64,000 bases of DNA, taken from the NCBI RefSeq assembly GCF_901827185.1, contig NZ_LR594671.1, forward strand, positions 4,304,001 through 4,368,000, in the 5' to 3' direction. The stretch's first letter is position 1. Each line of letters starts with the position of its first letter. Source of the stretch: Variovorax sp. PBL-E5. Lineage in GTDB: Bacteria; Pseudomonadota; Gammaproteobacteria; Burkholderiales; Burkholderiaceae_C. The notes below the pieces were generated by a model, which saw only the letters and a list, made by a program, of their open reading frames with translations, had not been told where the DNA came from and made no database searches. The translations under genes were made by a program, and so were the position numbers. Positions 1 through 64,000 of this stretch are shown piece after piece.

Positions 1-243
1 GCCGTCCAGCACATAGGCCGGCGCGATGCAGCACAGCACCGCATCGGCGCCGGTCGCCTCGACCGCCTCGCGCATCGAATCGAAGACCGGCACGCCGGCG
101 ACCACCGAGCCGCCCTTGCCCGGCGTGACGCCGCCGACGAGCGGTGTGCCGCCGGCGATCATCTTCTCGGCGAACAGGCGCCCGGTCTGGCCGGTGATGC
201 CCTGCACCAGGATCTTCGAATGAGAGCCGACCAGGATGCTCAT
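1..243 (-). CDS. Succinyl-CoA ligase alpha subunit-like protein (SucD family), 3' part missing
   Basis: Only the first 81 codons are inside the window; the gene continues past the left edge. The protein begins MSILVGSHSKILVQGITGQT and carries the CoA-binding Rossmann motif of SucD (GITGQTG) and the family signature VGGVTPGKGG. SucD carries the CoA site and the phosphohistidine of the ADP- or GDP-forming acyl-CoA ligase. The start codon overlaps the stop of the preceding SucC-like gene (ATGA), so the two should be translationally coupled. Because it sits in a catabolic operon with enoyl-CoA hydratases, it is more likely a pathway-specific CoA ligase than the TCA-cycle enzyme (inference). Confidence 0.85.
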   Translation of the reverse strand, partial: MSILVGSHSKILVQGITGQTGRLFAEKMIAGGTPLVGGVTPGKGGSVVAGVPVFDSMREAVEATGADAVLCCIAPAYVLDG

Positions 244-1406
244 CGTGCCGTCTCCTGCGATGGCGCAACCGCGGCGGCGAGCGCGAGCACGCGGTCGGCG
301 GCGTCGCTCAGCGAGGGGGTGTAGAAGCAACCGGCGTCTTCCATGATCTTCTGCGAGCTCTCCTGCTTCACGCCGCGCATGCGCACCACCACGCGGTCGC
401 GGCTCGGTGCGCCCGGCATGCCGAGCGCCTGCACCAGCGCCTGCGCCAGGGCGTCGGTGGAACGCAGCTGGTAGAAGGCATTGATGAACACGATCTCGGC
501 CTCGAGCATGAAGAGCGCGCCGATGACCTCGGCCGTGTGCGCGACGCCGCGCGCCAGCGCGCCATGCAGCTCGATCGCGCCGGCCACGCTCACGCCGGAC
601 ATCGCGATCTGGTCGTAGGTCGCCATCGTCAGGCCCGCGCCGTTGCCGAGCAGCGCCACCGCGGGCCGCGCGAGCGGCGGCGTCCGCGAACGGTTGTCCA
701 CGCCGATCACGCCGAGCGCGCGGCAGCGCTGCATGAAGGCGCTGTCGGACGACCATGCGATCGGACTCGAGCGCGCGGGATGCCGGGCGACCGCATCGTC
801 GTCGAGCACCACCTTCGCGTCGGCGGCCACGAGGCGGCCATCGGCCGTCTGGATCACGGGGTTGATCTCGACCAGTTCGGCGTCCTCGCCGATGAGTGTC
901 TCGACCACCTGTCTCGCGATGTGCTCGAACTGCACGCCGATGTCCTGCGCGAGACCGAGCGCACGCTTCAGGCGCTCGATCTGGAAGCCGGCCAGCCCGA
1001 TCAGCGGATCGATGTCGATGCTCGCGACCTGCGACGGAGGCACCTGTTCGATGTCCATGCCGCCGGCGGCGCTGGCCATCACGGTCACGCGGCCACGATC
1101 GCGATTGACGAAGGCGGCGAGGTAGAACTCGTGCGCGATCTGCAGCATCGGCTCGACGTACACGGCGTGCACCGGCTCGTCGCCGAGACGCTTTCCTTGC
1201 AACTGAATCGCCTGGCTTTCGAGTTCATCGCGCGTGGCCGCCATGAGGATGCCACCGCGCTTGCCGCGTCCACCCGCCAGCACCTGCGCCTTGACCACCC
1301 AGCCGCGTTCGCCGGCCTCGGGCTGCTTCGGCCAGAGCGCGCCCGGCGGGATCGGCACGCCGTGGCTCGCCAGCAGCGCCTTGCCCTCGTATTCGAGAAG
1401 TTTCAT
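240..1406 (-). CDS. Succinyl-CoA ligase beta subunit-like protein (SucC family, ATP-grasp)
   Basis: A 388-residue protein, the same length as typical SucC. It starts MKLLEYEGKALLASHGVPIP and has the ATP-grasp core: VVKAQVLAGGRGKRGG near residue 40, ELVEINPVI near 180 and LLGNGAGLTMATYD near 250. SucC binds the nucleotide and the acid substrate and partners SucD. The C-terminal third differs clearly from housekeeping SucC and lacks the usual FLDVGGGA string, so the acid may not be succinate; malate-CoA-ligase-type or other acyl substrates are possible. It lies 34 bp after an enoyl-CoA hydratase gene and overlaps sucD by 4 bp. Confidence 0.85.
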   Translation of the reverse strand: MKLLEYEGKALLASHGVPIPPGALWPKQPEAGERGWVVKAQVLAGGRGKRGGILMAATRDELESQAIQLQGKRLGDEPVHAVYVEPMLQIAHEFYLAAFVNRDRGRVTVMASAAGGMDIEQVPPSQVASIDIDPLIGLAGFQIERLKRALGLAQDIGVQFEHIARQVVETLIGEDAELVEINPVIQTADGRLVAADAKVVLDDDAVARHPARSSPIAWSSDSAFMQRCRALGVIGVDNRSRTPPLARPAVALLGNGAGLTMATYDQIAMSGVSVAGAIELHGALARGVAHTAEVIGALFMLEAEIVFINAFYQLRSTDALAQALVQALGMPGAPSRDRVVVRMRGVKQESSQKIMEDAGCFYTPSLSDAADRVLALAAAVAPSQETAR

Positions 1407-1440
1407 GCGATCGTTGTGTCCAGACGAATGCGGGCGCGGT

Positions 1441-2238
1441 TCATTGACCCTTGAACGGGCCGGCCTTGCGCTTCTCGGCGAAGGCCCGCGCGCTTTCCTT
1501 GAAGTCCTCGGTCAGGTGCAGTTTGAGCGGCGTGGTCTGCAGGTAGGCCTCGCGCTCGGCCTGGTCCATGTACCACCGGCGCGTGCGCACCGTGGCGCGC
1601 ACGCTCAGCGGCGGATTGGCGGCGATCTGCCGCGCGAGCTCACAGGCCTGCGCCACGTGCTGCCCCTTGGGCGCGACACGGTCGATGACGCCGGCGGCCA
1701 GCGCTTCCTCGGCGGTGAAGAAGCGCCCGGTGATCGCGGCTTCGGTCGCGAACGATCGGGCACCGCGGAAGTTCAGCAGCGCCCAGTACCTCGACGAGGC
1801 CAGGCCGCGCGAGGTCTCGGTCACCTGGAAGCGCGTGCCTTCCTCGGCCACCACCATCTCGCTTTCGAGCACCATGCCGAGGCCGAGGCCGACCGCGAAG
1901 CCATGCGGCGCCGCGATCACCGGCTTCCAGTTGATGGCGCGCGTGAACAGGTCGGCCGAGTGCGCGCCCCAGCCTTGCGAGCCGCCATGGCGCTTCAGGT
2001 CTTCCTCGCTGCGCAGCTGGCGCTGGTGCACGTCGGCACCGCTGGAGAAGGCACGGCCCTCGCCGCGCAGCACGGCGACGTCGGCCGCCGGATCGATGTC
2101 GAACTCGTGCAGCACCTCGGCCAGCCGCATCACCATCGCGTCGTTGAACGCGTTGAGTTTCTGCGGACGGTTGAAGCTGATCGTCGCGATGCGGTCGCGG
2201 CATTCGTAGCGGATGAAGTCTTGGGCGTTTTCGGACAT
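1441..2238 (-). CDS. Enoyl-CoA hydratase/isomerase family protein
   Basis: A 265-residue crotonase-fold protein. The ATG at 2238 is preferred to an upstream frame extension because the homologous region begins at FIRYECRDRIATISFNRPQK. The oxyanion-hole segment GRAFSSGADV and the second glycine-rich loop HGFAVGLGLGMVLE are present. The usual hydratase glutamate region reads VTETSRGLASSRY, so one acid is kept but the context is unusual. The exact reaction (hydration, isomerisation or C-C cleavage) cannot be told. It is the fourth gene of the leftward operon, 11 bp after the next hydratase-family gene. Confidence 0.85.
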   Translation of the reverse strand: MSENAQDFIRYECRDRIATISFNRPQKLNAFNDAMVMRLAEVLHEFDIDPAADVAVLRGEGRAFSSGADVHQRQLRSEEDLKRHGGSQGWGAHSADLFTRAINWKPVIAAPHGFAVGLGLGMVLESEMVVAEEGTRFQVTETSRGLASSRYWALLNFRGARSFATEAAITGRFFTAEEALAAGVIDRVAPKGQHVAQACELARQIAANPPLSVRATVRTRRWYMDQAEREAYLQTTPLKLHLTEDFKESARAFAEKRKAGPFKGQ

Positions 2239-2249
2239 GGTCGCCGCGC

Positions 2250-3083
2250 TCACTCGTAGGGCCGCAGCGGGTCGTACTGCAGGTCGATCCATTCGGCGGT
2301 GAACTCCGGCACCTTGCCTTCCTTGAAGGCGCGCGGGCCGATGCGCGCATCCTTGTGGAACATCAGCTCCACGTTCGCGAGCACCTGCGCCTCGAAGCCC
2401 TTCACCGGGTCCAGGCCCAGGCCCTGGTTGCGCGCGTTCTTGATCGCGCCGTAGGCCTGCGTCGGGCCTTTCGCCAATTTGTGCGCGAGCTCGAAGGCAC
2501 GCTCCTCGAGCTTGTCCTTGGCCACGACCTCGCTGACCAGCCCCAGCCGCTCGGCCTCCTCCATCTCGATGAAACGGCCGAGCAGCAGCATCTCCGTCGC
2601 GCGGCCCAGGCCCACGTAGCGCGGCAGCAGGTAGGTCGATCCGCCGCCGAGCCCGCGCGTCACGTACACCGCGCCGAACTTCGTTTCGGGATCGCAGAGG
2701 CGGAAGTCGCAGGCCAGCGCGAGATCGAGCCCCGCGCCCACCGCATAGCCCTGCACGATGCCCACCACCGGCTTGCGCAGCGTGAGCATGTCCAGCACGG
2801 CGCGCGGAAATCCGGTGCGCATGCGGCTCTGCAGGTCGGGCGGTCCGTACTTGAAGCGGTCCTCGGGCGCGAGGTCGTCGCCGGCGCAGAAGGCGCGCCC
2901 TTCGCCGCGCAGCACCATCACGCGCACCGTGTTGTCGCGCCGGATCTGCTCGATCACGTCGACCAGGCGCAGGATCATCTCGGGATAGAGCGCGTTGAGC
3001 TTGTGGGGACGGTCCAGCGTGACCGTGGCGATGGGACCGTCGATATCGAGACGGACTCTTTCGAGGGAACTGCTTTCCGGCAT
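2250..3083 (-). CDS. Enoyl-CoA hydratase/isomerase family protein
   Basis: A 277-residue crotonase-superfamily protein with the N-terminal signature VTLDRPHKLNALYPEM, the CoA/oxyanion-hole loop GRAFCAGDDL and the second loop QGYAVGAGLDLALACDFRL. The active-site acid region reads KFGAVYVTRGLGGGSTYLLPR, where the first glutamate of classical hydratases is not obvious. It may therefore be an isomerase or hydrolase-type member (inference). It sits between kynureninase and another crotonase in one leftward transcription unit, with a 30-bp gap to kynU. Confidence 0.85.
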   Translation of the reverse strand: MPESSSLERVRLDIDGPIATVTLDRPHKLNALYPEMILRLVDVIEQIRRDNTVRVMVLRGEGRAFCAGDDLAPEDRFKYGPPDLQSRMRTGFPRAVLDMLTLRKPVVGIVQGYAVGAGLDLALACDFRLCDPETKFGAVYVTRGLGGGSTYLLPRYVGLGRATEMLLLGRFIEMEEAERLGLVSEVVAKDKLEERAFELAHKLAKGPTQAYGAIKNARNQGLGLDPVKGFEAQVLANVELMFHKDARIGPRAFKEGKVPEFTAEWIDLQYDPLRPYE

Positions 3084-3113
3084 CGGGTTGACTCCTTCAG
3101 TTGACGAGACAAT

Positions 3114-4349
3114 TCAGAGATTCAGCCTGGCCGCGCACTGCCGCACGCGATCCATCGCGTCCCATGCATCGACATGGCGCGTGTACATCGGTGCAGGCGC
3201 GAGCCTGAGCATGTCGGGCGGCCTGAAGTCGGGGACGACCCGGTCCGCGATCAGCGCGCGCACGATGTCCTTGGCCCTCGGATGCCGCAGCGTGATGTGC
3301 GATCCCCTGCGGCGCGCGTCGCGCGGCGACGCGACGGTGAATCCGTGCGGTGCCAGCCGTTCGTCGGCGAGCGCGATCAGCAGCTGGGTCATCCGCCGGC
3401 CTTTCGCCTGCAGCCGGTCGACGCCTGCCTCGGCGATCAGCGCGACGCCCGGCTCGATCGCAAGGGTCGAGAGGATGGCCGGGATGCCGACCAGGAAGGA
3501 TTCGATGCCCTCTGCCGGCTCGAAGCTGTCCGACATGGCGAACTGGTCGCGATGGCCGAACCACCCCCAGATCGGCTGCCGAAGCCGCGCCTGCTGCGAC
3601 TGCCGCACATAGACGAAGGACGGTGCGCCGGGTCCGCCGTTGAGGTACTTGTAGGTGCAGCCCACCGCGAGGTCGGCGCCGCTGCTTTCCAGCGGCACCT
3701 CGACCGCGCCCGCCGAATGGCTGACGTCCCACAGGATCAGCGCGCCGGCCTCGTGCACCGCGCGCGTCACCTGCGCCATGTCGAGCAGCGCGCCCGAACG
3801 GTAAGCCACGTGCGACAGGCAGACCAGCGCCGTGTCCGAATCGATGCCGGCCTTCAGCACTGCCGGATCGAGGCCCTGCACCGGGTCGGCATGCAGCACC
3901 TTCAGTTCGAGCGACCGTTGTGCCGCGAGCGACTGCAGCACATACATGTCGGTGGGGAAGTTGTCGTCGCTCGTGACGATGGTGCGCCGGCCTGACTGCG
4001 CGCCCAGCGCGGCGGCCGCGGCCTTGTAGAGATTCACCGAGGTGGCGTCGCCGACGATGACCTCGCCGGGATTCGCCTGCACCACCGATCGCGCGATGGC
4101 ATCGCCGATCTCGCGCGGCAGATGAATCCATCGGCGCCACGCGATGATGAGATCCGTGCGCCAGGTGTCGAGTGCCTGAGACACCAGCGCCGCAGTGCAT
4201 GCAGGCGGGCGGCCGAACGAATTGCCGTCCATGTACAGGGCCGAGCCGTCGTCGATGGCGAACGCGTCGCGCAAACCCGCCAGCGGATCCGCGAGGTCCA
4301 TCTCGTGTGCCATCTCGCGCGTGAGGGGCGATGCAACGGATGGATTCAT
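3114..4349 (-). CDS. kynU: Kynureninase
   Basis: A 411-residue PLP enzyme of the size of bacterial KynU, which cleaves L-kynurenine to anthranilate and alanine. Visible family motifs are YMDGNSFGRPP near residue 40, the PLP phosphate/ring region with WDVSHSAGAVEVPL near 215, the Schiff-base lysine in GCTYKYLNGGPGAPSF near 235, and the GWFGHRDQFAM segment near 265. No tryptophan dioxygenase (kynA) or formamidase (kynB) is in the window. Instead it lies among enoyl-CoA hydratases and a CoA ligase, so it may act on kynurenine or on another beta-(2-aminobenzoyl)- or oxo-amino acid. A long open frame in another phase over the same bases is a shadow. Confidence 0.88.
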   Translation of the reverse strand: MNPSVASPLTREMAHEMDLADPLAGLRDAFAIDDGSALYMDGNSFGRPPACTAALVSQALDTWRTDLIIAWRRWIHLPREIGDAIARSVVQANPGEVIVGDATSVNLYKAAAAALGAQSGRRTIVTSDDNFPTDMYVLQSLAAQRSLELKVLHADPVQGLDPAVLKAGIDSDTALVCLSHVAYRSGALLDMAQVTRAVHEAGALILWDVSHSAGAVEVPLESSGADLAVGCTYKYLNGGPGAPSFVYVRQSQQARLRQPIWGWFGHRDQFAMSDSFEPAEGIESFLVGIPAILSTLAIEPGVALIAEAGVDRLQAKGRRMTQLLIALADERLAPHGFTVASPRDARRRGSHITLRHPRAKDIVRALIADRVVPDFRPPDMLRLAPAPMYTRHVDAWDAMDRVRQCAARLNL

Positions 4350-4398
4350 GGCACAACGCGCCGTCCACGACGCACGAAGTGGGCGAGCCCGGGGGTGT

Positions 4399-5157
4399 TC
4401 ATCGCCTTTTCGCCATGAAGTCTTCCATCATCCGTGCCGGCTCACCGGAGGCATACGACTCCCGGTGCGCGCGGATCGCGGCGGCGATGGTGTGCTGGAA
4501 GGCGGCTTCGGTCATGTCCGCGAACCAGGCGCGGTCCAGCTTCATCGCGAGCGGCGCCTTGGCGGCGAGTTCATTCGCGATCTGCAGCGACTTCGCCAGC
4601 ACCTCCTGCCGCGGCACCAGATGGTGGACGAGGCCGATGCGATGGCACTCGTCCGCCGGCATCATGCGGCCCGTGAGCGTGAGCTCGACGGTGCGCGACA
4701 TGCCGAGGATTTCCTTCATGATCCACGGCCCGGTGATGCTCGCGATGCCGGCGTTGATCTCGGGCTGCCCCATCCGCACGTCCGCATGCGCGACCCGGAT
4801 GTCCCCGAGCAGCGCGACCTGGAACGCGGAGCCCGCCGCAGTGCCGTTGAGGGCCATCACGATGGGCTTGGTCAGGCGGCGCAAGGTGCCGTAGAAGGTC
4901 TCCCATTCGCGGATCCACACTTCGGCGCGATCGGCATCGAAGTCGTGCGCCTCGGCGAAATCCTGCCCGGCCGAAAAGGCCCGCTCGCCCGCGCCGGTGA
5001 GGACCACGGCGCCCACGCCGTCGTCGCGGTCGAAATCGCGCAGGGCGCGCACGATGTCGTCGCGCATCGGGCGATCCCACGCGTTCAGCTTCTCGGGCTT
5101 GTTCAACGTGATCAGCCCGACACGGTCTTGCTGATCGATCAGGATATGCGCAGACAT
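4399..5157 (-). CDS. Enoyl-CoA hydratase/isomerase family protein, first gene of the kynU operon
   Basis: A 252-residue crotonase-fold protein starting MSAHILIDQQDRVGLITLNK. It has the oxyanion-hole loop RAFSAGQDF, the second loop NGTAAGSAFQVALLGDIRV, and MGQPEINAGIASITG, in which the glutamates typical of hydratases are visible. It is the promoter-proximal gene of the leftward operon to sucD, with 49 bp before kynU. An 11-bp palindrome lies 14 bp upstream of its start codon, the likely control point of the operon. Confidence 0.87.
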   Translation of the reverse strand: MSAHILIDQQDRVGLITLNKPEKLNAWDRPMRDDIVRALRDFDRDDGVGAVVLTGAGERAFSAGQDFAEAHDFDADRAEVWIREWETFYGTLRRLTKPIVMALNGTAAGSAFQVALLGDIRVAHADVRMGQPEINAGIASITGPWIMKEILGMSRTVELTLTGRMMPADECHRIGLVHHLVPRQEVLAKSLQIANELAAKAPLAMKLDRAWFADMTEAAFQHTIAAAIRAHRESYASGEPARMMEDFMAKRR

Positions 5158-5170
5158 TTATCGCATCCCA

Positions 5171-5181
5171 ATAGTTACTAT
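5171..5181. promoter_or_regulatory. Operator-like palindrome upstream of the kynU operon
   Basis: The sequence ATAGTTACTAT is a perfect inverted repeat (ATAGT, one base, ACTAT) in an AT-richer pocket just upstream of the first start codon at 5157. Short palindromes of this kind so close to the start are typical of MarR- or GntR-type repressor sites on catabolic operons. No such regulator gene adjoins it, so it may be encoded beyond the left edge (inference). Confidence 0.45.
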
Positions 5182-5287
5182 CGAGATGAAATTTACGCCG
5201 GACTACCGCGCCGGGCCAGCGGGAAATCCCTCGGGTGCGCGAACGCCCGGGGCCGGCGCCCCCTGCGTGCGGGAAAGCGCGCCCTGA

Positions 5288-6637
5288 TCAGGGCTGCTGC
5301 AGGCGCTGAAGCAGGTCGAGGGTGGGGTAGCCGTCGGCAGCGAGGCCGACGCTGCGCTGGTAGCGGCGCAGCCCTTCGCGGGTGGCCGGGCCCATGACGC
5401 CGTCGGGCTCGCCGCTGGCAAAGCCGCGCTGGTTCAGCGCGGCCTGCAACGCCAGCAGCTGGCTGCGCGTGAGCGCCTGGAGGTCGCGTGGCCACGGCGC
5501 CTGCACGCCCGGGCCGCCGCTCAGGCGCTGCGCCAGGAGGCCGACCGCGAGCGCGTAGCTGGTCGAGTTGTTGTAGCGCAGGATGGCCCGGAAATTGGGC
5601 CCGACCAGGAAAGCCGGCCCGCGCGCGCCCGCGAGCAGCAGGACCGAGCCGTCGGCGAACTCGGGCAAGACTTGGCCGTCCATGGCGCGCAGGCCTTCGG
5701 CGACCCATTGCGCCGTGGGCTGGCGGATGCCGGCATCGGCGCGCGCAACGTCGAACCCGGCTGGCAACTGGACCTCGACACCCCAGGGCATGCCCGCCTG
5801 CCAGCCCGAGCGCGAAAGAAAGTTCGCGGTCGAAGCCGTGACGTCGGCCATGCTGACCCAGATATCGCGCCGGCCGTCGCCATCGCCGTCCACCGCGTAG
5901 GCCAGGAAGTTCGATGGCAGGAACTGGGTCTGGCCCATGGCGCCGGCCCAGGAGCCGATCATGTGCGCGCGATCGATGTCGCCGTTGTCGAGGATCTTCA
6001 GCGCAGCGAGCAGCTCGCGGCGCGCCCAGTCCGCACGGCGGCCGTCGAAGCCCAGCGTCGCCAGCGCATCGATGGTCGGCGTGCTGCCGTAGTTGCTGCC
6101 GTAGTTGCTTTCCATGCCCCAGATGGCGATCACGATGGCGGGCGGAACGCCGTAGCGCTGCGCCGCGGCGTCGGTTTCGCTGCGAAGCTGCTGCAGCTTG
6201 TCCTGGCCCTGCGCGACGCGCTGGGCCGTCACGGTGCCGTCGAGGTAGTCCCAGACGGTGCGGGTGAATTCGGGCTGTGCGCGATCCAGTTCGATGACGC
6301 GCGGCAGGTACTGGACATCGTCGAATGCCCCATGCAGCGTCGCTTCGCTGATGCCCGCTGCGCGCGCGGTGGTGCGGAAGTCCGCGACCCACTGCGCAAA
6401 GCCTTGCTGGAGCGCCGCTTCATCCGTGGCCGCAGGCGCGGTCGCCGGTGGCGGCGTCGGCGTCGGCGACGCTGCGGGCCGCGCGCCGGTCGCATTGGCC
6501 GGCGGCTGCGAGGGCGCCACGGGTGGCGCGGATGCGCAGCCCGCCAGCAGCGCGGCCGTCAGCATCGCCAGCGCAAGCCCGGTGAATCGCGGCGAAGAAA
6601 AATCGGGCTGGCGCATTTCTCGGACCCTCACGTTCAT
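5288..6637 (-). CDS. Lytic murein transglycosylase (MltB-type) lipoprotein with C-terminal peptidoglycan-binding domain
   Basis: About 449 residues. The N-terminus has a lipoprotein signal ending LTAALLAGC, so it should be anchored in the outer membrane facing the periplasm. A Pro/Ala-rich linker follows, then the MltB/SLT_2 domain (residues about 75-360) with the catalytic glutamate in IWGMESNYGSNYGSTPTID and the GSWAGAMGQTQFLPSNF motif. A PG_binding_1 domain ends the protein (ALTRSQLLALQAALNQ through DLLQRLQQP). It cuts peptidoglycan glycan strands to 1,6-anhydro ends. An internal ATG at 6616 is an alternative start with a good Shine-Dalgarno. It lies 11 bp after lolD and may be co-transcribed. 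Confidence 0.9.
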   Translation of the reverse strand: MNVRVREMRQPDFSSPRFTGLALAMLTAALLAGCASAPPVAPSQPPANATGARPAASPTPTPPPATAPAATDEAALQQGFAQWVADFRTTARAAGISEATLHGAFDDVQYLPRVIELDRAQPEFTRTVWDYLDGTVTAQRVAQGQDKLQQLRSETDAAAQRYGVPPAIVIAIWGMESNYGSNYGSTPTIDALATLGFDGRRADWARRELLAALKILDNGDIDRAHMIGSWAGAMGQTQFLPSNFLAYAVDGDGDGRRDIWVSMADVTASTANFLSRSGWQAGMPWGVEVQLPAGFDVARADAGIRQPTAQWVAEGLRAMDGQVLPEFADGSVLLLAGARGPAFLVGPNFRAILRYNNSTSYALAVGLLAQRLSGGPGVQAPWPRDLQALTRSQLLALQAALNQRGFASGEPDGVMGPATREGLRRYQRSVGLAADGYPTLDLLQRLQQP

Positions 6638-6648
6638 GCAGCGCCGCC

Positions 6649-7347
6649 TCAGCCTGCGAGCCGGCCCGCGGTCAGCCGCAGCACGCGGTCGCAGCGCGTG
6701 GCCAGCGTCTCGTCGTGCGTGACCATGACGAAGGCCGTGCCGCGCTCGCGCGCGAGCTGGAGCATCAGCGCGAACACGCCGTCCGCCGTGGCGCGGTCGA
6801 GGTTGCCGGTCGGCTCGTCGGCCAGCACGCAATCCGGATGCGTGACCAGCGCGCGCGCGATCGCCACGCGCTGGCGCTCGCCGCCGGACAGCTCGGCCGG
6901 CCGGTGCTGCAGGCGCTCGCCGAGGCCGACCGCGGTGAGCATCGCGGTCGCGGCATCGTGGGCCTGCGCCGGCGTCATGCGCCGGATCCGAAGCGGCATC
7001 GCGACGTTGTCGAGCGCGCTGAACTCGGGCAGCAGATGATGGAACTGGTAGACGAAGCCGAGGTGCGTGTTGCGCAGGCGTCCCTGCTCGGCCGCGTCGA
7101 CATGCGCGATGTTGCGGCCATGCAGCTCGACGCTGCCGGCGGTCGGCGCATCGAGGCCGCCCATCAGGTGCAGCAGCGTGCTCTTGCCGGAACCCGAGGC
7201 GCCGACGATGGCCATCGTCTCGCCGGCGCGCACGTCGAGGTCGACGCCGTGCAGCACGGTGAGGTCGATGCGGCCTTCGTGAAAGCGTTTGGTGAGACCG
7301 CGGACTTTCAGCACCGCGCCGTTGGCGCCCGCTCGGGGTTCACTCAT
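6649..7347 (-). CDS. lolD: Lipoprotein-releasing ABC transporter ATPase LolD
   Basis: A 232-residue ABC ATPase with Walker [10 protein letters not shown], the Q-loop in [13 protein letters not shown] (the LolD/MacB-type hallmark), the signature [17 protein letters not shown] and Walker [12 protein letters not shown]. With LolC/LolE it extracts outer-membrane lipoproteins from the inner membrane and hands them to LolA. It overlaps the upstream lolC-type gene by 8 bp, as in standard lol operons. Confidence 0.93.
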
Positions 7348-8596
7348 AGCGCAGCGCCTCGGCCGGGTTGACGCGGCTGGCGCGCCAGCTCGGGTACAGG
7401 GTCGCGACGAAGGCGAGGATGAGCGAGATCACCGTGATCGGCACGATGTCGCCCTGCTGCGGATCGCTCGGCATCTTGCTGATCAGGTAGATGTCCTGCG
7501 GCAGGAAGCTCGCATGGAACAGATGTTCCAGCGCCGGCACGATGACGTCGATGTTGTAGGCGATGAGCAGCCCCAGCAGCAGCCCGGCCAGCGTGCCGAT
7601 GACGCCGACCATCGCGCCCTGCACCACGAAGATGGTCATGATGCTTTTCGGGCTCGAACCCAGCGTGCGCAGGATGGCGATGTCGGCGCGCTTGTCGGTC
7701 ACCGTCATCACCAGCGTCGACACCAGGTTGAAGGCGGCCACCGCGACGATCAGCGTGAGGATGATGAACATCATGCGTTTCTCGACCTGCACGGCGGCGA
7801 ACCAGGTCTTGTTCTGCTGCGTCCAGTCGCGGATCAGGAAGCTGCCGGGCAGCGTGCCGGCGAGTTCGTGGGCCACCTCGGGCGCCTGGTGCAGGTCCTT
7901 GAGCTTGATGCGCACGCCGCTCGGCCCTTCGAGGCGGAACACGCGTTCGGCGTCCTGCTCGTGGATCATCGCCAGCGCCGAGTCGTACTCGTAGTGGCCC
8001 GAATCGAAGGTGCCCACCACGGTGAACTGCTTCAGGCGCGGCACCACGCCGGCCGGCGTGACCTGGCCGCCGGGTGCGACCAGCGTCACCTTGTCGCCGT
8101 CGCGCACGAACAGCGAGCGCGCGAGCTCGACGCCGAGCACGATGCCGAACTCGCCCGGCACCAGCTTCTTCAGCGCGCCATGCTCGGCGGTGGTGGAGAT
8201 GTCGGTCACCTGCGGCTCCAGCGCCGGATCGATGCCGCGCACCAGCGTGCCCTTCATGTCCTCGCCGCGCGCGATCAGGGCCTGCGCGGCGATGAAGGGC
8301 GCCACGCCGACCACCTGCGGGTTCTTGCGCGCGCCGGCCATGATGCCGTCGATGTCGCCGAGCGCCTGGCCGTCGCGCGACAGGATCTCGATGTGCGAGA
8401 TCACGCCGAGCATGCGGTCGGTGACTTCCTTCTGGAAGCCGTTCATCACGCTCAGCACGATGATCAGCGCCGCCACGCCCAGCGCGATGCCGAGCATCGA
8501 GACACCGGAGATGAAGGAGATGAAGCCGTTGCGCCGCGTGGCCCGGCCTGCGCGCGTGTAGCGCCAGCCGAGTTGCAGTTCATAGGGAAGGGGCAT
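7340..8596 (-). CDS. lolC: Lipoprotein-releasing ABC transporter permease LolC/LolE
   Basis: A 418-residue membrane protein. It begins with the LolC/E signature [24 protein letters not shown] (positions 2-25 of the protein) and has one N-terminal membrane span ([16 protein letters not shown]), a large periplasmic domain of about 210 residues, and three C-terminal FtsX-like spans ending in [15 protein letters not shown]. It forms the membrane part of the Lol exporter. Only one such gene is seen, so it may act as a homodimer (LolF-like) or pair with a copy elsewhere. It is divergent from the next gene across only 35 bp. Confidence 0.92.
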
Positions 8597-8631
8597 AGAG
8601 GAAGAATTGTGGCATCCCGGACAATAGGGTC

Positions 8632-9609
8632 ATGTCCGATGCCCCCAAGCCCCGCCATTTGATGATCCCGTTCGCCGGCCGCAGTTCCCCGGCCTGCCGC
8701 GAAGCGCTGGCCGGGCTGCGCCTGCCGAACACCGAGGCGATGCTCGCGCGGCTCGCGCTGGTGCACGGCGACCAGCAGGACGACAGCACGCGCTCGCCGC
8801 CGCACGAGCGCGCATTGGCCGAGGCGCTCGGCATCGGCGCAGCGGACGGCTGCATCCCATGGGCCGCGCTGGAAGCGAAGCAGGCCGGCCTCGGTCCCAC
8901 CGGCCCAGGCGACAGCTGGGGCGTGGCCACGCTGTGCCACTGGCAGGTCGGCATCGACGACGTGGTGCTCGGCGATCCGGCCGCGATCGAGATCGATGCC
9001 GCCGAATCCGCGGCGCTGCTGGCCGCGGCGCGGCCCTTCTTCGAAGAGGACGGCATGGCGCTGCATGCGTCGGCGACGCCCGGCCGCTGGCTGGTGCAGG
9101 GCAAGGTCTTCGACGGCCTGGCCACGGCGTCGATCGACCGCGCCGTCGGCTGGCCGATCTCGCAATGGTCGCCGCTGTCCGATGCCGCACGGCCGCTGCG
9201 CCGGCTGCAGAACGAGATGCAGATGCTGCTCTACACCGAACGCGTGAACGACCAGCGCACCGCACGCGGCGTGCCGCCGATCAACTCCTTCTGGCTCAGC
9301 GGCACCGGCAGCCTGCCCGCGGCGCTCGCCAACGGCACCGCGCCGGCATCCGCGCCCGAGGTCGCCGATGCCTTGCGCGTGCCCGCGCTGCGCGACGACG
9401 GCGCCGGCTGGGCCGCCGCGTGGCAGGCGCTCGACGCCGGCGCGATGGCCGATCTGCTGGCCGACTACACGCACGGCGCCGATGTCGTGCTGACGCTGTG
9501 CGGCGACCGTGGCGCACGCCGCTTCGGCGTGCAGCACCGCGGCCTGCTGAGCTGGGCCCGGAGCCTGTTCGAGCGGCCGAGCGCGGCCTCCATCCTCGCG
9601 ACGCTGTGA
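8632..9609 (+). CDS. Conserved hypothetical protein (COG4255-like), upstream of recJ
   Basis: A 325-residue soluble protein starting MSDAPKPRHLMIPFAGRSSP. It matches my memory of a beta-proteobacterial family often found before recJ and sometimes labelled phosphoglycerate-mutase-like. Recognisable stretches are CIPWAALEAKQAGL, CHWQVGIDDVVLGDP, ARPFFEEDGMALHAS and NEMQMLLYTERVNDQR. No catalytic motif can be assigned with confidence, so no function is claimed. Its TGA overlaps the recJ ATG (TGATG), implying translational coupling. Confidence 0.8.
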   Translation: MSDAPKPRHLMIPFAGRSSPACREALAGLRLPNTEAMLARLALVHGDQQDDSTRSPPHERALAEALGIGAADGCIPWAALEAKQAGLGPTGPGDSWGVATLCHWQVGIDDVVLGDPAAIEIDAAESAALLAAARPFFEEDGMALHASATPGRWLVQGKVFDGLATASIDRAVGWPISQWSPLSDAARPLRRLQNEMQMLLYTERVNDQRTARGVPPINSFWLSGTGSLPAALANGTAPASAPEVADALRVPALRDDGAGWAAAWQALDAGAMADLLADYTHGADVVLTLCGDRGARRFGVQHRGLLSWARSLFERPSAASILATL

Positions 9610-11321
9610 TGCAGATCGTCGCTCGCGACATTCCGCCGCGCAGCGCCTGGGCGCTCGAGCAGGCCGGCGTGCATCCGCTGCTCGCGCGCCTCTATGCGGC
9701 GCGCGGCGTGCTGGCCAAGGAAGAGCTGGACGACGGCCTGACGCGCCTGCTGCCGCCCGCGACGCTGCGCGGCACGCAGGAAGCGGCACGGCTGCTGGCC
9801 GACGCGATCCGCGACGACAGGCGCCTGTGCATCGTCGCCGACTACGACTGCGACGGCGCCACCGCCTGCGCCGTCGCGGTGCGCGGCCTGCGCCTGCTCG
9901 GCGCGAAGCAGGTGAGCTACCTGGTACCCGACCGCGTGATCGACGGCTACGGCCTGACGCCGCCGATCGCCGAGCGCGTGGCGGACAGCGGCGCCGACTT
10001 GCTGATCACCGTGGACAACGGCATCGCGAGCGTCGAGGGCGTCGCGGCCGCCAAGGCGCGCGGTCTCGCGGTGCTGGTGACGGACCACCACCTGCCCGGC
10101 CCCGAACTGCCGGCGGCCGATGTGCTCGTGAATCCCAACCAGCCCGGCTGCGGCTTCGAGAGCAAGAGCATCGCGGGCGTCGGCGTGATGTTCTATGTGC
10201 TGCTGGCGCTGCGCGCCGAGCTGCGCGCGCGAGGTGCGTTCGATCGCGTTGCGCAACCCAAGCTGGACGCATTGCTGCCGCTCGTGGCGCTGGGCACCGT
10301 GGCCGACGTGGTCCGGCTCGATGCCAACAACCGCCGCCTGGTCGCTCAGGGCCTGCGCCGCATCCGCACGAGCGCCATGCCCGCAGGCATCGCCGCCCTC
10401 TTCAAGGCCGCAGGCCGCAACGCCGCGGCCGCGACCACCTTCGACTTCGGCTTCGCGCTCGGCCCGCGCATCAACGCCGCCGGCCGCCTCGCCGACATGA
10501 CGCTCGGCATCGAATGCCTGCTGACCGACGACGCCGGCCGCGCCGCCGAACTGGCACAGCTGCTCGACGGCATCAACCGCGAGCGGCGCGACATCGAAGG
10601 CGGCATGCGCGACCAGGCGCTGCGGCTGGCCGAGACGCTGTTCGGCGACGACAGCCAGCCGCCGCCCGCGGCCATCAGCGTGTTCGGTGCGGACTTCCAC
10701 GAAGGCGTGGTCGGCATCGTCGCCTCGCGCCTCAAGGACCGCTTCCATCGGCCCACCTTCGTCTTCGCGGCCAGCGGCGCCGACGGCCGCGCGCACGAGC
10801 TCAAGGGCTCGGGCCGCTCGATCCCCGGCTTTCATCTGCGCGATGCGCTCGACCTCGTGGCCAAGCGCCATCCCGGCGTGCTGCTGCGCTTCGGCGGCCA
10901 CGCGATGGCGGCCGGATGCACGGTGGCGCGCGAGCACTTCCCTGTCTTCGAGCAGGCGCTGGCCCAGGTCGCGCGCGAGTGGCTCGACGCCGCCACGCTG
11001 ACGCGCCGGCTCGACACCGACGGCCCGCTCGCGCCCGAGTACCTGCGCGTGGACCTGGTCGACACGCTGCACCGCGAGGTGTGGGGCCAGGGCTTCGCGC
11101 CGCCGACCTTCAGCGAGGAGGTCGAGGTGGTCTCGCAGCGGCTGGTCGGCGAGAAGCACCTCGCGCTCAAGCTGAAGCACCGCGGCAGGCCGGTCGACGG
11201 CATCTGGTTCGGCCATACCGAGCCGCTGCCGCCGAAGGTGGTGATCGCGTGGCGCCTCGATGCCGACGAATGGCAGGGCGTGCGGCGCGTGCGCTTTCTC
11301 GTCGAAGGCGCCGAACTCTGA
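9609..11321 (+). CDS. recJ: Single-stranded-DNA-specific exonuclease RecJ
   Basis: A 570-residue DHH-superfamily 5'-3' single-strand exonuclease used in recombination and mismatch repair. Motifs in order are VADYDCDGATACAVAV (motif I), ITVDNGI, VTDHHLPGPELP (DHH motif III), NPNQPGCGFESKSIAG, FALGPRINAAGRLADM, the DHHA1 segment GSGRSIPGFHLRDAL, and RFGGHAMAAGC. The C-terminal OB-fold-like region (SEEVEVVSQRLVGEKHLALKL) is complete. The start is set by the ATG overlapping the previous stop. Its length matches the family. Confidence 0.95.
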   Translation: MQIVARDIPPRSAWALEQAGVHPLLARLYAARGVLAKEELDDGLTRLLPPATLRGTQEAARLLADAIRDDRRLCIVADYDCDGATACAVAVRGLRLLGAKQVSYLVPDRVIDGYGLTPPIAERVADSGADLLITVDNGIASVEGVAAAKARGLAVLVTDHHLPGPELPAADVLVNPNQPGCGFESKSIAGVGVMFYVLLALRAELRARGAFDRVAQPKLDALLPLVALGTVADVVRLDANNRRLVAQGLRRIRTSAMPAGIAALFKAAGRNAAAATTFDFGFALGPRINAAGRLADMTLGIECLLTDDAGRAAELAQLLDGINRERRDIEGGMRDQALRLAETLFGDDSQPPPAAISVFGADFHEGVVGIVASRLKDRFHRPTFVFAASGADGRAHELKGSGRSIPGFHLRDALDLVAKRHPGVLLRFGGHAMAAGCTVAREHFPVFEQALAQVAREWLDAATLTRRLDTDGPLAPEYLRVDLVDTLHREVWGQGFAPPTFSEEVEVVSQRLVGEKHLALKLKHRGRPVDGIWFGHTEPLPPKVVIAWRLDADEWQGVRRVRFLVEGAEL

Positions 11322-11426
11322 GCCTGCGTCTTTACGCCGGCTTTACACCCGGTCAGCGCGGCGGCAGCCTGCGTGCCCTGTAATGCATCGCCGGCCACGC
11401 CAGGTGGCGGCGAGCAAGGACGCGGG

Positions 11427-11903
11427 ATGACAAGACTCAGGCAGAAATTCGCATTCGCCATCGTGCTGGCCGCACTCAGCGGCCACAGCTTCGCGCAGTT
11501 CGGCGGCGGCGGCATGGGGGGCGGACGGCGCGGGCACAGCGGCGATGCACCGGCGGCATCGCGCAGCACCGAGCAGGCATCGAGCCCCGAGATGAGGGCC
11601 AACCAGATCAGGGACAAGCTCTACGACCTGCGCCTGCGGCTGCTGATCACGCCCGAGCAGGCCGCCCTGTGGGACGGCTTCTACAACAAGGTGTGGGATC
11701 TGGCGGTGAAGAACTCGCTCGCGCATGCGCCGGCGGCCGACGACCTGACGGCCGTGCAGGCGCTGCAGCAGCGCGTGGCCGAGGCGCAGGAGCGCGCCGG
11801 ACGGCTGCAGGAGATCGGCGACGCGGCCGCCCGCCTCTATGCGGCCCTGACGCCGGACCAGCGGCGCGTGGCCGATCAGTACCTGCCGCCGGCGCTTCCA
11901 TGA
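11427..11903 (+). CDS. Small periplasmic protein with Spy/CpxP-like (LTXXQ) motif
   Basis: A 158-residue protein with a cleavable signal peptide (KFAFAIVLAALSGHSFAQ), a Gly-rich stretch (FGGGGMGGGRRG), then a helical region. Two LTXXQ-like elements are visible, ITPEQAALW and LTPDQRRVADQY, as in the Spy/CpxP/ZraP family of periplasmic chaperone-type or metal-responsive proteins. The start at 11427 is chosen because it opens directly into the signal peptide. The next genes are envelope-stress or efflux remnants, so it may once have been part of that locus. Confidence 0.7.
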   Translation: MTRLRQKFAFAIVLAALSGHSFAQFGGGGMGGGRRGHSGDAPAASRSTEQASSPEMRANQIRDKLYDLRLRLLITPEQAALWDGFYNKVWDLAVKNSLAHAPAADDLTAVQALQQRVAEAQERAGRLQEIGDAAARLYAALTPDQRRVADQYLPPALP

Positions 11904-11925
11904 GCCTTCCCCAGCCGGCCGCCTC

Positions 11926-12167
11926 GTGAACACACGGATCCTGGTGGTGGAAGACGACCTGCACATTGCCGCCCTGCTGGGCCGCGAGCTCGTGCATCGG
12001 GGCTACGACGTGCAGAAGGCGTCCACCGGCGCGCAGGCGCTCGGCTGCATCCGCGCCGACCGGCCGGCCCTGATGCTGCTGGACCTGGGACTGCCCGACA
12101 TGGAAGGCAGCCAGGTGCTGCGGCAGGTGCGCGAAGCGGGCAGCGCGCTGCCGGTCATCGTGCTCAC
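11926..12167 (+). pseudogene. Response-regulator receiver domain fragment (OmpR family), truncated
   Basis: A GTG start at 11926 begins NTRILVVEDDLHIAALLGRE, a clear receiver domain with the acidic pair (VEDD), the phospho-acceptor aspartate in LMLLDLGLPDMEG and LPVIVLT with the conserved threonine. Right after that threonine the similarity stops. The reading continues as arginine-rich shadow sequence to 12462, while the real coding similarity moves to another frame. The rest of the receiver domain (the lysine switch) and the winged-helix DNA-binding domain are absent. It cannot be a working regulator. Confidence 0.8.
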
Positions 12168-13364
12168 CCCGACGTCAAGGCCGCGGCGGCCGCGCTGCGC
12201 GGCGCACGCGAGAACACCCTGGCCCAGCAGGGCGCGTTCTTCCCGAGCGTCGCAGCGCAGTTCAATCCGACGCGGCAGTCGATCGTGCCGGTGCTCGCCA
12301 GTCCGCTCGCATCGGGCAGCGACATCTACAGCCTGCACACGGCGCAGCTCAACATCGCCTATGCACCCGACGTGTTCGGCGGCAATCGCCAGCAGGTCAA
12401 GTCGCTGCAGGCGCAGGCGGACACGCAGCGCTTCCAGTTGCAGGCGGCGCGGCTCACGCTGACCAGCAATGTCGTGCTGGGCGCCGTCCAGCTGGCGTCG
12501 CTGCAGGCACAGATCGGCACCACGCACCAGCTGATCGATCTCGCGGAGCATCAACTCGCGCTGTTCCAGCGCCAGCACGCACTGGGGCAGACCGGCATCG
12601 CCGATGTCGCGGCGCAGGAGGCGGTGGTCGCGCAGGTCCGCGCCACATTGCCGCCGCTGGAGAAGCAGCGCGAACAGCAGCGCAACCAGCTGGCCGTGCT
12701 GGCTGGCCGCCTGCCCGGCGACAGGGCGGCCTTCGATGTCGAACTCGATGCGCTGCGGCTGCCCGACGAACTGCCGCTGAGCCTGCCGCCCCGGCTGGTC
12801 GAACAGCGGCCCGACGTCCAGGCCGCCGAAGCGCAGCTGCATGCGGCCAGCGCGCAGATCGGCGTGGCGATGGTCAACCGCCTGCCGAGCTTCAGCCTGA
12901 GCGCGGGCTTCGGCAGCAGCGCCTTGCAGTTCTCGAAGCTGTTCACCGCAGGCACCGGCTTCTGGAGCGTGGGCGCCAATGCGCTGCAGCCGATCTTCGA
13001 CGGCGGCACGCTGCTGCATCGGCAACGCGCCGCGCAGGCCGGCTACGACCAGGCAGCCGCGGCCTACCGCAGCACCGTGCTCGGCGCGTTCCAGAACGTG
13101 GCCGATACCCTGGGCGCGATCCAGGCGGACGCCAGGGCGCTGGAGTCCTTGATCGCCAGCGAGCGCGCGGCCGAAAGAAGCCTGGCGATCGCGCGCCGGC
13201 AATGGTCCGCCGGCGCGGTCGGCTCGCTGGCCGTGCTTGCCGCCGAGCAGAGCTTGCGCCAGGCCGCGATCGCACGCGTCCAGGCCCAGGCCAGCCGGCT
13301 GGCCGACAGCGCGGCGCTGTTCCAGGCACCGGGCGGTGGATGGTGGAACAGGGATCCGGTCTGA
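12168..13364 (+). pseudogene. Efflux outer-membrane lipoprotein (NodT/OprM family), 5' end deleted
   Basis: In-frame similarity to the NodT/OprM/CusC outer-membrane factor starts at about 12168 with PDVKAAAAALRGARENTLAQ and GAFFPSVAAQFNPTRQS, and runs to the end of the family. Visible are the NIAYAPDVFGGNRQQ helix region, ERPDV-type PRLVEQRPDVQAAEAQL and the second repeat LQPIFDGGTLLHRQRAAQ. The first 80-100 residues of a normal protein (signal peptide, lipid-attachment cysteine) are missing and replaced by a receiver-domain fragment in another frame. An internal ATG at 12285 could start a shorter product, but without a signal peptide it would not reach the outer membrane. No RND pump or adaptor gene adjoins it. 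Confidence 0.8.
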
Positions 13365-13378
13365 TCCGGGCGCGCGTC

Positions 13379-13711
13379 ATGCTGCCGGCCGTCGCCGCGC
13401 TGCTGTGCGGCTGTGCCGCGTTGCCCGAGCCGTGGCGCGACTTCCAGGCGGGCTGGCGCACCGGCCATGTCATCGAGACCGGCGCCGCGGCAGGCATCAC
13501 GCGGCCGGTCGACAGCGACTGCAGGACGCCGGCGCAGGCCAGGGATCCGGGCCGCCGTTTTGCCGTCGTCCTCTACGGCACGCACGGCGGGCTGCTGAAG
13601 CTGCGGGTCGCGCCCCTGGCCGCGGCATCGACCCTCGCCAGGGACGATTGGGTGCAGGTCAATATCGAGCGCTGCGACGCGCTCAGGCCGCCGGACAGTC
13701 GATCACCTTGA
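13379..13711 (+). CDS. Small lipoprotein of unknown function
   Basis: A 110-residue protein with a lipoprotein-type signal at the start (MLPAVAALLCGCAALPEP). No family is recognised. It begins 14 bp after the truncated efflux gene, and its 3' end overlaps the convergent OmpA-like gene by 29 bp. An ATG at 13340, overlapping the previous gene, is an alternative start but would spoil the signal peptide. Likely an accessory of the lost efflux locus (inference). Confidence 0.5.
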   Translation: MLPAVAALLCGCAALPEPWRDFQAGWRTGHVIETGAAAGITRPVDSDCRTPAQARDPGRRFAVVLYGTHGGLLKLRVAPLAAASTLARDDWVQVNIERCDALRPPDSRSP

Positions 13712-14990
13712 ACTCGACGCGCCGGTCCAGCGCATCGCGGGCATCGTCGGTGCCGAGCCCCGAGATCGGCTCGCGCGAGCCCTTGCCGACGGCGACGGTG
13801 CGCCGCGCGACGCCGGGCGTGCCGGCATCGAGCCGTTGCGCGACGTACTGCGCGCGCATCAGCGACAGGCGATCGTTCAGGGGCTCGGGCCCGGTGCGGC
13901 TGGTGTGGCCCGACACTTCCATGCAGGCCGTGCTTTGCCCGGCGCGCGAAGCGATCTGCTTGAGCCAGACCGGGTACTGGGCGCTGATCTGCGTGTCGCC
14001 CAGGAACAGCGTCGAGCCGGGACGGAACAGGAACTTCACCGCGATGCGCTTCTGCGCCAGGCCGTAATCGACGATCTTCGAGAAGGCCTGCGCGGCCTCG
14101 TCCTTGCGCCCGAGCTTCCAGCTCGAAAGGTACAGGCCGTTGTAGACGCGCAGCTGGTCGCCGCCGCCCACGCGCGCGACGCCGCGGTAGAGGTCCAGCG
14201 CCTCGTCGTAGCGGCCGGCGTTGTAGCTGGTCATCGCGTCGTTGATCATCGCGGCGGCGACGATCTTGTCCCAGTACGCGGGGTTGATCGGATCGCCGAC
14301 CTTGGTGCCCTGGCAGGTCCGCACGTAGCCGTCGGTGGCGGGGTCGGGCGTCCACGCGGGGCTGTCCTGGAAGAACGCGGTCGGCGTCGGGTCGACGCCA
14401 TCGGGCCGGGCGCGCGCGAAGCCCTTGGACACGATCTTGCCGCTGTGCAGATCGACCAGCGCCAGGCAGACCCGGTACCACTCGCGCGGCCCCGGCGCGT
14501 TCTTGCCGTCCTTGTCGACCGCGGTGAAGGTGCCGATGAAGAGCAGCGGCGCGCGTGCCAGCGAACCGGTCGAGAAGGGCTGCAGGTCGTAGCGCGGGAA
14601 GCTGGTCTGCAGCATCGCGGTGATGCGCTGCTCCATGGTCTGCGTCGCAACCGACTGCGCGCCGGTGTTGCCGTCGATCAGCGGATCGATGACCAGCGGC
14701 AGCTTGCCGGCGCCCTCGGGCAGCGCGGCGTTGCCGAACAGGCTGGTGGCCGCGAAGGTCACTGCTTCGCCGAAGGGCATGATGGGCGGCGGCGGCGCGA
14801 CCGCAGCAGGCGCCGGTGCGGCAGCGGCGACCGGCGCGGCAGTTGTTGCCGCAGGCGGCTGCGGCGCGGCCGACCTGGCCGGTGGCGGCGGCGCGGTGCC
14901 GCAGGCAACCAGAACGACCATCGCAAGCATTGCCAGGAGCCGGGACAGCATCGCCAGGCCGGCGTGAGGATCAGGCTTCATCATTTGCAC
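13683..14990 (-). CDS. OmpA-family lipoprotein with tetratricopeptide-like middle region
   Basis: A 435-residue protein with a lipobox (LAMVVLVACG), a Pro/Ala-rich linker, then an unknown domain (about 70-240) rich in aromatic and acidic residues. A TPR-like pair follows (AMTSYNAGRYDEALDLYRGV and VYNGLYLSSWKLGRKDEAAQ). The C-terminal OmpA peptidoglycan-binding domain has VKFLFRPGSTLFLGD, MEVSGHTSRTGPEPLNDRLS and ALDRRVEFKVI. It should sit in the outer membrane and bind peptidoglycan. Its start overlaps the end of the caspase-like gene by 10 bp, so the two are coupled and probably act together at the envelope. Confidence 0.85.
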   Translation of the reverse strand: MQMMKPDPHAGLAMLSRLLAMLAMVVLVACGTAPPPPARSAAPQPPAATTAAPVAAAAPAPAAVAPPPPIMPFGEAVTFAATSLFGNAALPEGAGKLPLVIDPLIDGNTGAQSVATQTMEQRITAMLQTSFPRYDLQPFSTGSLARAPLLFIGTFTAVDKDGKNAPGPREWYRVCLALVDLHSGKIVSKGFARARPDGVDPTPTAFFQDSPAWTPDPATDGYVRTCQGTKVGDPINPAYWDKIVAAAMINDAMTSYNAGRYDEALDLYRGVARVGGGDQLRVYNGLYLSSWKLGRKDEAAQAFSKIVDYGLAQKRIAVKFLFRPGSTLFLGDTQISAQYPVWLKQIASRAGQSTACMEVSGHTSRTGPEPLNDRLSLMRAQYVAQRLDAGTPGVARRTVAVGKGSREPISGLGTDDARDALDRRVEFKVIDCPAA

Positions 14991-16294
14991 TCCTGTTTGA
15001 GATAGTTGTTTTCCGAGGTCGACAGCGGCTCGCCGATCGAGGCACGCGTGAGCAGATCCCGGCAGCCGCGGCTGCGGTCCGGCGCTGGCGTCGGCGCCAG
15101 CGCGGTCGGGCGTTTTTCGGCGGCCTCCAGGGCGGCGGGCAACCCCTGCGGCAGCGAGGTCGTGGCCTCCCCGCGGGACTCGGCACGCGCCTCGGCGAGC
15201 GCGACGCGCGCGCGTTCGAGCTGTATCTCGAGCTGGCTCGCATAGCGCTCGTTGGCCTTGACCACCTCGGCCGCCGCGGCCGGTCGCGGTGCCGCAGCAG
15301 GCGCCGCGGCGGGCGCCTTCGATGGGCCGGCGGCGGGCGATGTGGGCGAAGTCGAAGCGGTCGCGGTCGCAGTCGCAGTGGCCGGTGCGCGGGCCGCCGC
15401 GCGCGACTCTTCCAGTGCCTTGCGCGTCTGCTGCAGTTCGAGCTCGAGGCGCTGGATCTGCGCCTGCCGGGCCGCTTCGCCGGACAGCGTTTCGGCGCCG
15501 GGATTGAAGCTGAAATCCGAGGTCAGCGAGGTGTTGACCCAGGGCACCTGCCGGTCCTTGGTGTCGTGCAGCACCTTCACGCGCACGTTCTTGAACATCT
15601 GCTCGACTTCCAGCCCCGGCACCATCATTTCCTGCGCGAGGTTCTTGCTGTAGACGCTGTTGCCGCCGTCGGGTCCGTCCTCGGCCGACGAGCCAGGTGC
15701 CGCCGCATAGGCGATCAGCGTGCCGCGCGCGCCCATCTCGGCCAGGCCGACGGCCGAGCGGACGCTGCGGGTCCTGCCGGCGAAGGGGTTGTCGCGACAG
15801 GTGTCGAGGATCACGATGCGCGCCTTCGAGCGCGTCTTGTCGAGCCGGCTCAGGAACACGTCCTCGATGTCGACCGCATCGTCCTTGACCGCCTCCTGGT
15901 CGCGCAGCTGGATGTCGACCGGCAGCAGGTAGTTGCGGCCGTCGATCTGCATCCCGTGCCCGGCGTAGTAGAAGACCGCGATGGCGTCGTCGTCCTGCAG
16001 GCGGCGCGCGAACTCGCGCAGCACGCGCCGGAATTCGCGGATGTCGAGGTTGAGCTGCTCGTTGACCTCGAAGCCCAGCTTGCGCAGGTTGGCCGCGATC
16101 AGCCGCGCGTCATTCTCGGGATTGCCGAGCGGGATCTTCGGATACCGCGAATTGCCGATGACCAGCGCGATGCGCTTCTCGGCCGGGCGGCTCTGCGCGC
16201 GGGCGGCGTCGATGGCGCCCGTCACCGCCGTCAGCAGGCAGAGCGCGAAGAGAAAGCTCGCAAAACGGAAAACACGGGCGGCACGGTGTTCCAT
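14981..16294 (-). CDS. Secreted caspase-family (peptidase C14-like) protein
   Basis: A 437-residue protein with a signal peptide (FASFLFALCLLTAVTGAIDAARA). The caspase-like p20 domain begins KRIALVIGNSRYPKIPLGNP and carries the catalytic histidine in AVFYYAGHGMQIDGRNYL and the catalytic cysteine in ARIVILDTCRDNPF. Residues about 290-400 are an Ala-rich, coiled-coil-like region (QIQRLELELQQTRKALEESR). Such bacterial orthocaspase-like proteins are known, but their roles are mostly unknown. Both catalytic residues are present. Its gene overlaps the OmpA-like lipoprotein gene. Confidence 0.85.
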   Translation of the reverse strand: MEHRAARVFRFASFLFALCLLTAVTGAIDAARAQSRPAEKRIALVIGNSRYPKIPLGNPENDARLIAANLRKLGFEVNEQLNLDIREFRRVLREFARRLQDDDAIAVFYYAGHGMQIDGRNYLLPVDIQLRDQEAVKDDAVDIEDVFLSRLDKTRSKARIVILDTCRDNPFAGRTRSVRSAVGLAEMGARGTLIAYAAAPGSSAEDGPDGGNSVYSKNLAQEMMVPGLEVEQMFKNVRVKVLHDTKDRQVPWVNTSLTSDFSFNPGAETLSGEAARQAQIQRLELELQQTRKALEESRAAARAPATATATATASTSPTSPAAGPSKAPAAAPAAAPRPAAAAEVVKANERYASQLEIQLERARVALAEARAESRGEATTSLPQGLPAALEAAEKRPTALAPTPAPDRSRGCRDLLTRASIGEPLSTSENNYLKQECK

Positions 16295-16390
16295 GGTGTC
16301 TGCGCGGCAGGATGGCCACGGCGGCCGTGGCGAAGGGGCATCGCGACCATCTTGCGGCAGCGCGGGAGCACGCGCAATGTGCCGTACGTT

Positions 16391-17056
16391 CTATCTCTTG
16401 AATTCGTGGTTCAGGCCGATCACGAAGCCGCGCACCCCCTGCGGCCCCGTTCGCGATGCGCTGACGTCGATGCTGATCAACGGCGTCAGGCTGAACCGGA
16501 GGCCGGCCCGCGTGGTCCAGATCTCGAAGGCCCGACTCCGCTCGACGATGAGCGACACCCGGTCGTTCATCGCCCACTCGCCTGCGAGGCCGCCGCGGCC
16601 GGTGCGCGCACCGGTGCCCGTGGCCCAATCCGCCCCCAGGTTCACGTGGACCCAGAGACTGTCGAGCGCACGCCAGCTGACGGGAACGACGAACTGCCCG
16701 CCGGCCCGTCCACCGCGGGTCAGATCCCAGGTCGTGCTCGCCGACACGGCGGCGCTGAGCCGGTCGTCGGCCCCCACGCCCAGGAAAGTCCACTTGAGCT
16801 GCGGGCCGAAGGTGGCAATGCGCCCGTCCGGCCCCGAATAGCGGTCGACATTCAGGCCCAGTTCGACCGGGCCGACCCGGCATGCGGGTCCGAGGTGAAA
16901 CACGCGCAGCGGCTCGATGCCGGTGCGGCCTGCCCAGACCTCGTACTGGCACTGTCCCGGATCCAGCGTGCCTGCGTCGTCGACGTCGAAATGCCCGCCG
17001 GCGCGCGCCGTGGCCGCGGTCAGCGCCAGCAGCAGCATGAACAGGCGGGCAATCAT
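16391..17056 (-). CDS. Secreted, probable outer-membrane beta-barrel protein of unknown function
   Basis: A 221-residue protein with a signal peptide (MIARLFMLLLALTAATARAG) and repeated alternating strands such as VGPVELGLNVDRY, LWVHVNLGADWATG and LISIDVSASRTG. It ends in a strand with aromatic/basic C-terminus (GFVIGLNHEFKR), as expected for a small outer-membrane barrel. It resembles proteins annotated as hypothetical or putative outer-membrane transporters in related bacteria, but no specific family is claimed. It lies 96 bp upstream of the caspase-like gene on the same strand. Confidence 0.6.
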   Translation of the reverse strand: MIARLFMLLLALTAATARAGGHFDVDDAGTLDPGQCQYEVWAGRTGIEPLRVFHLGPACRVGPVELGLNVDRYSGPDGRIATFGPQLKWTFLGVGADDRLSAAVSASTTWDLTRGGRAGGQFVVPVSWRALDSLWVHVNLGADWATGTGARTGRGGLAGEWAMNDRVSLIVERSRAFEIWTTRAGLRFSLTPLISIDVSASRTGPQGVRGFVIGLNHEFKR

Positions 17057-17107
17057 CCGCGCGGATTCTAGGGTCCGTGTGTGGCAGTTGCGTAAGACGC
17101 GCCGGCC

Positions 17108-18097
17108 TCAGATCTCGAACTGCGGCTGCAGCTCGCGGATGCGCTTCATGGCCACGCCCGCGGCCGCCGTGCGGGTTTCGACGCCGAGCTTGACGTAGAC
17201 GCGCTCCAGGTGCTTCTTGGCGGTGGCCGGGCTGCTGCCGAGGATCTCGCCGATGTCCTTGTTGGTCTTGCCCTTGACCACCCAGTAGAGCACCTCGGCC
17301 TCGCGCGCGGTGAGCTTCAGGCTCAGGCTCATGGCCTCGATGACGGCGGTGCCGGAGGCCTCTCGCATGATGATCAGCCAGTCGTCGCCGCCGTCGTCGT
17401 GGCCGGTCTGCTGGTGCAGCCGCAGACTCAGGCTGGCCGCGCCCTGCGCGATCGACAGCACGGGCGGTTCGATCTGGCGCTGCTCGGCATCGGGCAGATG
17501 GCGCCGCAGCCATTCGAGCACGACCGGCGGCGTCGCCGGGGCGCTGGTGCCGCAATAGCGCAGCAGCAGGTCGCGCGCCAGCGCGGTCTGCCAGATCAGC
17601 TTGCCCTCAGGCATGCGCACGGTGATGCTGGCGTAGCCGAAGGCATCGAGCGCGTTGCGCGCCTGCCCGGCCTGCTGCGCCGCCTGGCGCGCGCGGCGTG
17701 CGCCCTGCAGATGCACGTTCATGCGCGCCAGCACTTCCTTGGGCTTGATCGGCTTGGTCACGTAGTCGACGCCGCCGGCCTCGAGGGCGGCCACCAGGTG
17801 CTCGGTGTCGGTCAGGCCGGTCATGAAGACGATCGGGATGTGCGCGGTCGCGGCATCGGCCTTCAGGCGGCGCGCAACCTCGAAGCCGTCGATGCCCGGC
17901 ATCATCGCGTCGAGCAACACGATGTCGGGCCGGGCCTGCGCCGCGCGCTGCAGCGCCTGCTCGCCGCTGGTCGCGACCAGCACGGTGTAGCCCGATTCGT
18001 CGAGCGCGTCGTGCAGCACCGCGAGGTTGTCGGGCACGTCGTCGACGATCAGCACGAGGTCGCTGTTGGCGGCGATGCTGCGGGCCAGGTCATTCAC
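17108..18097 (-). CDS. LuxR-type response regulator paired with the NCS1-kinase fusion
   Basis: A 329-residue regulator starting at a GTG. The N-terminal receiver domain has VLIVDDVPDNLAVL, the phospho-acceptor in IVLLDAMMPGIDGFE, VFMTGLTD and the lysine in YVTKPIKPKEVL. The middle 120 residues are a PAS-like linker without clear motifs. The C-terminal LuxR helix-turn-helix reads LTAREAEVLYWVVKGKTNKD followed by IGEILGSSPATAKKHLERVY. The GTG start overlaps the stop of the kinase gene (GTGA), so the two form a coupled two-component pair. The location opposite ureA suggests control of urease or nitrogen-source uptake (inference). Confidence 0.9.
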   Translation of the reverse strand: MNDLARSIAANSDLVLIVDDVPDNLAVLHDALDESGYTVLVATSGEQALQRAAQARPDIVLLDAMMPGIDGFEVARRLKADAATAHIPIVFMTGLTDTEHLVAALEAGGVDYVTKPIKPKEVLARMNVHLQGARRARQAAQQAGQARNALDAFGYASITVRMPEGKLIWQTALARDLLLRYCGTSAPATPPVVLEWLRRHLPDAEQRQIEPPVLSIAQGAASLSLRLHQQTGHDDGGDDWLIIMREASGTAVIEAMSLSLKLTAREAEVLYWVVKGKTNKDIGEILGSSPATAKKHLERVYVKLGVETRTAAAGVAMKRIRELQPQFEI

Positions 18098-21000
18098 GGC
18101 CGGTCCTCGCGCGCCAGTGCGAGCACGGGCGGGCCGCACTCGATCTTTTCGAACTGGAACTGGCGTGCCAGCGCGCGCTGCACCGCGGTCCAACCGGTGC
18201 ACTCCGGCTCGGCCGCGTCGATGTCGTCGAGCTGGTTCATGATGCCGCGAAAGTAGCCCAGGCCCACCGCTTCGGCCAACGCCTGCAGCCGATGCGCCGC
18301 AGGCCTGACCAGCGAGGACTGCATGGGCGCGGGCGGTGCGCTGGCGCTCGCAGTCCAGCGCAGCCCGAGCCGGCGCTCCAGCCAGTCGAGCAGCTCGCTG
18401 TGCCGCACGGGCTTGACGAAGAAATCGTCCGGCGTGATGCCGGCATCGTTGTCCAGCCGCTTGTCGAAGGCGTTGGCGGACACGATCGCCACCGGCGCTT
18501 GCGCAAGCCCGAGCCGGCGCGCGCGGCGGATGGTTTCCCAGCCGTCGATGCCGGGCATCGCGAGGTCGACGAACATCGCGTCGGGGCGCCATCCGGCCGC
18601 GACCAGGTCAAGCGCATCGTGGCCGCTGGCCGCCGTGCGCAGTTCGAAGCCCAGCGGCGCCAGCACCTGCACGAGCAGCTCGCGATCCTCCTCCTCGTTG
18701 TCGACCACCAGCACGCGGCGGCGCGGGCCTTCGTAGCCGCGCCGGGCGGGCGCCGCGCGCGTCCTGCGCCGGCCGCCGGCCACGGGCGCCTCGTGCACAT
18801 GGGGCAGGAACAGCCGCACGCGAAACACCGAGCCGGCGCCGGGCGTGCTCTGCACCGTCATCTCGCCGCCCATCAGGTCGATCAGCATCTTGGCGATCGT
18901 CAGGCCGAGGCCCGCGCCCGGCGCGGACGGGCCGGCGGTCGCGCCGCGCGCGAAGGGCTCGAAGATGCGGCCCAGTTCCCCGGCCGACATGCCCGGGCCG
19001 GTGTCCTCGATCTCGATCGCCGCGAACTCGCGCGCGTAGCGCAGGCGCAGCGTGACCTGGCCGGCGGCGGTGAACTTGATCGCATTGCCCAGCAGGTTGA
19101 TGAGGATCTGCCGCACGCGCCCTTCGTCGGCACGCACCCGCTCGGGCAAGGGGCCGCTGGGCTCGAAGCGGAAGGCCAGCCCTTTCTCGGCGGCCTGCAG
19201 CTCGAACATGTCGGCCAGCTCGCTCACGAGCTCGGCGAAGTACATCGGCCGGGCATTGAGCGTGAGCTTGCCGGCCTCGATGTGCGCGATGTCGAGCGTG
19301 CCCTCGATCAGCGACAGCAGATGCTCGCCGCCGCGCCGGATCACCGCCACGGCCTGCCGGCGGTGCGGCGGCACGGCCGCGTCCTCGCCCATCAGCTGCG
19401 CATAGCCGAGGATGCTGTTGAGCGGCGTGCGCAGCTCGTGGCTGATGGCGCTGATGTAGCGGCTCTTGGCCTGGTTGGCCTGGTCGGCCGCGAGCCTGGC
19501 GCGCTCGGCGGCCAGCGTGGCGGCCTGCAGCGCGCGGTCGGTCTCGCGGTGGCGTTCGATCTCGTGCACCAGCAGATGGGTCTGGCGGTTCGACTCTTCC
19601 TGCGCCACCTTGCGGCTCTGGTGCGCGAGCACCAGCCACCAGGCGACGATGCCGGCGATCACCAGCAGCGCCATGTAGGCCTTCAGGAAACCCGAGCGCA
19701 GCGACGCCGGCTGCATGTCGGGCAGCATGCCTTCGCCGAGCACGCGGTCGCCGAGCGCGCGCAGTTCCTGCTGATAGAGCACGCCGAACACGGCCGCGAG
19801 CAGCGGCACGACGATCAGCATCAGCAGCATGAAGTGGCCGAGGCCGGTGTCGAGGTAGGGCCAGACGCGCCGCGGCAGCAGCCAGCGCAAGGCGCCCGAC
19901 CATTGCGCCGACAGACTCGCCTCGGGCTTGCACAGGTCGCCGCAGCGCGCGTCGAGCGTGCAGCACAGCGAACAGATCGGGCCCTGGTAGGCGGGGCAAT
20001 GCGCCATGTCCGGGCCTTCGTAGTCGCGCTCGCAGATGACGCAGCGCTGCACCGCGAACCGCCGGTCGCCGCTGCCGGCACCGGATTCGACGCACGCCCA
20101 GCGCACCGCCGCGCCGCTCGCGGCCGGCGCGAAAGGCGCGGCGGCTGTGTCTTGCGGCGCCCGCGCGATGTAGTACTTGCCGCGCGTGGCCCAGGCGATC
20201 AGCGGCGACGCAACGAAGGCCGTACCGAGCGCGATCAGCGCCGAGAAGGCCTGTGCCAGCGGGCCGAACAGGCCGAGGTGCGCGCTGATCGACAGCACTG
20301 AGGCCAGCGCCATCGCGCCGACGCCGACCGGGTTGATGTCCCACAGGTGCGCGCGCTTGAATTCGATGCCGGGCGGCGAGAGCCCGAGCGGCTTGTTGAT
20401 GACCAGGTCGGCCACCACCGCCATCATCCAGGCGATGGCGATGTTGGCGTAGAGGCCGAGCACGTCGCCCAGGGCCTCGAACACGTTCATCTCCATCAGC
20501 ATGAAGGCGATCAGCGCATTGAAGACGACCCACACCACGCGCCCCGGATGGCTGTGCGTGACGCGCGAGAAGAAATTGCTCCACGCGAGCGAGCCCGCAT
20601 AGGCGTTGGTGACGTTGATCTTGAGCTGCGAGATCACCACGAAGGTCGCGGTCGCCACCACCGCCCAGCCGTAGTTCGGAAAGACGTACTCGTAGGCGGC
20701 CAGGTACATCTGGTTGGGATCGACCGCGCGCTCGGGCGGCACCATGTGGCTGATGGCGAGGTAGGCCAGCAGCGCGCCGCCCAGCATCTTCAGCACGCCG
20801 AGCACGACCCAGCCCGGACCGCCCGCGAGCACGCCGGCCCACCAGCGGCCGCGGTTGGCGGCCGTGCGCGCCGGCATGAAACGCAGATAGTCGGCCTGCT
20901 CGCCCATCTGCGTGATCAGCGCGATGCCGACGGTGAGGGCAGCACCGAACAAGTGCAGATCGAAACCCGCGGCCTCGGACTTGACGCCGTTGTAGTGCGC

Positions 21001-21681
21001 GATGCCGGCGAACGCACCAGGATCGCGCGCCAGCACATAGCCGAAGGGCACGACCAGCATCAGCAGCCAGAGCGGCTGGGTCCAGATCTGCAGCCGGCTG
21101 ATGGCCGAGATGCCATGGGTGACGAGCGGAATCACGACCAGCGCGCAGACCAGGTAGCCCCAGACCGGCGGCACGCCGAGCGCGAGCTCGAGCGCATAGG
21201 CCATCACCGCCGCCTCGAGCGCGAAGAAGATGAAGGTGAAGGATGCGTAGATCAGCGAGGTCAGCGTCGAGCCGATGTAGCCGAAGCCCGAGCCGCGCGT
21301 GAGCAGGTCCATGTCGACGCCGTAGCGCGCCGCATAGACGCTGATCGGCAGGCCGGCCAGGAAGATGATCAGCCCCGTGACCAGGATGGCCCAGAAGGCA
21401 TTGGCGAAGCCGTACTGCACCAGCAGCGTGGCGCCGACCGCCTCGAGGATCAGGAACGAGGCCGCGCCGCCGAAGGCCGTGCCGGCGACGCGCCATTCGG
21501 ACATCCGTCGAAAGCGCTGCGGCGTGTAGCGCAGCGCGTAGTCCTCCAGCGTCTCGCTGGCGACCCAGCTGTTGTAGTCGCGCCGGACCTTGACGATGCG
21601 CTGCGGCGCTTCGTCACTTGGCGCAGGGGGAACGGCGGCGGTGTGCACACCCTGGCGGGTGCAGGTTCCGTGCCACGGCAT
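18094..21681 (-). CDS. NCS1-family permease / hybrid sensor histidine kinase / receiver fusion
   Basis: About 1195 residues with three parts. The first 500 residues are an NCS1 (purine-cytosine/allantoin permease, CodB-like) transporter fold with about twelve membrane spans (YTPQRFRRMSEWRVAG, FGYIGSTLTSLIYASF, GEQADYLRFMP, LKINVTNAYAGSLAW). Then comes a Cys-rich segment (RCVICERDYEGPDMAHC and SLCCTLDARCGDLC) and two more spans. A histidine kinase follows with H-box SAISHELRTPLNSILGYAQL, N-box NLLGNAIKFT and G-boxes DTGPGM and GAGLGLTIAK. Last is a receiver domain (VLVVDNEEEDRELL, MFVDLAMPGIDGWE, FFVKPV). It probably senses a transported nitrogen compound, by analogy with CbrA (an SSS-transporter kinase). 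The ATG at 21681 is chosen; a GTG at 21648 or an ATG at 21756 overlapping ureA are alternatives. Confidence 0.88.
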   Translation of the reverse strand: MPWHGTCTRQGVHTAAVPPAPSDEAPQRIVKVRRDYNSWVASETLEDYALRYTPQRFRRMSEWRVAGTAFGGAASFLILEAVGATLLVQYGFANAFWAILVTGLIIFLAGLPISVYAARYGVDMDLLTRGSGFGYIGSTLTSLIYASFTFIFFALEAAVMAYALELALGVPPVWGYLVCALVVIPLVTHGISAISRLQIWTQPLWLLMLVVPFGYVLARDPGAFAGIAHYNGVKSEAAGFDLHLFGAALTVGIALITQMGEQADYLRFMPARTAANRGRWWAGVLAGGPGWVVLGVLKMLGGALLAYLAISHMVPPERAVDPNQMYLAAYEYVFPNYGWAVVATATFVVISQLKINVTNAYAGSLAWSNFFSRVTHSHPGRVVWVVFNALIAFMLMEMNVFEALGDVLGLYANIAIAWMMAVVADLVINKPLGLSPPGIEFKRAHLWDINPVGVGAMALASVLSISAHLGLFGPLAQAFSALIALGTAFVASPLIAWATRGKYYIARAPQDTAAAPFAPAASGAAVRWACVESGAGSGDRRFAVQRCVICERDYEGPDMAHCPAYQGPICSLCCTLDARCGDLCKPEASLSAQWSGALRWLLPRRVWPYLDTGLGHFMLLMLIVVPLLAAVFGVLYQQELRALGDRVLGEGMLPDMQPASLRSGFLKAYMALLVIAGIVAWWLVLAHQSRKVAQEESNRQTHLLVHEIERHRETDRALQAATLAAERARLAADQANQAKSRYISAISHELRTPLNSILGYAQLMGEDAAVPPHRRQAVAVIRRGGEHLLSLIEGTLDIAHIEAGKLTLNARPMYFAELVSELADMFELQAAEKGLAFRFEPSGPLPERVRADEGRVRQILINLLGNAIKFTAAGQVTLRLRYAREFAAIEIEDTGPGMSAGELGRIFEPFARGATAGPSAPGAGLGLTIAKMLIDLMGGEMTVQSTPGAGSVFRVRLFLPHVHEAPVAGGRRRTRAAPARRGYEGPRRRVLVVDNEEEDRELLVQVLAPLGFELRTAASGHDALDLVAAGWRPDAMFVDLAMPGIDGWETIRRARRLGLAQAPVAIVSANAFDKRLDNDAGITPDDFFVKPVRHSELLDWLERRLGLRWTASASAPPAPMQSSLVRPAAHRLQALAEAVGLGYFRGIMNQLDDIDAAEPECTGWTAVQRALARQFQFEKIECGPPVLALAREDRP

Positions 21682-21684
21682 GAC

Positions 21685-21713
21685 TGTTGCAATGCGCACA
21701 GGATGCCCATAAT
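21685..21713 (+). promoter_or_regulatory. Possible sigma-70 promoter for ureA
   Basis: In the 62-bp gap between the divergent kinase and ureA, CATAAT at 21708-21713 is a good -10 match. TGTTGC at 21685-21690 (17-bp spacing) is a weak -35. The -10 lies 30 bp before the ureA start. This is pattern matching only. Confidence 0.35.
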
Positions 21714-21743
21714 GGCCTGCCTTCGCTGCCACCCGATCTGCCC

Positions 21744-22046
21744 ATGGAACTGACACCGCGCGAAAAAGACAAGCTGCTGATCTTCACCGCCGGCCTCTTG
21801 GCCGAAAGGCGCCGCGCCCGCGGGCTCAAGCTCAACTATCCGGAGGCCGTGGCGCTGATCTCGGCCGCCGTGATGGAAGGCGCGCGCGACGGCAAGAGCG
21901 TGGCCGCGCTGATGAGCGAAGGCCGCACCGTGCTCGCACGCGCCGACGTGATGGACGGTGTCGCCGAGATGATTCCGGACATCCAGGTCGAAGCGACTTT
22001 TCCCGACGGCACCAAGCTCGTGACGGTGCACCAGCCGATCTTATGA
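21744..22046 (+). CDS. ureA: Urease subunit gamma
   Basis: A 100-residue protein, the standard UreA length, starting [20 protein letters not shown]. It has the family segments [18 protein letters not shown] and a C-terminus [19 protein letters not shown]. It forms the urease apoenzyme with UreB and UreC in the cytoplasm. The start at 21744 matches homologues; an upstream in-frame ATG would add 19 unlikely residues. Unusually, no ureD gene precedes it. The divergent sensor-kinase gene takes that place. Confidence 0.96.
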
Positions 22047-22049
22047 CTC

Positions 22050-22136
22050 GCCCCCAGGCTTGCCCACTTCGTGTGGCCGCCCACCCCCTGCCGGGGGCAA
22101 CACCAGCGGCCCGGCCAAGCCGGTTCCGCGGTGCTC
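22050..22136. repeat. Structured dispersed-repeat-like element between ureA and ureJ
   Basis: The 122-bp gap after ureA holds two hairpins: CCCCC-TGCC-GGGGG (22084-22097) and CCGGC-CAA-GCCGG (22111-22123). The second is flanked by an imperfect outer stem (CACCAGCGG with CCGCGGTG). The wording of this element (CGCCCCCAGGCTTGCCCACT, GCAACACCAGCGGCCCGGC, AAGCCGGTTCCGCGGTG) matches, from memory, an intergenic repeat common in Comamonadaceae genomes. It could dampen or stabilise the ure transcript. Identity as a repeat cannot be shown from one copy. Confidence 0.5.
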
Positions 22137-22168
22137 CTGATATCTGACCGCCCTCACTGGAGATCCCC

Positions 22169-22768
22169 ATGCGCATTCATCGTCCTGCCTTTGCCGCTCT
22201 GATCGCGGCTGCCTTGCCACTGGCCGCGAGCGCCCACACCGGCGTCGACGGCGGCCTGCACCACGGCTTCGTGACCGGCTTCCTTCATCCGCTGACGGGT
22301 GCCGACCACCTGGCGGCGATGGTCGCGGTCGGTCTCTGGAGCGCCCTCACCGCGCGGCGCGCCTGGCCCGATCTGCTGTGGGCGCCGCTGGGCTTCGCGG
22401 GCATGCTGCTGGCCGGTGCGCTGGCCGGGCTCGCAGGAGTGCAGCTGCCGGGGATGGAGCCAATGATCGCAGCCTCGCTGCTGGTGCTCGGGCTGCTGGT
22501 GCTCGCGCAGCGCCGGCTGCCGGCGCTCGCGGCCGCGGCGCTCGTCGGTGCGTTCGCCGTATTCCACGGTATCGCGCACGGGCACGAGCTGGCGGGCGAG
22601 TCCGGCGCCGCGCTCACGCTGGCCGGCATGCTCGCCGCCACGGTGCTGCTGCATGCGAGCGGCCTCGCGGTCGGCTGGACGCTGCGCCACACGCACCGCT
22701 GGCTGCCGCGCGTGGCTGGCGCCGCGGTCGCGGTGTTCGGCGTCGCATTGCTCGGCGGCCTCGCATGA
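22169..22768 (+). CDS. ureJ: HupE/UreJ family membrane protein, probable nickel transporter
   Basis: A 199-residue membrane protein with a signal sequence ([12 protein letters not shown]) and about six spans. It has the HupE/UreJ metal motif [20 protein letters not shown] and a second histidine cluster [13 protein letters not shown]. These proteins supply nickel to urease or hydrogenase. The position between ureA and ureB, a 4-bp overlap with ureB (ATGA) and the absence of hydrogenase genes support UreJ. Confidence 0.88.
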
Positions 22769-23069
22769 CGCCCGGCGAGCTGATCACCGACGACGGCGGG
22801 CACATCCTCAACCCCGGGCGCCGCACCGCGACGCTGGTGGTCCAGAACACGGCCGACCGGCCGATCCAGGTCGGCTCGCACTACCACTTTGCCGAGACCA
22901 ATGGCGCACTGGGCTTCGATCGCGAAGCCGCGCGCGGCATGCGTTTGAACATCGCGTCCGGTACGGCTGTGCGCTTCGAACCGGGCCAGCAGCGCACGGT
23001 CGAATTGGTCGACTTGGCAGGCGATCGCGTGGTCTACGGCTTCCGCGGCCTCGTGCAAGGAAAACTCTG

Positions 23070-23070
<1 letters not shown>
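22765..23070 (+). CDS. ureB: Urease subunit beta
   Basis: A 101-residue protein, typical for UreB, starting [20 protein letters not shown]. It includes the conserved [41 protein letters not shown] and [12 protein letters not shown]. It overlaps ureJ by 4 bp and the ureC start by 1 bp (TGATG). It helps hold the flap over the nickel site in the UreABC trimer. Confidence 0.95.
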
Positions 23071-24788
<1,718 letters not shown>

Positions 24789-24790
24789 GC

Positions 24791-24809
24791 CTCGGCCCTG
24801 GGTGCCGAG
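24791..24809 (+). terminator. Hairpin just after ureC
   Basis: CTCGGC-CCTGGGT-GCCGAG forms a perfect 6-bp stem starting 3 bp after the ureC stop. There is no T-run, so it may be a weak terminator or an mRNA end-protecting hairpin separating ureC from the inserted module and ureEFG. Confidence 0.35.
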
Positions 24810-24873
24810 CGCGACGCGCTGTGGCGCGGCATCGTGGCGCACTGTCACTATGAGGCCTGGTAGCCGCTGCCTC

Positions 24874-25266
24874 TCAGCCAGGCCGGGATTTTCGATACTC
24901 ACGAATCCACTGCGCAAAGCCTTCCTCATCGGTCGTGCCGGCGGCAACGTCGAACATCACCAGCGTGGCCTCGGCCTGCGTCGCAACCAGGCGTTGACCG
25001 TTCAAAGCGAGAAACAGACCCGTCGCAAGAAATGCGACGCGCCTGTTGCCGTCAATGAATGGATGGTTCTTGACCAGCCCGATGCCATAGGCGGCGGCCA
25101 GTTCGGCCAGATCGGGCTTGCCATAGGCAACCCGATGAAGCGGCCGCGCCAGCGCCGATTCGAGCAGGCTCTCGTCACGCAAGCCGGGCGCGCCCCCATG
25201 TTCAGCCAGGCTCTCGTCATGCAGGAGCATCAGCGCCCGGCGATCGAGCCAGCGCCACGGGCTCAT
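24874..25266 (-). CDS. doc: Doc-type (death-on-curing, Fic fold) toxin
   Basis: A 130-residue Fic/Doc protein starting MSPWRWLDRRALMLLHDESL, with the catalytic motif NHPFIDGNRRVAFLATGLFL. Doc toxins phosphorylate EF-Tu and stop translation. The conserved histidine, aspartate, asparagine and arginines are all present, so it looks intact. It overlaps its antitoxin gene by 4 bp (ATGA). The pair lies antisense to, and inside, the urease cluster. Confidence 0.9.
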   Translation of the reverse strand: MSPWRWLDRRALMLLHDESLAEHGGAPGLRDESLLESALARPLHRVAYGKPDLAELAAAYGIGLVKNHPFIDGNRRVAFLATGLFLALNGQRLVATQAEATLVMFDVAAGTTDEEGFAQWIREYRKSRPG

Positions 25267-25487
25267 TTGGCCAGTTGATGGAAGGTCTCGCGATACTCGC
25301 GCATGAACTCACGACCCAGTTTCAGCTGTTCTTCGACATCGGGGTCGTAAGGGGTCAGCGTCACGCCATGGATCGTTTCGGTCATGAACAGCGTGTCACC
25401 TTTCTCGAGCTTCAACCGTGCCAATACCTCCCGAGGAAGAATCACGCCGACGGAGTTGCCGATTCGGGTCAGTTTCAGTGCCGTCAT
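25263..25487 (-). CDS. AbrB/MazE-type antitoxin of the Doc module
   Basis: A 74-residue protein with the SpoVT/AbrB swapped-hairpin DNA-binding domain (TALKLTRIGNSVGVILPREV, LARLKLEKGDTLFM) and an acidic tail (EEQLKLGREFMREYRETF) likely to neutralise Doc. The ATG at 25487 is favoured because AAAGG lies about 8 bases upstream; a GTG one codon earlier is also open. The upstream region holds a GTTATAAC palindrome (25502-25509) that could serve as operator/-10 for autoregulation. Confidence 0.87.
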   Translation of the reverse strand: MTALKLTRIGNSVGVILPREVLARLKLEKGDTLFMTETIHGVTLTPYDPDVEEQLKLGREFMREYRETFHQLAK

Positions 25488-25557
25488 CACGATGCCTTTG
25501 AGTTATAACAAGCGTTAGATTATCGACACCCCGTCCCCAACTGCAAGGCTTTCGCCC

Positions 25558-26151
25558 ATGCTCACAGCCAACAAACTCATGCCCCAGGGCGGCGGCCTCG
25601 CGCCCGTGCTGCTGCGGCGTGCCGCCACCATCGAACTCGACTGGGACGTGCGCCAGAAAAGCCGCTTCGACACCGCCGATTCGCAGGGCCGCCAGCTCGG
25701 CGTGTTCCTGCCGCGCGGCACCGCGGTGCGCGGCGGCGACGTGCTGGTGGCCGAGGACGGCTCGCTGATCAAGGTCATCGCGGCGCCGCAACCGGTGCTG
25801 GTCATCACGCACTGCACCGAACACGGCACGCCCTTCGACCTGATGCGCGCGGCCTATCACCTGGGCAACCGGCACGTGCCGATCGAGCTCAGGCCTGATC
25901 ATCTGAAGATCGAGCCCGACCATGTGCTGGCCGGCATGCTGCGATCGATGCATCTGATCGTGCGCGAAGCCGACGAGCCCTTCGAACCCGAAGGCGGCGC
26001 CTATGGCGCATCGGGCAGTGGACACGGCCATTCGCATGGCACGCCGCCCGTCGGGCCGGTGCTGCATCCGGATGCCTATGCCGGCGCGAATGCGCAGGAC
26101 CATGGCCATTCGCACGACGGCCACGATCATTCGCACGGCCACTCGCATTGA
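25558..26151 (+). CDS. ureE: Urease accessory protein UreE (nickel chaperone)
   Basis: A 197-residue protein. The N-terminal domain ([20 protein letters not shown]) and the metal-binding domain ([30 protein letters not shown]) match UreE. The tail is His-rich (GHGHSHG, then [17 protein letters not shown]) and binds nickel. It delivers nickel to the UreFG complex. It is separated from ureC by the antisense toxin-antitoxin pair but overlaps ureF by 4 bp. Confidence 0.94.
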
Positions 26152-26840
26152 CGAACGACGCACCCGCCGCCCTGCCTGCCGCGAGCCTGCTGCAGCTGAT
26201 CTGGCTCGCGTCGCCGGCGCTGCCCATCGGCGGGTTTTCCTATTCGGAAGGCCTGGAGGCCGGCATCGAATGGGCTGGCCTCGCGCATGAAGAGGCAGTC
26301 TCCGACTGGCTCGCCGATCAGCTCCATCTGAGCCTGGCGCGCGCGGACCTGGCCGTGGCGGCGCAGGCGATCCCGGCCTGGCGCGTCGGCGACATGCCAC
26401 GCCTTCGCGCGCTCAATGCCTGGGTGTTCCAGACCCGCGAGTCGGCGGAGTTCCTGCTGCAGACCGAACAGATGGGCCGCTCCTTCGTCGAATGGCTCAA
26501 GCTGCACCATGCCGATGCCGCCACCGTCTTCGAGACCCTGCCGGCGTGCTATCCGATCGCCTTCGCCTTCGCGGCGAGCCGCAGCGGCGCGACGGCGCGC
26601 GATGCCTGCCTGGCCTTCGCCTTCGGCTGGGCCGAGAACCTGGTCGGCGCCGCGGTCAAGGCAGTGCCGCTGGGCCAGAGCGCCGGGCAGCGCATGCTCG
26701 GCCGGCTGGCGGCGGAAATTCCCGCGGCGGTCGATCATGCGATCACACTCGGGGACGACGAGCGCCAGGCTTTTGCGCCCATGCTCGCGATCCTGTCGGC
26801 CCGTCACGAAACCCAGTACTCGCGCCTTTTCAGAAGCTGA
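26148..26840 (+). CDS. ureF: Urease accessory protein UreF
   Basis: A 230-residue protein with the UreF signatures [48 protein letters not shown] and [20 protein letters not shown]. The start is a TTG overlapping the ureE stop (ATTGA), so translation probably depends on coupling to ureE. UreF links UreD to the UreG GTPase in the nickel-insertion complex. Confidence 0.93.
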
Positions 26841-26858
26841 TCACTCCCGCACGCCACC

Positions 26859-27506
26859 ATGTCCTCCGCCCTGCACCACATCGCCCATCGCACCAAGAGA
26901 CTGCCGCCACTGCGCGTGGGCATCGGCGGCCCGGTCGGCTCGGGCAAGACCACGCTGCTCGAAATGCTGTGCAAGGCGATGCGCGACAAGTACGACCTGA
27001 TCGCGATCACCAACGACATCTACACCAAGGAAGACCAGCGCCTGCTCACCGTCGCCGGCGCGCTGCCCGCCGAGCGGATCATGGGCGTGGAAACCGGCGG
27101 CTGCCCGCACACCGCGATCCGCGAGGATGCGTCGATCAATCTCGAAGCCATCGACCGCATGCTGGTCCAGTTTCCCGATGCCGACGTGGTGTTCGTCGAA
27201 TCCGGCGGCGACAACCTCGCCGCGACCTTCAGCCCCGAGCTCTCGGACCTCACGATCTACGTGATCGACGTCGCGGCCGGCGAGAAGATTCCACGCAAGG
27301 GCGGCCCCGGCATTACCAAGAGCGATCTGTTCGTGATCAACAAAACCGACCTCGCGCCCTACGTGGGCGCCGACCTCGGCGTGATGGAAGCCGACACGCG
27401 GCGCATGCGCCGTGCGCGGCCCTACGTGATGACCAACCTCAAGACCCACAGCGGCGTGGCCGAAGTGGTGGCCTTCATCGAGGAACGCGGCATGCTGGCC
27501 GCCTGA
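26859..27506 (+). CDS. ureG: Urease accessory GTPase UreG
   Basis: A 215-residue SIMIBI GTPase with P-loop [20 protein letters not shown], the [11 protein letters not shown] and [17 protein letters not shown] motifs (the CPH metal-binding motif is present), [16 protein letters not shown], and the guanine motif [11 protein letters not shown]. It drives GTP-dependent nickel transfer to UreC. It ends the urease operon, convergent with the next gene across 7 bp. Confidence 0.95.
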
Positions 27507-27513
27507 AGGCGGT

Positions 27514-28035
27514 TCAGAGTTCGCTCGCGTCCCTGACCTGGCGCACCTTGTAGACCAGCCGGACGCTGGCATGCCGCGGGTCGCTGGTGCGCTGCGCGTA
27601 GATGTCGGTGTCGGCCTGCACCCAGGCGGCATAGGCACTGCCGGGGTCGTTCGAACCCAGTTCGGGGCCGAAGGCGCTGCGGCCCCAGGCCACGAGATCG
27701 GCGAATGCGGCGGCGCCGAGATCGGGCCGGGCGTCTGCATCCGCCACCCATTCCATGCGCCGCAGCGTGCCCTCGGCGAAATAGAAGACCGGCTCGAAGG
27801 ACAGGCCGGCCACGGCCATCGGCGCCGCGCGCCAACTGCCCGCAAGGCCGCCGGTCAGCCGCTGCGGACGCGGCACGCGTTCCAGGCCGGGCAGCGCCGC
27901 GGCCTGGAGTTCGCCGGCCGTCATGCCCAGCCGCACCCCGGGCGGGAGCGCCTGCGCATGCAGCGCGGCGCTGGCGGCCAGCAAGGCCAGCGCGCCGAGC
28001 GCGCGCTTCAGTGGCAAGGCAAGGGCGGGATGCAT
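27514..28035 (-). CDS. Secreted protein of unknown function
   Basis: A 173-residue protein. The ATG at 28035 opens directly into a signal peptide (KRALGALALLAASAALHAQ); the frame is open further upstream but reads as shadow. The mature part begins ALPPGVRLGMTAGELQAA, a pattern seen in small periplasmic SmpA-like or outer-membrane-assembly-like domains (GxxxGMTxxEL), but no family is claimed. It is convergent with ureG and has no evident operon partner. Confidence 0.6.
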   Translation of the reverse strand: MHPALALPLKRALGALALLAASAALHAQALPPGVRLGMTAGELQAAALPGLERVPRPQRLTGGLAGSWRAAPMAVAGLSFEPVFYFAEGTLRRMEWVADADARPDLGAAAFADLVAWGRSAFGPELGSNDPGSAYAAWVQADTDIYAQRTSDPRHASVRLVYKVRQVRDASEL

Positions 28036-28214
28036 GGTGCGATCAGGAAAGGCAAAGGGCCATCGGCAGGCCGGATGCCCGCGTTGTCCGTGGCCGAAGA
28101 TTCTCGCGGCGGCCGTGAAATGGTCCACATCCTGCTCGCGGGTATACGCCATCAAGCTTATTCTTCTCGTCACAGAGAAACCTGATACTGATCGAACCGA
28201 AGAAGAACGTTTCA

Positions 28215-28478
28215 ATGACCTCCGAAGCCACCTTCCACCCGCCCACGGGCAGCGTGCAGTTCGCGATCTATCCCGATGGTTTCGACGGCGCGCGCATCAT
28301 CGCGAGAATCGACGAAGAGGCGCTGCATACGCGCTTCGACGCACCCGAAGGCGACATGGCGCTCGTCCAGGCCTATGCGGCGAACGCCGACTCGATCGAC
28401 GCCCTCGCAACCACGCGCTATCGCGAGAATCCCAACGCCGCCATCTGCCTGCGCAGCAGCGATTTCCAGCATCAATAG
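28215..28478 (+). CDS. Small conserved hypothetical protein (DUF1488-like)
   Basis: An 87-residue acidic soluble protein starting MTSEATFHPPTGSVQFAIYP and containing VQAYAANADSIDALATTRYR. The combination of an FDGARIIARIDEEALHTRFDA core and short length resembles DUF1488 proteins, but the match is from memory only. An AAGAAGAACG stretch upstream may be its ribosome site. Its last bases overlap the convergent membrane-protein gene by 7 bp. Confidence 0.55.
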   Translation: MTSEATFHPPTGSVQFAIYPDGFDGARIIARIDEEALHTRFDAPEGDMALVQAYAANADSIDALATTRYRENPNAAICLRSSDFQHQ

Positions 28479-28846
28479 CCGCGGTCGGGGTGCTCCTTGT
28501 TGAAGCGCTGCTGCGCCTCCGCGAGGTGGCTGATCAGCGAATGGGAAATGATGTTGATGCCCAGCCCGCCGAACAACGCCGGCAGCAGGTAGAACGCGAT
28601 CGACAGTTCCGAGATGAACAGCGCATCGTCCGCCAATGAGGGGGTGAGCGCCGCCAACGCCGAGAGGCTGCGAAGGAAGTAGACGTCCAGCCCCGCGATC
28701 GCGACCAGCAGGAAACCGAGCAGCAGCACGGTCGTCCGCGAGATGGCGCGCTTCATCATCAGCATGGCGTAGATCCCGAAGGGAAGCACGACCGAGAGGG
28801 CGACCATGAACCAGAATCTCGTCTCAGTGAAAACCGAATAGCTCAT
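28472..28846 (-). CDS. Small membrane protein of unknown function
   Basis: A 124-residue protein with three hydrophobic spans: FWFMVALSVVLPFGIYAMLM, TTVLLLGFLLVAIAGLDVYF and ISELSIAFYLLPALFGGLGI. It ends in a charged tail (AEAQQRFNKEHPDRGY). The ATG at 28846 is used, since residues further upstream in the frame look non-coding. No family recognised. Confidence 0.6.
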   Translation of the reverse strand: MSYSVFTETRFWFMVALSVVLPFGIYAMLMMKRAISRTTVLLLGFLLVAIAGLDVYFLRSLSALAALTPSLADDALFISELSIAFYLLPALFGGLGINIISHSLISHLAEAQQRFNKEHPDRGY

Positions 28847-28976
28847 GGTGTGCGTCCTGCATTGATGGGCGCCGCAAGCGGCGGGGCCCGAGCGTGCCAT
28901 CGCAGCGCGGCGACGATGTCATCGGCAGGTAAAGAAGCTCGAAAACTTGATGCCTGCCGTTACACGGCCGGAATGC

Positions 28977-29468
28977 TCAACGCATGAGTTCTTCCAGCGT
29001 CTTGCCGCCTGCAATCGCATCCTTCAGCCAGCGGGGGCGCGGTCCACGGCCCGACCACGAATTTCCTGCGCCGTCGCGATAGAGCACTTTGGAGGGGCGC
29101 TTCTTGCCCGCCTTCTTCTTCGTTGTGCCGGAACTCGCAGCCGCGACACCGCCCGTGAGGAACTCCTCGAGTTTCCGGCCTGCATTGATCGCATCCCTGA
29201 GCCAATGCGGCCGGGGTCCGCGTCCCGACCACGAATTGCCGAGGCCATCGCCGTACTTGGCGGATTGCGTGGACACGCTTCTCGCCGGCGCCGGCTTCGC
29301 GGCCGCAGAGCGGCTTCCCAGACCCAGTTGTTCCGCCGTCAGCCCATAGTGGCTGATGGCCACCTTGATCCGCGCGACCACGCCATGGACTTCCTTGGAC
29401 TTGAGCTTGTCCGCCTGGCGTTGCAGTGCCTCGATCTTCTTTTGAATCTGGTTGTAGCTTTGCGTCAT
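28977..29468 (-). CDS. H-NS-like nucleoid protein with two C-terminal DNA-binding modules
   Basis: A 163-residue protein. Residues 1-50 form the oligomerisation helix (QIQKKIEALQRQADKLKSKE, VHGVVARIKVAISHYGLT). Two near-identical H-NS C-terminal modules follow: YGDGLGNSWSGRGPRPHWLR with DAINAGRKLEEF at about 70-102, and YRDGAGNSWSGRGPRPRWLK with DAIAGGKTLEEL at about 129-161. They are joined by a basic linker (TTKKKAGKKRPSK). Beta-proteobacterial H-NS (BpH3/Bv3F type) normally has one. It should silence AT-rich DNA. An AT-rich stretch with GATAAT (29496-29501, minus strand) precedes it and may be its own target. Confidence 0.88.
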   Translation of the reverse strand: MTQSYNQIQKKIEALQRQADKLKSKEVHGVVARIKVAISHYGLTAEQLGLGSRSAAAKPAPARSVSTQSAKYGDGLGNSWSGRGPRPHWLRDAINAGRKLEEFLTGGVAAASSGTTKKKAGKKRPSKVLYRDGAGNSWSGRGPRPRWLKDAIAGGKTLEELMR

Positions 29469-29963
29469 GGAGAGGCCCTTTGAGATTAATTGATGATTAT
29501 CGGAGTTCGGCGACAGATTGAGCCTGAATGCATTGAGAAGTTGCAGTCGATACGTCGATCACGCAAGACGGGATTCACCATGAGGCATGTCCGCGAATTG
29601 GCCTGATTTACCCCGATTGTCCGCAATAAAGTACGAGTGCCGCATGTCCTATTTCGAGAAAGGCTCGGCATGGATCGTAATCGAGAAAGCTGACCGGGGG
29701 CCAAAACGAGTGCGCGCACCGGATCCGCAGGTTGTCCGTGGCGGCTATTTCCGTTGCATGCGCCAGACGGTATTGCTCTTTTCATTGAGACGCGGCGGCA
29801 TCAATTGGACATTGAATCGGCGGCACGATCGATAACAACGCGAGGCGAATCACGCCGTCAATCCATTGAAAGATTCAACGAGTCGCAGCGCGTCACGCGC
29901 GTGTTGTTCCAATGCGCCGACAGCGCCGACGCAAGCCGCGCAGCGGCGCCGCACAGCGAACGT
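29469..29963. other. 495-bp region without a convincing gene
   Basis: This gap is clearly lower in GC than its surroundings. Open frames of 82 to 102 codons exist (for example 29587-29835 plus strand) but have no recognisable motifs, no good ribosome site and odd composition. It contains the H-NS promoter side at 29469-29510 and otherwise shows no strong hairpin or repeat. It may be a decayed remnant of transferred DNA. Confidence 0.4.
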
Positions 29964-32066
29964 TCAGATCGAATCAGCCACCGCTGCATCCGCGAGGATG
30001 AGCACGCCGTCGGCCGCGCGCACGCCATGCCCCTTCTGCAGCACGAACAAGGGATTGATCTCGGCCGCGACGAGCCGAGACCCGAGTTGCGCGCCCAAGC
30101 GAGAGAATGCCACGACGGCATCAACCAGGGCATCGACATCGGCAAGTGGACGACCCCGAAAACCATCGAGCAGAGGCCAGGTCTTCAACTCGCGAACCAT
30201 TGACAGGGCATCGTCGCGGGACAGCCCGTCCTCTGCCGGCAGCAGGCGCAAGGTGGTGTCCGCGATCAGTTCGGCCGTCACCCCGCCCATGCCGAGCAGC
30301 AGCGCGGTGCCGAGCGCATCGCGATGCAGCCCGAGGATCATCTCGCAACCGGCAGCCACCCTCTCCTGCACCAGAAACGCATCGGGCGCGCAGCCGGTGG
30401 CGGCCTGGACCTCCTCGCGCATGACGGCCAGCCGCCGGCCGACCTCGCCGGCGGAAACGTCGACCGCCACGCCGCCCACCTCGCTCTTGTGCGTGATGGT
30501 GCGGGAAAGGATCTTCAGCACGACCTTCTCGCCAACATCGTGCGCCGCCGCTTCTGCTTCCTCGGCCGAGCGGACGATGCACTCTCGCACCGACGGAATC
30601 CCGAAGCGGGCGAAGAGCTGTTTCGCCTGTGCTTCGTCGAAAGAGCCGGAGGGAAGCTCGCCGAGTTCCACTTTCGTGAACGCGTGCGACGACGCAGCTC
30701 GCCGCAGCGCATGGCGACGCATCGCATCGAGGGCGACGCTGCAGCTTTCAGGCGCGCTGAAGGCAGGCACGCCGCGCGCCATCAGCGAAGCCGACACCTG
30801 CGGCGCATGCGGACTGACGTAGGCGAGCAACGGCTTGTCGGTGCCCGGCAGGCAGTCGCGGATCGCGTCCGCCATGAGTTCGGGCATCGCCAGCGCCGAA
30901 GAGCCGACGATGGTCACGACCGCGTCGTAGCTCGGGCTTTCCATCAGCGTCCGAATGGCGCCGCGCAACAGCTCGGGCTTGAGGCCGGCCAGCGTGACAT
31001 CGATGGGATTGCGGTCCAGCGCCGCGCCGTCTGCCTGCTGCAGCGCGCGCAGGCGTGCCGCCGTCGCTTCGTCGGGGACCGGCGTCTCGAAGCCGGCAAG
31101 GCCGAGGCTGTCGGTCACCAGCGTGCCGGCGCCACCGGTCGAGGTGAGGATGGCGACGCGCTTGCCGCACAGGCGGCGGCCCGAGGCCAGCGCCACGGGA
31201 ATGTCCAGCAGATCGGAGAAGTCCTGCGCGCGGATCGCGCCGACCTGGCGAAACAGCGCGTCGTACACGCGGTCCGCGCCCGCCAGCGCGCCGGTGTGCG
31301 AGGCCGCGGAGCGCGCGCCCGATTCGGAACGTCCGATCTTGAACACCACCAGCGGCTTGCCGGCCTCGGCCGCCTTCAGCGCGGCGCGGCGGAATTTCTC
31401 GGGGTTGCGCACGCTTTCCATGTAGAGCGCGATGACCGAGGTCGCGGGGTCGTCGGCCAGGTGATCGATGAAATCGGCCATGTCGAGATCCGCCTCGTTG
31501 CTGGTCGAGATCAGCTTCGAGAAGCCGATGCCGCGCGCCGCGCCGCGCGACAGCAGCGAGCCGAGGATGCCGCCGCTTTGCGACACCAGCGCGATGGAGC
31601 CGGCCGCGAGCTCGTCGACCTCCAGCGCGCCGCTGGCCGACAGTGTGATGCAGTCTGTCAGGTTGACCAGACCGATGGTGTTGGGCCCGAGGATGCGCAT
31701 CGCGCCAGCCGCCTCGACCAGCGCACGCTGCCGCTGCAGTCCGTCGGCGCCGATCTCGGCGTAGCCGCTGGCCAGCACGATGGCGGCGGCCGTGCCGCGT
31801 GCAGCGAGTTCGCGCACCGCATCGGCCGCACGCTCGGGCCCCAGCAGCACGATGCCGACATCGGGGGCTTCGGGCAGCGAGCGGATGTCGGGATGGCAAC
31901 GCAGCCCGGCGATGCGGTCCGCGCGCGGATTGACCGGATAGATACGGCCCTCGAAGCCGTGCTTCTGCAGGTAGCCGACCGGGCGGCCGGCCGTCTTCCC
32001 CGGGTCGGCGGAAGCGCCGATCACCGCCACGCTGCGCGGTCGCAGCAGACGCTCGATCGAATTCAT
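29964..32066 (-). CDS. ADP-forming acyl-CoA synthetase, fused alpha-beta (acetate-CoA ligase family)
   Basis: A 700-residue protein. The N-terminal CoA-binding domain is RPRSVAVIGASADPGKTAGR with the PVNPRADRIAGL motif. The succinyl-CoA-synthetase-like ligase domain has GPNTIGLVNL, LVSQSGGILGSLLSRGA and the phosphohistidine region SHTGALAGADRVYDALFRQ. The C-terminal ATP-grasp domain (ATP-grasp_5) carries KVVLKILSRTITHKSEVGGV, LLGMGGVTAELIADTTLRL and VAAEINPLFVL. It makes an acyl-CoA with ATP giving ADP. Its start lies 4 bp after the enoyl-CoA hydratase stop, so one transcript is likely. Confidence 0.9.
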   Translation of the reverse strand: MNSIERLLRPRSVAVIGASADPGKTAGRPVGYLQKHGFEGRIYPVNPRADRIAGLRCHPDIRSLPEAPDVGIVLLGPERAADAVRELAARGTAAAIVLASGYAEIGADGLQRQRALVEAAGAMRILGPNTIGLVNLTDCITLSASGALEVDELAAGSIALVSQSGGILGSLLSRGAARGIGFSKLISTSNEADLDMADFIDHLADDPATSVIALYMESVRNPEKFRRAALKAAEAGKPLVVFKIGRSESGARSAASHTGALAGADRVYDALFRQVGAIRAQDFSDLLDIPVALASGRRLCGKRVAILTSTGGAGTLVTDSLGLAGFETPVPDEATAARLRALQQADGAALDRNPIDVTLAGLKPELLRGAIRTLMESPSYDAVVTIVGSSALAMPELMADAIRDCLPGTDKPLLAYVSPHAPQVSASLMARGVPAFSAPESCSVALDAMRRHALRRAASSHAFTKVELGELPSGSFDEAQAKQLFARFGIPSVRECIVRSAEEAEAAAHDVGEKVVLKILSRTITHKSEVGGVAVDVSAGEVGRRLAVMREEVQAATGCAPDAFLVQERVAAGCEMILGLHRDALGTALLLGMGGVTAELIADTTLRLLPAEDGLSRDDALSMVRELKTWPLLDGFRGRPLADVDALVDAVVAFSRLGAQLGSRLVAAEINPLFVLQKGHGVRAADGVLILADAAVADSI

Positions 32067-32070
32067 CGCA

Positions 32071-32865
32071 TCACTCCCGGCGCACCGACTTGTCGAGAAA
32101 GGCCGAGACCGCGGCCCGGTGCTCGTCGGAGGTGTAGCAAATGCCCTGGGCCTGACTGCCCTGGCCGAAGACCTGTTCGGCGGACAGTTCGAAGCTCTGG
32201 TTCAGGATCGTCTTCGCCAGCGCCAGTGCGGTGGCCGAACCGGCCGTCAGCGCGCGTGCCCAGGCCGTCGCGTCGGCGAGGAGCGCGTCGGCCGTGCTGC
32301 GGCGATCGGCGATGCCGAGTTGCAGGGCTTCGTCCAGTCGCACGGTGCGGCCCGAGAAGATCAGGTCCTTGGCACGCACCATGCCGACGCGGCGCGGCAG
32401 GAAGTACATGCCGCCGCCATCGGGGATCAGACCGCGCAGCACGTAGTTCCACGCAAAGCTCGCGTGCTCGGAGGCGATGACGAAATCGCAGGCCAGCGCA
32501 AGGTCGGTGCCGAGCCCGGTCGAGGCGCCGTTGACGGCTGCAATGGTCGGCTTGGGCAAGCTGTGCAGCGCGGTCACCGCGTGGTGCGTGCGCTGCTGCC
32601 GGCTCCAGCCGTTGAAGGCGATCTCGCCGGCCGGCGCCTGCATGCGCTGCCGCATCGCGCGGATGTCGCCGCCGGCGCAGAAGGCACGGCCGTTGCCGGT
32701 CAACACCAGTGCCTTCACGTGGCGGTCGCGGCCGGCCTCGTCGATGGCCTGCATCAATTCGCCGCGCATGTCGTCGTCGATGGCGTTGCGCGCGTCGGGG
32801 CGGTTCAATGTCAGGAGGGCGATGCCGTCCTCGACGGCGTATCGGACTCGGTCGGAGCTTTGCAT
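32071..32865 (-). CDS. Enoyl-CoA hydratase/isomerase family protein
   Basis: A 264-residue crotonase-superfamily protein with IALLTLNRPDARNAIDDDMR, the oxyanion loop NGRAFCAGGDIRAMRQRM, and VNGASTGLGTDLALACDFVI. The region FAWNYVLRGLIPDGGGMYFL has an aspartate at the catalytic position as in several isomerase-type members. The ATG at 32865 has GAGG about 7 bases upstream; a GTG at 32877 overlapping the previous stop is also possible. It forms a unit with the acyl-CoA synthetase and the Bug protein. Confidence 0.87.
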   Translation of the reverse strand: MQSSDRVRYAVEDGIALLTLNRPDARNAIDDDMRGELMQAIDEAGRDRHVKALVLTGNGRAFCAGGDIRAMRQRMQAPAGEIAFNGWSRQQRTHHAVTALHSLPKPTIAAVNGASTGLGTDLALACDFVIASEHASFAWNYVLRGLIPDGGGMYFLPRRVGMVRAKDLIFSGRTVRLDEALQLGIADRRSTADALLADATAWARALTAGSATALALAKTILNQSFELSAEQVFGQGSQAQGICYTSDEHRAAVSAFLDKSVRRE

Positions 32866-32873
32866 GGCGATCC

Positions 32874-33845
32874 TCACTCGGCGGTGATGTGGGCGGTCTT
32901 CACGATGTCCGACCAGCGCTGCATCTCGGCCGTGACGTAGTGATCGAGTTCGTCGGGTGCGCCCGTGTTCAGCACCAGGCCCTCGCTCTGGACGCGCTTG
33001 GCGAACTGCTCGCGCGTGGCGGCATGGCGCGCGGCCTCATTGAGCCGGGCGACGACCGCGGGCGGCGTGCCGGCGGGCGCGTAGAGGCCATACCAGCTCT
33101 CCGCGAGGTAGCCGGGGACACCGGCCTCCTGCATCGTCGGCACCTTCGGGAAAGCAGGCGAGCGGGTCGCCGAAGTGACGGCCAGCGGGACCAGCTTGCC
33201 GCTCTGGATGTAGGTGGCAACGCTCGCAACGGTCGTGATCATCATGTCGATCTGGCCGCCGAGCAGGTCGGTGAGCGCCGGGCTCGATCCGCGGTAGGGA
33301 ACATGCGTGAGATCCACCTTGGCCAGACTCTTGAGCAGTTCGCCGGCCAGGTGCGCGGAGGTGCCGCTGCCGTAAGAGCCGTAAGTGAGCTTGCCAGGAT
33401 GCGCACGCGCGAAGTCGACCAGTTCCTTGACCGACTTGAAGCCGCGGTCCGGCCGCACCACGAGCACGTTCGGCGAGCGGCCGATCAGCGCCACCGGCGT
33501 GAAGGCATGGACCGTGTCGTAGGGCAGCTTCGCATGCAGGCTCGGGTTCACTGCGTGCGCGAAGGTCGCCATCAGCAGCGTGTAGCCGTCGGGTGTGCTT
33601 TTGGCCACCACGTCGGTACCGAGGATGGTGCCGCCGCCGGGCTTGTTGTCGACGATCACCGGCTCTTTCAGATCCTGCGCCATGCCTTCGCCGAGCACGC
33701 GCGCGATCAGATCGGTGCCACCGCCGGGCGCGAAGGGCACGACCACACGCACGGGCTTGGCCGGAAACGGATCGGCATGTGCGCCGGGACTGAGCATGGC
33801 GAACAGCAGGCAAGTCGCCGTGAAGAGTGAACGCGTCGATGTCAT
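32874..33845 (-). CDS. Bug-family (tripartite tricarboxylate transporter) periplasmic binding protein
   Basis: A 323-residue protein with a signal peptide (SLFTATCLLFAMLSPGAHA) and the Bug signature KPVRVVVPFAPGGGTDLIAR, VDNKPGGGTILGTDVV and TYGSYGSGTSAHLAGELL. The ATG at 33845 is chosen for its AAGGAG site. No TctA/TctB membrane genes are near, as is common for the many orphan Bug proteins of this group. The ligand is unknown but should be a carboxylic acid handled by the co-transcribed CoA enzymes. It is divergent from the IclR regulator. Confidence 0.9.
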   Translation of the reverse strand: MTSTRSLFTATCLLFAMLSPGAHADPFPAKPVRVVVPFAPGGGTDLIARVLGEGMAQDLKEPVIVDNKPGGGTILGTDVVAKSTPDGYTLLMATFAHAVNPSLHAKLPYDTVHAFTPVALIGRSPNVLVVRPDRGFKSVKELVDFARAHPGKLTYGSYGSGTSAHLAGELLKSLAKVDLTHVPYRGSSPALTDLLGGQIDMMITTVASVATYIQSGKLVPLAVTSATRSPAFPKVPTMQEAGVPGYLAESWYGLYAPAGTPPAVVARLNEAARHAATREQFAKRVQSEGLVLNTGAPDELDHYVTAEMQRWSDIVKTAHITAE

Positions 33846-33907
33846 CGGAAGTCTCCTTGTCGGTCGCCGAATGGTAGGTTTCCGGCGCCGCGAATACACT
33901 CCCTCAA

Positions 33908-33922
33908 TTCCATCCAGTGGAA
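33908..33922. promoter_or_regulatory. IclR-type operator between the divergent Bug and IclR genes
   Basis: TTCCA-TCCAG-TGGAA is a perfect 5-bp inverted repeat with a 5-bp spacer, 5 bp before the IclR start. The same half-sites occur at 34714-34734 on the far side of the regulator gene. IclR-family sites are usually palindromes of this form. It could control both divergent genes. Confidence 0.6.
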
Positions 33923-33927
33923 ATGAA

Positions 33928-34707
33928 ATGAATACGCCCTTCCACGAGAAGCCCGGCATTTCTCCGAGCAACCGTTCGCTGGAACGCGGGATCGAGATCC
34001 TGCGTGCCTTCAGGCCCGGATCGAACCTGCTCGGCAACGGCGAACTCGCCGAACGCACCGGCCTGTCGCGCTCGACCGTGAGTCGCCTCACGCAGACGCT
34101 GGTCGGCACCGGCCTGCTGGAACTCGATGCCTCCACCCGGACCTACCGCCTCCACGCAGCCGTGCTGAGCCTCGGCCACGCGATGCGTTCCGCTTCGCTG
34201 GTGCTGCAGAAGGCGGCACCCCTGATGAAGGCGGTGGCGGAGACGCACCGCGTCAACGTAGGCCTCGCGGTCGCCGATCGCGACGAGATGGTCTACCTCG
34301 AATCGATCCGCTACAACCGCCGGATCGCGCTACGCAATGTGGTCTCGGGCCAGCGCGTGCCGATCGAGCTCACCTCGCTCGGCTACGCCTACCTCGCGAC
34401 GGCGAGCGATGCGCGCCGCAAGCTGCTGTTCGGGGTCTTCAAGGCGCGCCGCGGCCCGGAGTGGCCGGCGCTGCGGCGCGAGATCGAAGCGGCGATCGGT
34501 CACGTGCGCGCGCACGGCTGGTGCATGGCATCGTGGCAGCCGGAGGTGGTCGCGCTGGCGACGCCGATCGTGGTCGACCGCGTGCCCGTGCACGCGCTCA
34601 ACATGAGCGTGAGTTCCGCGGAAGACCCGGCCTCCGTCGCACGCGAGCTGAAGGGCAAGCTGCTTCGCCTGGGCGCGGCGATTTCGAAGGCGATCGAGAC
34701 GGCATGA
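33928..34707 (+). CDS. IclR-family transcriptional regulator
   Basis: A 259-residue regulator. The N-terminal winged helix (SLERGIEILRAFRPGSNLLG, ELAERTGLSRSTVSRLTQTL) precedes the IclR effector domain (VNVGLAVADRDEMVYLESIR, IELTSLGYAYLATASDA, VVALATPIVVDRVPVHALNM). It sits between two catabolic units whose promoters share its presumed operator: the leftward Bug/hydratase/CoA-synthetase unit and the rightward Bug/dehydrogenase unit. The start at 33928 is the ATG in phase with the conserved domain. Confidence 0.92.
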   Translation: MNTPFHEKPGISPSNRSLERGIEILRAFRPGSNLLGNGELAERTGLSRSTVSRLTQTLVGTGLLELDASTRTYRLHAAVLSLGHAMRSASLVLQKAAPLMKAVAETHRVNVGLAVADRDEMVYLESIRYNRRIALRNVVSGQRVPIELTSLGYAYLATASDARRKLLFGVFKARRGPEWPALRREIEAAIGHVRAHGWCMASWQPEVVALATPIVVDRVPVHALNMSVSSAEDPASVARELKGKLLRLGAAISKAIETA

Positions 34708-34713
34708 AGCCCT

Positions 34714-34734
34714 GATTTCCAAGCAGTGGAAATC
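34714..34734. promoter_or_regulatory. Second IclR-type operator, upstream of the second Bug gene
   Basis: A perfect inverted repeat with 8-bp arms, GATTTCCA and TGGAAATC, around AGCAG. It lies 7 bp after the IclR gene and 78 bp before the TTG start of the next gene. Its core (TTCCA-N5-TGGAA) is identical to the site at 33908-33922, and the two spacers share the ending CAG. Confidence 0.6.
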
Positions 34735-34812
34735 GCGGGTGGTGCCGCGCGCCGGGCGTGCCTAAGCTTCATTCATTCGAAGCCCGCCAGGGGCAACGTT
34801 CAGGAGACAGCC

Positions 34813-35826
34813 TTGAAGAAGAATTCCCCGGATTCGCGCCGCCGCGTCCTGCTTGCCGCTGCGGCGGCCCCGTCGCTGATGCTGCTGGGCGGACTCGGCC
34901 TGCCCGCGGTCGCGCGTGCGCAGGCCAGCGGATTCCCCGCCAAGCCCGTGCGCATCGTCGTGCCCTTCTCGCCCGGCGGGCCGACCGACCTGATGGCACG
35001 TGCGATCGGCAAGATCATGACTGCATCGATGGGTCAGCCCGTGATCATCGACAACAAGCCGGGCGGCGGCGGGGTGATCGGCCTCGGCGAGGTCGCGCAC
35101 CAGCCCGCCGACGGCTACACGATGGTGTTCCCCTCCATCCTCGCGGTCACCAATCCGGCACTGATGCCGAGCTATCCCTTCGACACCGAACGCGACTTCA
35201 GCGGCGTGACGGTGGTCGGCTTCATTCCGCATGCGCTGGTCGTCAGCCCGCAGTTCCCGGCCCACGATCTGGCCGGGCTGGTCTCGATGGCCCGTCGGCA
35301 GCCCGACAGCCTGGCCTACGGGTCTTCGGGCAATGGCACGTCGGCCCATCTGGCCGGCGCGGTGTTCGCCAAGCGTGCCGGCATCCGCGTGACGCATGTG
35401 CCGTACCGCGGCGCTGGGCCCGCGGTGCAGGACCTGATGAGCGGACAGATCCAATTCATGTTCCTGGACATGAGTTCCGCGCTGCCGCAGATCCGGGCCG
35501 GCAAACTGCGGGCGCTCGCGGTGGCCAGCGCAGAGCGCTTCGCGGGCCTGCCCGAGGTACCGACTGTGGCCGAGCAAGGCTATCTGGGCTTCGGCATCCA
35601 CGGCTGGTATGGCTTGCTGGTGCGCGCGGGAACGCCAAGACCGGTCGTCGAGCGGCTCTACACCGAAGTGAAACGCGCGCTGGACTCGCAGGAGGTGCGC
35701 CGGCTGTTCCAGGCCCAGGGCATCCAGCCCGGCGGTATGCCGCCGGCCGAGTTCGACCAGCTCATCCATAGCGATCTCGCACTCTGGAAGAAGGCGATCG
35801 CGGAACTCCACATCCAGTTGCAATAG
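34813..35826 (+). CDS. Bug-family periplasmic binding protein, second copy
   Basis: A 337-residue protein. The TTG at 34813 is chosen because GGAG lies 8 bases upstream and the frame then opens into a twin-arginine-like signal (SRRRVLLAAAAAPSLMLLGG). Family motifs are KPVRIVVPFSPGGPTDLMAR, IDNKPGGGGVIGLGEV and AYGSSGNGTSAHLAGAVF. It is a likely carboxylate-binding protein, with its ligand metabolised by the adjoining hydroxyacid dehydrogenase (inference). Confidence 0.9.
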   Translation: MKKNSPDSRRRVLLAAAAAPSLMLLGGLGLPAVARAQASGFPAKPVRIVVPFSPGGPTDLMARAIGKIMTASMGQPVIIDNKPGGGGVIGLGEVAHQPADGYTMVFPSILAVTNPALMPSYPFDTERDFSGVTVVGFIPHALVVSPQFPAHDLAGLVSMARRQPDSLAYGSSGNGTSAHLAGAVFAKRAGIRVTHVPYRGAGPAVQDLMSGQIQFMFLDMSSALPQIRAGKLRALAVASAERFAGLPEVPTVAEQGYLGFGIHGWYGLLVRAGTPRPVVERLYTEVKRALDSQEVRRLFQAQGIQPGGMPPAEFDQLIHSDLALWKKAIAELHIQLQ

Positions 35827-35831
35827 CCGCC

Positions 35832-36782
35832 ATGCGCATCGTGATCCCCGACGACTACCAGGACTGCGTCCGCCACTTGGCCTGCTTCGCGAAGCTCGAG
35901 GGCCATGAGGTCACCGTGTTCAACGACACCGTGCACGATCGCCATGCGCTCGCCGAGCGGTTCCGCGATGCCGAGGCGATCGTGCTCACGCGCGAACGCA
36001 CGGCCATCGACGCGGCGCTGCTCGATCGCCTGCCGCAACTGCGCCTGATCAGCCAGACCGGCCGCATCGCCGGTCATGTCGATGTGGCCGCCTGCAGGGC
36101 GCGCGGCGTGGCGGTAGCAGACGGCCGGGGCTCCGGTGCGGCGACGGCCGAGTTGACCTGGGCGCTGATGCTCGCGAGCCGGCGTCATCTGGTGGCCGAA
36201 GCCGTGCGCCTGCGCGAGGGCCTCTGGCAGGGTTCGCTGGGCCAGCAATTGAACGGCCAGCGGTTGGGCGTGTGGAGCTATGGCCGCATCGGCCGCCAGG
36301 TGGCCGCCTACGGCCGTGCCTTCGGCATGGCGGTCTGGGTCTGGGGCCGCGAGGACTCGACCGCTGCGGCACGTGCCGATGGCTTCGAAGTGGCTCCCTC
36401 GCGCGCGAGCTTCTTTGCCGACAGCGATGTGATCAGCCTGCACGTGCGGCTGAATACCCAGACGCGGGGCATCGTCACGGCGCACGACCTCGCACGGATG
36501 AAACCGTCGGCCCTGCTGGTCAACACCAGCCGCGCCGAACTCGTCGCCGAAGGCGCACTCGCTGCTGCACTCTGCGCGGGACGGCCCGGCTTCGCGGCGG
36601 TCGACGTGTATGAAAGCGAGCCCGTGCTCGGCGCCGCGCATCCGCTGCTCGCCCTGCCGCAGGCGCTGTGCACGCCGCATCTGGGCTATGTCGAGCGCGA
36701 CAACTACGAGCGCTACTTCGGAATGGCGTTCGACAACATCAACGCGTTCGCCCGCGGGCAACGCGTCGGGTTCGTCGATTGA
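35832..36782 (+). CDS. D-2-hydroxyacid dehydrogenase family protein
   Basis: A 316-residue NAD-dependent dehydrogenase. The nucleotide-binding motif reads LGVWSYGRIGRQVAAYGRAF, in which the usual GxGxxG has a Tyr-Gly start (SYGRIG). The catalytic arginine (VNTSRAELVAEGAL), glutamate (VDVYESEPV) and histidine (CTPHLGYVERD) are all present. It reduces a 2-keto acid or oxidises a D-2-hydroxy acid. It lies 5 bp after the Bug gene, so both are one unit under the IclR-type operator. Confidence 0.9.
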   Translation: MRIVIPDDYQDCVRHLACFAKLEGHEVTVFNDTVHDRHALAERFRDAEAIVLTRERTAIDAALLDRLPQLRLISQTGRIAGHVDVAACRARGVAVADGRGSGAATAELTWALMLASRRHLVAEAVRLREGLWQGSLGQQLNGQRLGVWSYGRIGRQVAAYGRAFGMAVWVWGREDSTAAARADGFEVAPSRASFFADSDVISLHVRLNTQTRGIVTAHDLARMKPSALLVNTSRAELVAEGALAAALCAGRPGFAAVDVYESEPVLGAAHPLLALPQALCTPHLGYVERDNYERYFGMAFDNINAFARGQRVGFVD

Positions 36783-36783
36783 C

Positions 36784-38082
36784 TCAGGCGCGCACCGGCT
36801 CTGCCGCCTGTTCCCCACGCGGATCGTGCCCGATGAGCAGCACGAGCACGAAGGCAACGACCGGCAGCAGCGCCAGGAACAACACGGCATAGAAGTCGTT
36901 GCCCATCCTGTCCTTCAGCATGCCGAAGATCGTCGGGCCGATGTAGCCGCCGAGGTTGCCGATGGAGTTGATCCACGCGATGCCGGCCGCCGCGGCGATG
37001 CCGCTCAGGAAAGCGGTGGGCAGCGTCCAGAACACCGGCAATGCGCTGAAGATGCCGAAAGCGGCCAACGTGACGGCAGCCATCTTCGGCACCGGGGCGC
37101 TGATTTCCGCCGCGGCCACCAGGCCGGCGAAGATGCAGGCCAGCGGCACCAGCACGAACCACTTGCGTTCGCGCCGCGCGTCGGACCAGCGAGTCCAGAA
37201 CAGCATGGCGATCGCGCCGACGAGGTATGGGAAGGCATTGATGAAGCCGATCTCGACATTGCCGAGACCGCCGAAGCCCTTGATGATCTGCGGCAGGAAG
37301 AAGCCCAGGCCATAGAGCGGCACCGTGATGCCCATGTAGACGAAGCCCAGGGCGATCACGCGCCAGTTGAACAGCGACTGCGTCCACGAGATCTTGTGGA
37401 TGGATTCGCGATTGCGCTGCTCCGCATCGAGCGTCTGCTGCAACCAGTCGCGCTCCTCGGGCGCCAGCCACTTCGCGTCCTTCGGCCGATCGGGCAGGTA
37501 CATGAGCACGAAGAAGGTCAGCACCAGCGCGGGAATCGCTTCGAGGATGAACAGCCATTGCCAGCCGTGCAAGCCGCCGACGCCCTCCATGTTGAGGATG
37601 TAGCCGGAAATGGGCGAACCGATCACGGTGGAGATCGGAATGGCGAACATGAACCAGCCCACGATGCGGGCGCGGTACGCGGCCGGAAACCAGAGCGTGA
37701 TGTAGAAGATCACGCCGGGAAAGAATCCGGCTTCGGCAATGCCGAGCAGGAAGCGCACGACGTTGAAACTCGTCGCGCCGCCCACCCAGGCCTGGGCCGC
37801 GGAGATCAGGCCCCAGCTGAACATGATGCGCGCGATCCAGCGGCGTGCGCCGAAGCGTTCCAGCGCCAGGTTGCTCGGCACCTCGAAGAGGAAATAGGCA
37901 ATGAAGAAGATGCCCGCCGCGCTGCCGAAGATGGCGCTCGTGAAGCCCATGTCCTTGGACATCGAGGCGCCGGCGAAGCCCAGGTTCACGCGGTCCAGGT
38001 AGGCGATGAAGTAACTGATCATCAGCAGCGGCAACAGGCGCCAGCCGACTTTGGATAAGGTTCTCTGCTCGAGCGAATTCAT
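36784..38082 (-). CDS. MFS transporter, anion:cation symporter family
   Basis: A 432-residue, twelve-span major-facilitator protein. Signatures of the ACS family (phthalate, tartrate, hexuronate permeases) are visible: MISYFIAYLDRVNLGFAGAS, FEVPSNLALERFGARRWIAR, RFLLGIAEAGFFPGVIFYIT and GNLGGYIGPTIFGMLKDR. It likely imports an organic acid. It is convergent with the dehydrogenase gene, with 1 bp between the stops. The upstream 110 bp contain no clear operator. Confidence 0.9.
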   Translation of the reverse strand: MNSLEQRTLSKVGWRLLPLLMISYFIAYLDRVNLGFAGASMSKDMGFTSAIFGSAAGIFFIAYFLFEVPSNLALERFGARRWIARIMFSWGLISAAQAWVGGATSFNVVRFLLGIAEAGFFPGVIFYITLWFPAAYRARIVGWFMFAIPISTVIGSPISGYILNMEGVGGLHGWQWLFILEAIPALVLTFFVLMYLPDRPKDAKWLAPEERDWLQQTLDAEQRNRESIHKISWTQSLFNWRVIALGFVYMGITVPLYGLGFFLPQIIKGFGGLGNVEIGFINAFPYLVGAIAMLFWTRWSDARRERKWFVLVPLACIFAGLVAAAEISAPVPKMAAVTLAAFGIFSALPVFWTLPTAFLSGIAAAAGIAWINSIGNLGGYIGPTIFGMLKDRMGNDFYAVLFLALLPVVAFVLVLLIGHDPRGEQAAEPVRA

Positions 38083-38191
38083 GCGGTCTCCAAACTGTTG
38101 TTGTCGTGGTACCGGTTTCGGACCGGCCGGGATTTATACCCCGACCCACTCTTTCTCGCATGAAAGCGGCGCCCAAGCCGCTGCCCCGCGC

Positions 38192-38548
38192 TCAGGTTGG
38201 CGCGCAGCGGGCGTAGACCAGCGCGAGGTAGTCGACGTGCCTGCGCAGCACCTCGAGCTGCTGCAGCGTCGAGCCCTGGACCCGCTCGTCGGGGTCGAAC
38301 TTCAGGCTGCCGTCCGGCATCAGGATGAAGTGCATTTCCGCGCGGGGCGCGCCGGTGGCGTTCAGGTAGCCGCAACCCGTGCGGGTGCTGCGGTTGTAGG
38401 TCACGTTCGAGAACGCCGCGACACCGGACGCGGGGAGCTTGCGCTTGACCTGCATCTCGACCTGCCACACCGGCCAATAGAACCACCAGGCGGCGGTACA
38501 ACCGGCAAAGACGGCAAGGCCGACCAGGGTGCAGACGAGTGCTCGCAT
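38192..38548 (-). CDS. Small membrane-anchored or secreted protein of unknown function
   Basis: A 118-residue protein with one N-terminal hydrophobic segment (LVCTLVGLAVFAGCTAAWWF), possibly a lipoprotein or membrane anchor. A domain follows with three cysteines (TRTGCGYLNATGAPRAEMHF, ALVYARCAPT). No family is recognised. It lies 9 bp after a 70-residue gene on the same strand, and the two form an orphan pair. Confidence 0.6.
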   Translation of the reverse strand: MRALVCTLVGLAVFAGCTAAWWFYWPVWQVEMQVKRKLPASGVAAFSNVTYNRSTRTGCGYLNATGAPRAEMHFILMPDGSLKFDPDERVQGSTLQQLEVLRRHVDYLALVYARCAPT

Positions 38549-38557
38549 GACTTGCTC

Positions 38558-38770
38558 CTACTCAGGTGGAATGAAGCGCATGGCCACCCTGCCCAGGGCG
38601 GTCAGTTCGGTCACCGTCGCTGTCCCCTGGCCCGGCCTGGCGCCCGGCGTGAAAGAGACCTTGACCCAGCCGCCGTCCCTGAGCGTGCGCAGGTGCTCGA
38701 TCTCCTGGGCATTCGTGAACGTCATGGGCAGCGGGCCCAGGGCGAGGCGTTGGAGCAGGCTGTAGAGCAT
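38558..38770 (-). CDS. Small hypothetical protein
   Basis: A 70-residue protein, MLYSLLQRLALGPLPMTFTN with the central segment EIEHLRTLRDGGWVKVSFTP, possibly a small winged-helix-like domain, but this is only a guess from the helix-strand pattern. It is followed closely by the 118-residue gene. The AT-rich region upstream with palindromes likely holds the shared promoter. Confidence 0.5.
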   Translation of the reverse strand: MLYSLLQRLALGPLPMTFTNAQEIEHLRTLRDGGWVKVSFTPGARPGQGTATVTELTALGRVAMRFIPPE

Positions 38771-38845
38771 CGGCTTTTATCCGACGAACGATCCGAAGGC
38801 CAGGTTTCCCTGCCTCCCCATCGAACGGTGGCCTGCATGTGACTT

Positions 38846-38899
38846 CATGTAGCCAATTGTAATTACATGTAGTACCTAAGAACTAATCATTTCACGTGA
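38846..38899. promoter_or_regulatory. AT-rich palindrome and direct-repeat cluster upstream of the small gene pair
   Basis: Within 55 bp are two CATGTAG direct repeats exactly 20 bp apart (38846-38852 and 38866-38872), the perfect palindrome TGTAATTACA (38858-38867) and the palindrome TCACGTGA (38892-38899). The composition is far below the local GC level. It looks like a regulatory region for the leftward pair at 38192-38770. No protein gene is seen between 38771 and 39027. Confidence 0.4.
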
Positions 38900-39027
38900 T
38901 GCATTTCACACGGGGGCGCGTTTTAAGGGGTGTTTTGTCTGCCTCGGCGGCTGGCAGAGCGGCCGAGCGGCGGGAAGCGCTGCCCTGGCTGCAGGCGCTG
39001 GACAGGGGTTTCCTGCCGATGACCGGC

Positions 39028-39984
39028 TCAAAGATCGAGAACGAGGTGTTCGCCGACGCAGCCCGACACGCAAACCATCATCGTCCGGTTCGAAGCGCGC
39101 TCCTCGCTCGAGAGCACCGAATCCCGGTGCGCCGGAATGCCCTCGAGCACCCGTGTCTCGCAGGCGCGGCAGACGCCCTCGCGGCAACCGCAATCGGCGT
39201 CGATGCCGGCTTGGTGCAGGGCATCGAGCAGCGCGACGCCCGGCTGTACGGCAAGGGTCCGGCCGGTGCGCGCCAGCGTCACCGTGTAGGGATGCTGCTG
39301 CCGCGACACCCCGTGCCCCGCATCCGCCGCAAAGCGTTCGACATGGACCTTCCTGAAGCCGAGTTCCTCGCAGATGCGTTCGAAGGCAGCAATCATCGGC
39401 GCCGGCCCGCAGCAATAGAAATCGCTCGCCGCCGGTTCGCCCGAGAGGAATTCGCGCAGATCGGGCGGCCTTCCCTGCTCTTCGTCGAAGTGGAAGCTGA
39501 CGCTCTTCGACGACCCGAGCCGTTCGCAGAATGCTGCCTCCGGCCGGGACCGCGCGCAGTACAGCAGCGACGCCGGCTTGCCCAGCGCCGCGAGCCGCTC
39601 GTGCATGGCGAGGATCGGCGTGATGCCGATGCCGCCCGCCAGCAGGACCGACCTCGACGCTTCGGTATTCAGCGGGAAATGATTGCGCGGCGGCGAGATG
39701 TCCAGCATCGACCCGACCGCGAGCCGCTCGTGGACATGGCGCGATCCGCCGCGGCTGTTCCTGTCGTTGAGGATGGCGATCCGGTAGCGATCGCCTTCGG
39801 TGTCCGGGTTCAGCAGCGAGTAGCTGCGGACCAGATCCGGCGCCAGGTGCAGGTCGATGTGCGCCCCGGGCTCGAAGACCGGCAACGCTTCTCGCGTGCG
39901 CGGACGCAGCTCGAGGCTCACGATGTGCCGGGCTTCGCGGCGGACGGCGCTCACCGTCACGTGCAAAAGAGAAGAGCTGTTCAT
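39028..39984 (-). CDS. Rieske-oxygenase reductase (phthalate dioxygenase reductase / VanB family)
   Basis: A 318-residue flavin reductase. FMN domain: FEPGAHIDLHLAPDLVRSYS with the RSYSLLN motif. NAD domain: LLAGGIGITPILAMHERLAA and FYCCGPAPMIAAFE. The C-terminal plant-type [2Fe-2S] ferredoxin has cysteines in DADCGCREGVCRACETRVLE and VCVSGCVGEHLVLDL. It passes electrons from NADH to a Rieske oxygenase, almost certainly the VanA-type enzyme at 44398. The start at 39984 follows homologue length. A promoter element shared with the oxygenase lies upstream (40041-40060). Confidence 0.92.
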   Translation of the reverse strand: MNSSSLLHVTVSAVRREARHIVSLELRPRTREALPVFEPGAHIDLHLAPDLVRSYSLLNPDTEGDRYRIAILNDRNSRGGSRHVHERLAVGSMLDISPPRNHFPLNTEASRSVLLAGGIGITPILAMHERLAALGKPASLLYCARSRPEAAFCERLGSSKSVSFHFDEEQGRPPDLREFLSGEPAASDFYCCGPAPMIAAFERICEELGFRKVHVERFAADAGHGVSRQQHPYTVTLARTGRTLAVQPGVALLDALHQAGIDADCGCREGVCRACETRVLEGIPAHRDSVLSSEERASNRTMMVCVSGCVGEHLVLDL

Positions 39985-40040
39985 GGTCGCTTCGCGTTTC
40001 GATATCCGATAGGGCAGAAGCGAAAATTGTCGAAGGCCGT

Positions 40041-40060
40041 GGACGAAAGAAAAAATCGTT
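40041..40060 (-). promoter_or_regulatory. CGATTT element upstream of the reductase gene
   Basis: On the minus strand it reads AACGATTTTTTCTTTCGTCC, 57 bp upstream of the reductase start. Similar elements stand before the porin (41797), the oxygenase (44333) and a binding-protein gene (47685). It is proposed as a binding site of one of the two LysR regulators in this island. Confidence 0.4.
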
Positions 40061-40149
40061 CCTTTGGATGCGAGGCATCGCGCGAAGTGATGCATCGCGT
40101 CGCACGCGCTCATCGACCGCGCGCCCTGCTTCGGTTAGACTCGCGCTCG

Positions 40150-40345
40150 CAGGAGAGCAGGCCGCGCGAGCGGCCTCACCGAAGGCGCAAACTCCCATAA
40201 ACGCTCAGGTCGGCTCACGTGATGAGCCCGTACTGCAACCATCGTCAGAGCCGTCTGGAGAGCCATCACGCCACGTGATGCACCGAAGGAGCAAGCCCGC
40301 TGCGCCGCAGAGGGTGAATCTCTCAGGTACCGAGGACAGGGGGAG
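40150..40345 (+). promoter_or_regulatory. Tandem glycine riboswitch
   Basis: Two aptamer-like halves follow one another. Each has the conserved core CACCGAAGG (40177-40185 and 40281-40289) followed by GCAA, a later CTCAGGT (40204-40210 and 40322-40328), and a GGAGAG-type 5' strand (40152-40157 and 40257-40262). The second half ends with the hallmark GAATCTCTCAGGTACCGAGG and ACAGGGGG. This is the RF00504-type glycine aptamer pair. It lies 91 bp upstream of a D-amino-acid dehydrogenase and should switch on its expression when glycine is high. The first half is slightly degenerate after CTCAGGT. Confidence 0.85.
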
Positions 40346-40436
40346 CGGCAACTTGAACATGCGTTCCGGTTGCTTTTCTTTTTGCAGCATCCGTTTCGCC
40401 GTGTTCGAGCGCCAAAACCTCGAAGGGGTTCTTGAC

Positions 40437-41741
40437 ATGCGCGTGATCGTTCTCGGCGCCGGCCTGCTCGGCGTCACCTCGGCCTACTACCTCCAGCAAC
40501 TCGGCCACGACGTGACCGTGATCGACCGGCAGGCCACGCCGGCCGCCGAAACCAGCTTCGCCAACGGCGGCCAGATCTCGGTCAGCCATGCCGAGCCCTG
40601 GGCCAACCCGAGCGCGCCGCTCAAGGTGCTGCAATGGCTCGGCAAGGAAGACGCACCCCTGCTCTTTCGCTTCCGCGCCGACATGCGGCAGTGGCTCTGG
40701 GGCCTGCAGTTCCTGCGTGAATGCACGCCGGCGCGCACCCGCCACAACATCGAGCAGATCGTGCGGCTGGGCACCTACAGCCGCGCGACGCTGCAGCAGC
40801 TGCGCCGCGACACCGGCCTCGACTACGAGCAGCGCACGCAGGGCATCCTGCACTTCTACACGACCCAAAAGGAATTCGATGGCGCGCTCAAGCCCGCCGA
40901 GCAGATGCGCGCACTCGGCTGCGAACGCCAGGTGATCTCGGCCGACGAAGCCGTGCGGCTCGAACCCGCGCTGGCTCATATCCGCCCGCAGCTGGCCGGC
41001 GCCACCTACACGGCCGAGGACGAGTCGGGCGACGCCAACCGCTTCGCGCGCGAGCTGGTCAAGCTCTGCCAGGCGGCCGGTGTGAGGTTCCTCATGAGCC
41101 ACACGGTGACCGCGATCCGCGAGGCCGGCGGCAGCATCGACCACGTCGAGGCGACCGACAGCGAAGGCCGCTTCCAGCGCATCCGCGGCGATGCCTTCGT
41201 GCTCGCGATGGGCTCGCTCAGCCCCCTCTATGCGGCGCCGTTGGGCATCCGGCTGCCGATCTATCCGGCCAAGGGCTATTCGGTCACGCTGCCGGTCATC
41301 GATGCCTCGAAGGCCTATCAGGTCTCGCTCACCGACGACGAATACAAGCTGGTGTTCTCGCGCTACACCTCGGCCACGGGCGACCGCATGCGCATCGCCG
41401 GCACGGCCGAACTCAACGGCTACGACCGCGACCTGAACCGCGTGCGCTGCGAGGCCATCGTGCGGCGCGTCGAGCAGCTGTTCCCCGGCGCCGGCGACAC
41501 GACGCAGGCCCAGTTCTGGACCGGGCTGCGCCCCGCCACGCCGAGCAACGTGCCGCTGATCGGCGCCACCCGGTTGCCGAACCTGTTCCTCAACACCGGC
41601 CACGGCACGCTGGGCTGGACGCACGCCTGCGGTTCGGGCAAGTCGATCGCGCGCATCGTGAGCGGACTCGCGCCGGAGGTGGATTTCGCCTTCACCGGCG
41701 CGACGCCGCGGCCGCCGGTCCTCGGCTTGCAGGGCGCGTAG
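40437..41741 (+). CDS. dadA: D-amino-acid dehydrogenase small-subunit family (DadA-like), glycine-riboswitch controlled
   Basis: A 434-residue FAD enzyme. The FAD-binding motif is RVIVLGAGLLGVTSAYYLQQ, followed by TSFANGGQISVSHAEPWANP, PIYPAKGYSVTLPVID, and the C-terminal FAD motif NLFLNTGHGTLGWTHACGSG. DadA enzymes oxidise D-amino acids to keto acids, passing electrons to the respiratory chain. The start at 40437 has AAGGGG upstream; the frame is open through the riboswitch but that part is not coding. With a glycine aptamer upstream, glycine, sarcosine or D-alanine are plausible substrates. Confidence 0.9.
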   Translation: MRVIVLGAGLLGVTSAYYLQQLGHDVTVIDRQATPAAETSFANGGQISVSHAEPWANPSAPLKVLQWLGKEDAPLLFRFRADMRQWLWGLQFLRECTPARTRHNIEQIVRLGTYSRATLQQLRRDTGLDYEQRTQGILHFYTTQKEFDGALKPAEQMRALGCERQVISADEAVRLEPALAHIRPQLAGATYTAEDESGDANRFARELVKLCQAAGVRFLMSHTVTAIREAGGSIDHVEATDSEGRFQRIRGDAFVLAMGSLSPLYAAPLGIRLPIYPAKGYSVTLPVIDASKAYQVSLTDDEYKLVFSRYTSATGDRMRIAGTAELNGYDRDLNRVRCEAIVRRVEQLFPGAGDTTQAQFWTGLRPATPSNVPLIGATRLPNLFLNTGHGTLGWTHACGSGKSIARIVSGLAPEVDFAFTGATPRPPVLGLQGA

Positions 41742-41751
41742 TTGCGCCGGA

Positions 41752-41778
41752 GTGATGGCGCAGCTATTGCGCCATCAC
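41752..41778 (+). terminator. Strong hairpin after dadA
   Basis: A perfect 11-bp stem, GTGATGGCGCA with TGCGCCATCAC, around GCTAT, 10 bp after the dadA stop. No T-run follows, so termination may be factor-assisted. It separates dadA from the porin unit. Confidence 0.55.
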
Positions 41779-42126
41779 ATGGCTGCCATCGGAAAGAACG
41801 ATTTTCCCATCGGTCGTTCGCTCTCTATTCTCGGGCTGCACCTGGCGCTTCATTGATGCCTGCCGAACAATTCAAAGAGGTTCACCCGATGTCCCCACGG
41901 ATCCATCCCCGCATCGCACTGCGCCGGCATTCGGTGTGGACATAGCGCATTGACGACGGCGGCGGCCGGTCGCGTTCGACCGCGCCCCGCGTCCGCAGGC
42001 AACCCGCCTGCACATCACGCCCTTTCTGCCCACAAGGCCCGCCGCGGCGGCCTCGGACAGGCGCGCGCGTGCGCGATCCCTGTGCGCTGCCGTGAGCCGG
42101 CCGTCGATTCCCAACGGAGACATGCA
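41779..42126 (+). other. Porin leader region without a gene
   Basis: The 348-bp stretch between the dadA hairpin and the porin has no recognisable protein. A CGATTT element (41797-41818) lies at its 5' side, 309 bp before the porin ATG, so a long untranslated leader or an upstream activation site is likely. GC-rich hairpin potential is present near 42035-42080. ACGGAGAC just before the ATG at 42127 is the probable ribosome site. Confidence 0.45.
41797..41818 (+). promoter_or_regulatory. CGATTT element upstream of the porin
   Basis: It reads AACGATTTTCCCATCGGTCG followed by TT; AACGA and TCGTT at its ends form an inverted repeat. It is one of four similar elements in the island (see 40041, 44333, 47685). 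Confidence 0.4.
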
Positions 42127-43356
42127 ATGAAGAGAAAAATATGGCTGACATCGGTGGCGCTGGCCGCCGCCGGCGCGGCCTCGGCCCAGTCGTCCATCAC
42201 CGTGTTCGGCACGATCGATACCGCGATCAGCGGCTACTCGAACCGCTCGACGGACCCGAACGGGCCGACGCTGCTGAACCCCTTCTACGTCAACCGGGGC
42301 AGCGTGACGACGAGCCAGACCGCGCTCACCAATTCCAACTATTTCGCCAGCCGCATCGGCTTTCGCGGCACGGAGGACCTCGGCGGCGGACTGGCTGCGA
42401 GCTTCTGGCTCGAAGCGCCGTTCTCGAGCGACGACGGACAGACCGGCATCACCACCTTCTCGCGCCGGTCCACTGTCAGCCTCTTGGGCGGCTTCGGCGA
42501 GATCCGACTCGGGCGCGACTACACCGCGACGGTCTGGAACGACACCGCGCTGGACCCGTTCACCACCTTCGGTGTCGGCACCAACCTGATCCTGCGACCG
42601 AGCTTCGCGCTGAACTCCTTCGCGCCTTCCTACACCACGCCCGCCGGCACGGCCAACGTGACCGGCAACAACTACCTGCGCGCCAGCAACATGGTCGCCT
42701 ACTTCCTGCCGCCGGATCTCGGCGGCTTCTATGGCCAGGTGCAATACGCGTTCGGCGAACGCACGCACTACAGCCCCGGCAATTTCACGCCGGTCGGTGC
42801 CGAGACGCGCGCGGGCCGCTACGTCGGCGCGCGCTTCGGCTGGGCCAACGGACCGATCAACATCGCGGCGGCGTATGGCGAAAGCACCCTGGACAGCAAC
42901 TACGACGCCGGCAGCACGGCGAAGCTCGATACCTTCAACATCGCCGGCTCCTACGACTTCGGTCCGGTGAAATTGTTCGCCGAACTCTCCAGGGTCAAGC
43001 GCAAGGTCGACGATGTGGTTGCACCGCCCGCACCCGTGAACACCATCGACGTCAACGGCTACATGCTGGGGCTGATGGCGCCCATCGGTCCCGGCCTGAT
43101 CCGCGCCAGCTACGGCAATGTGCGCTACGACACTCACCAGACAGTGCCTGGCAGCCCGGGCGATCCACGCGCCGACCAATGGGCGCTGGGCTACGTCCAC
43201 AATCTGTCGAAGCGCACGGCGTTGTATGCCACCGTGGCCCGCATCCGCAACAGGAACGGCGCCAACCTGAGCGTCGGCGGCCCGGCGTTCGTGACCACCG
43301 GTTTCGTTCCGAAGACCTCGACCGGCTACGACCTGGGTATCCGCCACAACTTCTGA
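42127..43356 (+). CDS. Outer-membrane porin (Gram-negative, Burkholderia-type)
   Basis: A 409-residue porin with a signal peptide (KIWLTSVALAAAGAASAQ), the opening strand SSITVFGTIDTAISGYSN, the NYFASRIGFRGTEDLGGGLA segment, SVSLLGGFGEIRLGRDYTA-like wording (STVSLLGGFGEIRLGRDY) and the C-terminal barrel strand TGYDLGIRHNF ending in phenylalanine. It likely lets the substrate of the neighbouring oxygenase pathway through the outer membrane. It is followed directly by a hairpin and a LysR gene. Confidence 0.93.
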   Translation: MKRKIWLTSVALAAAGAASAQSSITVFGTIDTAISGYSNRSTDPNGPTLLNPFYVNRGSVTTSQTALTNSNYFASRIGFRGTEDLGGGLAASFWLEAPFSSDDGQTGITTFSRRSTVSLLGGFGEIRLGRDYTATVWNDTALDPFTTFGVGTNLILRPSFALNSFAPSYTTPAGTANVTGNNYLRASNMVAYFLPPDLGGFYGQVQYAFGERTHYSPGNFTPVGAETRAGRYVGARFGWANGPINIAAAYGESTLDSNYDAGSTAKLDTFNIAGSYDFGPVKLFAELSRVKRKVDDVVAPPAPVNTIDVNGYMLGLMAPIGPGLIRASYGNVRYDTHQTVPGSPGDPRADQWALGYVHNLSKRTALYATVARIRNRNGANLSVGGPAFVTTGFVPKTSTGYDLGIRHNF

Positions 43357-43374
43357 TGCCCGACGGTTCGGGCA
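43357..43374 (+). terminator. Hairpin directly after the porin stop
   Basis: TGCCCGA-CGGT-TCGGGCA is a perfect 7-bp stem with a 4-base loop, starting at the base after the porin stop codon. There is no T-run. It lies only 13 bp before the LysR start and may end or protect the porin message. Confidence 0.5.
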
Positions 43375-43387
43375 GACTGGGAGCGAG

Positions 43388-44278
43388 ATGAATTTTCTGA
43401 AGCTCGATCTGAATCTCCTGGTCGCGCTGGACGCCCTGCTGACGGACCCGCACGTCACGCGCGCCGCGGAACGCCTGTGCGTGAGCCAGCCCACGCTCAG
43501 CGGTTCGCTGGCGCGGCTGCGCGACTACTTCCAGGACGAGCTGATCGTCCAGGTCGGGCGGCGCATGGAACTGACGCCGATGGCCGAGGCCATGCGCCAG
43601 CCGTTGCGCAACGTGCTGGGCGATGCGGAAAAACTCCTGTCGACCAAGTCGCACTTCGACCCCGGCACCTCGGAGCGCCGCTTCACGCTCACCTGCACCG
43701 ACTACGTCTGGGCCACGCTGATCGGCAAGGTCCTCCGGCGCCTGGCGTCGGAAGCACCAGGCATCCGGCTCGAATACGGCGGCACCGCGCGCGACTTTGC
43801 CGAGCACCGCGTCGAACTCCTCATCGTCGCCGACCGCTTTGCGCTGAAGGAGCATTCGTCGAGGCAGCTGTTCCAGGAATCCTTCGTCTGCATCGCGTGG
43901 TCCGGCAACGACCGGATCGGCGATGCAATCAGCTTCGACGAGTACTTCGCGCAGGACCACATCGTCGCCTGGTCGTCGCGGCCGACCCTGGTCGCGGACT
44001 GGATCGCGGCCCGGCATGGCATGCGCTGCCGCATCGCGACCCGTGTTCCCGACTTCACGATGGTCCCGCAATCGATCGTCGGGACGCCCTATCTCGCCAC
44101 CGTGCCGACGCGCATGGCCAACCACTACGCGGGCCATCTTCCGCTGCGGATCCTGGAGGCGCCGCTCGAACTGCCGGTCCTCACACAGGTCATGCAGTGG
44201 CACCGGCATCAGGAATCGGACCAGGGCATGCAATGGCTGCGCGAACTGATCGTCGACTGCTGCCTGACGAACCGCTGA
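43388..44278 (+). CDS. LysR-family regulator (NodD-like), copy 1
   Basis: A 296-residue LysR regulator. The helix-turn-helix is DLNLLVALDALLTDPHVTRA then AERLCVSQPTLSGSLARLRD. The effector domain has FTLTCTDYVWATLIGKVLRR and PQSIVGTPYLATVPTRMANH, as in the NodD/NahR-like branch. It is strikingly similar along its length to the regulator at 50082-50987. It sits just upstream of the oxygenase gene, which it probably activates. Confidence 0.92.
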   Translation: MNFLKLDLNLLVALDALLTDPHVTRAAERLCVSQPTLSGSLARLRDYFQDELIVQVGRRMELTPMAEAMRQPLRNVLGDAEKLLSTKSHFDPGTSERRFTLTCTDYVWATLIGKVLRRLASEAPGIRLEYGGTARDFAEHRVELLIVADRFALKEHSSRQLFQESFVCIAWSGNDRIGDAISFDEYFAQDHIVAWSSRPTLVADWIAARHGMRCRIATRVPDFTMVPQSIVGTPYLATVPTRMANHYAGHLPLRILEAPLELPVLTQVMQWHRHQESDQGMQWLRELIVDCCLTNR

Positions 44279-44332
44279 ATCCTCCGGCCGTTGCTGCGGC
44301 CATCGGGGTCGTCGATGGATCGCATCCCCACA

Positions 44333-44351
44333 AACGATTTCCCGCTTCGGC
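44333..44351 (+). promoter_or_regulatory. CGATTT element upstream of the Rieske oxygenase
   Basis: It reads AACGATTTCCCGCTTCGGC, 46 bp before the oxygenase start. It matches the elements before the reductase, porin and binding-protein genes, with CGA and TCG half-sites 9 bp apart, as in the reductase copy. Confidence 0.4.
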
Positions 44352-44397
44352 AGGTGTCGCTGAAGATTCGGGCATCCCTTTTCTCTCGACTCGACGC

Positions 44398-45447
44398 ATG
44401 ACTCTCATCCGAAATGCCTGGTATGCCGCAGCCTGGTCCCACGAGATCCAGCGCACGCTGCTGGCCCGCACGATCCTGCAAGAACCCGTGGTGCTGTTCC
44501 GGCGCGAGGACGGCGAGCCCGCTGCGCTGGCCGACCGCTGCCCGCACCGCTTCGTTCCGCTGCATCGCGGAACCCTGAAGGGCGACACCGTCGAATGCGG
44601 CTACCACGGCCTGTGCTTCAACGCGCAGGGGGCCTGCACCCACAACCCGCACGGCAATGGACTGATTCCGAGAATGGCGCGGGTCCGCGCCTATCCGCTG
44701 GTCGAATCGCAAGGCGTGGTGTGGATCTGGATGGGTCCGCCCGAGCTGGCCGACCCGGCCGCGATCGTGCGCTTCGAACCGCTCGAGGACGACCGCTTCG
44801 AAACGGTCCACGGCTACCTGCACGTGAACGCGAACTACCAGCTGATCAGCGACAACCTGCTCGACCTCACGCACGGCCAGTACGTGCATCCGATGTTCCG
44901 CAATGCCGCGGGGCCGGCCGCCATGGAAGAGTCGCCGGCGAACGGCGACACGGTCTGGGCCCGCTTCGTGCGCCGCGACCAATTGCCCAACGGGTACTTC
45001 AAGATGCTGGGCTTCCCGCCCGAGCAGCGCGGCGACCACCGCAACTTCATGCGCTGGAATCCACCGGGCAATCTGCTGCTGGACGTCGGCATGACCGCGG
45101 TCGGCGGTCGGCCGGAGGACGGCCTGTCGATTCCGACGACGCACCTGCTGACGCCGGAGACCGAGACCAGCTCGCACTACTTCTGGGCCATGTCGCGCAA
45201 CTTCCGGACCGGCGACCGGGCGCTCAGCGACGAGTTGCTGCGCGTGGGCATCGACATCTTCAACAACGAGGACAAGCCCGTGATCGAAGCGCAGCAGGCC
45301 TACATGCAATCCGAGACCGACCTCTTCAAGATGAAGCCGATCCTGCTGTCGACCGATGCGCCGGCGGTGCGCGCGCGGCGCATTCTCAAGGAGCGCGCGG
45401 AACGGGAACAGCGGCAGGGCGCGGCAGTGCCGGTGCCCGCGAAATAA
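44398..45447 (+). CDS. Rieske non-haem iron oxygenase, vanillate O-demethylase oxygenase (VanA) family
   Basis: A 349-residue oxygenase. The N-terminal Rieske domain (MTLIRNAWYAAAWSHEIQ) has [2Fe-2S] ligands in DRCPHRFVPLHRG and VECGYHGLCFNAQG. The catalytic domain has the iron-site segment SDNLLDLTHGQYVHP with two histidines and the bridging aspartate. VanA relatives remove methyl groups from oxygen or nitrogen as formaldehyde. The formaldehyde dehydrogenase two genes downstream supports demethylation here. The reductase partner is at 39028. The true substrate is unknown. Confidence 0.92.
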   Translation: MTLIRNAWYAAAWSHEIQRTLLARTILQEPVVLFRREDGEPAALADRCPHRFVPLHRGTLKGDTVECGYHGLCFNAQGACTHNPHGNGLIPRMARVRAYPLVESQGVVWIWMGPPELADPAAIVRFEPLEDDRFETVHGYLHVNANYQLISDNLLDLTHGQYVHPMFRNAAGPAAMEESPANGDTVWARFVRRDQLPNGYFKMLGFPPEQRGDHRNFMRWNPPGNLLLDVGMTAVGGRPEDGLSIPTTHLLTPETETSSHYFWAMSRNFRTGDRALSDELLRVGIDIFNNEDKPVIEAQQAYMQSETDLFKMKPILLSTDAPAVRARRILKERAEREQRQGAAVPVPAK

Positions 45448-45460
45448 GCGCGAGATCGCC

Positions 45461-46521
45461 ATGAACGAAACACAAGAGGCCGAGCGTGCAGTCCCCGAGC
45501 TCCTGATCGGCTGCAGCGGACGCGGCGTCCGGGCCTCCTCGCCGAGCGCACCCGTGACGATGGAGGAGCATCCGATCGACACCCAGTTCGCGATGGTCAA
45601 GGAAAGCGGCGTCTTCGACTACCTCGCGCGCCTGCCGAGCCGCGGCAACCTCGACCCGTACCTCGCGGCAATGCGCAAGCACGACCTGCGCATCGAACAG
45701 CCGACCTGGTACTACCTGCTCGGCCGCGACGAAGCGCTGCTGCGTGACAACCTGCTGATCTGCAGCGAGGTCGGCGTTCGCCACCACAACATCATGACCT
45801 TCACGCACCATGCCGACGGCCATGCATTGAGCGACCAGGAGGTGGTCGACCACTACCTCGATACCTACGACTTCGGCATGGCGCGCGGCGTCGAACCGAG
45901 CTTCGAAGTGCACGTCAACATGTGGACCGAGCAGTTCAAGCGCGTCGCCGAAGTCGCGAATGCGGTCCAGGCGCGCGGCATTCCCTTCAACTTCACGATG
46001 GACTACAGCCACGCGACCTTCAAGATCGGCAACCCGGCCGAGCTCGAGATCTCGGGCGTGCGCGAAGAGGTCGAGGACGGCCGCATCGTGCTCGATCCTT
46101 TCGAGAAAGGATCGCTGTGCGCGCAATGGCTGGCGCAGGGCATCGTGCGCCTGGTGCAGTTCCGTCCCGCGGGACCGAACCAACCGCCGAATGTGTGGGC
46201 GCGCAACGAGGATGGCAGCGCGACGCGCGGCATCCAGTACCCGATGATGCGGCCCGCGCCCGGCGAGTGGCATTCGCCCTGGCACGCGTATTTGCTCGAA
46301 CCGTCGAAGGAAGCGCTGCGCAAGGCGCTCGCGCATCACCTGGGCGATCCGGCGAGCCGGCTGCGCTGTGTGACCACCGAGTTGATCGACATGCCCGACT
46401 ACGGCATGGGCGCGAAGTACGACCTGTTCGAACAGAACGTCGAGGCGGCGAGGTTCGTTCGCAGGACCTGGCAACGCACGCAGGCGCTGCACGCCGCGGG
46501 CCTGCTCGAAAAGGTCGAATG

Positions 46522-46522
<1 letters not shown>
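45461..46522 (+). CDS. Unrecognised 353-residue protein, possible TIM-barrel isomerase/hydrolase
   Basis: Not recognised with certainty. It starts [20 protein letters not shown] and has conserved-looking metal-type residues: [60 protein letters not shown] and [20 protein letters not shown]. The regular strand-helix order with E, H, D-x-H patterns is like xylose-isomerase-type TIM barrels (inference). It lies between the oxygenase and formaldehyde dehydrogenase and overlaps the latter's start. It is thus very probably an enzyme acting on the oxygenase product. Confidence 0.75.
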
Positions 46523-47628
<1,106 letters not shown>

Positions 47629-47682
47629 CCTCGAAGCCGAAAAGGGTGCCGATATCGGCGCTACCGATTCGATGCATTCTGA

Positions 47683-47704
47683 AAACCGATTTCCTGTCCG
47701 TCCC
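47683..47704 (+). promoter_or_regulatory. CGATTT element upstream of the first NMT1-like binding protein
   Basis: It reads AACCGATTTCCTGTCCGTCC from 47685, 75 bp before the next start codon. It matches the other three elements of the island with one inserted C. Its position suggests a separate promoter for the binding-protein/deaminase pair. Confidence 0.35.
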
Positions 47705-47778
47705 ACCCGCGCCGAGAATCCGCGGAACGGGTGTCCTGTATCTCCTCTGTGTCTCCTCGAACGCAACCAAGGATCGTC

Positions 47779-48783
47779 ATGTCGAATCGAATTCCTGCCA
47801 ACTGGACCCGCGCGCTGACCGCGCTCGTGATCGCAGCGTCGGGCCTGTGCGCGCAGGCGGCGCCGGCCGCCGACCAGGTCAACGTGCGCTACAGCTGGAA
47901 GCTCAAGGGCGAATACATGGCCTTCTACATGGCCAAGGAAAAAGGCTACTTCGCCAAGGAAGGCATCGATGCCAAACTCGGCGAAGGCGCCGGCGCGCAG
48001 GCCGCGCTGGGTTCGCTGATCCAGGGCAACGAGGACGTGGTCGTGCTGCCGGGCATCTATGCCATCACGGCCATTTCCAAGGGCATGCCGATCAAGATGA
48101 TCGCGCTCTACCATCCGGTCGCGCCCGTCGGCTTCCTCTCCAATCGCGAGAACCCCGTGCGCACGCCGAAGGACCTGGAAGGCAAATCGGTCTCCACCGC
48201 CGCGGGCGACACGACCGTCGAGTACCTGCCCGTGCTGTGCAGCAAGGCCAAGATCGACTGCTCGAAGATCAAGCGCGTGCGCGGCGACATGGGCATGCGG
48301 GTGTCGCAGCTGCAGGCCAAGCAGGTCGACCTGGCTTCGACCTACCTCAACGTCGATCCGCCGATGCTGGAAGCGCAGAACCTGCATTTCGTGATCTTCG
48401 ACGCCGCGAAGTTCGGGCTCACGGTGCCGGGCCTGGCGCTGGTGTCGACCGACAAGGCGATCCAGACCAAGGGCGATGTGCTGCGCCGCTTCATCCGCGC
48501 GCTGAACCAGGGTTTCGACAGTTCGCGCAGCGACCCGACCGGCGCGGCCGAAGCGCTGCTCAAGAGCTGGTCGGGCGGCCCGCCGCTCGGCGTGGTCACG
48601 GAGCAGGTCAAGAAGACGCTCGAATTCACGCCGGTCGCGACCAAGGAACCGCTGGGCCACATCGATCCGGCCGTCATCCGCTCGGCGCTCGACGAGATGG
48701 CGCTGGTCAATCCGCAGCACGCGTCGGCCAAGCCGCTCGACGACTACTACACCAACGTGCTGCTCGCGCCGGCGAAGAACTGA
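47779..48783 (+). CDS. ABC-transporter substrate-binding protein (NMT1/THI5-like), copy 1
   Basis: A 334-residue periplasmic protein with a signal peptide (ALTALVIAASGLCAQAAPA). The NMT1/SsuA-like fold begins VNVRYSWKLKGEYMAFYMAK and continues with GAQAALGSLIQGNEDVVVLP and KDLEGKSVSTAAGDTTVEYL. It is clearly a paralogue of the binding protein at 57942. No permease or ATPase gene adjoins it, so it may use the importer at 56258-57928. The family imports nitrogen heterocycles, thiamine or riboflavin precursors, sulfonates or nitriles; the ligand here is unknown. Confidence 0.88.
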   Translation: MSNRIPANWTRALTALVIAASGLCAQAAPAADQVNVRYSWKLKGEYMAFYMAKEKGYFAKEGIDAKLGEGAGAQAALGSLIQGNEDVVVLPGIYAITAISKGMPIKMIALYHPVAPVGFLSNRENPVRTPKDLEGKSVSTAAGDTTVEYLPVLCSKAKIDCSKIKRVRGDMGMRVSQLQAKQVDLASTYLNVDPPMLEAQNLHFVIFDAAKFGLTVPGLALVSTDKAIQTKGDVLRRFIRALNQGFDSSRSDPTGAAEALLKSWSGGPPLGVVTEQVKKTLEFTPVATKEPLGHIDPAVIRSALDEMALVNPQHASAKPLDDYYTNVLLAPAKN

Positions 48784-48804
48784 GGCCGTCGCGCGGACCC
48801 TTCC

Positions 48805-50166
48805 GTGCCTTCATTGGACCCGCCCCGCTTCATCGCCAACGCGCGCCTGCCGCGCTGGCTGCTGCCGGCGCAATGGCCGGCCGCCGACGGCGAGGTCGCA
48901 CTCGCGCTGCTCGAACTGGAAGATCGGCGGATCGGCACGATCGCACCCATGCGCGACGACCTGCCGCTGCCGCCGCTCGCAGGCTGGAACATCCATGGCG
49001 CGCTGGCGCTCCCGTGCTTCGTCGATGCGCACACGCACCTCGACAAGGCCTTCACGGCCGCGCGCCTCGGCGCGGTGCAGCCCGGCCTGCCCGGCGGCAT
49101 CGCGGCCACCGCGGCGGACCGCGGGCGCTGGACGCCGGCCGACGTGCACGCACGCGCGTCGCGCGCGCTGGACTGGGCCTGGCATGCGGGCACCCGGCAG
49201 TTGCGCACGCACATCAACTGGTGGCGACCGGACGAAGCGCCCGTCGCCTGGCAAGTCCTCGATGCGCTGAAGGACGAATGGGCGGATCGCATCGCGCTGG
49301 AAAAGGTCGCGCTGTGTCCGCTGGCCTTCTTCGAAGAAGCCGCGCAGGCGCGCGCCATCGTGCGGCGCATCGCGGCGGGTGGTTCCGGCGCCGTGGTGGG
49401 CGCCTTCGTCCATTCGAGCGGCTGGAATCCGGACGCGCTGCGCAACCTGCTGCTCAGCGCGCAGGCGCTCGGCCTCGACGTCGACCTGCACGTCGACGAG
49501 GAACTCGCGCCCGAAGCCCGCGGTGTCGAGACCACGGCGCGCATCCTGCGCGAGATCGGCTTCGCGGGCCGCGTCGTCTGCAGCCACGCCTGCGCGCTCG
49601 CCGCGCAGACGCCGGCGCGCGCGCTCGCCACGCTGGATGCGGTCGCGCGCGTGCCGATCACGATCGTCTCGCTGCCGATGGCCAACCTGCTGCTGCAGGA
49701 TGCCGCGCAGGACCGGACGCCGCGCCTGCGCGGCATCACGCTCGTCAAGGAAGCGGCTGCGCGCGGCATCCCGCTGCTGTTCGCGAGCGACAGCGTGCAG
49801 GACGCGTTCTGCCGGCTGGGCAGCCTGGACCCGGTCGAGACCCTGAGCGCCGCGACGATGGCCGCGCAGCTGGGCGATCCTTTCGATGCCTGGTCGCAGT
49901 CGCTGTGCCGCGCCGACTGGCTTCAGCCCGCGCCACGGCCTCGGCCCGTGCTGGCGGGCGAGCCTGCCGATCTCGTCCTGTTCGTCGATGCGGATCCGAT
50001 CGGCTGGCCTTCGCGCGGCGCGGCGCGGGTGGTGCTGCGCCAGGGCGTGCACGCGGCCGGCACGGTGCCGCCTTCATGGCTTCAGGCCGGCGGCGCGTCG
50101 TCCATGCGGCGGCACGCATCGACGATCAGCTGCCGCAGCCAGCGCAAGCCTTCGTCCGCGTCCTGA
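48805..50166 (+). CDS. Cytosine-deaminase-like amidohydrolase
   Basis: A 453-residue metal-dependent deaminase of the CodA branch, starting at a GTG. Metal and catalytic residues are visible: LPCFVDAHTHLDKAFTAARL (two histidines), LDVDLHVDEELAPEARG (histidine and glutamate), VVCSHACALA (histidine) and LFASDSVQDAFCRLG (aspartate). CodA-type enzymes deaminate cytosine, isoguanine or creatinine. The last 28 residues overlap the convergent LysR gene by 85 bp, probably a drifted stop. It follows the binding-protein gene by 21 bp. Confidence 0.88.
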   Translation: MPSLDPPRFIANARLPRWLLPAQWPAADGEVALALLELEDRRIGTIAPMRDDLPLPPLAGWNIHGALALPCFVDAHTHLDKAFTAARLGAVQPGLPGGIAATAADRGRWTPADVHARASRALDWAWHAGTRQLRTHINWWRPDEAPVAWQVLDALKDEWADRIALEKVALCPLAFFEEAAQARAIVRRIAAGGSGAVVGAFVHSSGWNPDALRNLLLSAQALGLDVDLHVDEELAPEARGVETTARILREIGFAGRVVCSHACALAAQTPARALATLDAVARVPITIVSLPMANLLLQDAAQDRTPRLRGITLVKEAAARGIPLLFASDSVQDAFCRLGSLDPVETLSAATMAAQLGDPFDAWSQSLCRADWLQPAPRPRPVLAGEPADLVLFVDADPIGWPSRGAARVVLRQGVHAAGTVPPSWLQAGGASSMRRHASTISCRSQRKPSSAS

Positions 50167-50987
50167 TGGCCGTGCCACTGGAGCACGTCGGCCAGCACCG
50201 GCAGTTCGAGCGGCGGCTGCAGGATGCGCAGCGGCAGGTGCTTTGCGTAGTGGTTCGCCATGCGCAGCGGCACGGTGGCCAGGTAGGGCGTGCCGACGAT
50301 CGATTGCGGCACCAGCGTGAAGTTCGGCGCCCGCGCCGCCACGTCCACATGGCGGCCGTGTGCCGAGGCGATCCAGTCGGCGACCAGCGTCGGGCGTGAC
50401 GAGTAGGCGACGACATGCCGGTGGGCGAAGTAGTCCTCGAAATCCAGCGACTCGCCGATCTTCGTGTTGCCGGACCAGGCGATGCAGACAAAGGGATCCG
50501 CGAACAGCGCCTGCGACGGATGGCCATCGAGCGCGAAGCGATCCGAGACGACCAGCAGCTCGATGCGCCGCTCGGCGAAGTCGCGCGTGCTGCCGGTGTA
50601 TTCGAGCCGCACGTGCGGCGCCTCGGTGGCCAGCCGGGCGACGACTTCGCGCAGCAGCGTGGCCCAGACGTAGTCGGTGCAGGTGATGGTGAAGCAGCGC
50701 TCTGCGCTCGCCGGATCGAAGCGCGCCTTGGTCGAGAGCAGCCGCTCGGTGCTGCCGAGCAGCTCGCGCAGCGGCGAGCGCAATTCCTGGGCGAGCGGCG
50801 TCAGCTCCATGCGCCGGCCAACCTGGACGATCAGTTCGTCCTCGAAGTATTCGCGCAGCCGCGCCAGCGAACCGCTCAGCGTGGACTGGCTGACGCGCAG
50901 CCGTTCGGCGGCACGGGTGACATGCGGGTCCGTCAGCAGCGCGTCCAGCGCCACCAGCAGATTGAGGTCGAGCTTCAGGAAGTGCAT
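50082..50987 (-). CDS. LysR-family regulator (NodD-like), copy 2
   Basis: A 301-residue LysR regulator, nearly the same in its N-terminal 60 residues as copy 1 (FLKLDLNLLVALDALLTDPH, AERLRVSQSTLSGSLARLRE). It also shares FTITCTDYVWATLLREVVAR and PQSIVGTPYLATVPLRMANH. The two copies bracket the oxygenase-to-deaminase block (44.4-50.2 kb) and so probably arose by duplication. It is not followed by other genes on its strand within its unit and is convergent with the deaminase gene. Confidence 0.92.
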   Translation of the reverse strand: MHFLKLDLNLLVALDALLTDPHVTRAAERLRVSQSTLSGSLARLREYFEDELIVQVGRRMELTPLAQELRSPLRELLGSTERLLSTKARFDPASAERCFTITCTDYVWATLLREVVARLATEAPHVRLEYTGSTRDFAERRIELLVVSDRFALDGHPSQALFADPFVCIAWSGNTKIGESLDFEDYFAHRHVVAYSSRPTLVADWIASAHGRHVDVAARAPNFTLVPQSIVGTPYLATVPLRMANHYAKHLPLRILQPPLELPVLADVLQWHGHQDADEGLRWLRQLIVDACRRMDDAPPA

Positions 50988-51057
50988 GGTCTTCTGTCGG
51001 CAAGCGCGCCGGCGATCGCACCCTCGTCATGCATGCACGATCGCGGCGAAGCTGCCG

Positions 51058-52050
51058 TCAGACCTTGGCGCCGACCTGGTAGAGCTCGATGCGCGTGCCG
51101 TCGGGATCGGTGACATAGATGGTCAAGCCATAGGGCCCGTCGTGCAGGTCCTCCTGGAACTCGACGCTCGTCTTCTTCAGTCGCTCGCGCAGCGCGCGCA
51201 CGTCGTTGACCTCGAAGGCCATGTGATCGATCTGCTTGTGCGATGCCGCGCGTCCGCCGACGATGGCCACGCCCTGGTGGAAGGCGGTGAAGGGCCGGCC
51301 GTCGGCCAGCGGCTTGGCCGGCCGGATGCTGAAGCCGAGCTGGTCGACATAGAAGGCGGTCGAACGCGGCACGTCTTGCACCATCATCAGCATGTGACCG
51401 TAGCCCAGCGCGCGGGGCGCCGATTGCGCCTCGATCCAGCCGAGCATCTCCTTCGAATCGGAGATCTCGCAGAAGTACTGCTTCCAGACTTTCTTGGCCG
51501 TCGCTTCCCATTCGCCGTTGACGCCCGAGATGCAATCGTCGAGCGCGACGACGTCGTAGTCGCGCAGATAGGCTTCGCGGATGCTGGTCTCGACACAGGC
51601 GTTGGTGGTGGTGCCGGCGATGAACAGCGTGCGGGTGCCGAGCATCTTCAGCATCATCTCGAGACGGGTCTCGTAGAAGGCGCCGAAGCGGTGCTTGCGG
51701 ATCACGTACGACGGATTGACGGCAGCGAGCGGCTTGAGCTCTTCGACGATCTCCTCGTCCCATGTGCCGGCGAGCGCCGACACCTGCTTGCGCCGCGAGG
51801 TGTGGCCCGCGAGCTTCTTGTGCGCGCGGCTGGCATCGACGGCGAAATGCTCCTGCACCGTCCAGATGACGGGAATGCCTGCCGCCTGGCAGCGCGGAAT
51901 GAGTTCGGCGAGCGTGGGCACGATGGCCGACAGCCGCTTCGTGTCGACGCCGGAGATGCCGAGCGTGCCCTTGTCGTGAACGAAGGCGTTCTGCAGGTCG
52001 ATGACCAGCAGCGCGGAATTGCGGGTGTCGAGGTTGTCGAGCGTCATCAT
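51058..52050 (-). CDS. Isochorismatase-type cysteine hydrolase fused to a VOC (glyoxalase-fold) domain
   Basis: A 330-residue two-domain protein. Residues 1-220 are an isochorismatase-superfamily hydrolase with the catalytic aspartate in ALLVIDLQNAFVHDKG, lysine in SYVIRKHRFGAFYET and cysteine in AGTTTNACVETSIREAYL. Residues about 230-330 are a VOC domain (GYGHMLMMVQDVPRSTAFYV, QIDHMAFEVNDVRALRERL, YVTDPDGTRIELYQVG) with likely metal histidine and glutamate. N-carbamoylsarcosine amidase and RutB-type enzymes belong to the first family. It is the last gene of the leftward operon and overlaps the tautomerase stop. Confidence 0.9.
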   Translation of the reverse strand: MMTLDNLDTRNSALLVIDLQNAFVHDKGTLGISGVDTKRLSAIVPTLAELIPRCQAAGIPVIWTVQEHFAVDASRAHKKLAGHTSRRKQVSALAGTWDEEIVEELKPLAAVNPSYVIRKHRFGAFYETRLEMMLKMLGTRTLFIAGTTTNACVETSIREAYLRDYDVVALDDCISGVNGEWEATAKKVWKQYFCEISDSKEMLGWIEAQSAPRALGYGHMLMMVQDVPRSTAFYVDQLGFSIRPAKPLADGRPFTAFHQGVAIVGGRAASHKQIDHMAFEVNDVRALRERLKKTSVEFQEDLHDGPYGLTIYVTDPDGTRIELYQVGAKV

Positions 52051-52241
52051 TTTTCCTTCATGTCGATGCCGAGCACGCCGTTGCGTCCCCAGCTGTCCTT
52101 GGGCGTGTCGTGGATCACCACGTGCAGGTGGTCGGGCTTGCAGTTCGCATGGTCGACCATGGCCTGCGTGATGGCCTTGACCAGGTTGCGTTTCTGGTCG
52201 ACCGTGCGGCCTTCCCACATTTCGACGATCACGAATGGCAT
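52047..52241 (-). CDS. 4-Oxalocrotonate tautomerase family protein
   Basis: A 64-residue protein, the typical length of the family. The catalytic N-terminal proline is in place (MPFVIVEMWEGRTVDQKRNL) and DHLHVVIHDTPKDSWGRNGV matches the family pattern. It would move double bonds in an enol/keto acid or 2-hydroxymuconate-like intermediate. It is coupled to the following isochorismatase-VOC gene (ATGATGA overlap). Confidence 0.88.
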   Translation of the reverse strand: MPFVIVEMWEGRTVDQKRNLVKAITQAMVDHANCKPDHLHVVIHDTPKDSWGRNGVLGIDMKEK

Positions 52242-52242
52242 G

Positions 52243-52923
52243 TCAGTGCTCCTGAGGTTGATGGCCGGCCCAGCGTGGGACGGCGGGCGAAAAGCCGGTG
52301 ACGAAATCGTTGCCCGCACGGTCCTCGCCGCGCACCAGCCAGAGCGGCCGGGTCGCGTAGTTGAGGAGCGGCTGTTCCTCCATCGCGGTCCAGTTGGCCG
52401 GCGCATGCGGGTCGCGCACGAAGCGGCTCGCGGCGGGCATGTAGCGGATCACGTAGAGCGGCGCGCGCGGATCCAGCGCGGGCCGTGGCGCGCCGCCGAG
52501 GACCGCGAGATCGAAGCAGCTCACCGGCGCCGATGGATGGCCGGGCGCGACAAGCACGACCGCACCCGCGAGCGGCAGCACCGGCCAGTAGCGGCCTTCG
52601 CGCTGCGCTTCGACGAAGCGCAGATAGGACGCCGCCTCGAGATGCAGCTGCGAGTCCCACAGCACGATGTCGGGACCGATGATCTGCTCGACCCGATCGA
52701 GAATCGCCGGGTCTTCGCACAGATCGAGAAAGCGCCACGCATCGGCGAGCACCGACGCATGGCCCCAGGGATTGTGGATGCCGGACAAGCGCTCGCGGCG
52801 CAGCGGCGGCTGTCGCGCCGCGAGTTCGCGCACCACCGCATGCACGGCATCGATGCGCTCGCCGAGGCTGCGGGCGACCGGCGCCACGCTGCCCATCACC
52901 GGCTCGCAGAATCCGGTCTCCAT
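52243..52923 (-). CDS. Degenerate phytanoyl-CoA-dioxygenase-like protein
   Basis: A 226-residue protein whose middle part (AILDRVEQIIGPDIVLWDSQ then LHLEAASYLRF) follows the PhyH pattern lGPDIVLWxSQ. The iron-binding HxD that normally comes next (WHQD) is not there. The later segments (YWPVLPLAGAVVLVAPGHP) fit a double-stranded beta-helix core. It is either a non-iron relative or an unrelated cupin-like fold, so no enzymatic function is claimed. It sits in the operon with 2-bp and 1-bp gaps to its neighbours. Confidence 0.6.
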   Translation of the reverse strand: METGFCEPVMGSVAPVARSLGERIDAVHAVVRELAARQPPLRRERLSGIHNPWGHASVLADAWRFLDLCEDPAILDRVEQIIGPDIVLWDSQLHLEAASYLRFVEAQREGRYWPVLPLAGAVVLVAPGHPSAPVSCFDLAVLGGAPRPALDPRAPLYVIRYMPAASRFVRDPHAPANWTAMEEQPLLNYATRPLWLVRGEDRAGNDFVTGFSPAVPRWAGHQPQEH

Positions 52924-52925
52924 GG

Positions 52926-54275
52926 TCACGCAGGCACGGTGAGGCAGCGGCCGCGGCCGTAGGCGCTTTCGTCGACCGCGCCGTTCTCGTAGACGACCGC
53001 GCCGCGCGAGGTCGTGAGCACGGGCCAGCCCTTGAGCTTCCAGCCTTCGTAGATGCAGGTGCCCTTGCCGGTGTGCTTGACGGTGCGCTCTTCGTCGAGA
53101 TCGACCAGCACCATGTCGGCATCGAAGCCGACTTCGATGTTGCCCTTGCGCGGCCAGAGGCCGAAGCGCCGTGCCGGATGGGCCGAATTGAGCTGCACCA
53201 GCCGCGACAGCGACAGGCCGCGCTGGTGCACGCCGAAGTGCAGCATCAGCGAGAGCTCCCAGGGAAAGGACACCACGCCCGGGAACTCGGTCCACAGGTC
53301 CTCGCCCTTCTTCGGCAGGAAGGGCACGTGGTCGGTGCCGAGGCTGTAGACCGAGCCGTTCATGATGCCGCGCCAGAGGCCGTCCTGCTCTTCCTGGTCG
53401 CGCAGCGGCGGCGAGATCTTGGCGCGCATGTCGAGGTCCTTGTCGTAGCAGGTGCGCGTGAGGTAGTGCTGACAGGTCTCGACGGTGACATTCACGCCGC
53501 GTGCCTGCGCCTCGGCGGCCAGCACCGGGCCCATGCCGACCGAGGTGTGGACCAGGTGCAGCGAACAGCCGGTGCGCTCGGCCAGGAAGATCATGCGGCG
53601 GATCGTCTCGACCTCGCAGAAGGCCGGGCGCGATTCGGTGTAAGCGCCGAGATCCTGCCGGCCCGTGGCCTTGATCTCGTTCTTCAGCCACGACGCGATC
53701 TGCGTGTTCTCGCAGTGCACGTTGATGAGCGCGCCGGGCACCTTCGCCAGGATGCGCATCGCCGCGTACACCCAGCCGTCGGTCGCGGGCACGATGCCGA
53801 TCGGGTTGTCGGGCTCGTAGCCGAAGTAGCACTTGAACGAGCGCACGCCGGTCTTGGCGATGATCTCGGGAATCTCGGCGATGTGCTCTTCGCGCTGGAT
53901 GCCGAAGTGGAAGCCGAAGTCGATGGGCGCGTTTTCCTCGCCCACCGCCTTGCGTTCCTCGTAGAACGGGATGTAGGAGGGCTTGAGGTTGCGGATGTAG
54001 AGCAATGCCGTGGTGATGCCGCCCGAGGCCGCGGCCGCGAGTTCCGTGCGCATGTCCTCGGCATAGGGATACTTGACGCCGAGATGGCAGTGCGGATCGA
54101 TCACGCCGGGCATCAGCACGCGGCCGCCGGCATCGATGTCGCGATGGCCCTGGGGCAGCGCGCTGTCGGCGCCCGTCATGATGATCTTGCCGTCCTTCAC
54201 GGCGACGCCACCGTGAAACTCCCCGTCATGGCGCACCACGCGTGCGTTGCGAATCACCAGGTCGGCGTTGCTCAT
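52926..54275 (-). CDS. Dihydropyrimidinase / hydantoinase-like amidohydrolase
   Basis: A 449-residue cyclic-amidohydrolase. It starts MSNADLVIRNARVVRHDGEF and has the metal motif LMPGVIDPHCHLGVKYPYAE, the carbamylated-lysine segment RSFKCYFGYEPDN, NVHCENTQIASWL, LHLVHTSVGMGPV and the aspartate in SLGTDHVPFLPKKGEDL. Such enzymes open cyclic ureides (dihydrouracil, hydantoins, allantoin, dihydroorotate). It overlaps the dipicolinate-synthase-like gene by 4 bp. Confidence 0.92.
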   Translation of the reverse strand: MSNADLVIRNARVVRHDGEFHGGVAVKDGKIIMTGADSALPQGHRDIDAGGRVLMPGVIDPHCHLGVKYPYAEDMRTELAAAASGGITTALLYIRNLKPSYIPFYEERKAVGEENAPIDFGFHFGIQREEHIAEIPEIIAKTGVRSFKCYFGYEPDNPIGIVPATDGWVYAAMRILAKVPGALINVHCENTQIASWLKNEIKATGRQDLGAYTESRPAFCEVETIRRMIFLAERTGCSLHLVHTSVGMGPVLAAEAQARGVNVTVETCQHYLTRTCYDKDLDMRAKISPPLRDQEEQDGLWRGIMNGSVYSLGTDHVPFLPKKGEDLWTEFPGVVSFPWELSLMLHFGVHQRGLSLSRLVQLNSAHPARRFGLWPRKGNIEVGFDADMVLVDLDEERTVKHTGKGTCIYEGWKLKGWPVLTTSRGAVVYENGAVDESAYGRGRCLTVPA

Positions 54276-55162
54276 TGGATCTCCTTGAGGATGTTGTCGA
54301 TGCGGCGCTGCACGCCGCTCCATTGGCTGCGGCCCACGGTGACGGGCGCTCTCGAACCGAGGCCGCGCGCCCAGACGAACTTGAGGCCGAGTTCCTGCGC
54401 CGCATCGCGATCGATGCCGCCGGGCGGCGCGGCGAGGTCGACCAGGAGCGCATGCTTGGGCAATTTCTCGAGCATCTCGCGCCCCAGCACGCGCGCGGGC
54501 ACGCTGGCGATCACGATGTCGGTGCCGGGCAGCACCTCGGCGAGCTCGGACAGTTCGTGCGGTTCCGCACCGGCCGCATAGGCCCCGGCGCGCTGCACCG
54601 CATTGCGCGCCGCGACGTGCACGCGCGCGCCGAGCGCGAGCAGCATGCGCGTGACCAGCGTGCCGATGGTGCCCTGCCCGATCTGGCAGACCTTGGCCTT
54701 GTGGATCGTGATGTCGGTGTTCTCGATCAGCACCTTGAGCATGCCTTCGACGATGGCCGGGCCGCGCAGCAGCATCAGGTCTTCGTCCCATTCGTACTCG
54801 TGCAGCGTGATGCCGATGGTTTCGCAATGCGCCTTCAGCTTGGGATCGGCCCAGCCGAGGATGATGTGGCCCGGCCGGCGCATGGCGCCGAGCATGGCGG
54901 CGTCGGGGATGATGCGCTCGGCGCATTGCGGCGCGAACAATGCGCCGTCGGGCGCAATGCCGGGGATCGGGAACAGCGCGATGTCGGCGCCCTTCAACGC
55001 TTCGGCGGCGTTCGCGGTGTGGCGCACGCCTTCGATGCCCTGCCCGGGCCAGGGGAAGCCATAGGCGCGCACCTCGGCGCCGGCGGCGACGGCGCAGCGC
55101 GCGATTTCCTGCTCGCGACGGTCACCGCCGACGATCGCGATGACGACCTGATCCCAGTTCAT
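54272..55162 (-). CDS. Dipicolinate synthase subunit A-like dehydrogenase (DpaA/SpoVFA family)
   Basis: A 296-residue Rossmann protein. It has the DpaA layout: AIVGGDRREQEIARCAVAAG at the start, ADIALFPIPG, AIVEGMLKVLIENTDITIHK, the NAD(P) motif VCQIGQGTIGTLVTRMLLAL and LLVDLAAPPGGIDRDAAQEL. In spore formers this protein makes dipicolinate with DpaB. No DpaB-like gene is here and the host is not a spore former. In this operon it more likely acts on another imine or ring compound. ATGA overlaps exist at both ends. Confidence 0.8.
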   Translation of the reverse strand: MNWDQVVIAIVGGDRREQEIARCAVAAGAEVRAYGFPWPGQGIEGVRHTANAAEALKGADIALFPIPGIAPDGALFAPQCAERIIPDAAMLGAMRRPGHIILGWADPKLKAHCETIGITLHEYEWDEDLMLLRGPAIVEGMLKVLIENTDITIHKAKVCQIGQGTIGTLVTRMLLALGARVHVAARNAVQRAGAYAAGAEPHELSELAEVLPGTDIVIASVPARVLGREMLEKLPKHALLVDLAAPPGGIDRDAAQELGLKFVWARGLGSRAPVTVGRSQWSGVQRRIDNILKEIQ

Positions 55163-56250
55163 GGCTGCTGCCTCACACGTTGTAGAAGTTCGGATTTGGA
55201 GAGGCCGGCGATGCCCATGGCCTCGGCGGTGCGTCCGCCCTTCGCGTAGTCGATGCCGACCAGCGCCTGCGCCAGCGTGAAGAGCGAACGCGCCACCGGC
55301 ACCGCGACGCCGGCGATGGCCGCCAGTTCGAGAAAGGGCAACAAGCCGTGGCCGAAGTCCTCGCGGTAGTAGCGGTGCTGGAGCGAGTCCGGTCCCTTGA
55401 TGCGCTTGTTCGCTTCGCCGCCCGCGATCGCGGCCCTGAAGTCCTGCGTGTCGGTGACCGAGGATTCGACCGTGCCGATCAACTTCATCTCCTCGATGAG
55501 GTTGGGCAACTGGTGGCCGAAGGCCGCGGCGACGGCGAGCCGCTCGTCGTCGAGCGCGTGCATGGTGCGCGACACCCCGGGCGTCATGGCCTGCACATAG
55601 AAAGTGAAATCACCTTGCGTCGCTTCGACCCAGGCCGCGCCCAGCACCGCACCCGGCGGATGCAGCACGAGGTTGGCATTGGCCAGCGCGGACGCCAGCA
55701 CGTCGCCGACCGGCGAAGCGCCGGGGAAGAGTCGGCAGGCCATCGTCAACGCCGCATCGCCACCGGGCAGCGCGGCCGCGCGCACCTGGCGCGCGCGGCC
55801 GGTGACGGTCACGCCATCGGCCTGGTACTTGCGTGCGACGTAGGTCAGCGTGGAGAACTCCGCGATCGGCGGCAGGTCGGCGCGCACGCTGCGCCAGGCC
55901 TCGGCGAATTCGAGCGCGCCGCCGGTATGGCCCGGGTTCAGCACCACCGGCCGGTTCGCCGGCCAGCCGGCCGCGGCCAGCGCGCGCGCGACCGGCGCAT
56001 GGGAGAAGGTCGGCAGCGTGACGACGGCCGCATCGACGCCCTGGATCGCCGACGCGAGGTCGGCGGTGATCAGGCGCGGCCGCGCCATGCCTTCGCCCAG
56101 CACGCCCTCGTAGCGCACGCCGCCCAGCGCCTGGAACGGCGCGAGCGTCTCGGGAGAACGGTTCCACAGAACCACTTCGTGACCGGCCAGCGTGAGCTCG
56201 GCCACTGCCGCGGCGCCGCCTGCGCCCGCGCCCAGAATGGATATCTTCAT
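55159..56250 (-). CDS. Opine/octopine dehydrogenase family protein
   Basis: A 363-residue dehydrogenase starting MKISILGAGAGGAAAVAELT (NAD(P) site). The C-terminal octopine-dehydrogenase domain has the catalytic-type histidine in NANLVLHPPGAVLGAAWVEA and SLQHRYYREDFGHGLLPFLE. These enzymes reversibly join or split an amino acid and a keto acid. The start at 56250 matches the family; longer frames upstream are non-homologous. In this catabolic operon it may cleave an opine-like N-(carboxyalkyl) amino acid. Confidence 0.85.
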   Translation of the reverse strand: MKISILGAGAGGAAAVAELTLAGHEVVLWNRSPETLAPFQALGGVRYEGVLGEGMARPRLITADLASAIQGVDAAVVTLPTFSHAPVARALAAAGWPANRPVVLNPGHTGGALEFAEAWRSVRADLPPIAEFSTLTYVARKYQADGVTVTGRARQVRAAALPGGDAALTMACRLFPGASPVGDVLASALANANLVLHPPGAVLGAAWVEATQGDFTFYVQAMTPGVSRTMHALDDERLAVAAAFGHQLPNLIEEMKLIGTVESSVTDTQDFRAAIAGGEANKRIKGPDSLQHRYYREDFGHGLLPFLELAAIAGVAVPVARSLFTLAQALVGIDYAKGGRTAEAMGIAGLSKSELLQRVRQQP

Positions 56251-56257
56251 GTGGACC

Positions 56258-57061
56258 TCAATGTGCGACGAGCACGCCCTTGGCTTCGAAGATCTCGCGC
56301 ACCTGGCGAACGTAGTGCTGGAAGCGCGGGTCTTCATGGACGCCGCTCCAGCGGCGCGGACGCGGGATGTCGATGGTCAGATCGAGATCGACGCGGCCGG
56401 GCCGCGGCGACATGACGATCACGCGGTCGGCGAGGAACACCGCCTCGTCGATGCCGTGGGTGATGAAGAGCACGGTGTTGCGCAGCCGCATCCACATCGT
56501 CTGCAGGTCCATGATCATCTGCTCGCGCGTGAGCGCGTCGAGCGCGCCGAAGGGCTCGTCCATCAGCAGCAGGCCGGGCTCCTGGATCAGCGCGCGGCAG
56601 ATCGCGACGCGCTGGCGCATGCCGCCGGAGAGCTCGGAGGGGTACTTGTTGTCGAAGCCGCTGAGGCCGACCTGCGCGAGCAGATCGCGCGCGCGATCGG
56701 CATAGGCCACGCGGTCCATGCCCTTGATCTCGATCGGCAACAGGATGTTGTCGAGGATGCTTCTCCAGTAGAGCAGCAGGTCGGACTGGAAGACGACGCC
56801 GGCCTTCGGATGCGGCTTGACGACTTCGTCGCCGTCGATGCCCAGGCGGCCCGAGCTGACCGGCGTCAGGCCGGCGAGCAGGGACAGCAGTGTGCTTTTG
56901 CCGCAGCCGCTCGGGCCGACGATGGCGACGAAGCTGCCGGGCGCGATGTCGAGATCGACGCGGTCGAGCGCCAGCACGTCGTCGCCGGCGCGCACCTCGT
57001 AGGACTTGGAGACGCCCTGGATGGTGACGGCGGCGGCATGTCCGGCCACAACGCTACTCAT
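56258..57061 (-). CDS. ABC-transporter ATPase (nitrate/sulfonate/NMT1-type importer)
   Basis: A 267-residue ATPase with Walker A VGPSGCGKSTLLSLL, Q-loop VFQSDLLLYWRSILDN, signature SELSGGMRQRVAICRAL, Walker B LLLMDEPFGALDALTRE and H-loop FITHGIDEA. This pattern is of the SsuB/TauB/NrtD/ThiZ group. AGGAGG upstream of the ATG at 57061 fixes the start. With the permease and binding protein it forms a complete importer. Confidence 0.93.
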   Translation of the reverse strand: MSSVVAGHAAAVTIQGVSKSYEVRAGDDVLALDRVDLDIAPGSFVAIVGPSGCGKSTLLSLLAGLTPVSSGRLGIDGDEVVKPHPKAGVVFQSDLLLYWRSILDNILLPIEIKGMDRVAYADRARDLLAQVGLSGFDNKYPSELSGGMRQRVAICRALIQEPGLLLMDEPFGALDALTREQMIMDLQTMWMRLRNTVLFITHGIDEAVFLADRVIVMSPRPGRVDLDLTIDIPRPRRWSGVHEDPRFQHYVRQVREIFEAKGVLVAH

Positions 57062-57103
57062 GGGTGGGCCTCCTGGCATCGGCCGCGGGATGCATGTGCT
57101 TGA

Positions 57104-57928
57104 TCATTTGGCGCTTTCACGTTGATACGAAACCTTGCTCTCGACGAGCGAAAGAACGAAATAGAGCAGCACGCCGATCAGCGAGATGGTGACGACGGTC
57201 GCGAAGTTGAGGGTGGTGTCGAACTGCGAGTTGGCCTGCAGCTGCAGGTAGCCGAGTCCGCGTTCGGCAGCGATGTATTCGCCGATGATGGCGCCGATCA
57301 CGGCCAGCGAGATCGCGACCTTCAGGCCGCCGAAGATGCTCGGCAATGCGGCCGGCAGGCGGACCTTGAAGAAGGTCTGCAATTCGCTGGCGCCCATCGA
57401 CCGCACCATGTTGACCAGCGCCTTGTCGAGCGACTGCAGGCCGACCACCGTCGAGATCACGATCGGGAAAAAGGAGATCAGGAACGCCAGGCTGATCTTC
57501 GGCGCCCAGCCGTAGCCGAGGTAGAGGACCAGCAACGGCGCCAGTGCGATCTTCGGCACGGTCTGCAGCGCGACCAGGAGCGGGTAGACCGCACGCTCGA
57601 AGACCTTCGAATAGAAGATCGCGAGCGCCAGCGGAATCCCGATGATCACGCCGGCAAAGAAGCCGGCGAGCACTTCGAGCAGCGTGATGTAGGAGTGGGC
57701 CGCCAGCAGGTTGAAGTCCGTCACCATGCGCTTGGCGATGGCCAGCGGTGTCGGCAGCACGAATTCCGACAGTCCGGACAGCGGGACCGCGATCTGCCAG
57801 ATGACGAGGATCGCCGCCGCCAGCAGCAAGGACGCATAGCGCTCGAGCAGATTGACGCGAGGCGGCTTCTTCTTGGTGCTTCCGACGTTGGGCATGGCGA
57901 CGATCCCGGGATGTTTCAATTCGGTCAT
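57104..57928 (-). CDS. ABC-transporter permease (NMT1/SsuC type)
   Basis: A 274-residue inner-membrane protein with about six spans (LLLAAAILVIWQIAVPLSGL, VLAGFFAGVIIGIPLALAIF) and the ATPase-coupling loop ASELQTFFKVRLPAALPSIF. It ends with VVTISLIGVLLYFVLSLVES. A BPD_transp_1 permease with a signature like ThiX/SsuC. It lies 13 bp after the binding-protein gene and 42 bp before the ATPase gene. Confidence 0.93.
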   Translation of the reverse strand: MTELKHPGIVAMPNVGSTKKKPPRVNLLERYASLLLAAAILVIWQIAVPLSGLSEFVLPTPLAIAKRMVTDFNLLAAHSYITLLEVLAGFFAGVIIGIPLALAIFYSKVFERAVYPLLVALQTVPKIALAPLLVLYLGYGWAPKISLAFLISFFPIVISTVVGLQSLDKALVNMVRSMGASELQTFFKVRLPAALPSIFGGLKVAISLAVIGAIIGEYIAAERGLGYLQLQANSQFDTTLNFATVVTISLIGVLLYFVLSLVESKVSYQRESAK

Positions 57929-57941
57929 GAATGGCCTCGCA

Positions 57942-58940
57942 CTAGGGATTCAGCAGGGCATTGGTGAAGAAGACATCGGCCGGCTTCGGCGTGCCGATGG
58001 CTTCGTCTGTCTTAAGCAGGTTCAGTGCCTGGACGATGGTGTTGGCATCCGTCCATCCGACCGGCTTGCCCGCCTCGGTCTCGATCGCATCCATCGTGGC
58101 GCGCACCTGCGCCTCGATCACGTCCGCCGAAGGACCGCCCTGCCAGGCCTTGGCGAGCGCGGCCGTCGCGGCCTTGGGATCCTTGCGCGTGGCTGCGATC
58201 CCTTCGTTCACCGCCGCCAGGTAGCGCTTGAGCACATCGGGCTTCTTCGCGATGATCGCGTTGCTCGACACGGCGGCCAGGCCGGGGATCGCGAGCCCGT
58301 TCTGCGCCAGGTCGAGCATCGGGAACCTGGTGTCCATGCGCGCCTCGATGATCGGCAGGTCATTGTTGCGATAGACGCTCACCACGTCCACCTGCTTCTG
58401 CAGGAATTGCGGCACGCGCGACTGCGCATCCATCTGCACCTTCTTCACCTTGCTGCAATCGATGTGGTTGACCGCACAGAAGGCCGACAGGTAGGACGTG
58501 CCGGTTTCGCCGACGGCATGCGCCACGGTCTTGCCTTCGAGATCCTTGGGCTTGAGCACCGGTTTGTCGGGCTGCGAGATCAGCACGATCGGCGTCTTCG
58601 GTTGATAGAGGGCGACGATCTTGATCGGCATGCCCTTCTGGATCGCGGAAACGGCGAAGATGGCCGGCATCACGACCACGTCCTCCTGACCCTGCAGCAG
58701 AGCGCCCAGCGCCGCCGGTGCGCCGGCGCCCTCGCCCATGCGCACGGCGAGGTTCTTCGCAGCATAGAAGCCCTTGTCCTGCGCCAGGTAGAGATGCGCG
58801 TATTCCCCCTTCAGTTTCCAGCTGAAACGGACGTTGACCTCGTCCGCCGCCCAGGCATGAGCACCCAGGCTCAGCACTGCAACCAGTGCGGCAGTTCGCC
58901 AGCGCGCGCACATCGAGAAACTTGCACGAGGAAATCGCAT
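57942..58940 (-). CDS. ABC-transporter substrate-binding protein (NMT1/THI5-like), copy 2
   Basis: A 332-residue periplasmic protein with signal peptide (RTAALVAVLSLGAHAWA). The mature part begins VNVRFSWKLKGEYAHLYLAQ and keeps GAPAALGALLQGQEDVVVMP and KDLEGKTVAHAVGETGTSYL, parallel to copy 1 at 47779. It is the first gene of the nine-gene leftward operon. The ATG at 58940 opens directly into the signal peptide. The divergent GntR regulator and its palindromes lie 120-200 bp upstream. Confidence 0.9.
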   Translation of the reverse strand: MRFPRASFSMCARWRTAALVAVLSLGAHAWAADEVNVRFSWKLKGEYAHLYLAQDKGFYAAKNLAVRMGEGAGAPAALGALLQGQEDVVVMPAIFAVSAIQKGMPIKIVALYQPKTPIVLISQPDKPVLKPKDLEGKTVAHAVGETGTSYLSAFCAVNHIDCSKVKKVQMDAQSRVPQFLQKQVDVVSVYRNNDLPIIEARMDTRFPMLDLAQNGLAIPGLAAVSSNAIIAKKPDVLKRYLAAVNEGIAATRKDPKAATAALAKAWQGGPSADVIEAQVRATMDAIETEAGKPVGWTDANTIVQALNLLKTDEAIGTPKPADVFFTNALLNP

Positions 58941-59055
58941 GGATAGACCTATCAATGATTGAGCAAATGAACTGAAACCAACTCTTGACCGTCATTGCCG
59001 CGCAGGCTTAGGGTTGATCGTTTTTCCGCTGCACGAGACAACATCGATCTCCCTA

Positions 59056-59085
59056 TTGATCACATAGTGTGATCACACGTATAAT
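59056..59085 (+). promoter_or_regulatory. GntR operator overlapping the regulator's own promoter
   Basis: TGATCACA-TAG-TGTGATCA (59057-59075) is a perfect inverted repeat with 8-bp arms. TATAAT at 59080-59085 is a consensus -10, and TTGATC at 59056-59061 (18-bp spacing) a fair -35. The palindrome therefore fills the spacer of the GntR gene's promoter, the layout of autorepression. Confidence 0.65.
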
Positions 59086-59095
59086 CACGGTCAAC

Positions 59096-59107
59096 CGGGT
59101 TAACCCG
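59096..59107. promoter_or_regulatory. Second palindrome in the SBP/GntR divergent region
   Basis: CGGGTTAACCCG is a perfect 12-bp palindrome, 20 bp downstream of the first operator and 36 bp before the GntR start. It may be a second binding site or part of the leader. Confidence 0.35.
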
Positions 59108-59142
59108 CATCGAACCCACACGAGACACAGCAGAGGAGCGCC

Positions 59143-59889
59143 ATGGAACAGACTGCCGAACGCCAACGACAAGAGGCTGTCGAAGAGCCGACCAAGCGCG
59201 GCCGCGGCCGTGTGCAGGAAGAAGTCTTCCAGCGCCTGCGACGCGGACTCATGGTGGGCGCCTTCGTGCCCGGTCAGGTGATGAGCCTGCGCAAACTCGC
59301 CAGCAGCTTCGGCACCAGCCCGATGCCGATTCGCGAAGCCTTGACGCGGCTGGTGGTCACCAACGCGCTCGAGGACACGGCGAACGGTTCGGTCCGGGTT
59401 CCGCGCCTCACGCCCAAGAAGCTGAACGAACTCTTCGCGGTGCGCGAACTCGTCGAAGGCCTTGCGGCCGAGATGGCTTGCCGCAATGGCACGCCGGCCT
59501 TGCTGAAGACGCTCACCACCATCAACAACGAGTTGCTCGACGCCATCGCGAAGCGCAACCTGCTGGGCTGTCTCTCGTCGAACCAGCGCTTTCACTTCAC
59601 GCTCTACCAGGCCGCCGACACGGAAGTGCTGATGCCGCTCGTGGAATCGCTCTGGCTGCAGTTCGGCCCCACGATGTACCTCTCGCTGCTGTCGCCCGAC
59701 ATACCCTGGGATGCCTCCGCGCATCTCGAGATCCTCGAGGGTATGCACACGAAGAAGCCCGCGGTCGCCAAGCGCGGCGTGTTGCGCGACATTCGCAACA
59801 CGGGACGTTCGCTGGTGCCCGCGCTGGGCGAGCCGGAAGCCGCCAACCTGCTTTCAGCGCCGCTCGACGATCTCTATTTCGGCAGCTGA
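59143..59889 (+). CDS. GntR-family regulator (FCD/FadR-like)
   Basis: A 248-residue regulator. The winged helix (VQEEVFQRLRRGLMVGAFVP, SLRKLASSFGTSPMPIREAL) has the usual GntR SPMPIREAL wording. The FCD ligand domain follows (FAVRELVEGLAAEMACRNGT, SSNQRFHFTLYQAADTEVLM) with possible metal-site residues. It is divergent from the importer/opine-dehydrogenase operon and probably controls both that operon and the RidA-CobW genes behind it. Confidence 0.92.
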   Translation: MEQTAERQRQEAVEEPTKRGRGRVQEEVFQRLRRGLMVGAFVPGQVMSLRKLASSFGTSPMPIREALTRLVVTNALEDTANGSVRVPRLTPKKLNELFAVRELVEGLAAEMACRNGTPALLKTLTTINNELLDAIAKRNLLGCLSSNQRFHFTLYQAADTEVLMPLVESLWLQFGPTMYLSLLSPDIPWDASAHLEILEGMHTKKPAVAKRGVLRDIRNTGRSLVPALGEPEAANLLSAPLDDLYFGS

Positions 59890-59918
59890 CCGACCCACCA
59901 ACGAAGGAAGACAAGACC

Positions 59919-60389
59919 ATGACCCAACACCAGGCCGAAGCGCGCCTCGAACAACTCGGCATCACGCTGCCCAAGGCCGTCGCGCCGGCGGCGAACTACG
60001 TTCCGGCGCGCAGAAGCGGCTCGATGATCTACATCGCAGGCCAAGTGCCGACCGCGGACGGCAAGGACCAGTACGTCGGCAAGGTCGGCCGCGACGTGTC
60101 GATCGAAGACGCACAGAAGGCAGCCCGGCTTTGCGCGATCAACATCCTCGCCCAATTGCGCACCGCGCTGGGCGGCAGCCTGGACAGCGTGGTCGGCTGC
60201 GTGCGCCTGGGCGGCTTCGTGAATGCCGCGCCCGAGTTCGGCGACCATCCCAAGGTGATCAACGGCGCATCGGACCTCATGGTCGAGGTCTTCGGCGATG
60301 CCGGCCGGCATGCGCGCGCGGCCGTCGGCTGCAGCTCGCTGCCGCGCAACGTCGCCGTGGAGGTGGACGCCATCTTCGAGGTCGCCTGA
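59919..60389 (+). CDS. RidA/YjgF-family protein
   Basis: A 156-residue protein of the RidA-like branch (slightly longer than the 130-residue RidA). It has YVPARRSGSMIYIAGQVPTA, VGCVRLGGFVNAAPEFGDHP and the substrate-binding arginine and glutamate in LPRNVAVEVDAIFEV. RidA enzymes hydrolyse reactive enamine/imine intermediates made by PLP enzymes or amine dehydrogenases. The location next to opine-dehydrogenase-like and deaminase genes fits clearing of imines. Confidence 0.9.
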   Translation: MTQHQAEARLEQLGITLPKAVAPAANYVPARRSGSMIYIAGQVPTADGKDQYVGKVGRDVSIEDAQKAARLCAINILAQLRTALGGSLDSVVGCVRLGGFVNAAPEFGDHPKVINGASDLMVEVFGDAGRHARAAVGCSSLPRNVAVEVDAIFEVA

Positions 60390-60392
60390 GCC

Positions 60393-61421
60393 ATGGCCCA
60401 CGCCGAGCCCGCCGCAGGGCATCGCGCCGACAGCCGCACGCCGATCCATGTGCTGACCGGCTTCCTGGGCAGCGGCAAGACGACGCTGCTGCGCCACCTG
60501 CTGGCCGACCGGGCGCTCGCGGACACCGCGGTGGTCATCAACGAGTTCGGTGAAGTGGGGCTCGATCACCTGCTGGTGCGCGAGGTGGCCGAGGACGTGG
60601 TGCTGCTGAGCTCCGGCTGCCTGTGCTGCTCGGTGCGCGATGACCTGGTGTCGACGCTGGCCGAGCTGCACGGGCTCATGCGCACGGGCGAGATCCCGGC
60701 CTTTGCCCGCGTCGTCGTCGAGACCACCGGCCTCGCCGATCCGGCACCGATCATGCAGGCGATCCTGAGCGAACAGAGCCTGACACCCTTCTTCCGGCTC
60801 GGCCAGGTGATCACGACCGTGGATGCAGTGAACGGCGAGCACACCTTGACCGCCCATCGCGAAGCGCGGCAACAGCTCGCCACCGCCGACCGCGTCATCG
60901 TGACCAAGATCGATCTCGTCGAGGACGCCGACTGCACAGTGCTGGTCGAGAAGCTGGCGCAGATGAATCCGTCGGCGACGATGCTGATGTCCCGCAAGGC
61001 GCAGTTGCCCGCATCGCAGATCCTCGAAGAAGCCGACGCGCAATGGCGTCTTCCGCGAGCATCGAGTGAGGCCTCGCACGCACATGGCCATCACGCGCAC
61101 GGCCACGACCAGGCCATCAAGACCTTCACCGTGCAGTTGGAGCAAGCACTCGACTGGGCCGCCTTCGTCGACTGGCTCGAACTGCTGCTCGCCAGCCGCG
61201 GCGATTCGATCCTGCGCGTGAAGGGTCTGCTGGCGGTGCAGGACGACGATCGCCCCGTCGTCGTGCAGGGCGTGCAGCACGTGCTCTACCCCATCGAGCG
61301 CCTGCCGCGCTGGCCCGACGAATCGGCGCGGCCCGGCTGGATCGTGTTCATCGCGCGCGACCTGACGCAGCGCGCGATCGAGAACTCCTTGCGCTCGGTC
61401 TACGAACCCAGCATCGCCTGA
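60393..61421 (+). CDS. CobW-family (COG0523) GTPase, probable metal chaperone
   Basis: A 342-residue G3E GTPase with P-loop [20 protein letters not shown], the metal-binding CxCC in LLSSGCLCCSVRDDLVS, GxxD-like VETTGLADPAPIMQAI and the guanine motif VTKIDLVEDAD. A His-rich loop (HAHGHHAHGHD) divides it from the CobW C-terminal domain (DSILRVKGLLAV). It likely delivers zinc or another metal to one of the nearby amidohydrolases. It starts 3 bp after the RidA stop. Confidence 0.9.
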   Translation: MAHAEPAAGHRADSRTPIHVLTGFLGSGKTTLLRHLLADRALADTAVVINEFGEVGLDHLLVREVAEDVVLLSSGCLCCSVRDDLVSTLAELHGLMRTGEIPAFARVVVETTGLADPAPIMQAILSEQSLTPFFRLGQVITTVDAVNGEHTLTAHREARQQLATADRVIVTKIDLVEDADCTVLVEKLAQMNPSATMLMSRKAQLPASQILEEADAQWRLPRASSEASHAHGHHAHGHDQAIKTFTVQLEQALDWAAFVDWLELLLASRGDSILRVKGLLAVQDDDRPVVVQGVQHVLYPIERLPRWPDESARPGWIVFIARDLTQRAIENSLRSVYEPSIA

Positions 61422-61425
61422 AACT

Positions 61426-61448
61426 TGCGCCGGATCGGTACCGGCGCA
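61426..61448. terminator. Bidirectional hairpin between convergent genes
   Basis: TGCGCCGG-ATCGGTA-CCGGCGCA is a perfect 8-bp GC-rich stem in the 33-bp gap between the CobW and AtzA-like genes. No T-runs flank it. Being symmetrical, it could serve both transcripts. Confidence 0.6.
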
Positions 61449-61454
61449 TCCGCA

Positions 61455-62894
61455 TCAGTTGCCGCTGTCGTAGAGCGTCGTGGTCGTCTCGACGCCCTCT
61501 TCGTGCAGGCCCGCGCGCACCACCGCTGCGGCCGCGAGCTCCCTGGCCTTGCGGCGCAGCGCGGGCTCGTCGATGCCGTGCACCTTGCCTTCGCTGTAGA
61601 GCGTCTTGCCGTCGACCCAGGTCTGCGAGATGGAGGCCGTGGAGGCGGAAAAGACCAGCGCCTGCAGCGGATCGTGAAACGGCGTCCATTCGATGTGGTC
61701 GAGATCGAAGAGGATGAAGTCCGCCTTCTTGCCGACCTCGAGCGAGCCGATGTCATGGTCCCACATCGCGGCCTTGGCGCCATCGATGGTCGCCGCGCGC
61801 AGCGCCTGCCGCGCCGTGAAGATGTCGGGCTTCATGCGCGCGTCCTTGAACATGCCGGCCACGATCAGCATCTGCCGCATCAGGTTCATGTTGCCGGCCG
61901 CAGAAACACCGTCGGTGCCGAGGCCGACCGTGACGCCGGCCGCGACCATCTCCGGATACTTGCCGATCTTCGTCGCGCCCTTGCCGAGTTTGAACGAGGA
62001 GCACGGGCAGAACGCGACCTTCGCGCCGCGCTCGGCCAGGAGCTTCACTTCGTCGTCGCTGACCGCAGCACCGTGCGCGATCACGAGGTTGGAGCCGATG
62101 CCGCCCGCGCGGTCGATGCGCGTGATGGGCCAGCAGCCGTACTTCTCTTCGCACACGCGCGCTTCCTCGATCGAGGTCGCCAGGTGGTAGGTCGTGCCGA
62201 CGCCGAGCCGCTCGGCGAGCTTCTGTGCGCCCACGTGCAGCTCGAGCGTGCACGGCTCCTTGCCTTCGATGTTGACCCAGCAGCGCACGCGGCCGTCGAG
62301 CGCGCCATCGTATTTGCGCACGCAGGCTTCGAGCTCGGCCAGCGCGGCTTGCGCGTTCGGAAAGAAATGATGCCGCGCCATCTCCTCGGTCCAGCCGCGC
62401 GGCAGTTCCGGCGGCGGATTGTCGGCGGCATGCCGGCCGGTGACGCCGCGGATGCCGGTCTGCTCCATCGCCCGCACGGTGATGCCGGGGTCGTACTGCG
62501 AGCCCATGTCGATGAAGCAGGTCGTGCCGTTGCGCAGCATCTCGGTGATGCCGAGCAGCGCGCCCCAGTACTCGTCTTCCTCGGTGATGTGCGCATAGAA
62601 GGGCTTGGCCCAGTGGAACACCCACGCGCGCGTATTGAGGTTGTCGGGAAACACGGCGCGCGACAGGGTTTCGGACAGATGGACGTGGCTGTCCACGAAG
62701 CCCGGGCAGATGCCGAGCATGCGGCCGTCCATCACGCGATCGAAGGACTCGCCGCGATGCCTCGCCGCGACCTCCGCGGCCGCACCGATGTCGACGATGC
62801 GGTCGTTCTCGATCAGGATGCTGGCGTCGCGCACGACGGTGTCGTTGGCGTCGACGAGAAAGGCGAATTCGAGATGCTCGATGAGCGTACGCAT
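61455..62894 (-). CDS. AtzA/SsnA-type amidohydrolase (deaminase/chlorohydrolase family)
   Basis: A 479-residue zinc or iron amidohydrolase. Ligands are in CPGFVDSHVHLSETLSRAVF (HxH), TTYHLATSIEEARVCEE, SNLVIAHGAAVSDDEVKLL (histidine) and GLGTDGVSAAGNMNLMRQML (aspartate). Members deaminate adenosine-like purines, guanine, melamine or triazines. The exact substrate is unknown. It lies 36 bp after the M24 gene on the same strand and may be one unit with it. Confidence 0.88.
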   Translation of the reverse strand: MRTLIEHLEFAFLVDANDTVVRDASILIENDRIVDIGAAAEVAARHRGESFDRVMDGRMLGICPGFVDSHVHLSETLSRAVFPDNLNTRAWVFHWAKPFYAHITEEDEYWGALLGITEMLRNGTTCFIDMGSQYDPGITVRAMEQTGIRGVTGRHAADNPPPELPRGWTEEMARHHFFPNAQAALAELEACVRKYDGALDGRVRCWVNIEGKEPCTLELHVGAQKLAERLGVGTTYHLATSIEEARVCEEKYGCWPITRIDRAGGIGSNLVIAHGAAVSDDEVKLLAERGAKVAFCPCSSFKLGKGATKIGKYPEMVAAGVTVGLGTDGVSAAGNMNLMRQMLIVAGMFKDARMKPDIFTARQALRAATIDGAKAAMWDHDIGSLEVGKKADFILFDLDHIEWTPFHDPLQALVFSASTASISQTWVDGKTLYSEGKVHGIDEPALRRKARELAAAAVVRAGLHEEGVETTTTLYDSGN

Positions 62895-62930
62895 GAGGGG
62901 ATCACTCCACGGTTGAGGTTCGGGCCGCGC

Positions 62931-64000
62931 TCAGCCCTTGACGACCAGCAGCCGGTCGGTGTCGGCGTAGTCGGACAGCAGCTCGCTGCCGTTGGCGGTG
63001 ACGAGCAGCATGTCCTTGTTCTGCATGCCGAAGCCGTACCCCGTTTCATAGCACAGCGGTTCGAAGCCGAGCACCATGCCTTCTTCGATGAGCGCATCGC
63101 TGCCCGGGCGGCCGAGGATGGGCGTCTTGCCGAGGTAGGGATCCTCGTGCAGATGCAGGCCGATGCCATGACCGACAAAGGAGATCGGCGGCAACTTCAT
63201 TTCGGCCAGCTTGGCGATGAAGGCATCGTAGATCGCGCGGCAGCTCGCGCCGGGCTTGACCATCTCCATGATGCGGTACTTGCAGTCCACCAGATGCTGC
63301 CAGATCTCGTTGGCCATCGGCGGCGCCTCCCGGACCACGGCAGTGCGGCACACGCCGGCCTGGTAGCCGTCGATCACCGAGAAGATCTCGACGCGGCACA
63401 CGTCGCGCGGCTGCAGCCGGCGCTCCGACGGGCCGACGTTGGGCAGCATGCTGCGCTCGCCGGTCGCGATGATCATCAGCTTGAAATGCTCGGCGCCCAG
63501 CGCATAGACATTGCGCGTCAGGTGGCCGGCGATGTCCATCTCCGAATCGCCCGCCTTCACGGAGGCCAGCGCGTCGGTGATGGCCTGGTCGGCAATGCGC
63601 GAAAGACGGCGCAGCAGCGCGATTTCTTCCGGCGTCTTGATCTGGCGCAACCGCGCGAGGATGTGCTCGCAGCGTTCGAACTTGGCCTGCGGCAGCGCCG
63701 CCTGCAGGCGCGCGAGATCGCCTGCGGGCAGGTAGTCCATCTCGATGCCGATGCGGGCCTGCGCCAGACCGAGCTTCTTCAGCTGATCGGCCAGCACGAG
63801 CATCGCGTCGTCGGTGAATTCGGCCCAGATGCGCGTCGGCACGTTCGGTGCCCGGCGCTTCACGGTGCTGGCTTCCATGTCGACCGAGAAGAGCTCCGTC
63901 TTCGCATCTGCAGTGACGATCGCCATCGCGTGCCGATGCCGGATCAGCGGCTGCGACGGCACGACGAAGCCCGTCGCATAGGCATAGTTCTCGGGCGAGC
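62931..64000 (-). CDS. Creatinase/Xaa-Pro peptidase-fold (M24) protein, 5' end outside the window
   Basis: About 356 residues are visible; the frame is open to the right edge (SPENYAYATGFVVPSQPLIR). The pita-bread domain carries FVGHGIGLHLHEDPYLG and GFEPLCYETGYGF. Of the five metal ligands of metallo-M24 enzymes, the first aspartate is glutamate (RVEIFSVIDG), the second is glycine (GYQAGVCRTAV) and the last glutamate is replaced (GMQNKDMLLVT). This points to a metal-independent, creatinase-like hydrolase and not a peptidase. The N-terminal creatinase domain is mostly outside the window. Confidence 0.82.
   Translation of the reverse strand, partial: SPENYAYATGFVVPSQPLIRHRHAMAIVTADAKTELFSVDMEASTVKRRAPNVPTRIWAEFTDDAMLVLADQLKKLGLAQARIGIEMDYLPAGDLARLQAALPQAKFERCEHILARLRQIKTPEEIALLRRLSRIADQAITDALASVKAGDSEMDIAGHLTRNVYALGAEHFKLMIIATGERSMLPNVGPSERRLQPRDVCRVEIFSVIDGYQAGVCRTAVVREAPPMANEIWQHLVDCKYRIMEMVKPGASCRAIYDAFIAKLAEMKLPPISFVGHGIGLHLHEDPYLGKTPILGRPGSDALIEEGMVLGFEPLCYETGYGFGMQNKDMLLVTANGSELLSDYADTDRLLVVKG

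Follow-up and report, generated by a model that had tools for sequence, protein, structure and literature searches.

The Rut uracil pathway (RutA-G) includes the isochorismatase-family protein RutB, a RidA protein and a RutA-type monooxygenase, and creatinine/N-methylhydantoin breakdown uses enzymes of the deaminase, hydantoinase and isochorismatase-family amidase classes. The reductive uric acid (uricolytic) cluster known from E. coli and C. difficile uses SsnA and the hydantoinase-type HyuA for the opening of nitrogen rings, after which the ureido groups are cut (PMC12507026).

The window, a stretch of 64,000 nt of Variovorax sp. PBL-E5 (NZ_LR594671.1, 4,304,001-4,368,000), contains an island from position 39,028 to beyond the window end (Table 1), which consists of module A (51.0 to ~65.3 kb, past the window) and module B (39.0-51.0 kb). 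Families were scanned by profile models among the genes of 32.9-64.0 kb, and the flank to the right was inspected visually. Similarly to the Rut pathway, module A has a RutB-like amidase and a RidA protein; however, no RutA-type monooxygenase was found among the window genes, and the ring opener is hydantoinase-like. As in the Rieske demethylase systems (DdmC, VanA, NdmA), module B has a Rieske/VanA_C oxygenase, a reductase and FrmA, but unlike in those systems, a heterocycle cluster and an NMT1 binding protein accompany them. Module A also encodes proteins of the families of dipicolinate synthase A (DpaA) and N-(1-D-carboxyethyl)-L-norvaline dehydrogenase (CENDH), but in a catabolic context. 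The profile matches located every family listed in the earlier note where that note had placed it, under about the right name; the VOC fusion, the 64-aa tautomerase, the PhyH-fold protein, DadA, the porin, two LysR and one GntR regulators, the TIM-barrel-like protein and the enolase-superfamily gene had been overlooked there.

Table 1. Genes of the island, with positions in the window
Feature	Position	Strand	Basis
Ferredoxin-type reductase	39028..39984	-	Fer2; weak DmmA/GbcB-type matches
DadA, D-amino acid dehydrogenase family	40437..41741	+	491 bits, cut-off 383
Porin_4 outer-membrane porin	42127..43356	+	profile match
LysR-type regulator 1	43388..44278	+	profile match
Rieske oxygenase, demethylase type	44398..45447	+	Rieske and VanA_C domains
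TIM-barrel-like protein	45461..46522	+	own sequence without Pfam or NCBIfam match
FrmA, S-(hydroxymethyl)glutathione dehydrogenase	46522..47628	+	TIGR02818 628 bits, cut-off 544
NMT1-type binding protein 1	47779..48783	+	PF09084; no permease/ATPase of its own adjoining
CodA-like amidohydrolase (deaminase type)	48805..50166	+	PF07969; NF005759 290 of 403 bits
LysR-type regulator 2	50082..50987	-	profile match
Isochorismatase (RutB/biuret-hydrolase-like amidase) fused to VOC domain	51058..52050	-	PF00857 and PF00903
64-aa tautomerase (4-oxalocrotonate tautomerase superfamily)	52047..52241	-	PF01361 67.9 bits, cut-off 22; Pro directly after initiator Met
PhyH (Fe/2OG dioxygenase)-fold protein	52243..52923	-	fold matches PhyH proteins
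Hydantoinase/dihydropyrimidinase-like cyclic amidohydrolase	52926..54275	-	best PDB L-hydantoinase 1gkr, E 5.7e-64
DpaA (dipicolinate synthase A)-like NAD(P) oxidoreductase	54272..55162	-	PF16924 above cut-off; best PDB 3d4o, E 1.6e-30
Opine dehydrogenase-like	55159..56250	-	PF02317; 1bg6 E 4.6e-48; closest CENDH
ABC importer ATPase	56258..57079	-	profile match
ABC importer permease	57104..57928	-	profile match
NMT1-type binding protein 2	57942..58940	-	with permease/ATPase pair
GntR-type regulator	59143..59889	+	divergent from importer operon
RidA/YjgF family	59919..60389	+	PF14588, PF01042
CobW/COG0523 metal GTPase	60393..61421	+	profile match
AtzA-like (cog0402-type) aminohydrolase	61455..62894	-	PDB matches 3hpa, 4f0r, 4v1x
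M24-fold hydrolase, creatinase-like	62931..64070 (start 70 bp past window)	-	three of five metal ligands replaced
Enolase-superfamily gene	directly past the right window end		family assignment in the right flank

Module A very probably dismantles a nitrogen-containing ring compound, and the reading of the island as catabolic in the earlier note agrees with the presence of enzymes of the classes that deaminate, open cyclic ureides and remove carbamoyl groups, as well as a demethylation/formaldehyde branch. The genes from binding protein 2 through the isochorismatase follow each other at distances of -4 to 24 bp, which suggests one operon. The hydantoinase superfamily uses HxH, a carboxylated Lys, His, His and Asp as well as an active-site Tyr, and the corresponding HxH, Lys, Tyr, His, His and Asp are retained in 31/31 relatives of the hydantoinase-like protein, which scores below the cut-off of the D-hydantoinase/dihydropyrimidinase model TIGR02033 (268-269 of 393 bits). 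The metal ligands of the AtzA-like protein (HxH, His, His, Asp) are kept in 29/29 relatives, the Asp, Lys and Cys of the isochorismatase in 26/26 aligned relatives, and the His, His and Glu of its VOC domain in the window protein and the 14 relatives shown. In opine dehydrogenases, a conserved His and Asp have a catalytic role, and both residues, aligned with CENDH, are present in 38/38 of the opine-dehydrogenase-like proteins. The DpaA-like protein stays below the curated DpaA cut-offs (NF006162, 207 of 261 bits; second model, 193 of 320 bits), and the tautomerase below those of the 4-oxalocrotonate/2-hydroxymuconate tautomerase equivalog models (66.9 of 80, 52.5 of 55 and 52.3 of 56.9 bits). 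The HxD...H iron ligands were not found in the PhyH-fold protein, where the sole invariant His among 16 aligned proteins lies in an HN(P) motif.

The earlier note had related the island to creatinine and methylhydantoin breakdown, in which a CodA-type deaminase, a hydantoinase and an N-carbamoylsarcosine amidase would act together with Rieske N-demethylation. The enzyme classes are the same and a formaldehyde dehydrogenase is present. Creatinase is metal-free, and the ligands D, D, H, E, E of M24 metallopeptidases (prolidase, MetAP) are likewise changed (D to E, D to G and E to K) in the window M24 protein and 13 relatives, with fold, His and Glu retained, a pattern that would correspond to a creatinase-like metal-free protein; the MetAP and prolidase-like proteins of the same genome retain both Asp. 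However, the window M24 protein matches prolidases (E 1.6e-26) better than creatinase (1chm, E 4.4e-16), and the isochorismatase matches RutB (E 3.1e-20; 92 of 378 bits on the RutB model) better than N-carbamoylsarcosine amidase (1nba, E 7.6e-07), to which it is distantly related. On the curated models of named enzymes that were scored, the hydantoinase-like protein, the deaminases and the isochorismatase stay well under the cut-offs, and a PF02633 creatininase-family gene sits elsewhere in the genome. The tautomerase, VOC, DpaA-like, opine-dehydrogenase-like and enolase proteins, core partners that include the most recurrent ones, have no known place in the creatinine pathway; a specific kinship to it is not supported, and that pathway is considered highly improbable here. 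The remark in the same note that no known pathway accommodates the opine-dehydrogenase-like and DpaA-like steps was supported.

With a DpaA profile, 50 loci that could be used were collected in Proteobacteria, Actinobacteria and Chloroflexi, 28 of them full-length. Around DpaA, the families recur more than by chance, namely 4-OT (44 loci), VOC (42), OpDH (38), MLE (34), Hyd (31), AtzA and M24 (29 each) and Iso (26), whereas the 18 control loci, whose mean length is smaller (range 2.5-20 kb, with ten at ~4 kb or less), had Iso once and none of the other families. The nine-family core (Iso, VOC, MLE, OpDH, DpaA, Hyd, AtzA, M24, CodA) is complete in 11/28 full-length loci, all proteobacterial or actinobacterial save one labelled just 'bacterium', and every row aligned at the positions concerned (34-35 of 36) retains the MLE catalytic residues. 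Of the 28 full-length loci, 19 have both Hyd and Iso and 8 have neither, and Iso was never found without Hyd, as expected if both act in sequence. The cluster is also carried by Aminobacter, Shinella and Phyllobacterium plasmids, and Chloroflexi MAGs and two genomes of Mycobacterium have a smaller version that lacks the hydantoinase and isochorismatase.

From the gene families, their conservation and synteny, the kept catalytic residues and the co-occurrence, we infer the reactions, their order, the substrate class and the service of both modules to one compound class. Here it is proposed that the NMT1 binding proteins and the ABC importer would take up an amino-substituted, pyrimidine-like nitrogen heterocycle, which the AtzA-like enzyme (plus a CodA-like one in some relatives) would deaminate to a cyclic ureide. 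The hydantoinase-like enzyme would then open the ring, the isochorismatase-type amidase strip the carbamoyl group and RidA hydrolyse an enamine, and the remaining skeleton may be converted to 2-oxo acids by the tautomerase, VOC, enolase-superfamily, metal-free M24, DpaA-like and opine-dehydrogenase-like enzymes. Rieske demethylation by module B would open this route to a methylated variant of the compound, with the formaldehyde passing to FrmA. The best reading of the substrate class is an amino-substituted pyrimidine-like cyclic ureide or guanidine, the methylated form being demethylated first, and formaldehyde, ammonia and a small amino acid are reasonable as predicted products.

The solved structures that the model of binding protein 2 resembles most are those of a protein binding formyl-aminopyrimidine and of one with bound thiamin, and 4nmy is also its best PDB match by sequence (E 2.3e-07). 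These modelled likenesses, together with two aminohydrolases that could take off a 4-amino group, would suit degradation of the thiamin pyrimidine moiety (HMP or formyl-aminopyrimidine); however, the likeness is one of fold, and a 2-methylpyrimidine yields no carbamoyl group for the isochorismatase-type amidase, which makes this substrate improbable. The modelled pyrimidine-type binding protein may also fit a bicyclic purine- or pteridine-type compound, whose pyrimidine ring would be taken apart by the deaminase, the ring opener and the decarbamoylating amidase, with the DpaA-like, opine-dehydrogenase-like and M24 proteins handling the second ring. Such a compound would agree with the xanthine-dehydrogenase-type molybdenum hydroxylase genes near nine loci by clustering (Pfam-confirmed in one, L021) and with the combination of an SsnA/AtzA-like amidohydrolase and a hydantoinase-type enzyme that module A shares with the uricolytic cluster (PMC12507026). 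Against it, no match to YgfK, YgeW, YgeX or an M20 peptidase occurs among the annotated window genes, nor to the uricolytic YgfK/UacX, YgeW/UacY, YgeX and YgeY among the genes scanned in 32.9-64.0 kb, and the AtzA-like protein reaches 126 of 444 bits on the SsnA model. Module A also exceeds the uricolytic cluster by the tautomerase, VOC, enolase, DpaA-like, opine-dehydrogenase-like, metal-free M24 and RidA proteins, with no known role for the tautomerase and VOC in the reductive uric acid pathway, and a bicyclic substrate is thus considered rather unlikely.

In module B, the Rieske and VanA_C domains predict demethylation by the oxygenase, for which the reductase is the probable electron donor. 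The oxygenase group has at least 54 proteins of 57-92% identity among the matches listed. Its best solved relative is the dicamba O-demethylase DdmC (E 3.6e-70, 240 bits; NdmA, 57 bits), which would also suit two unrelated pathways side by side, with module B demethylating another compound (e.g., an aromatic carrying methoxy or N-methyl groups) and having been inserted next to module A, on its dadA side, between the two. The congeners G052 and G008 have dadA, then pnt genes, then module A, without module B, and Rieske and TIM-like pairs occur at other loci without module A. In contrast, one Xanthobacteraceae MAG (L025/L116) has a 63%-identical oxygenase homologue within cluster A, and both modules occur in Pandoraea terrae, on different contigs. 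In P. terrae, the Rieske homologue is accompanied by homologues of binding protein 1 (53%), LysR2 (53%) and the reductase (41%, adjoining) and by importer genes, a second importer of the same family. Additionally, the window has two NMT1 binding proteins, 44% identical, and one permease/ATPase pair, which adjoins binding protein 2. The separate-pathways explanation is therefore possible but doubtful, and a two-module system, with A for an amino-substituted pyrimidine-like heterocycle and B demethylating its methylated form, is somewhat favored.

A close oxygenase homologue was found in 2/50 cluster genomes versus 0/340 other genomes of the family of the MAG and 0/149 close kin (rough probability 0.008). 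Because it occurs in two cluster carriers and no homologue at that similarity was found in the 489 other genomes sampled, the link between the modules is moderately supported by sequence comparison. The two halves, treated as one island in the earlier note, have some independent linkage in this respect. Five Variovorax congeners have the 51-64 kb half without the 39-51 kb half beside it, and module B is thus regarded as an add-on to A.

Searches of the literature on combinations of these families found no description of this cluster or route, which is present in Proteobacteria, Actinobacteria, Chloroflexi and on plasmids. Because the gene set is so widely kept, the compound should be common in nature. 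Tentatively, the pathway, found in at least three phyla and on plasmids, may break down a common pyrimidine-containing metabolite (e.g., a fragment of a pterin/folate or of thiamin) in a way new to catabolism, in which the ureide is opened first and a tautomerase/VOC/enolase/DpaA-like/opine-dehydrogenase-like route follows, with an exchangeable Rieske module for methylated forms. This would add a catabolic route in which ureide hydrolysis is mixed with these latter enzymes, and would assign functions to proteins named by distant resemblance, such as the DpaA-like protein, the isochorismatase-VOC fusion, the metal-free M24 and the PhyH-fold protein. The substrate could be approached quickly by experiment through the binding proteins.

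The window CodA-like protein was rejected as an orthologue of the cluster CodA proteins, which are 24-34% identical to it, and it has equally similar paralogues in its own genome. Homologues of the TIM-barrel-like protein lie near other Rieske genes at three loci (L097, L098, L099), and the one in L098 (62%) matches PF01261 below the cut-off. A DadA homologue of 91-93% identity lies ~3 kb from the module A core in two Variovorax congeners, and a DadA-type gene of 37-38% identity is found within two Aminobacter clusters. In line with the proposed pathway, malate synthase G (above cut-off) is also encoded within two Aminobacter clusters, PurU (above cut-off) adjoins L053, and a sulfopyruvate-decarboxylase-like pair (below cut-off) adjoins L024 and, by clustering, also L025 and L029.

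Module A, the putative nitrogen-heterocycle cluster, extends from 51.0 kb to about 65.3 kb, past the end of the window. A minus-strand run from 51.1 kb encodes an isochorismatase-VOC fusion, a 64-aa tautomerase, a PhyH-fold protein, a hydantoinase-like protein, a DpaA-like protein, an opine-dehydrogenase-like protein, an ATPase, a permease and binding protein 2; GntR, RidA and CobW genes follow on the plus strand, then AtzA-like deaminase and M24 (metal-free hydrolase) genes on the minus strand. To its left, module B, the Rieske demethylation block of the 7.1 Mb host genome, contains from 39.0 to 51.0 kb, in this order, genes for a reductase, DadA, a porin, LysR, the Rieske/VanA_C oxygenase, a TIM-like protein, FrmA, NMT1 binding protein 1, a CodA-like amidohydrolase and another LysR. 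Several open reading frames in opposite or other frames of the window region had no family match and were discounted as shadow ORFs. The nitrogen-ring and demethylation gene set that the earlier note had claimed is present, and module A is conserved (50 DpaA loci, plasmids).

The DpaA-like gene is present in 8 of 150 genomes, own genome included. Five congeners (G052, G084, G008, G076, G058) have the module A genes of the window in the same order with 65-96% identity. The window resembles Variovorax DNA, its module A genes having 66-95% identity to a contig of Variovorax sp. JS1663 (L018). A DpaA profile search of genome contigs gave 52 loci, 50 of which were kept after excluding L068 (33% match) and L069 (50-residue fragment). 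As counted by tblastn with the window proteins, DpaA being 50/50 by construction, these loci contain VOC (42), opine-dehydrogenase-like (38), enolase-superfamily (34), hydantoinase-like (31), AtzA-like (29), M24 (29), isochorismatase (26), CodA-like (19), PhyH (18) and CobW (16) matches, and the tautomerase is found in 44 of the 50. The nine-family core (the first seven of these with DpaA and CodA) is complete in 11 of the 28 loci with a length of 19 kb or more (L024, L042, L047, L050, L051, L053, L054, L057, L060, L066, L067), and at least eight families are present in 17. Among 18 control loci, isochorismatase was found in one (L099) and the other eight core families and the tautomerase in none; this is a weak control, since the loci are short (ten only 2.5-4 kb), come mostly from other places in cluster-carrying genomes (15 of 18: L002 and L099 of the own genome, L101, L102, L105-L115) and nearly all have a Rieske gene (17 of 18). 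One locus, L026, has DpaA, VOC and GntR matches like those of the uncultured loci L027, L032 and L033; its record title (MAG: Bordetella parapertussis) looks like that of a mislabelled bin.

A search of 72,556 plasmid records gave 14 with a DpaA relative, ten from Aminobacter, three from Shinella and one from Phyllobacterium. The three plasmids examined (two of Aminobacter and one other) all have genes for enolase, M24, AtzA-like, opine-dehydrogenase-like, DpaA, hydantoinase-like, PhyH-like, tautomerase and isochorismatase proteins, as well as for an importer, a transhydrogenase, GntR, RidA, a CobW-like GTPase and a cytosine-deaminase-like protein. In the two Aminobacter clusters DadA and malate synthase G genes are present too, the latter suggesting glyoxylate. 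Proton-translocating transhydrogenase genes adjoin module A in L007, L010, L011, L012, L055 and L118-L120 (from Variovorax, Aminobacter and Shinella, with one locus from Nocardioides), hinting at a need for NADPH.

The cluster is variable in its ureide enzymes. Hydantoinase-like and isochorismatase genes are both present in 26 of the 50 loci and both absent in 19, among them the full-length loci L029, L030, L036, L037, L038, L055, L063 and L064; five have the hydantoinase-like gene only (L043, L045, L048, L056, L058; four of them shorter than 14 kb) and none isochorismatase only. A small form retains DpaA, the tautomerase and VOC, with the enolase-superfamily and M24 genes in some loci, and in several it adjoins tripartite-type binding proteins and molybdenum-hydroxylase genes (by clustering, with a Pfam check in L015 and L021). 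Because these three families are retained and the hydantoinase-like and isochorismatase genes so often absent, the cluster appears to be centred on the tautomerase, VOC and DpaA-like proteins, and the deaminase and ureide enzymes would be a feeder for one substrate class.

Of the module A enzymes that were scored, none reached the cut-off of a named catabolic enzyme in NCBIfam (judged from the best 25 models for the ATPase, AtzA-like and hydantoinase-like proteins), so the substrate could not be named by homology. FrmA and DadA were over their cut-offs, as were PurU and malate synthase G in relatives. The PhyH-like protein was rejected as an iron oxygenase, its iron motif being absent, and the predicted fold of a homologue does not support the label 'resolvase' given to plasmid relatives. 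The window CodA-like protein was rejected as the cluster's own deaminase on comparison with cluster CodA proteins and genome paralogues. A trigonelline/nicotinate link through L098, a locus of another Variovorax, was dropped, NCBIfam showing no nicotinate enzyme there.

Whether the two modules belong together was judged from the oxygenase. In the five congeners module B does not adjoin module A, which is flanked by dadA and transhydrogenase genes in G052 and G008 and by transhydrogenase genes in G076. Among the best 120 of 1852 oxygenase homologues, the first 54 have 57-92% identity and later full-length matches at most 53%. One of this group (63%) is located within cluster A of a Xanthobacteraceae MAG (L025/L116). 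Another, in Pandoraea terrae, has as neighbours importer genes (70%), DadA pieces and homologues of LysR2 (53%), of binding protein 1 (53%) and of the reductase (41%); module A is on a separate contig there. A close oxygenase homologue occurs in 2 of 50 cluster genomes, in 1 of 341 genomes of the family of the MAG (the MAG itself) and in 1 of 150 (the own genome, included in the count; next best 45%); Rieske homologues at E 1e-60 are nonetheless present in 32 of the 149 others. A further sample, from the order of G157, has the oxygenase in 1 of 397 genomes (G157 itself) and DpaA in 5. The chance probability of the co-occurrence is about 0.008, a rough figure, as genome sets overlap (L018, L019, L052 with G084, G058, G024), G157 was taken as sample centre for carrying the cluster, and the calculation took 540 in place of the exact 539. 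These distributions give moderate support to a linkage of the modules.

Here it is proposed that the compound would be taken up, demethylated where methylated, and deaminated; its ureide would be opened and then decarbamoylated, the enamine hydrolysed, and the remaining skeleton converted to 2-oxo acids. Of the catabolic interpretation in the earlier note, a nitrogen-ring cluster joined to a demethylation module is supported; a specific kinship with creatinine breakdown is not, the likeness being limited to enzyme classes. From searches on pterin deaminase, xanthinase/purine and ectoine hydrolase, one paper was informative (PMC12507026): the SsnA/HyuA pairing of the reductive uric acid pathway has a counterpart in module A, and none of the other marker genes of that pathway was seen among the genes of the window region. 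Judged by title and abstract, no paper on a cluster combining the module A families was found, a weak absence given thin coverage of subscription literature. The cluster is real, conserved and, as far as the literature was searched, undescribed; nitrogen-ring catabolism is partly supported as a reading of its sequence.

Rieske and TIM-like genes are also paired elsewhere (Table), and the TIM-like protein seems to be a regular companion of such oxygenases; the single internal TGA of the L099 TIM-like match seems to be the gene's own stop codon.

Table. Coordinates of genes beside the window, in the own genome and in compared loci.
Feature	Location	Remark
Two TctC receptor genes (PF03401, tripartite tricarboxylate)	window 32877-35823	left of the island
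Enolase-superfamily gene	genome 4368108-4369268	directly right of window
99-aa protein		right of window, with the enolase-superfamily gene; weak NIPSNAP match
Hydantoinase-like gene, own genome	C3:330891-332228	275 bits against TIGR02033, under cut-off; a score like that of the window protein
Hydantoinase-like gene, own genome	C3:141125-142459	266 bits against TIGR02033, under cut-off; a score like that of the window protein
folE (GTP cyclohydrolase I)	L120 7698-8360	near cluster, Aminobacter MSH1 plasmid
PhyH-like homologue labelled 'resolvase'	L118 15942-16625	Aminobacter plasmid
PhyH-like homologue labelled 'resolvase'	L120 22231-22914	Aminobacter plasmid
Two Rieske/TIM-like pairs	L098 2543-15351	Variovorax congener G003; near hydrolases and an isochorismatase-family gene
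Rieske gene, one pair	L098 4851-5870	
Rieske gene, other pair	L098 13243-14280	
FrmA homologue	L098 at 19208	extends beyond the end of the stretch
Second Rieske/TIM-like pair, own genome	3089894-3093229 (L099 9895-13230)	adjoins ABC importer and isochorismatase-family gene
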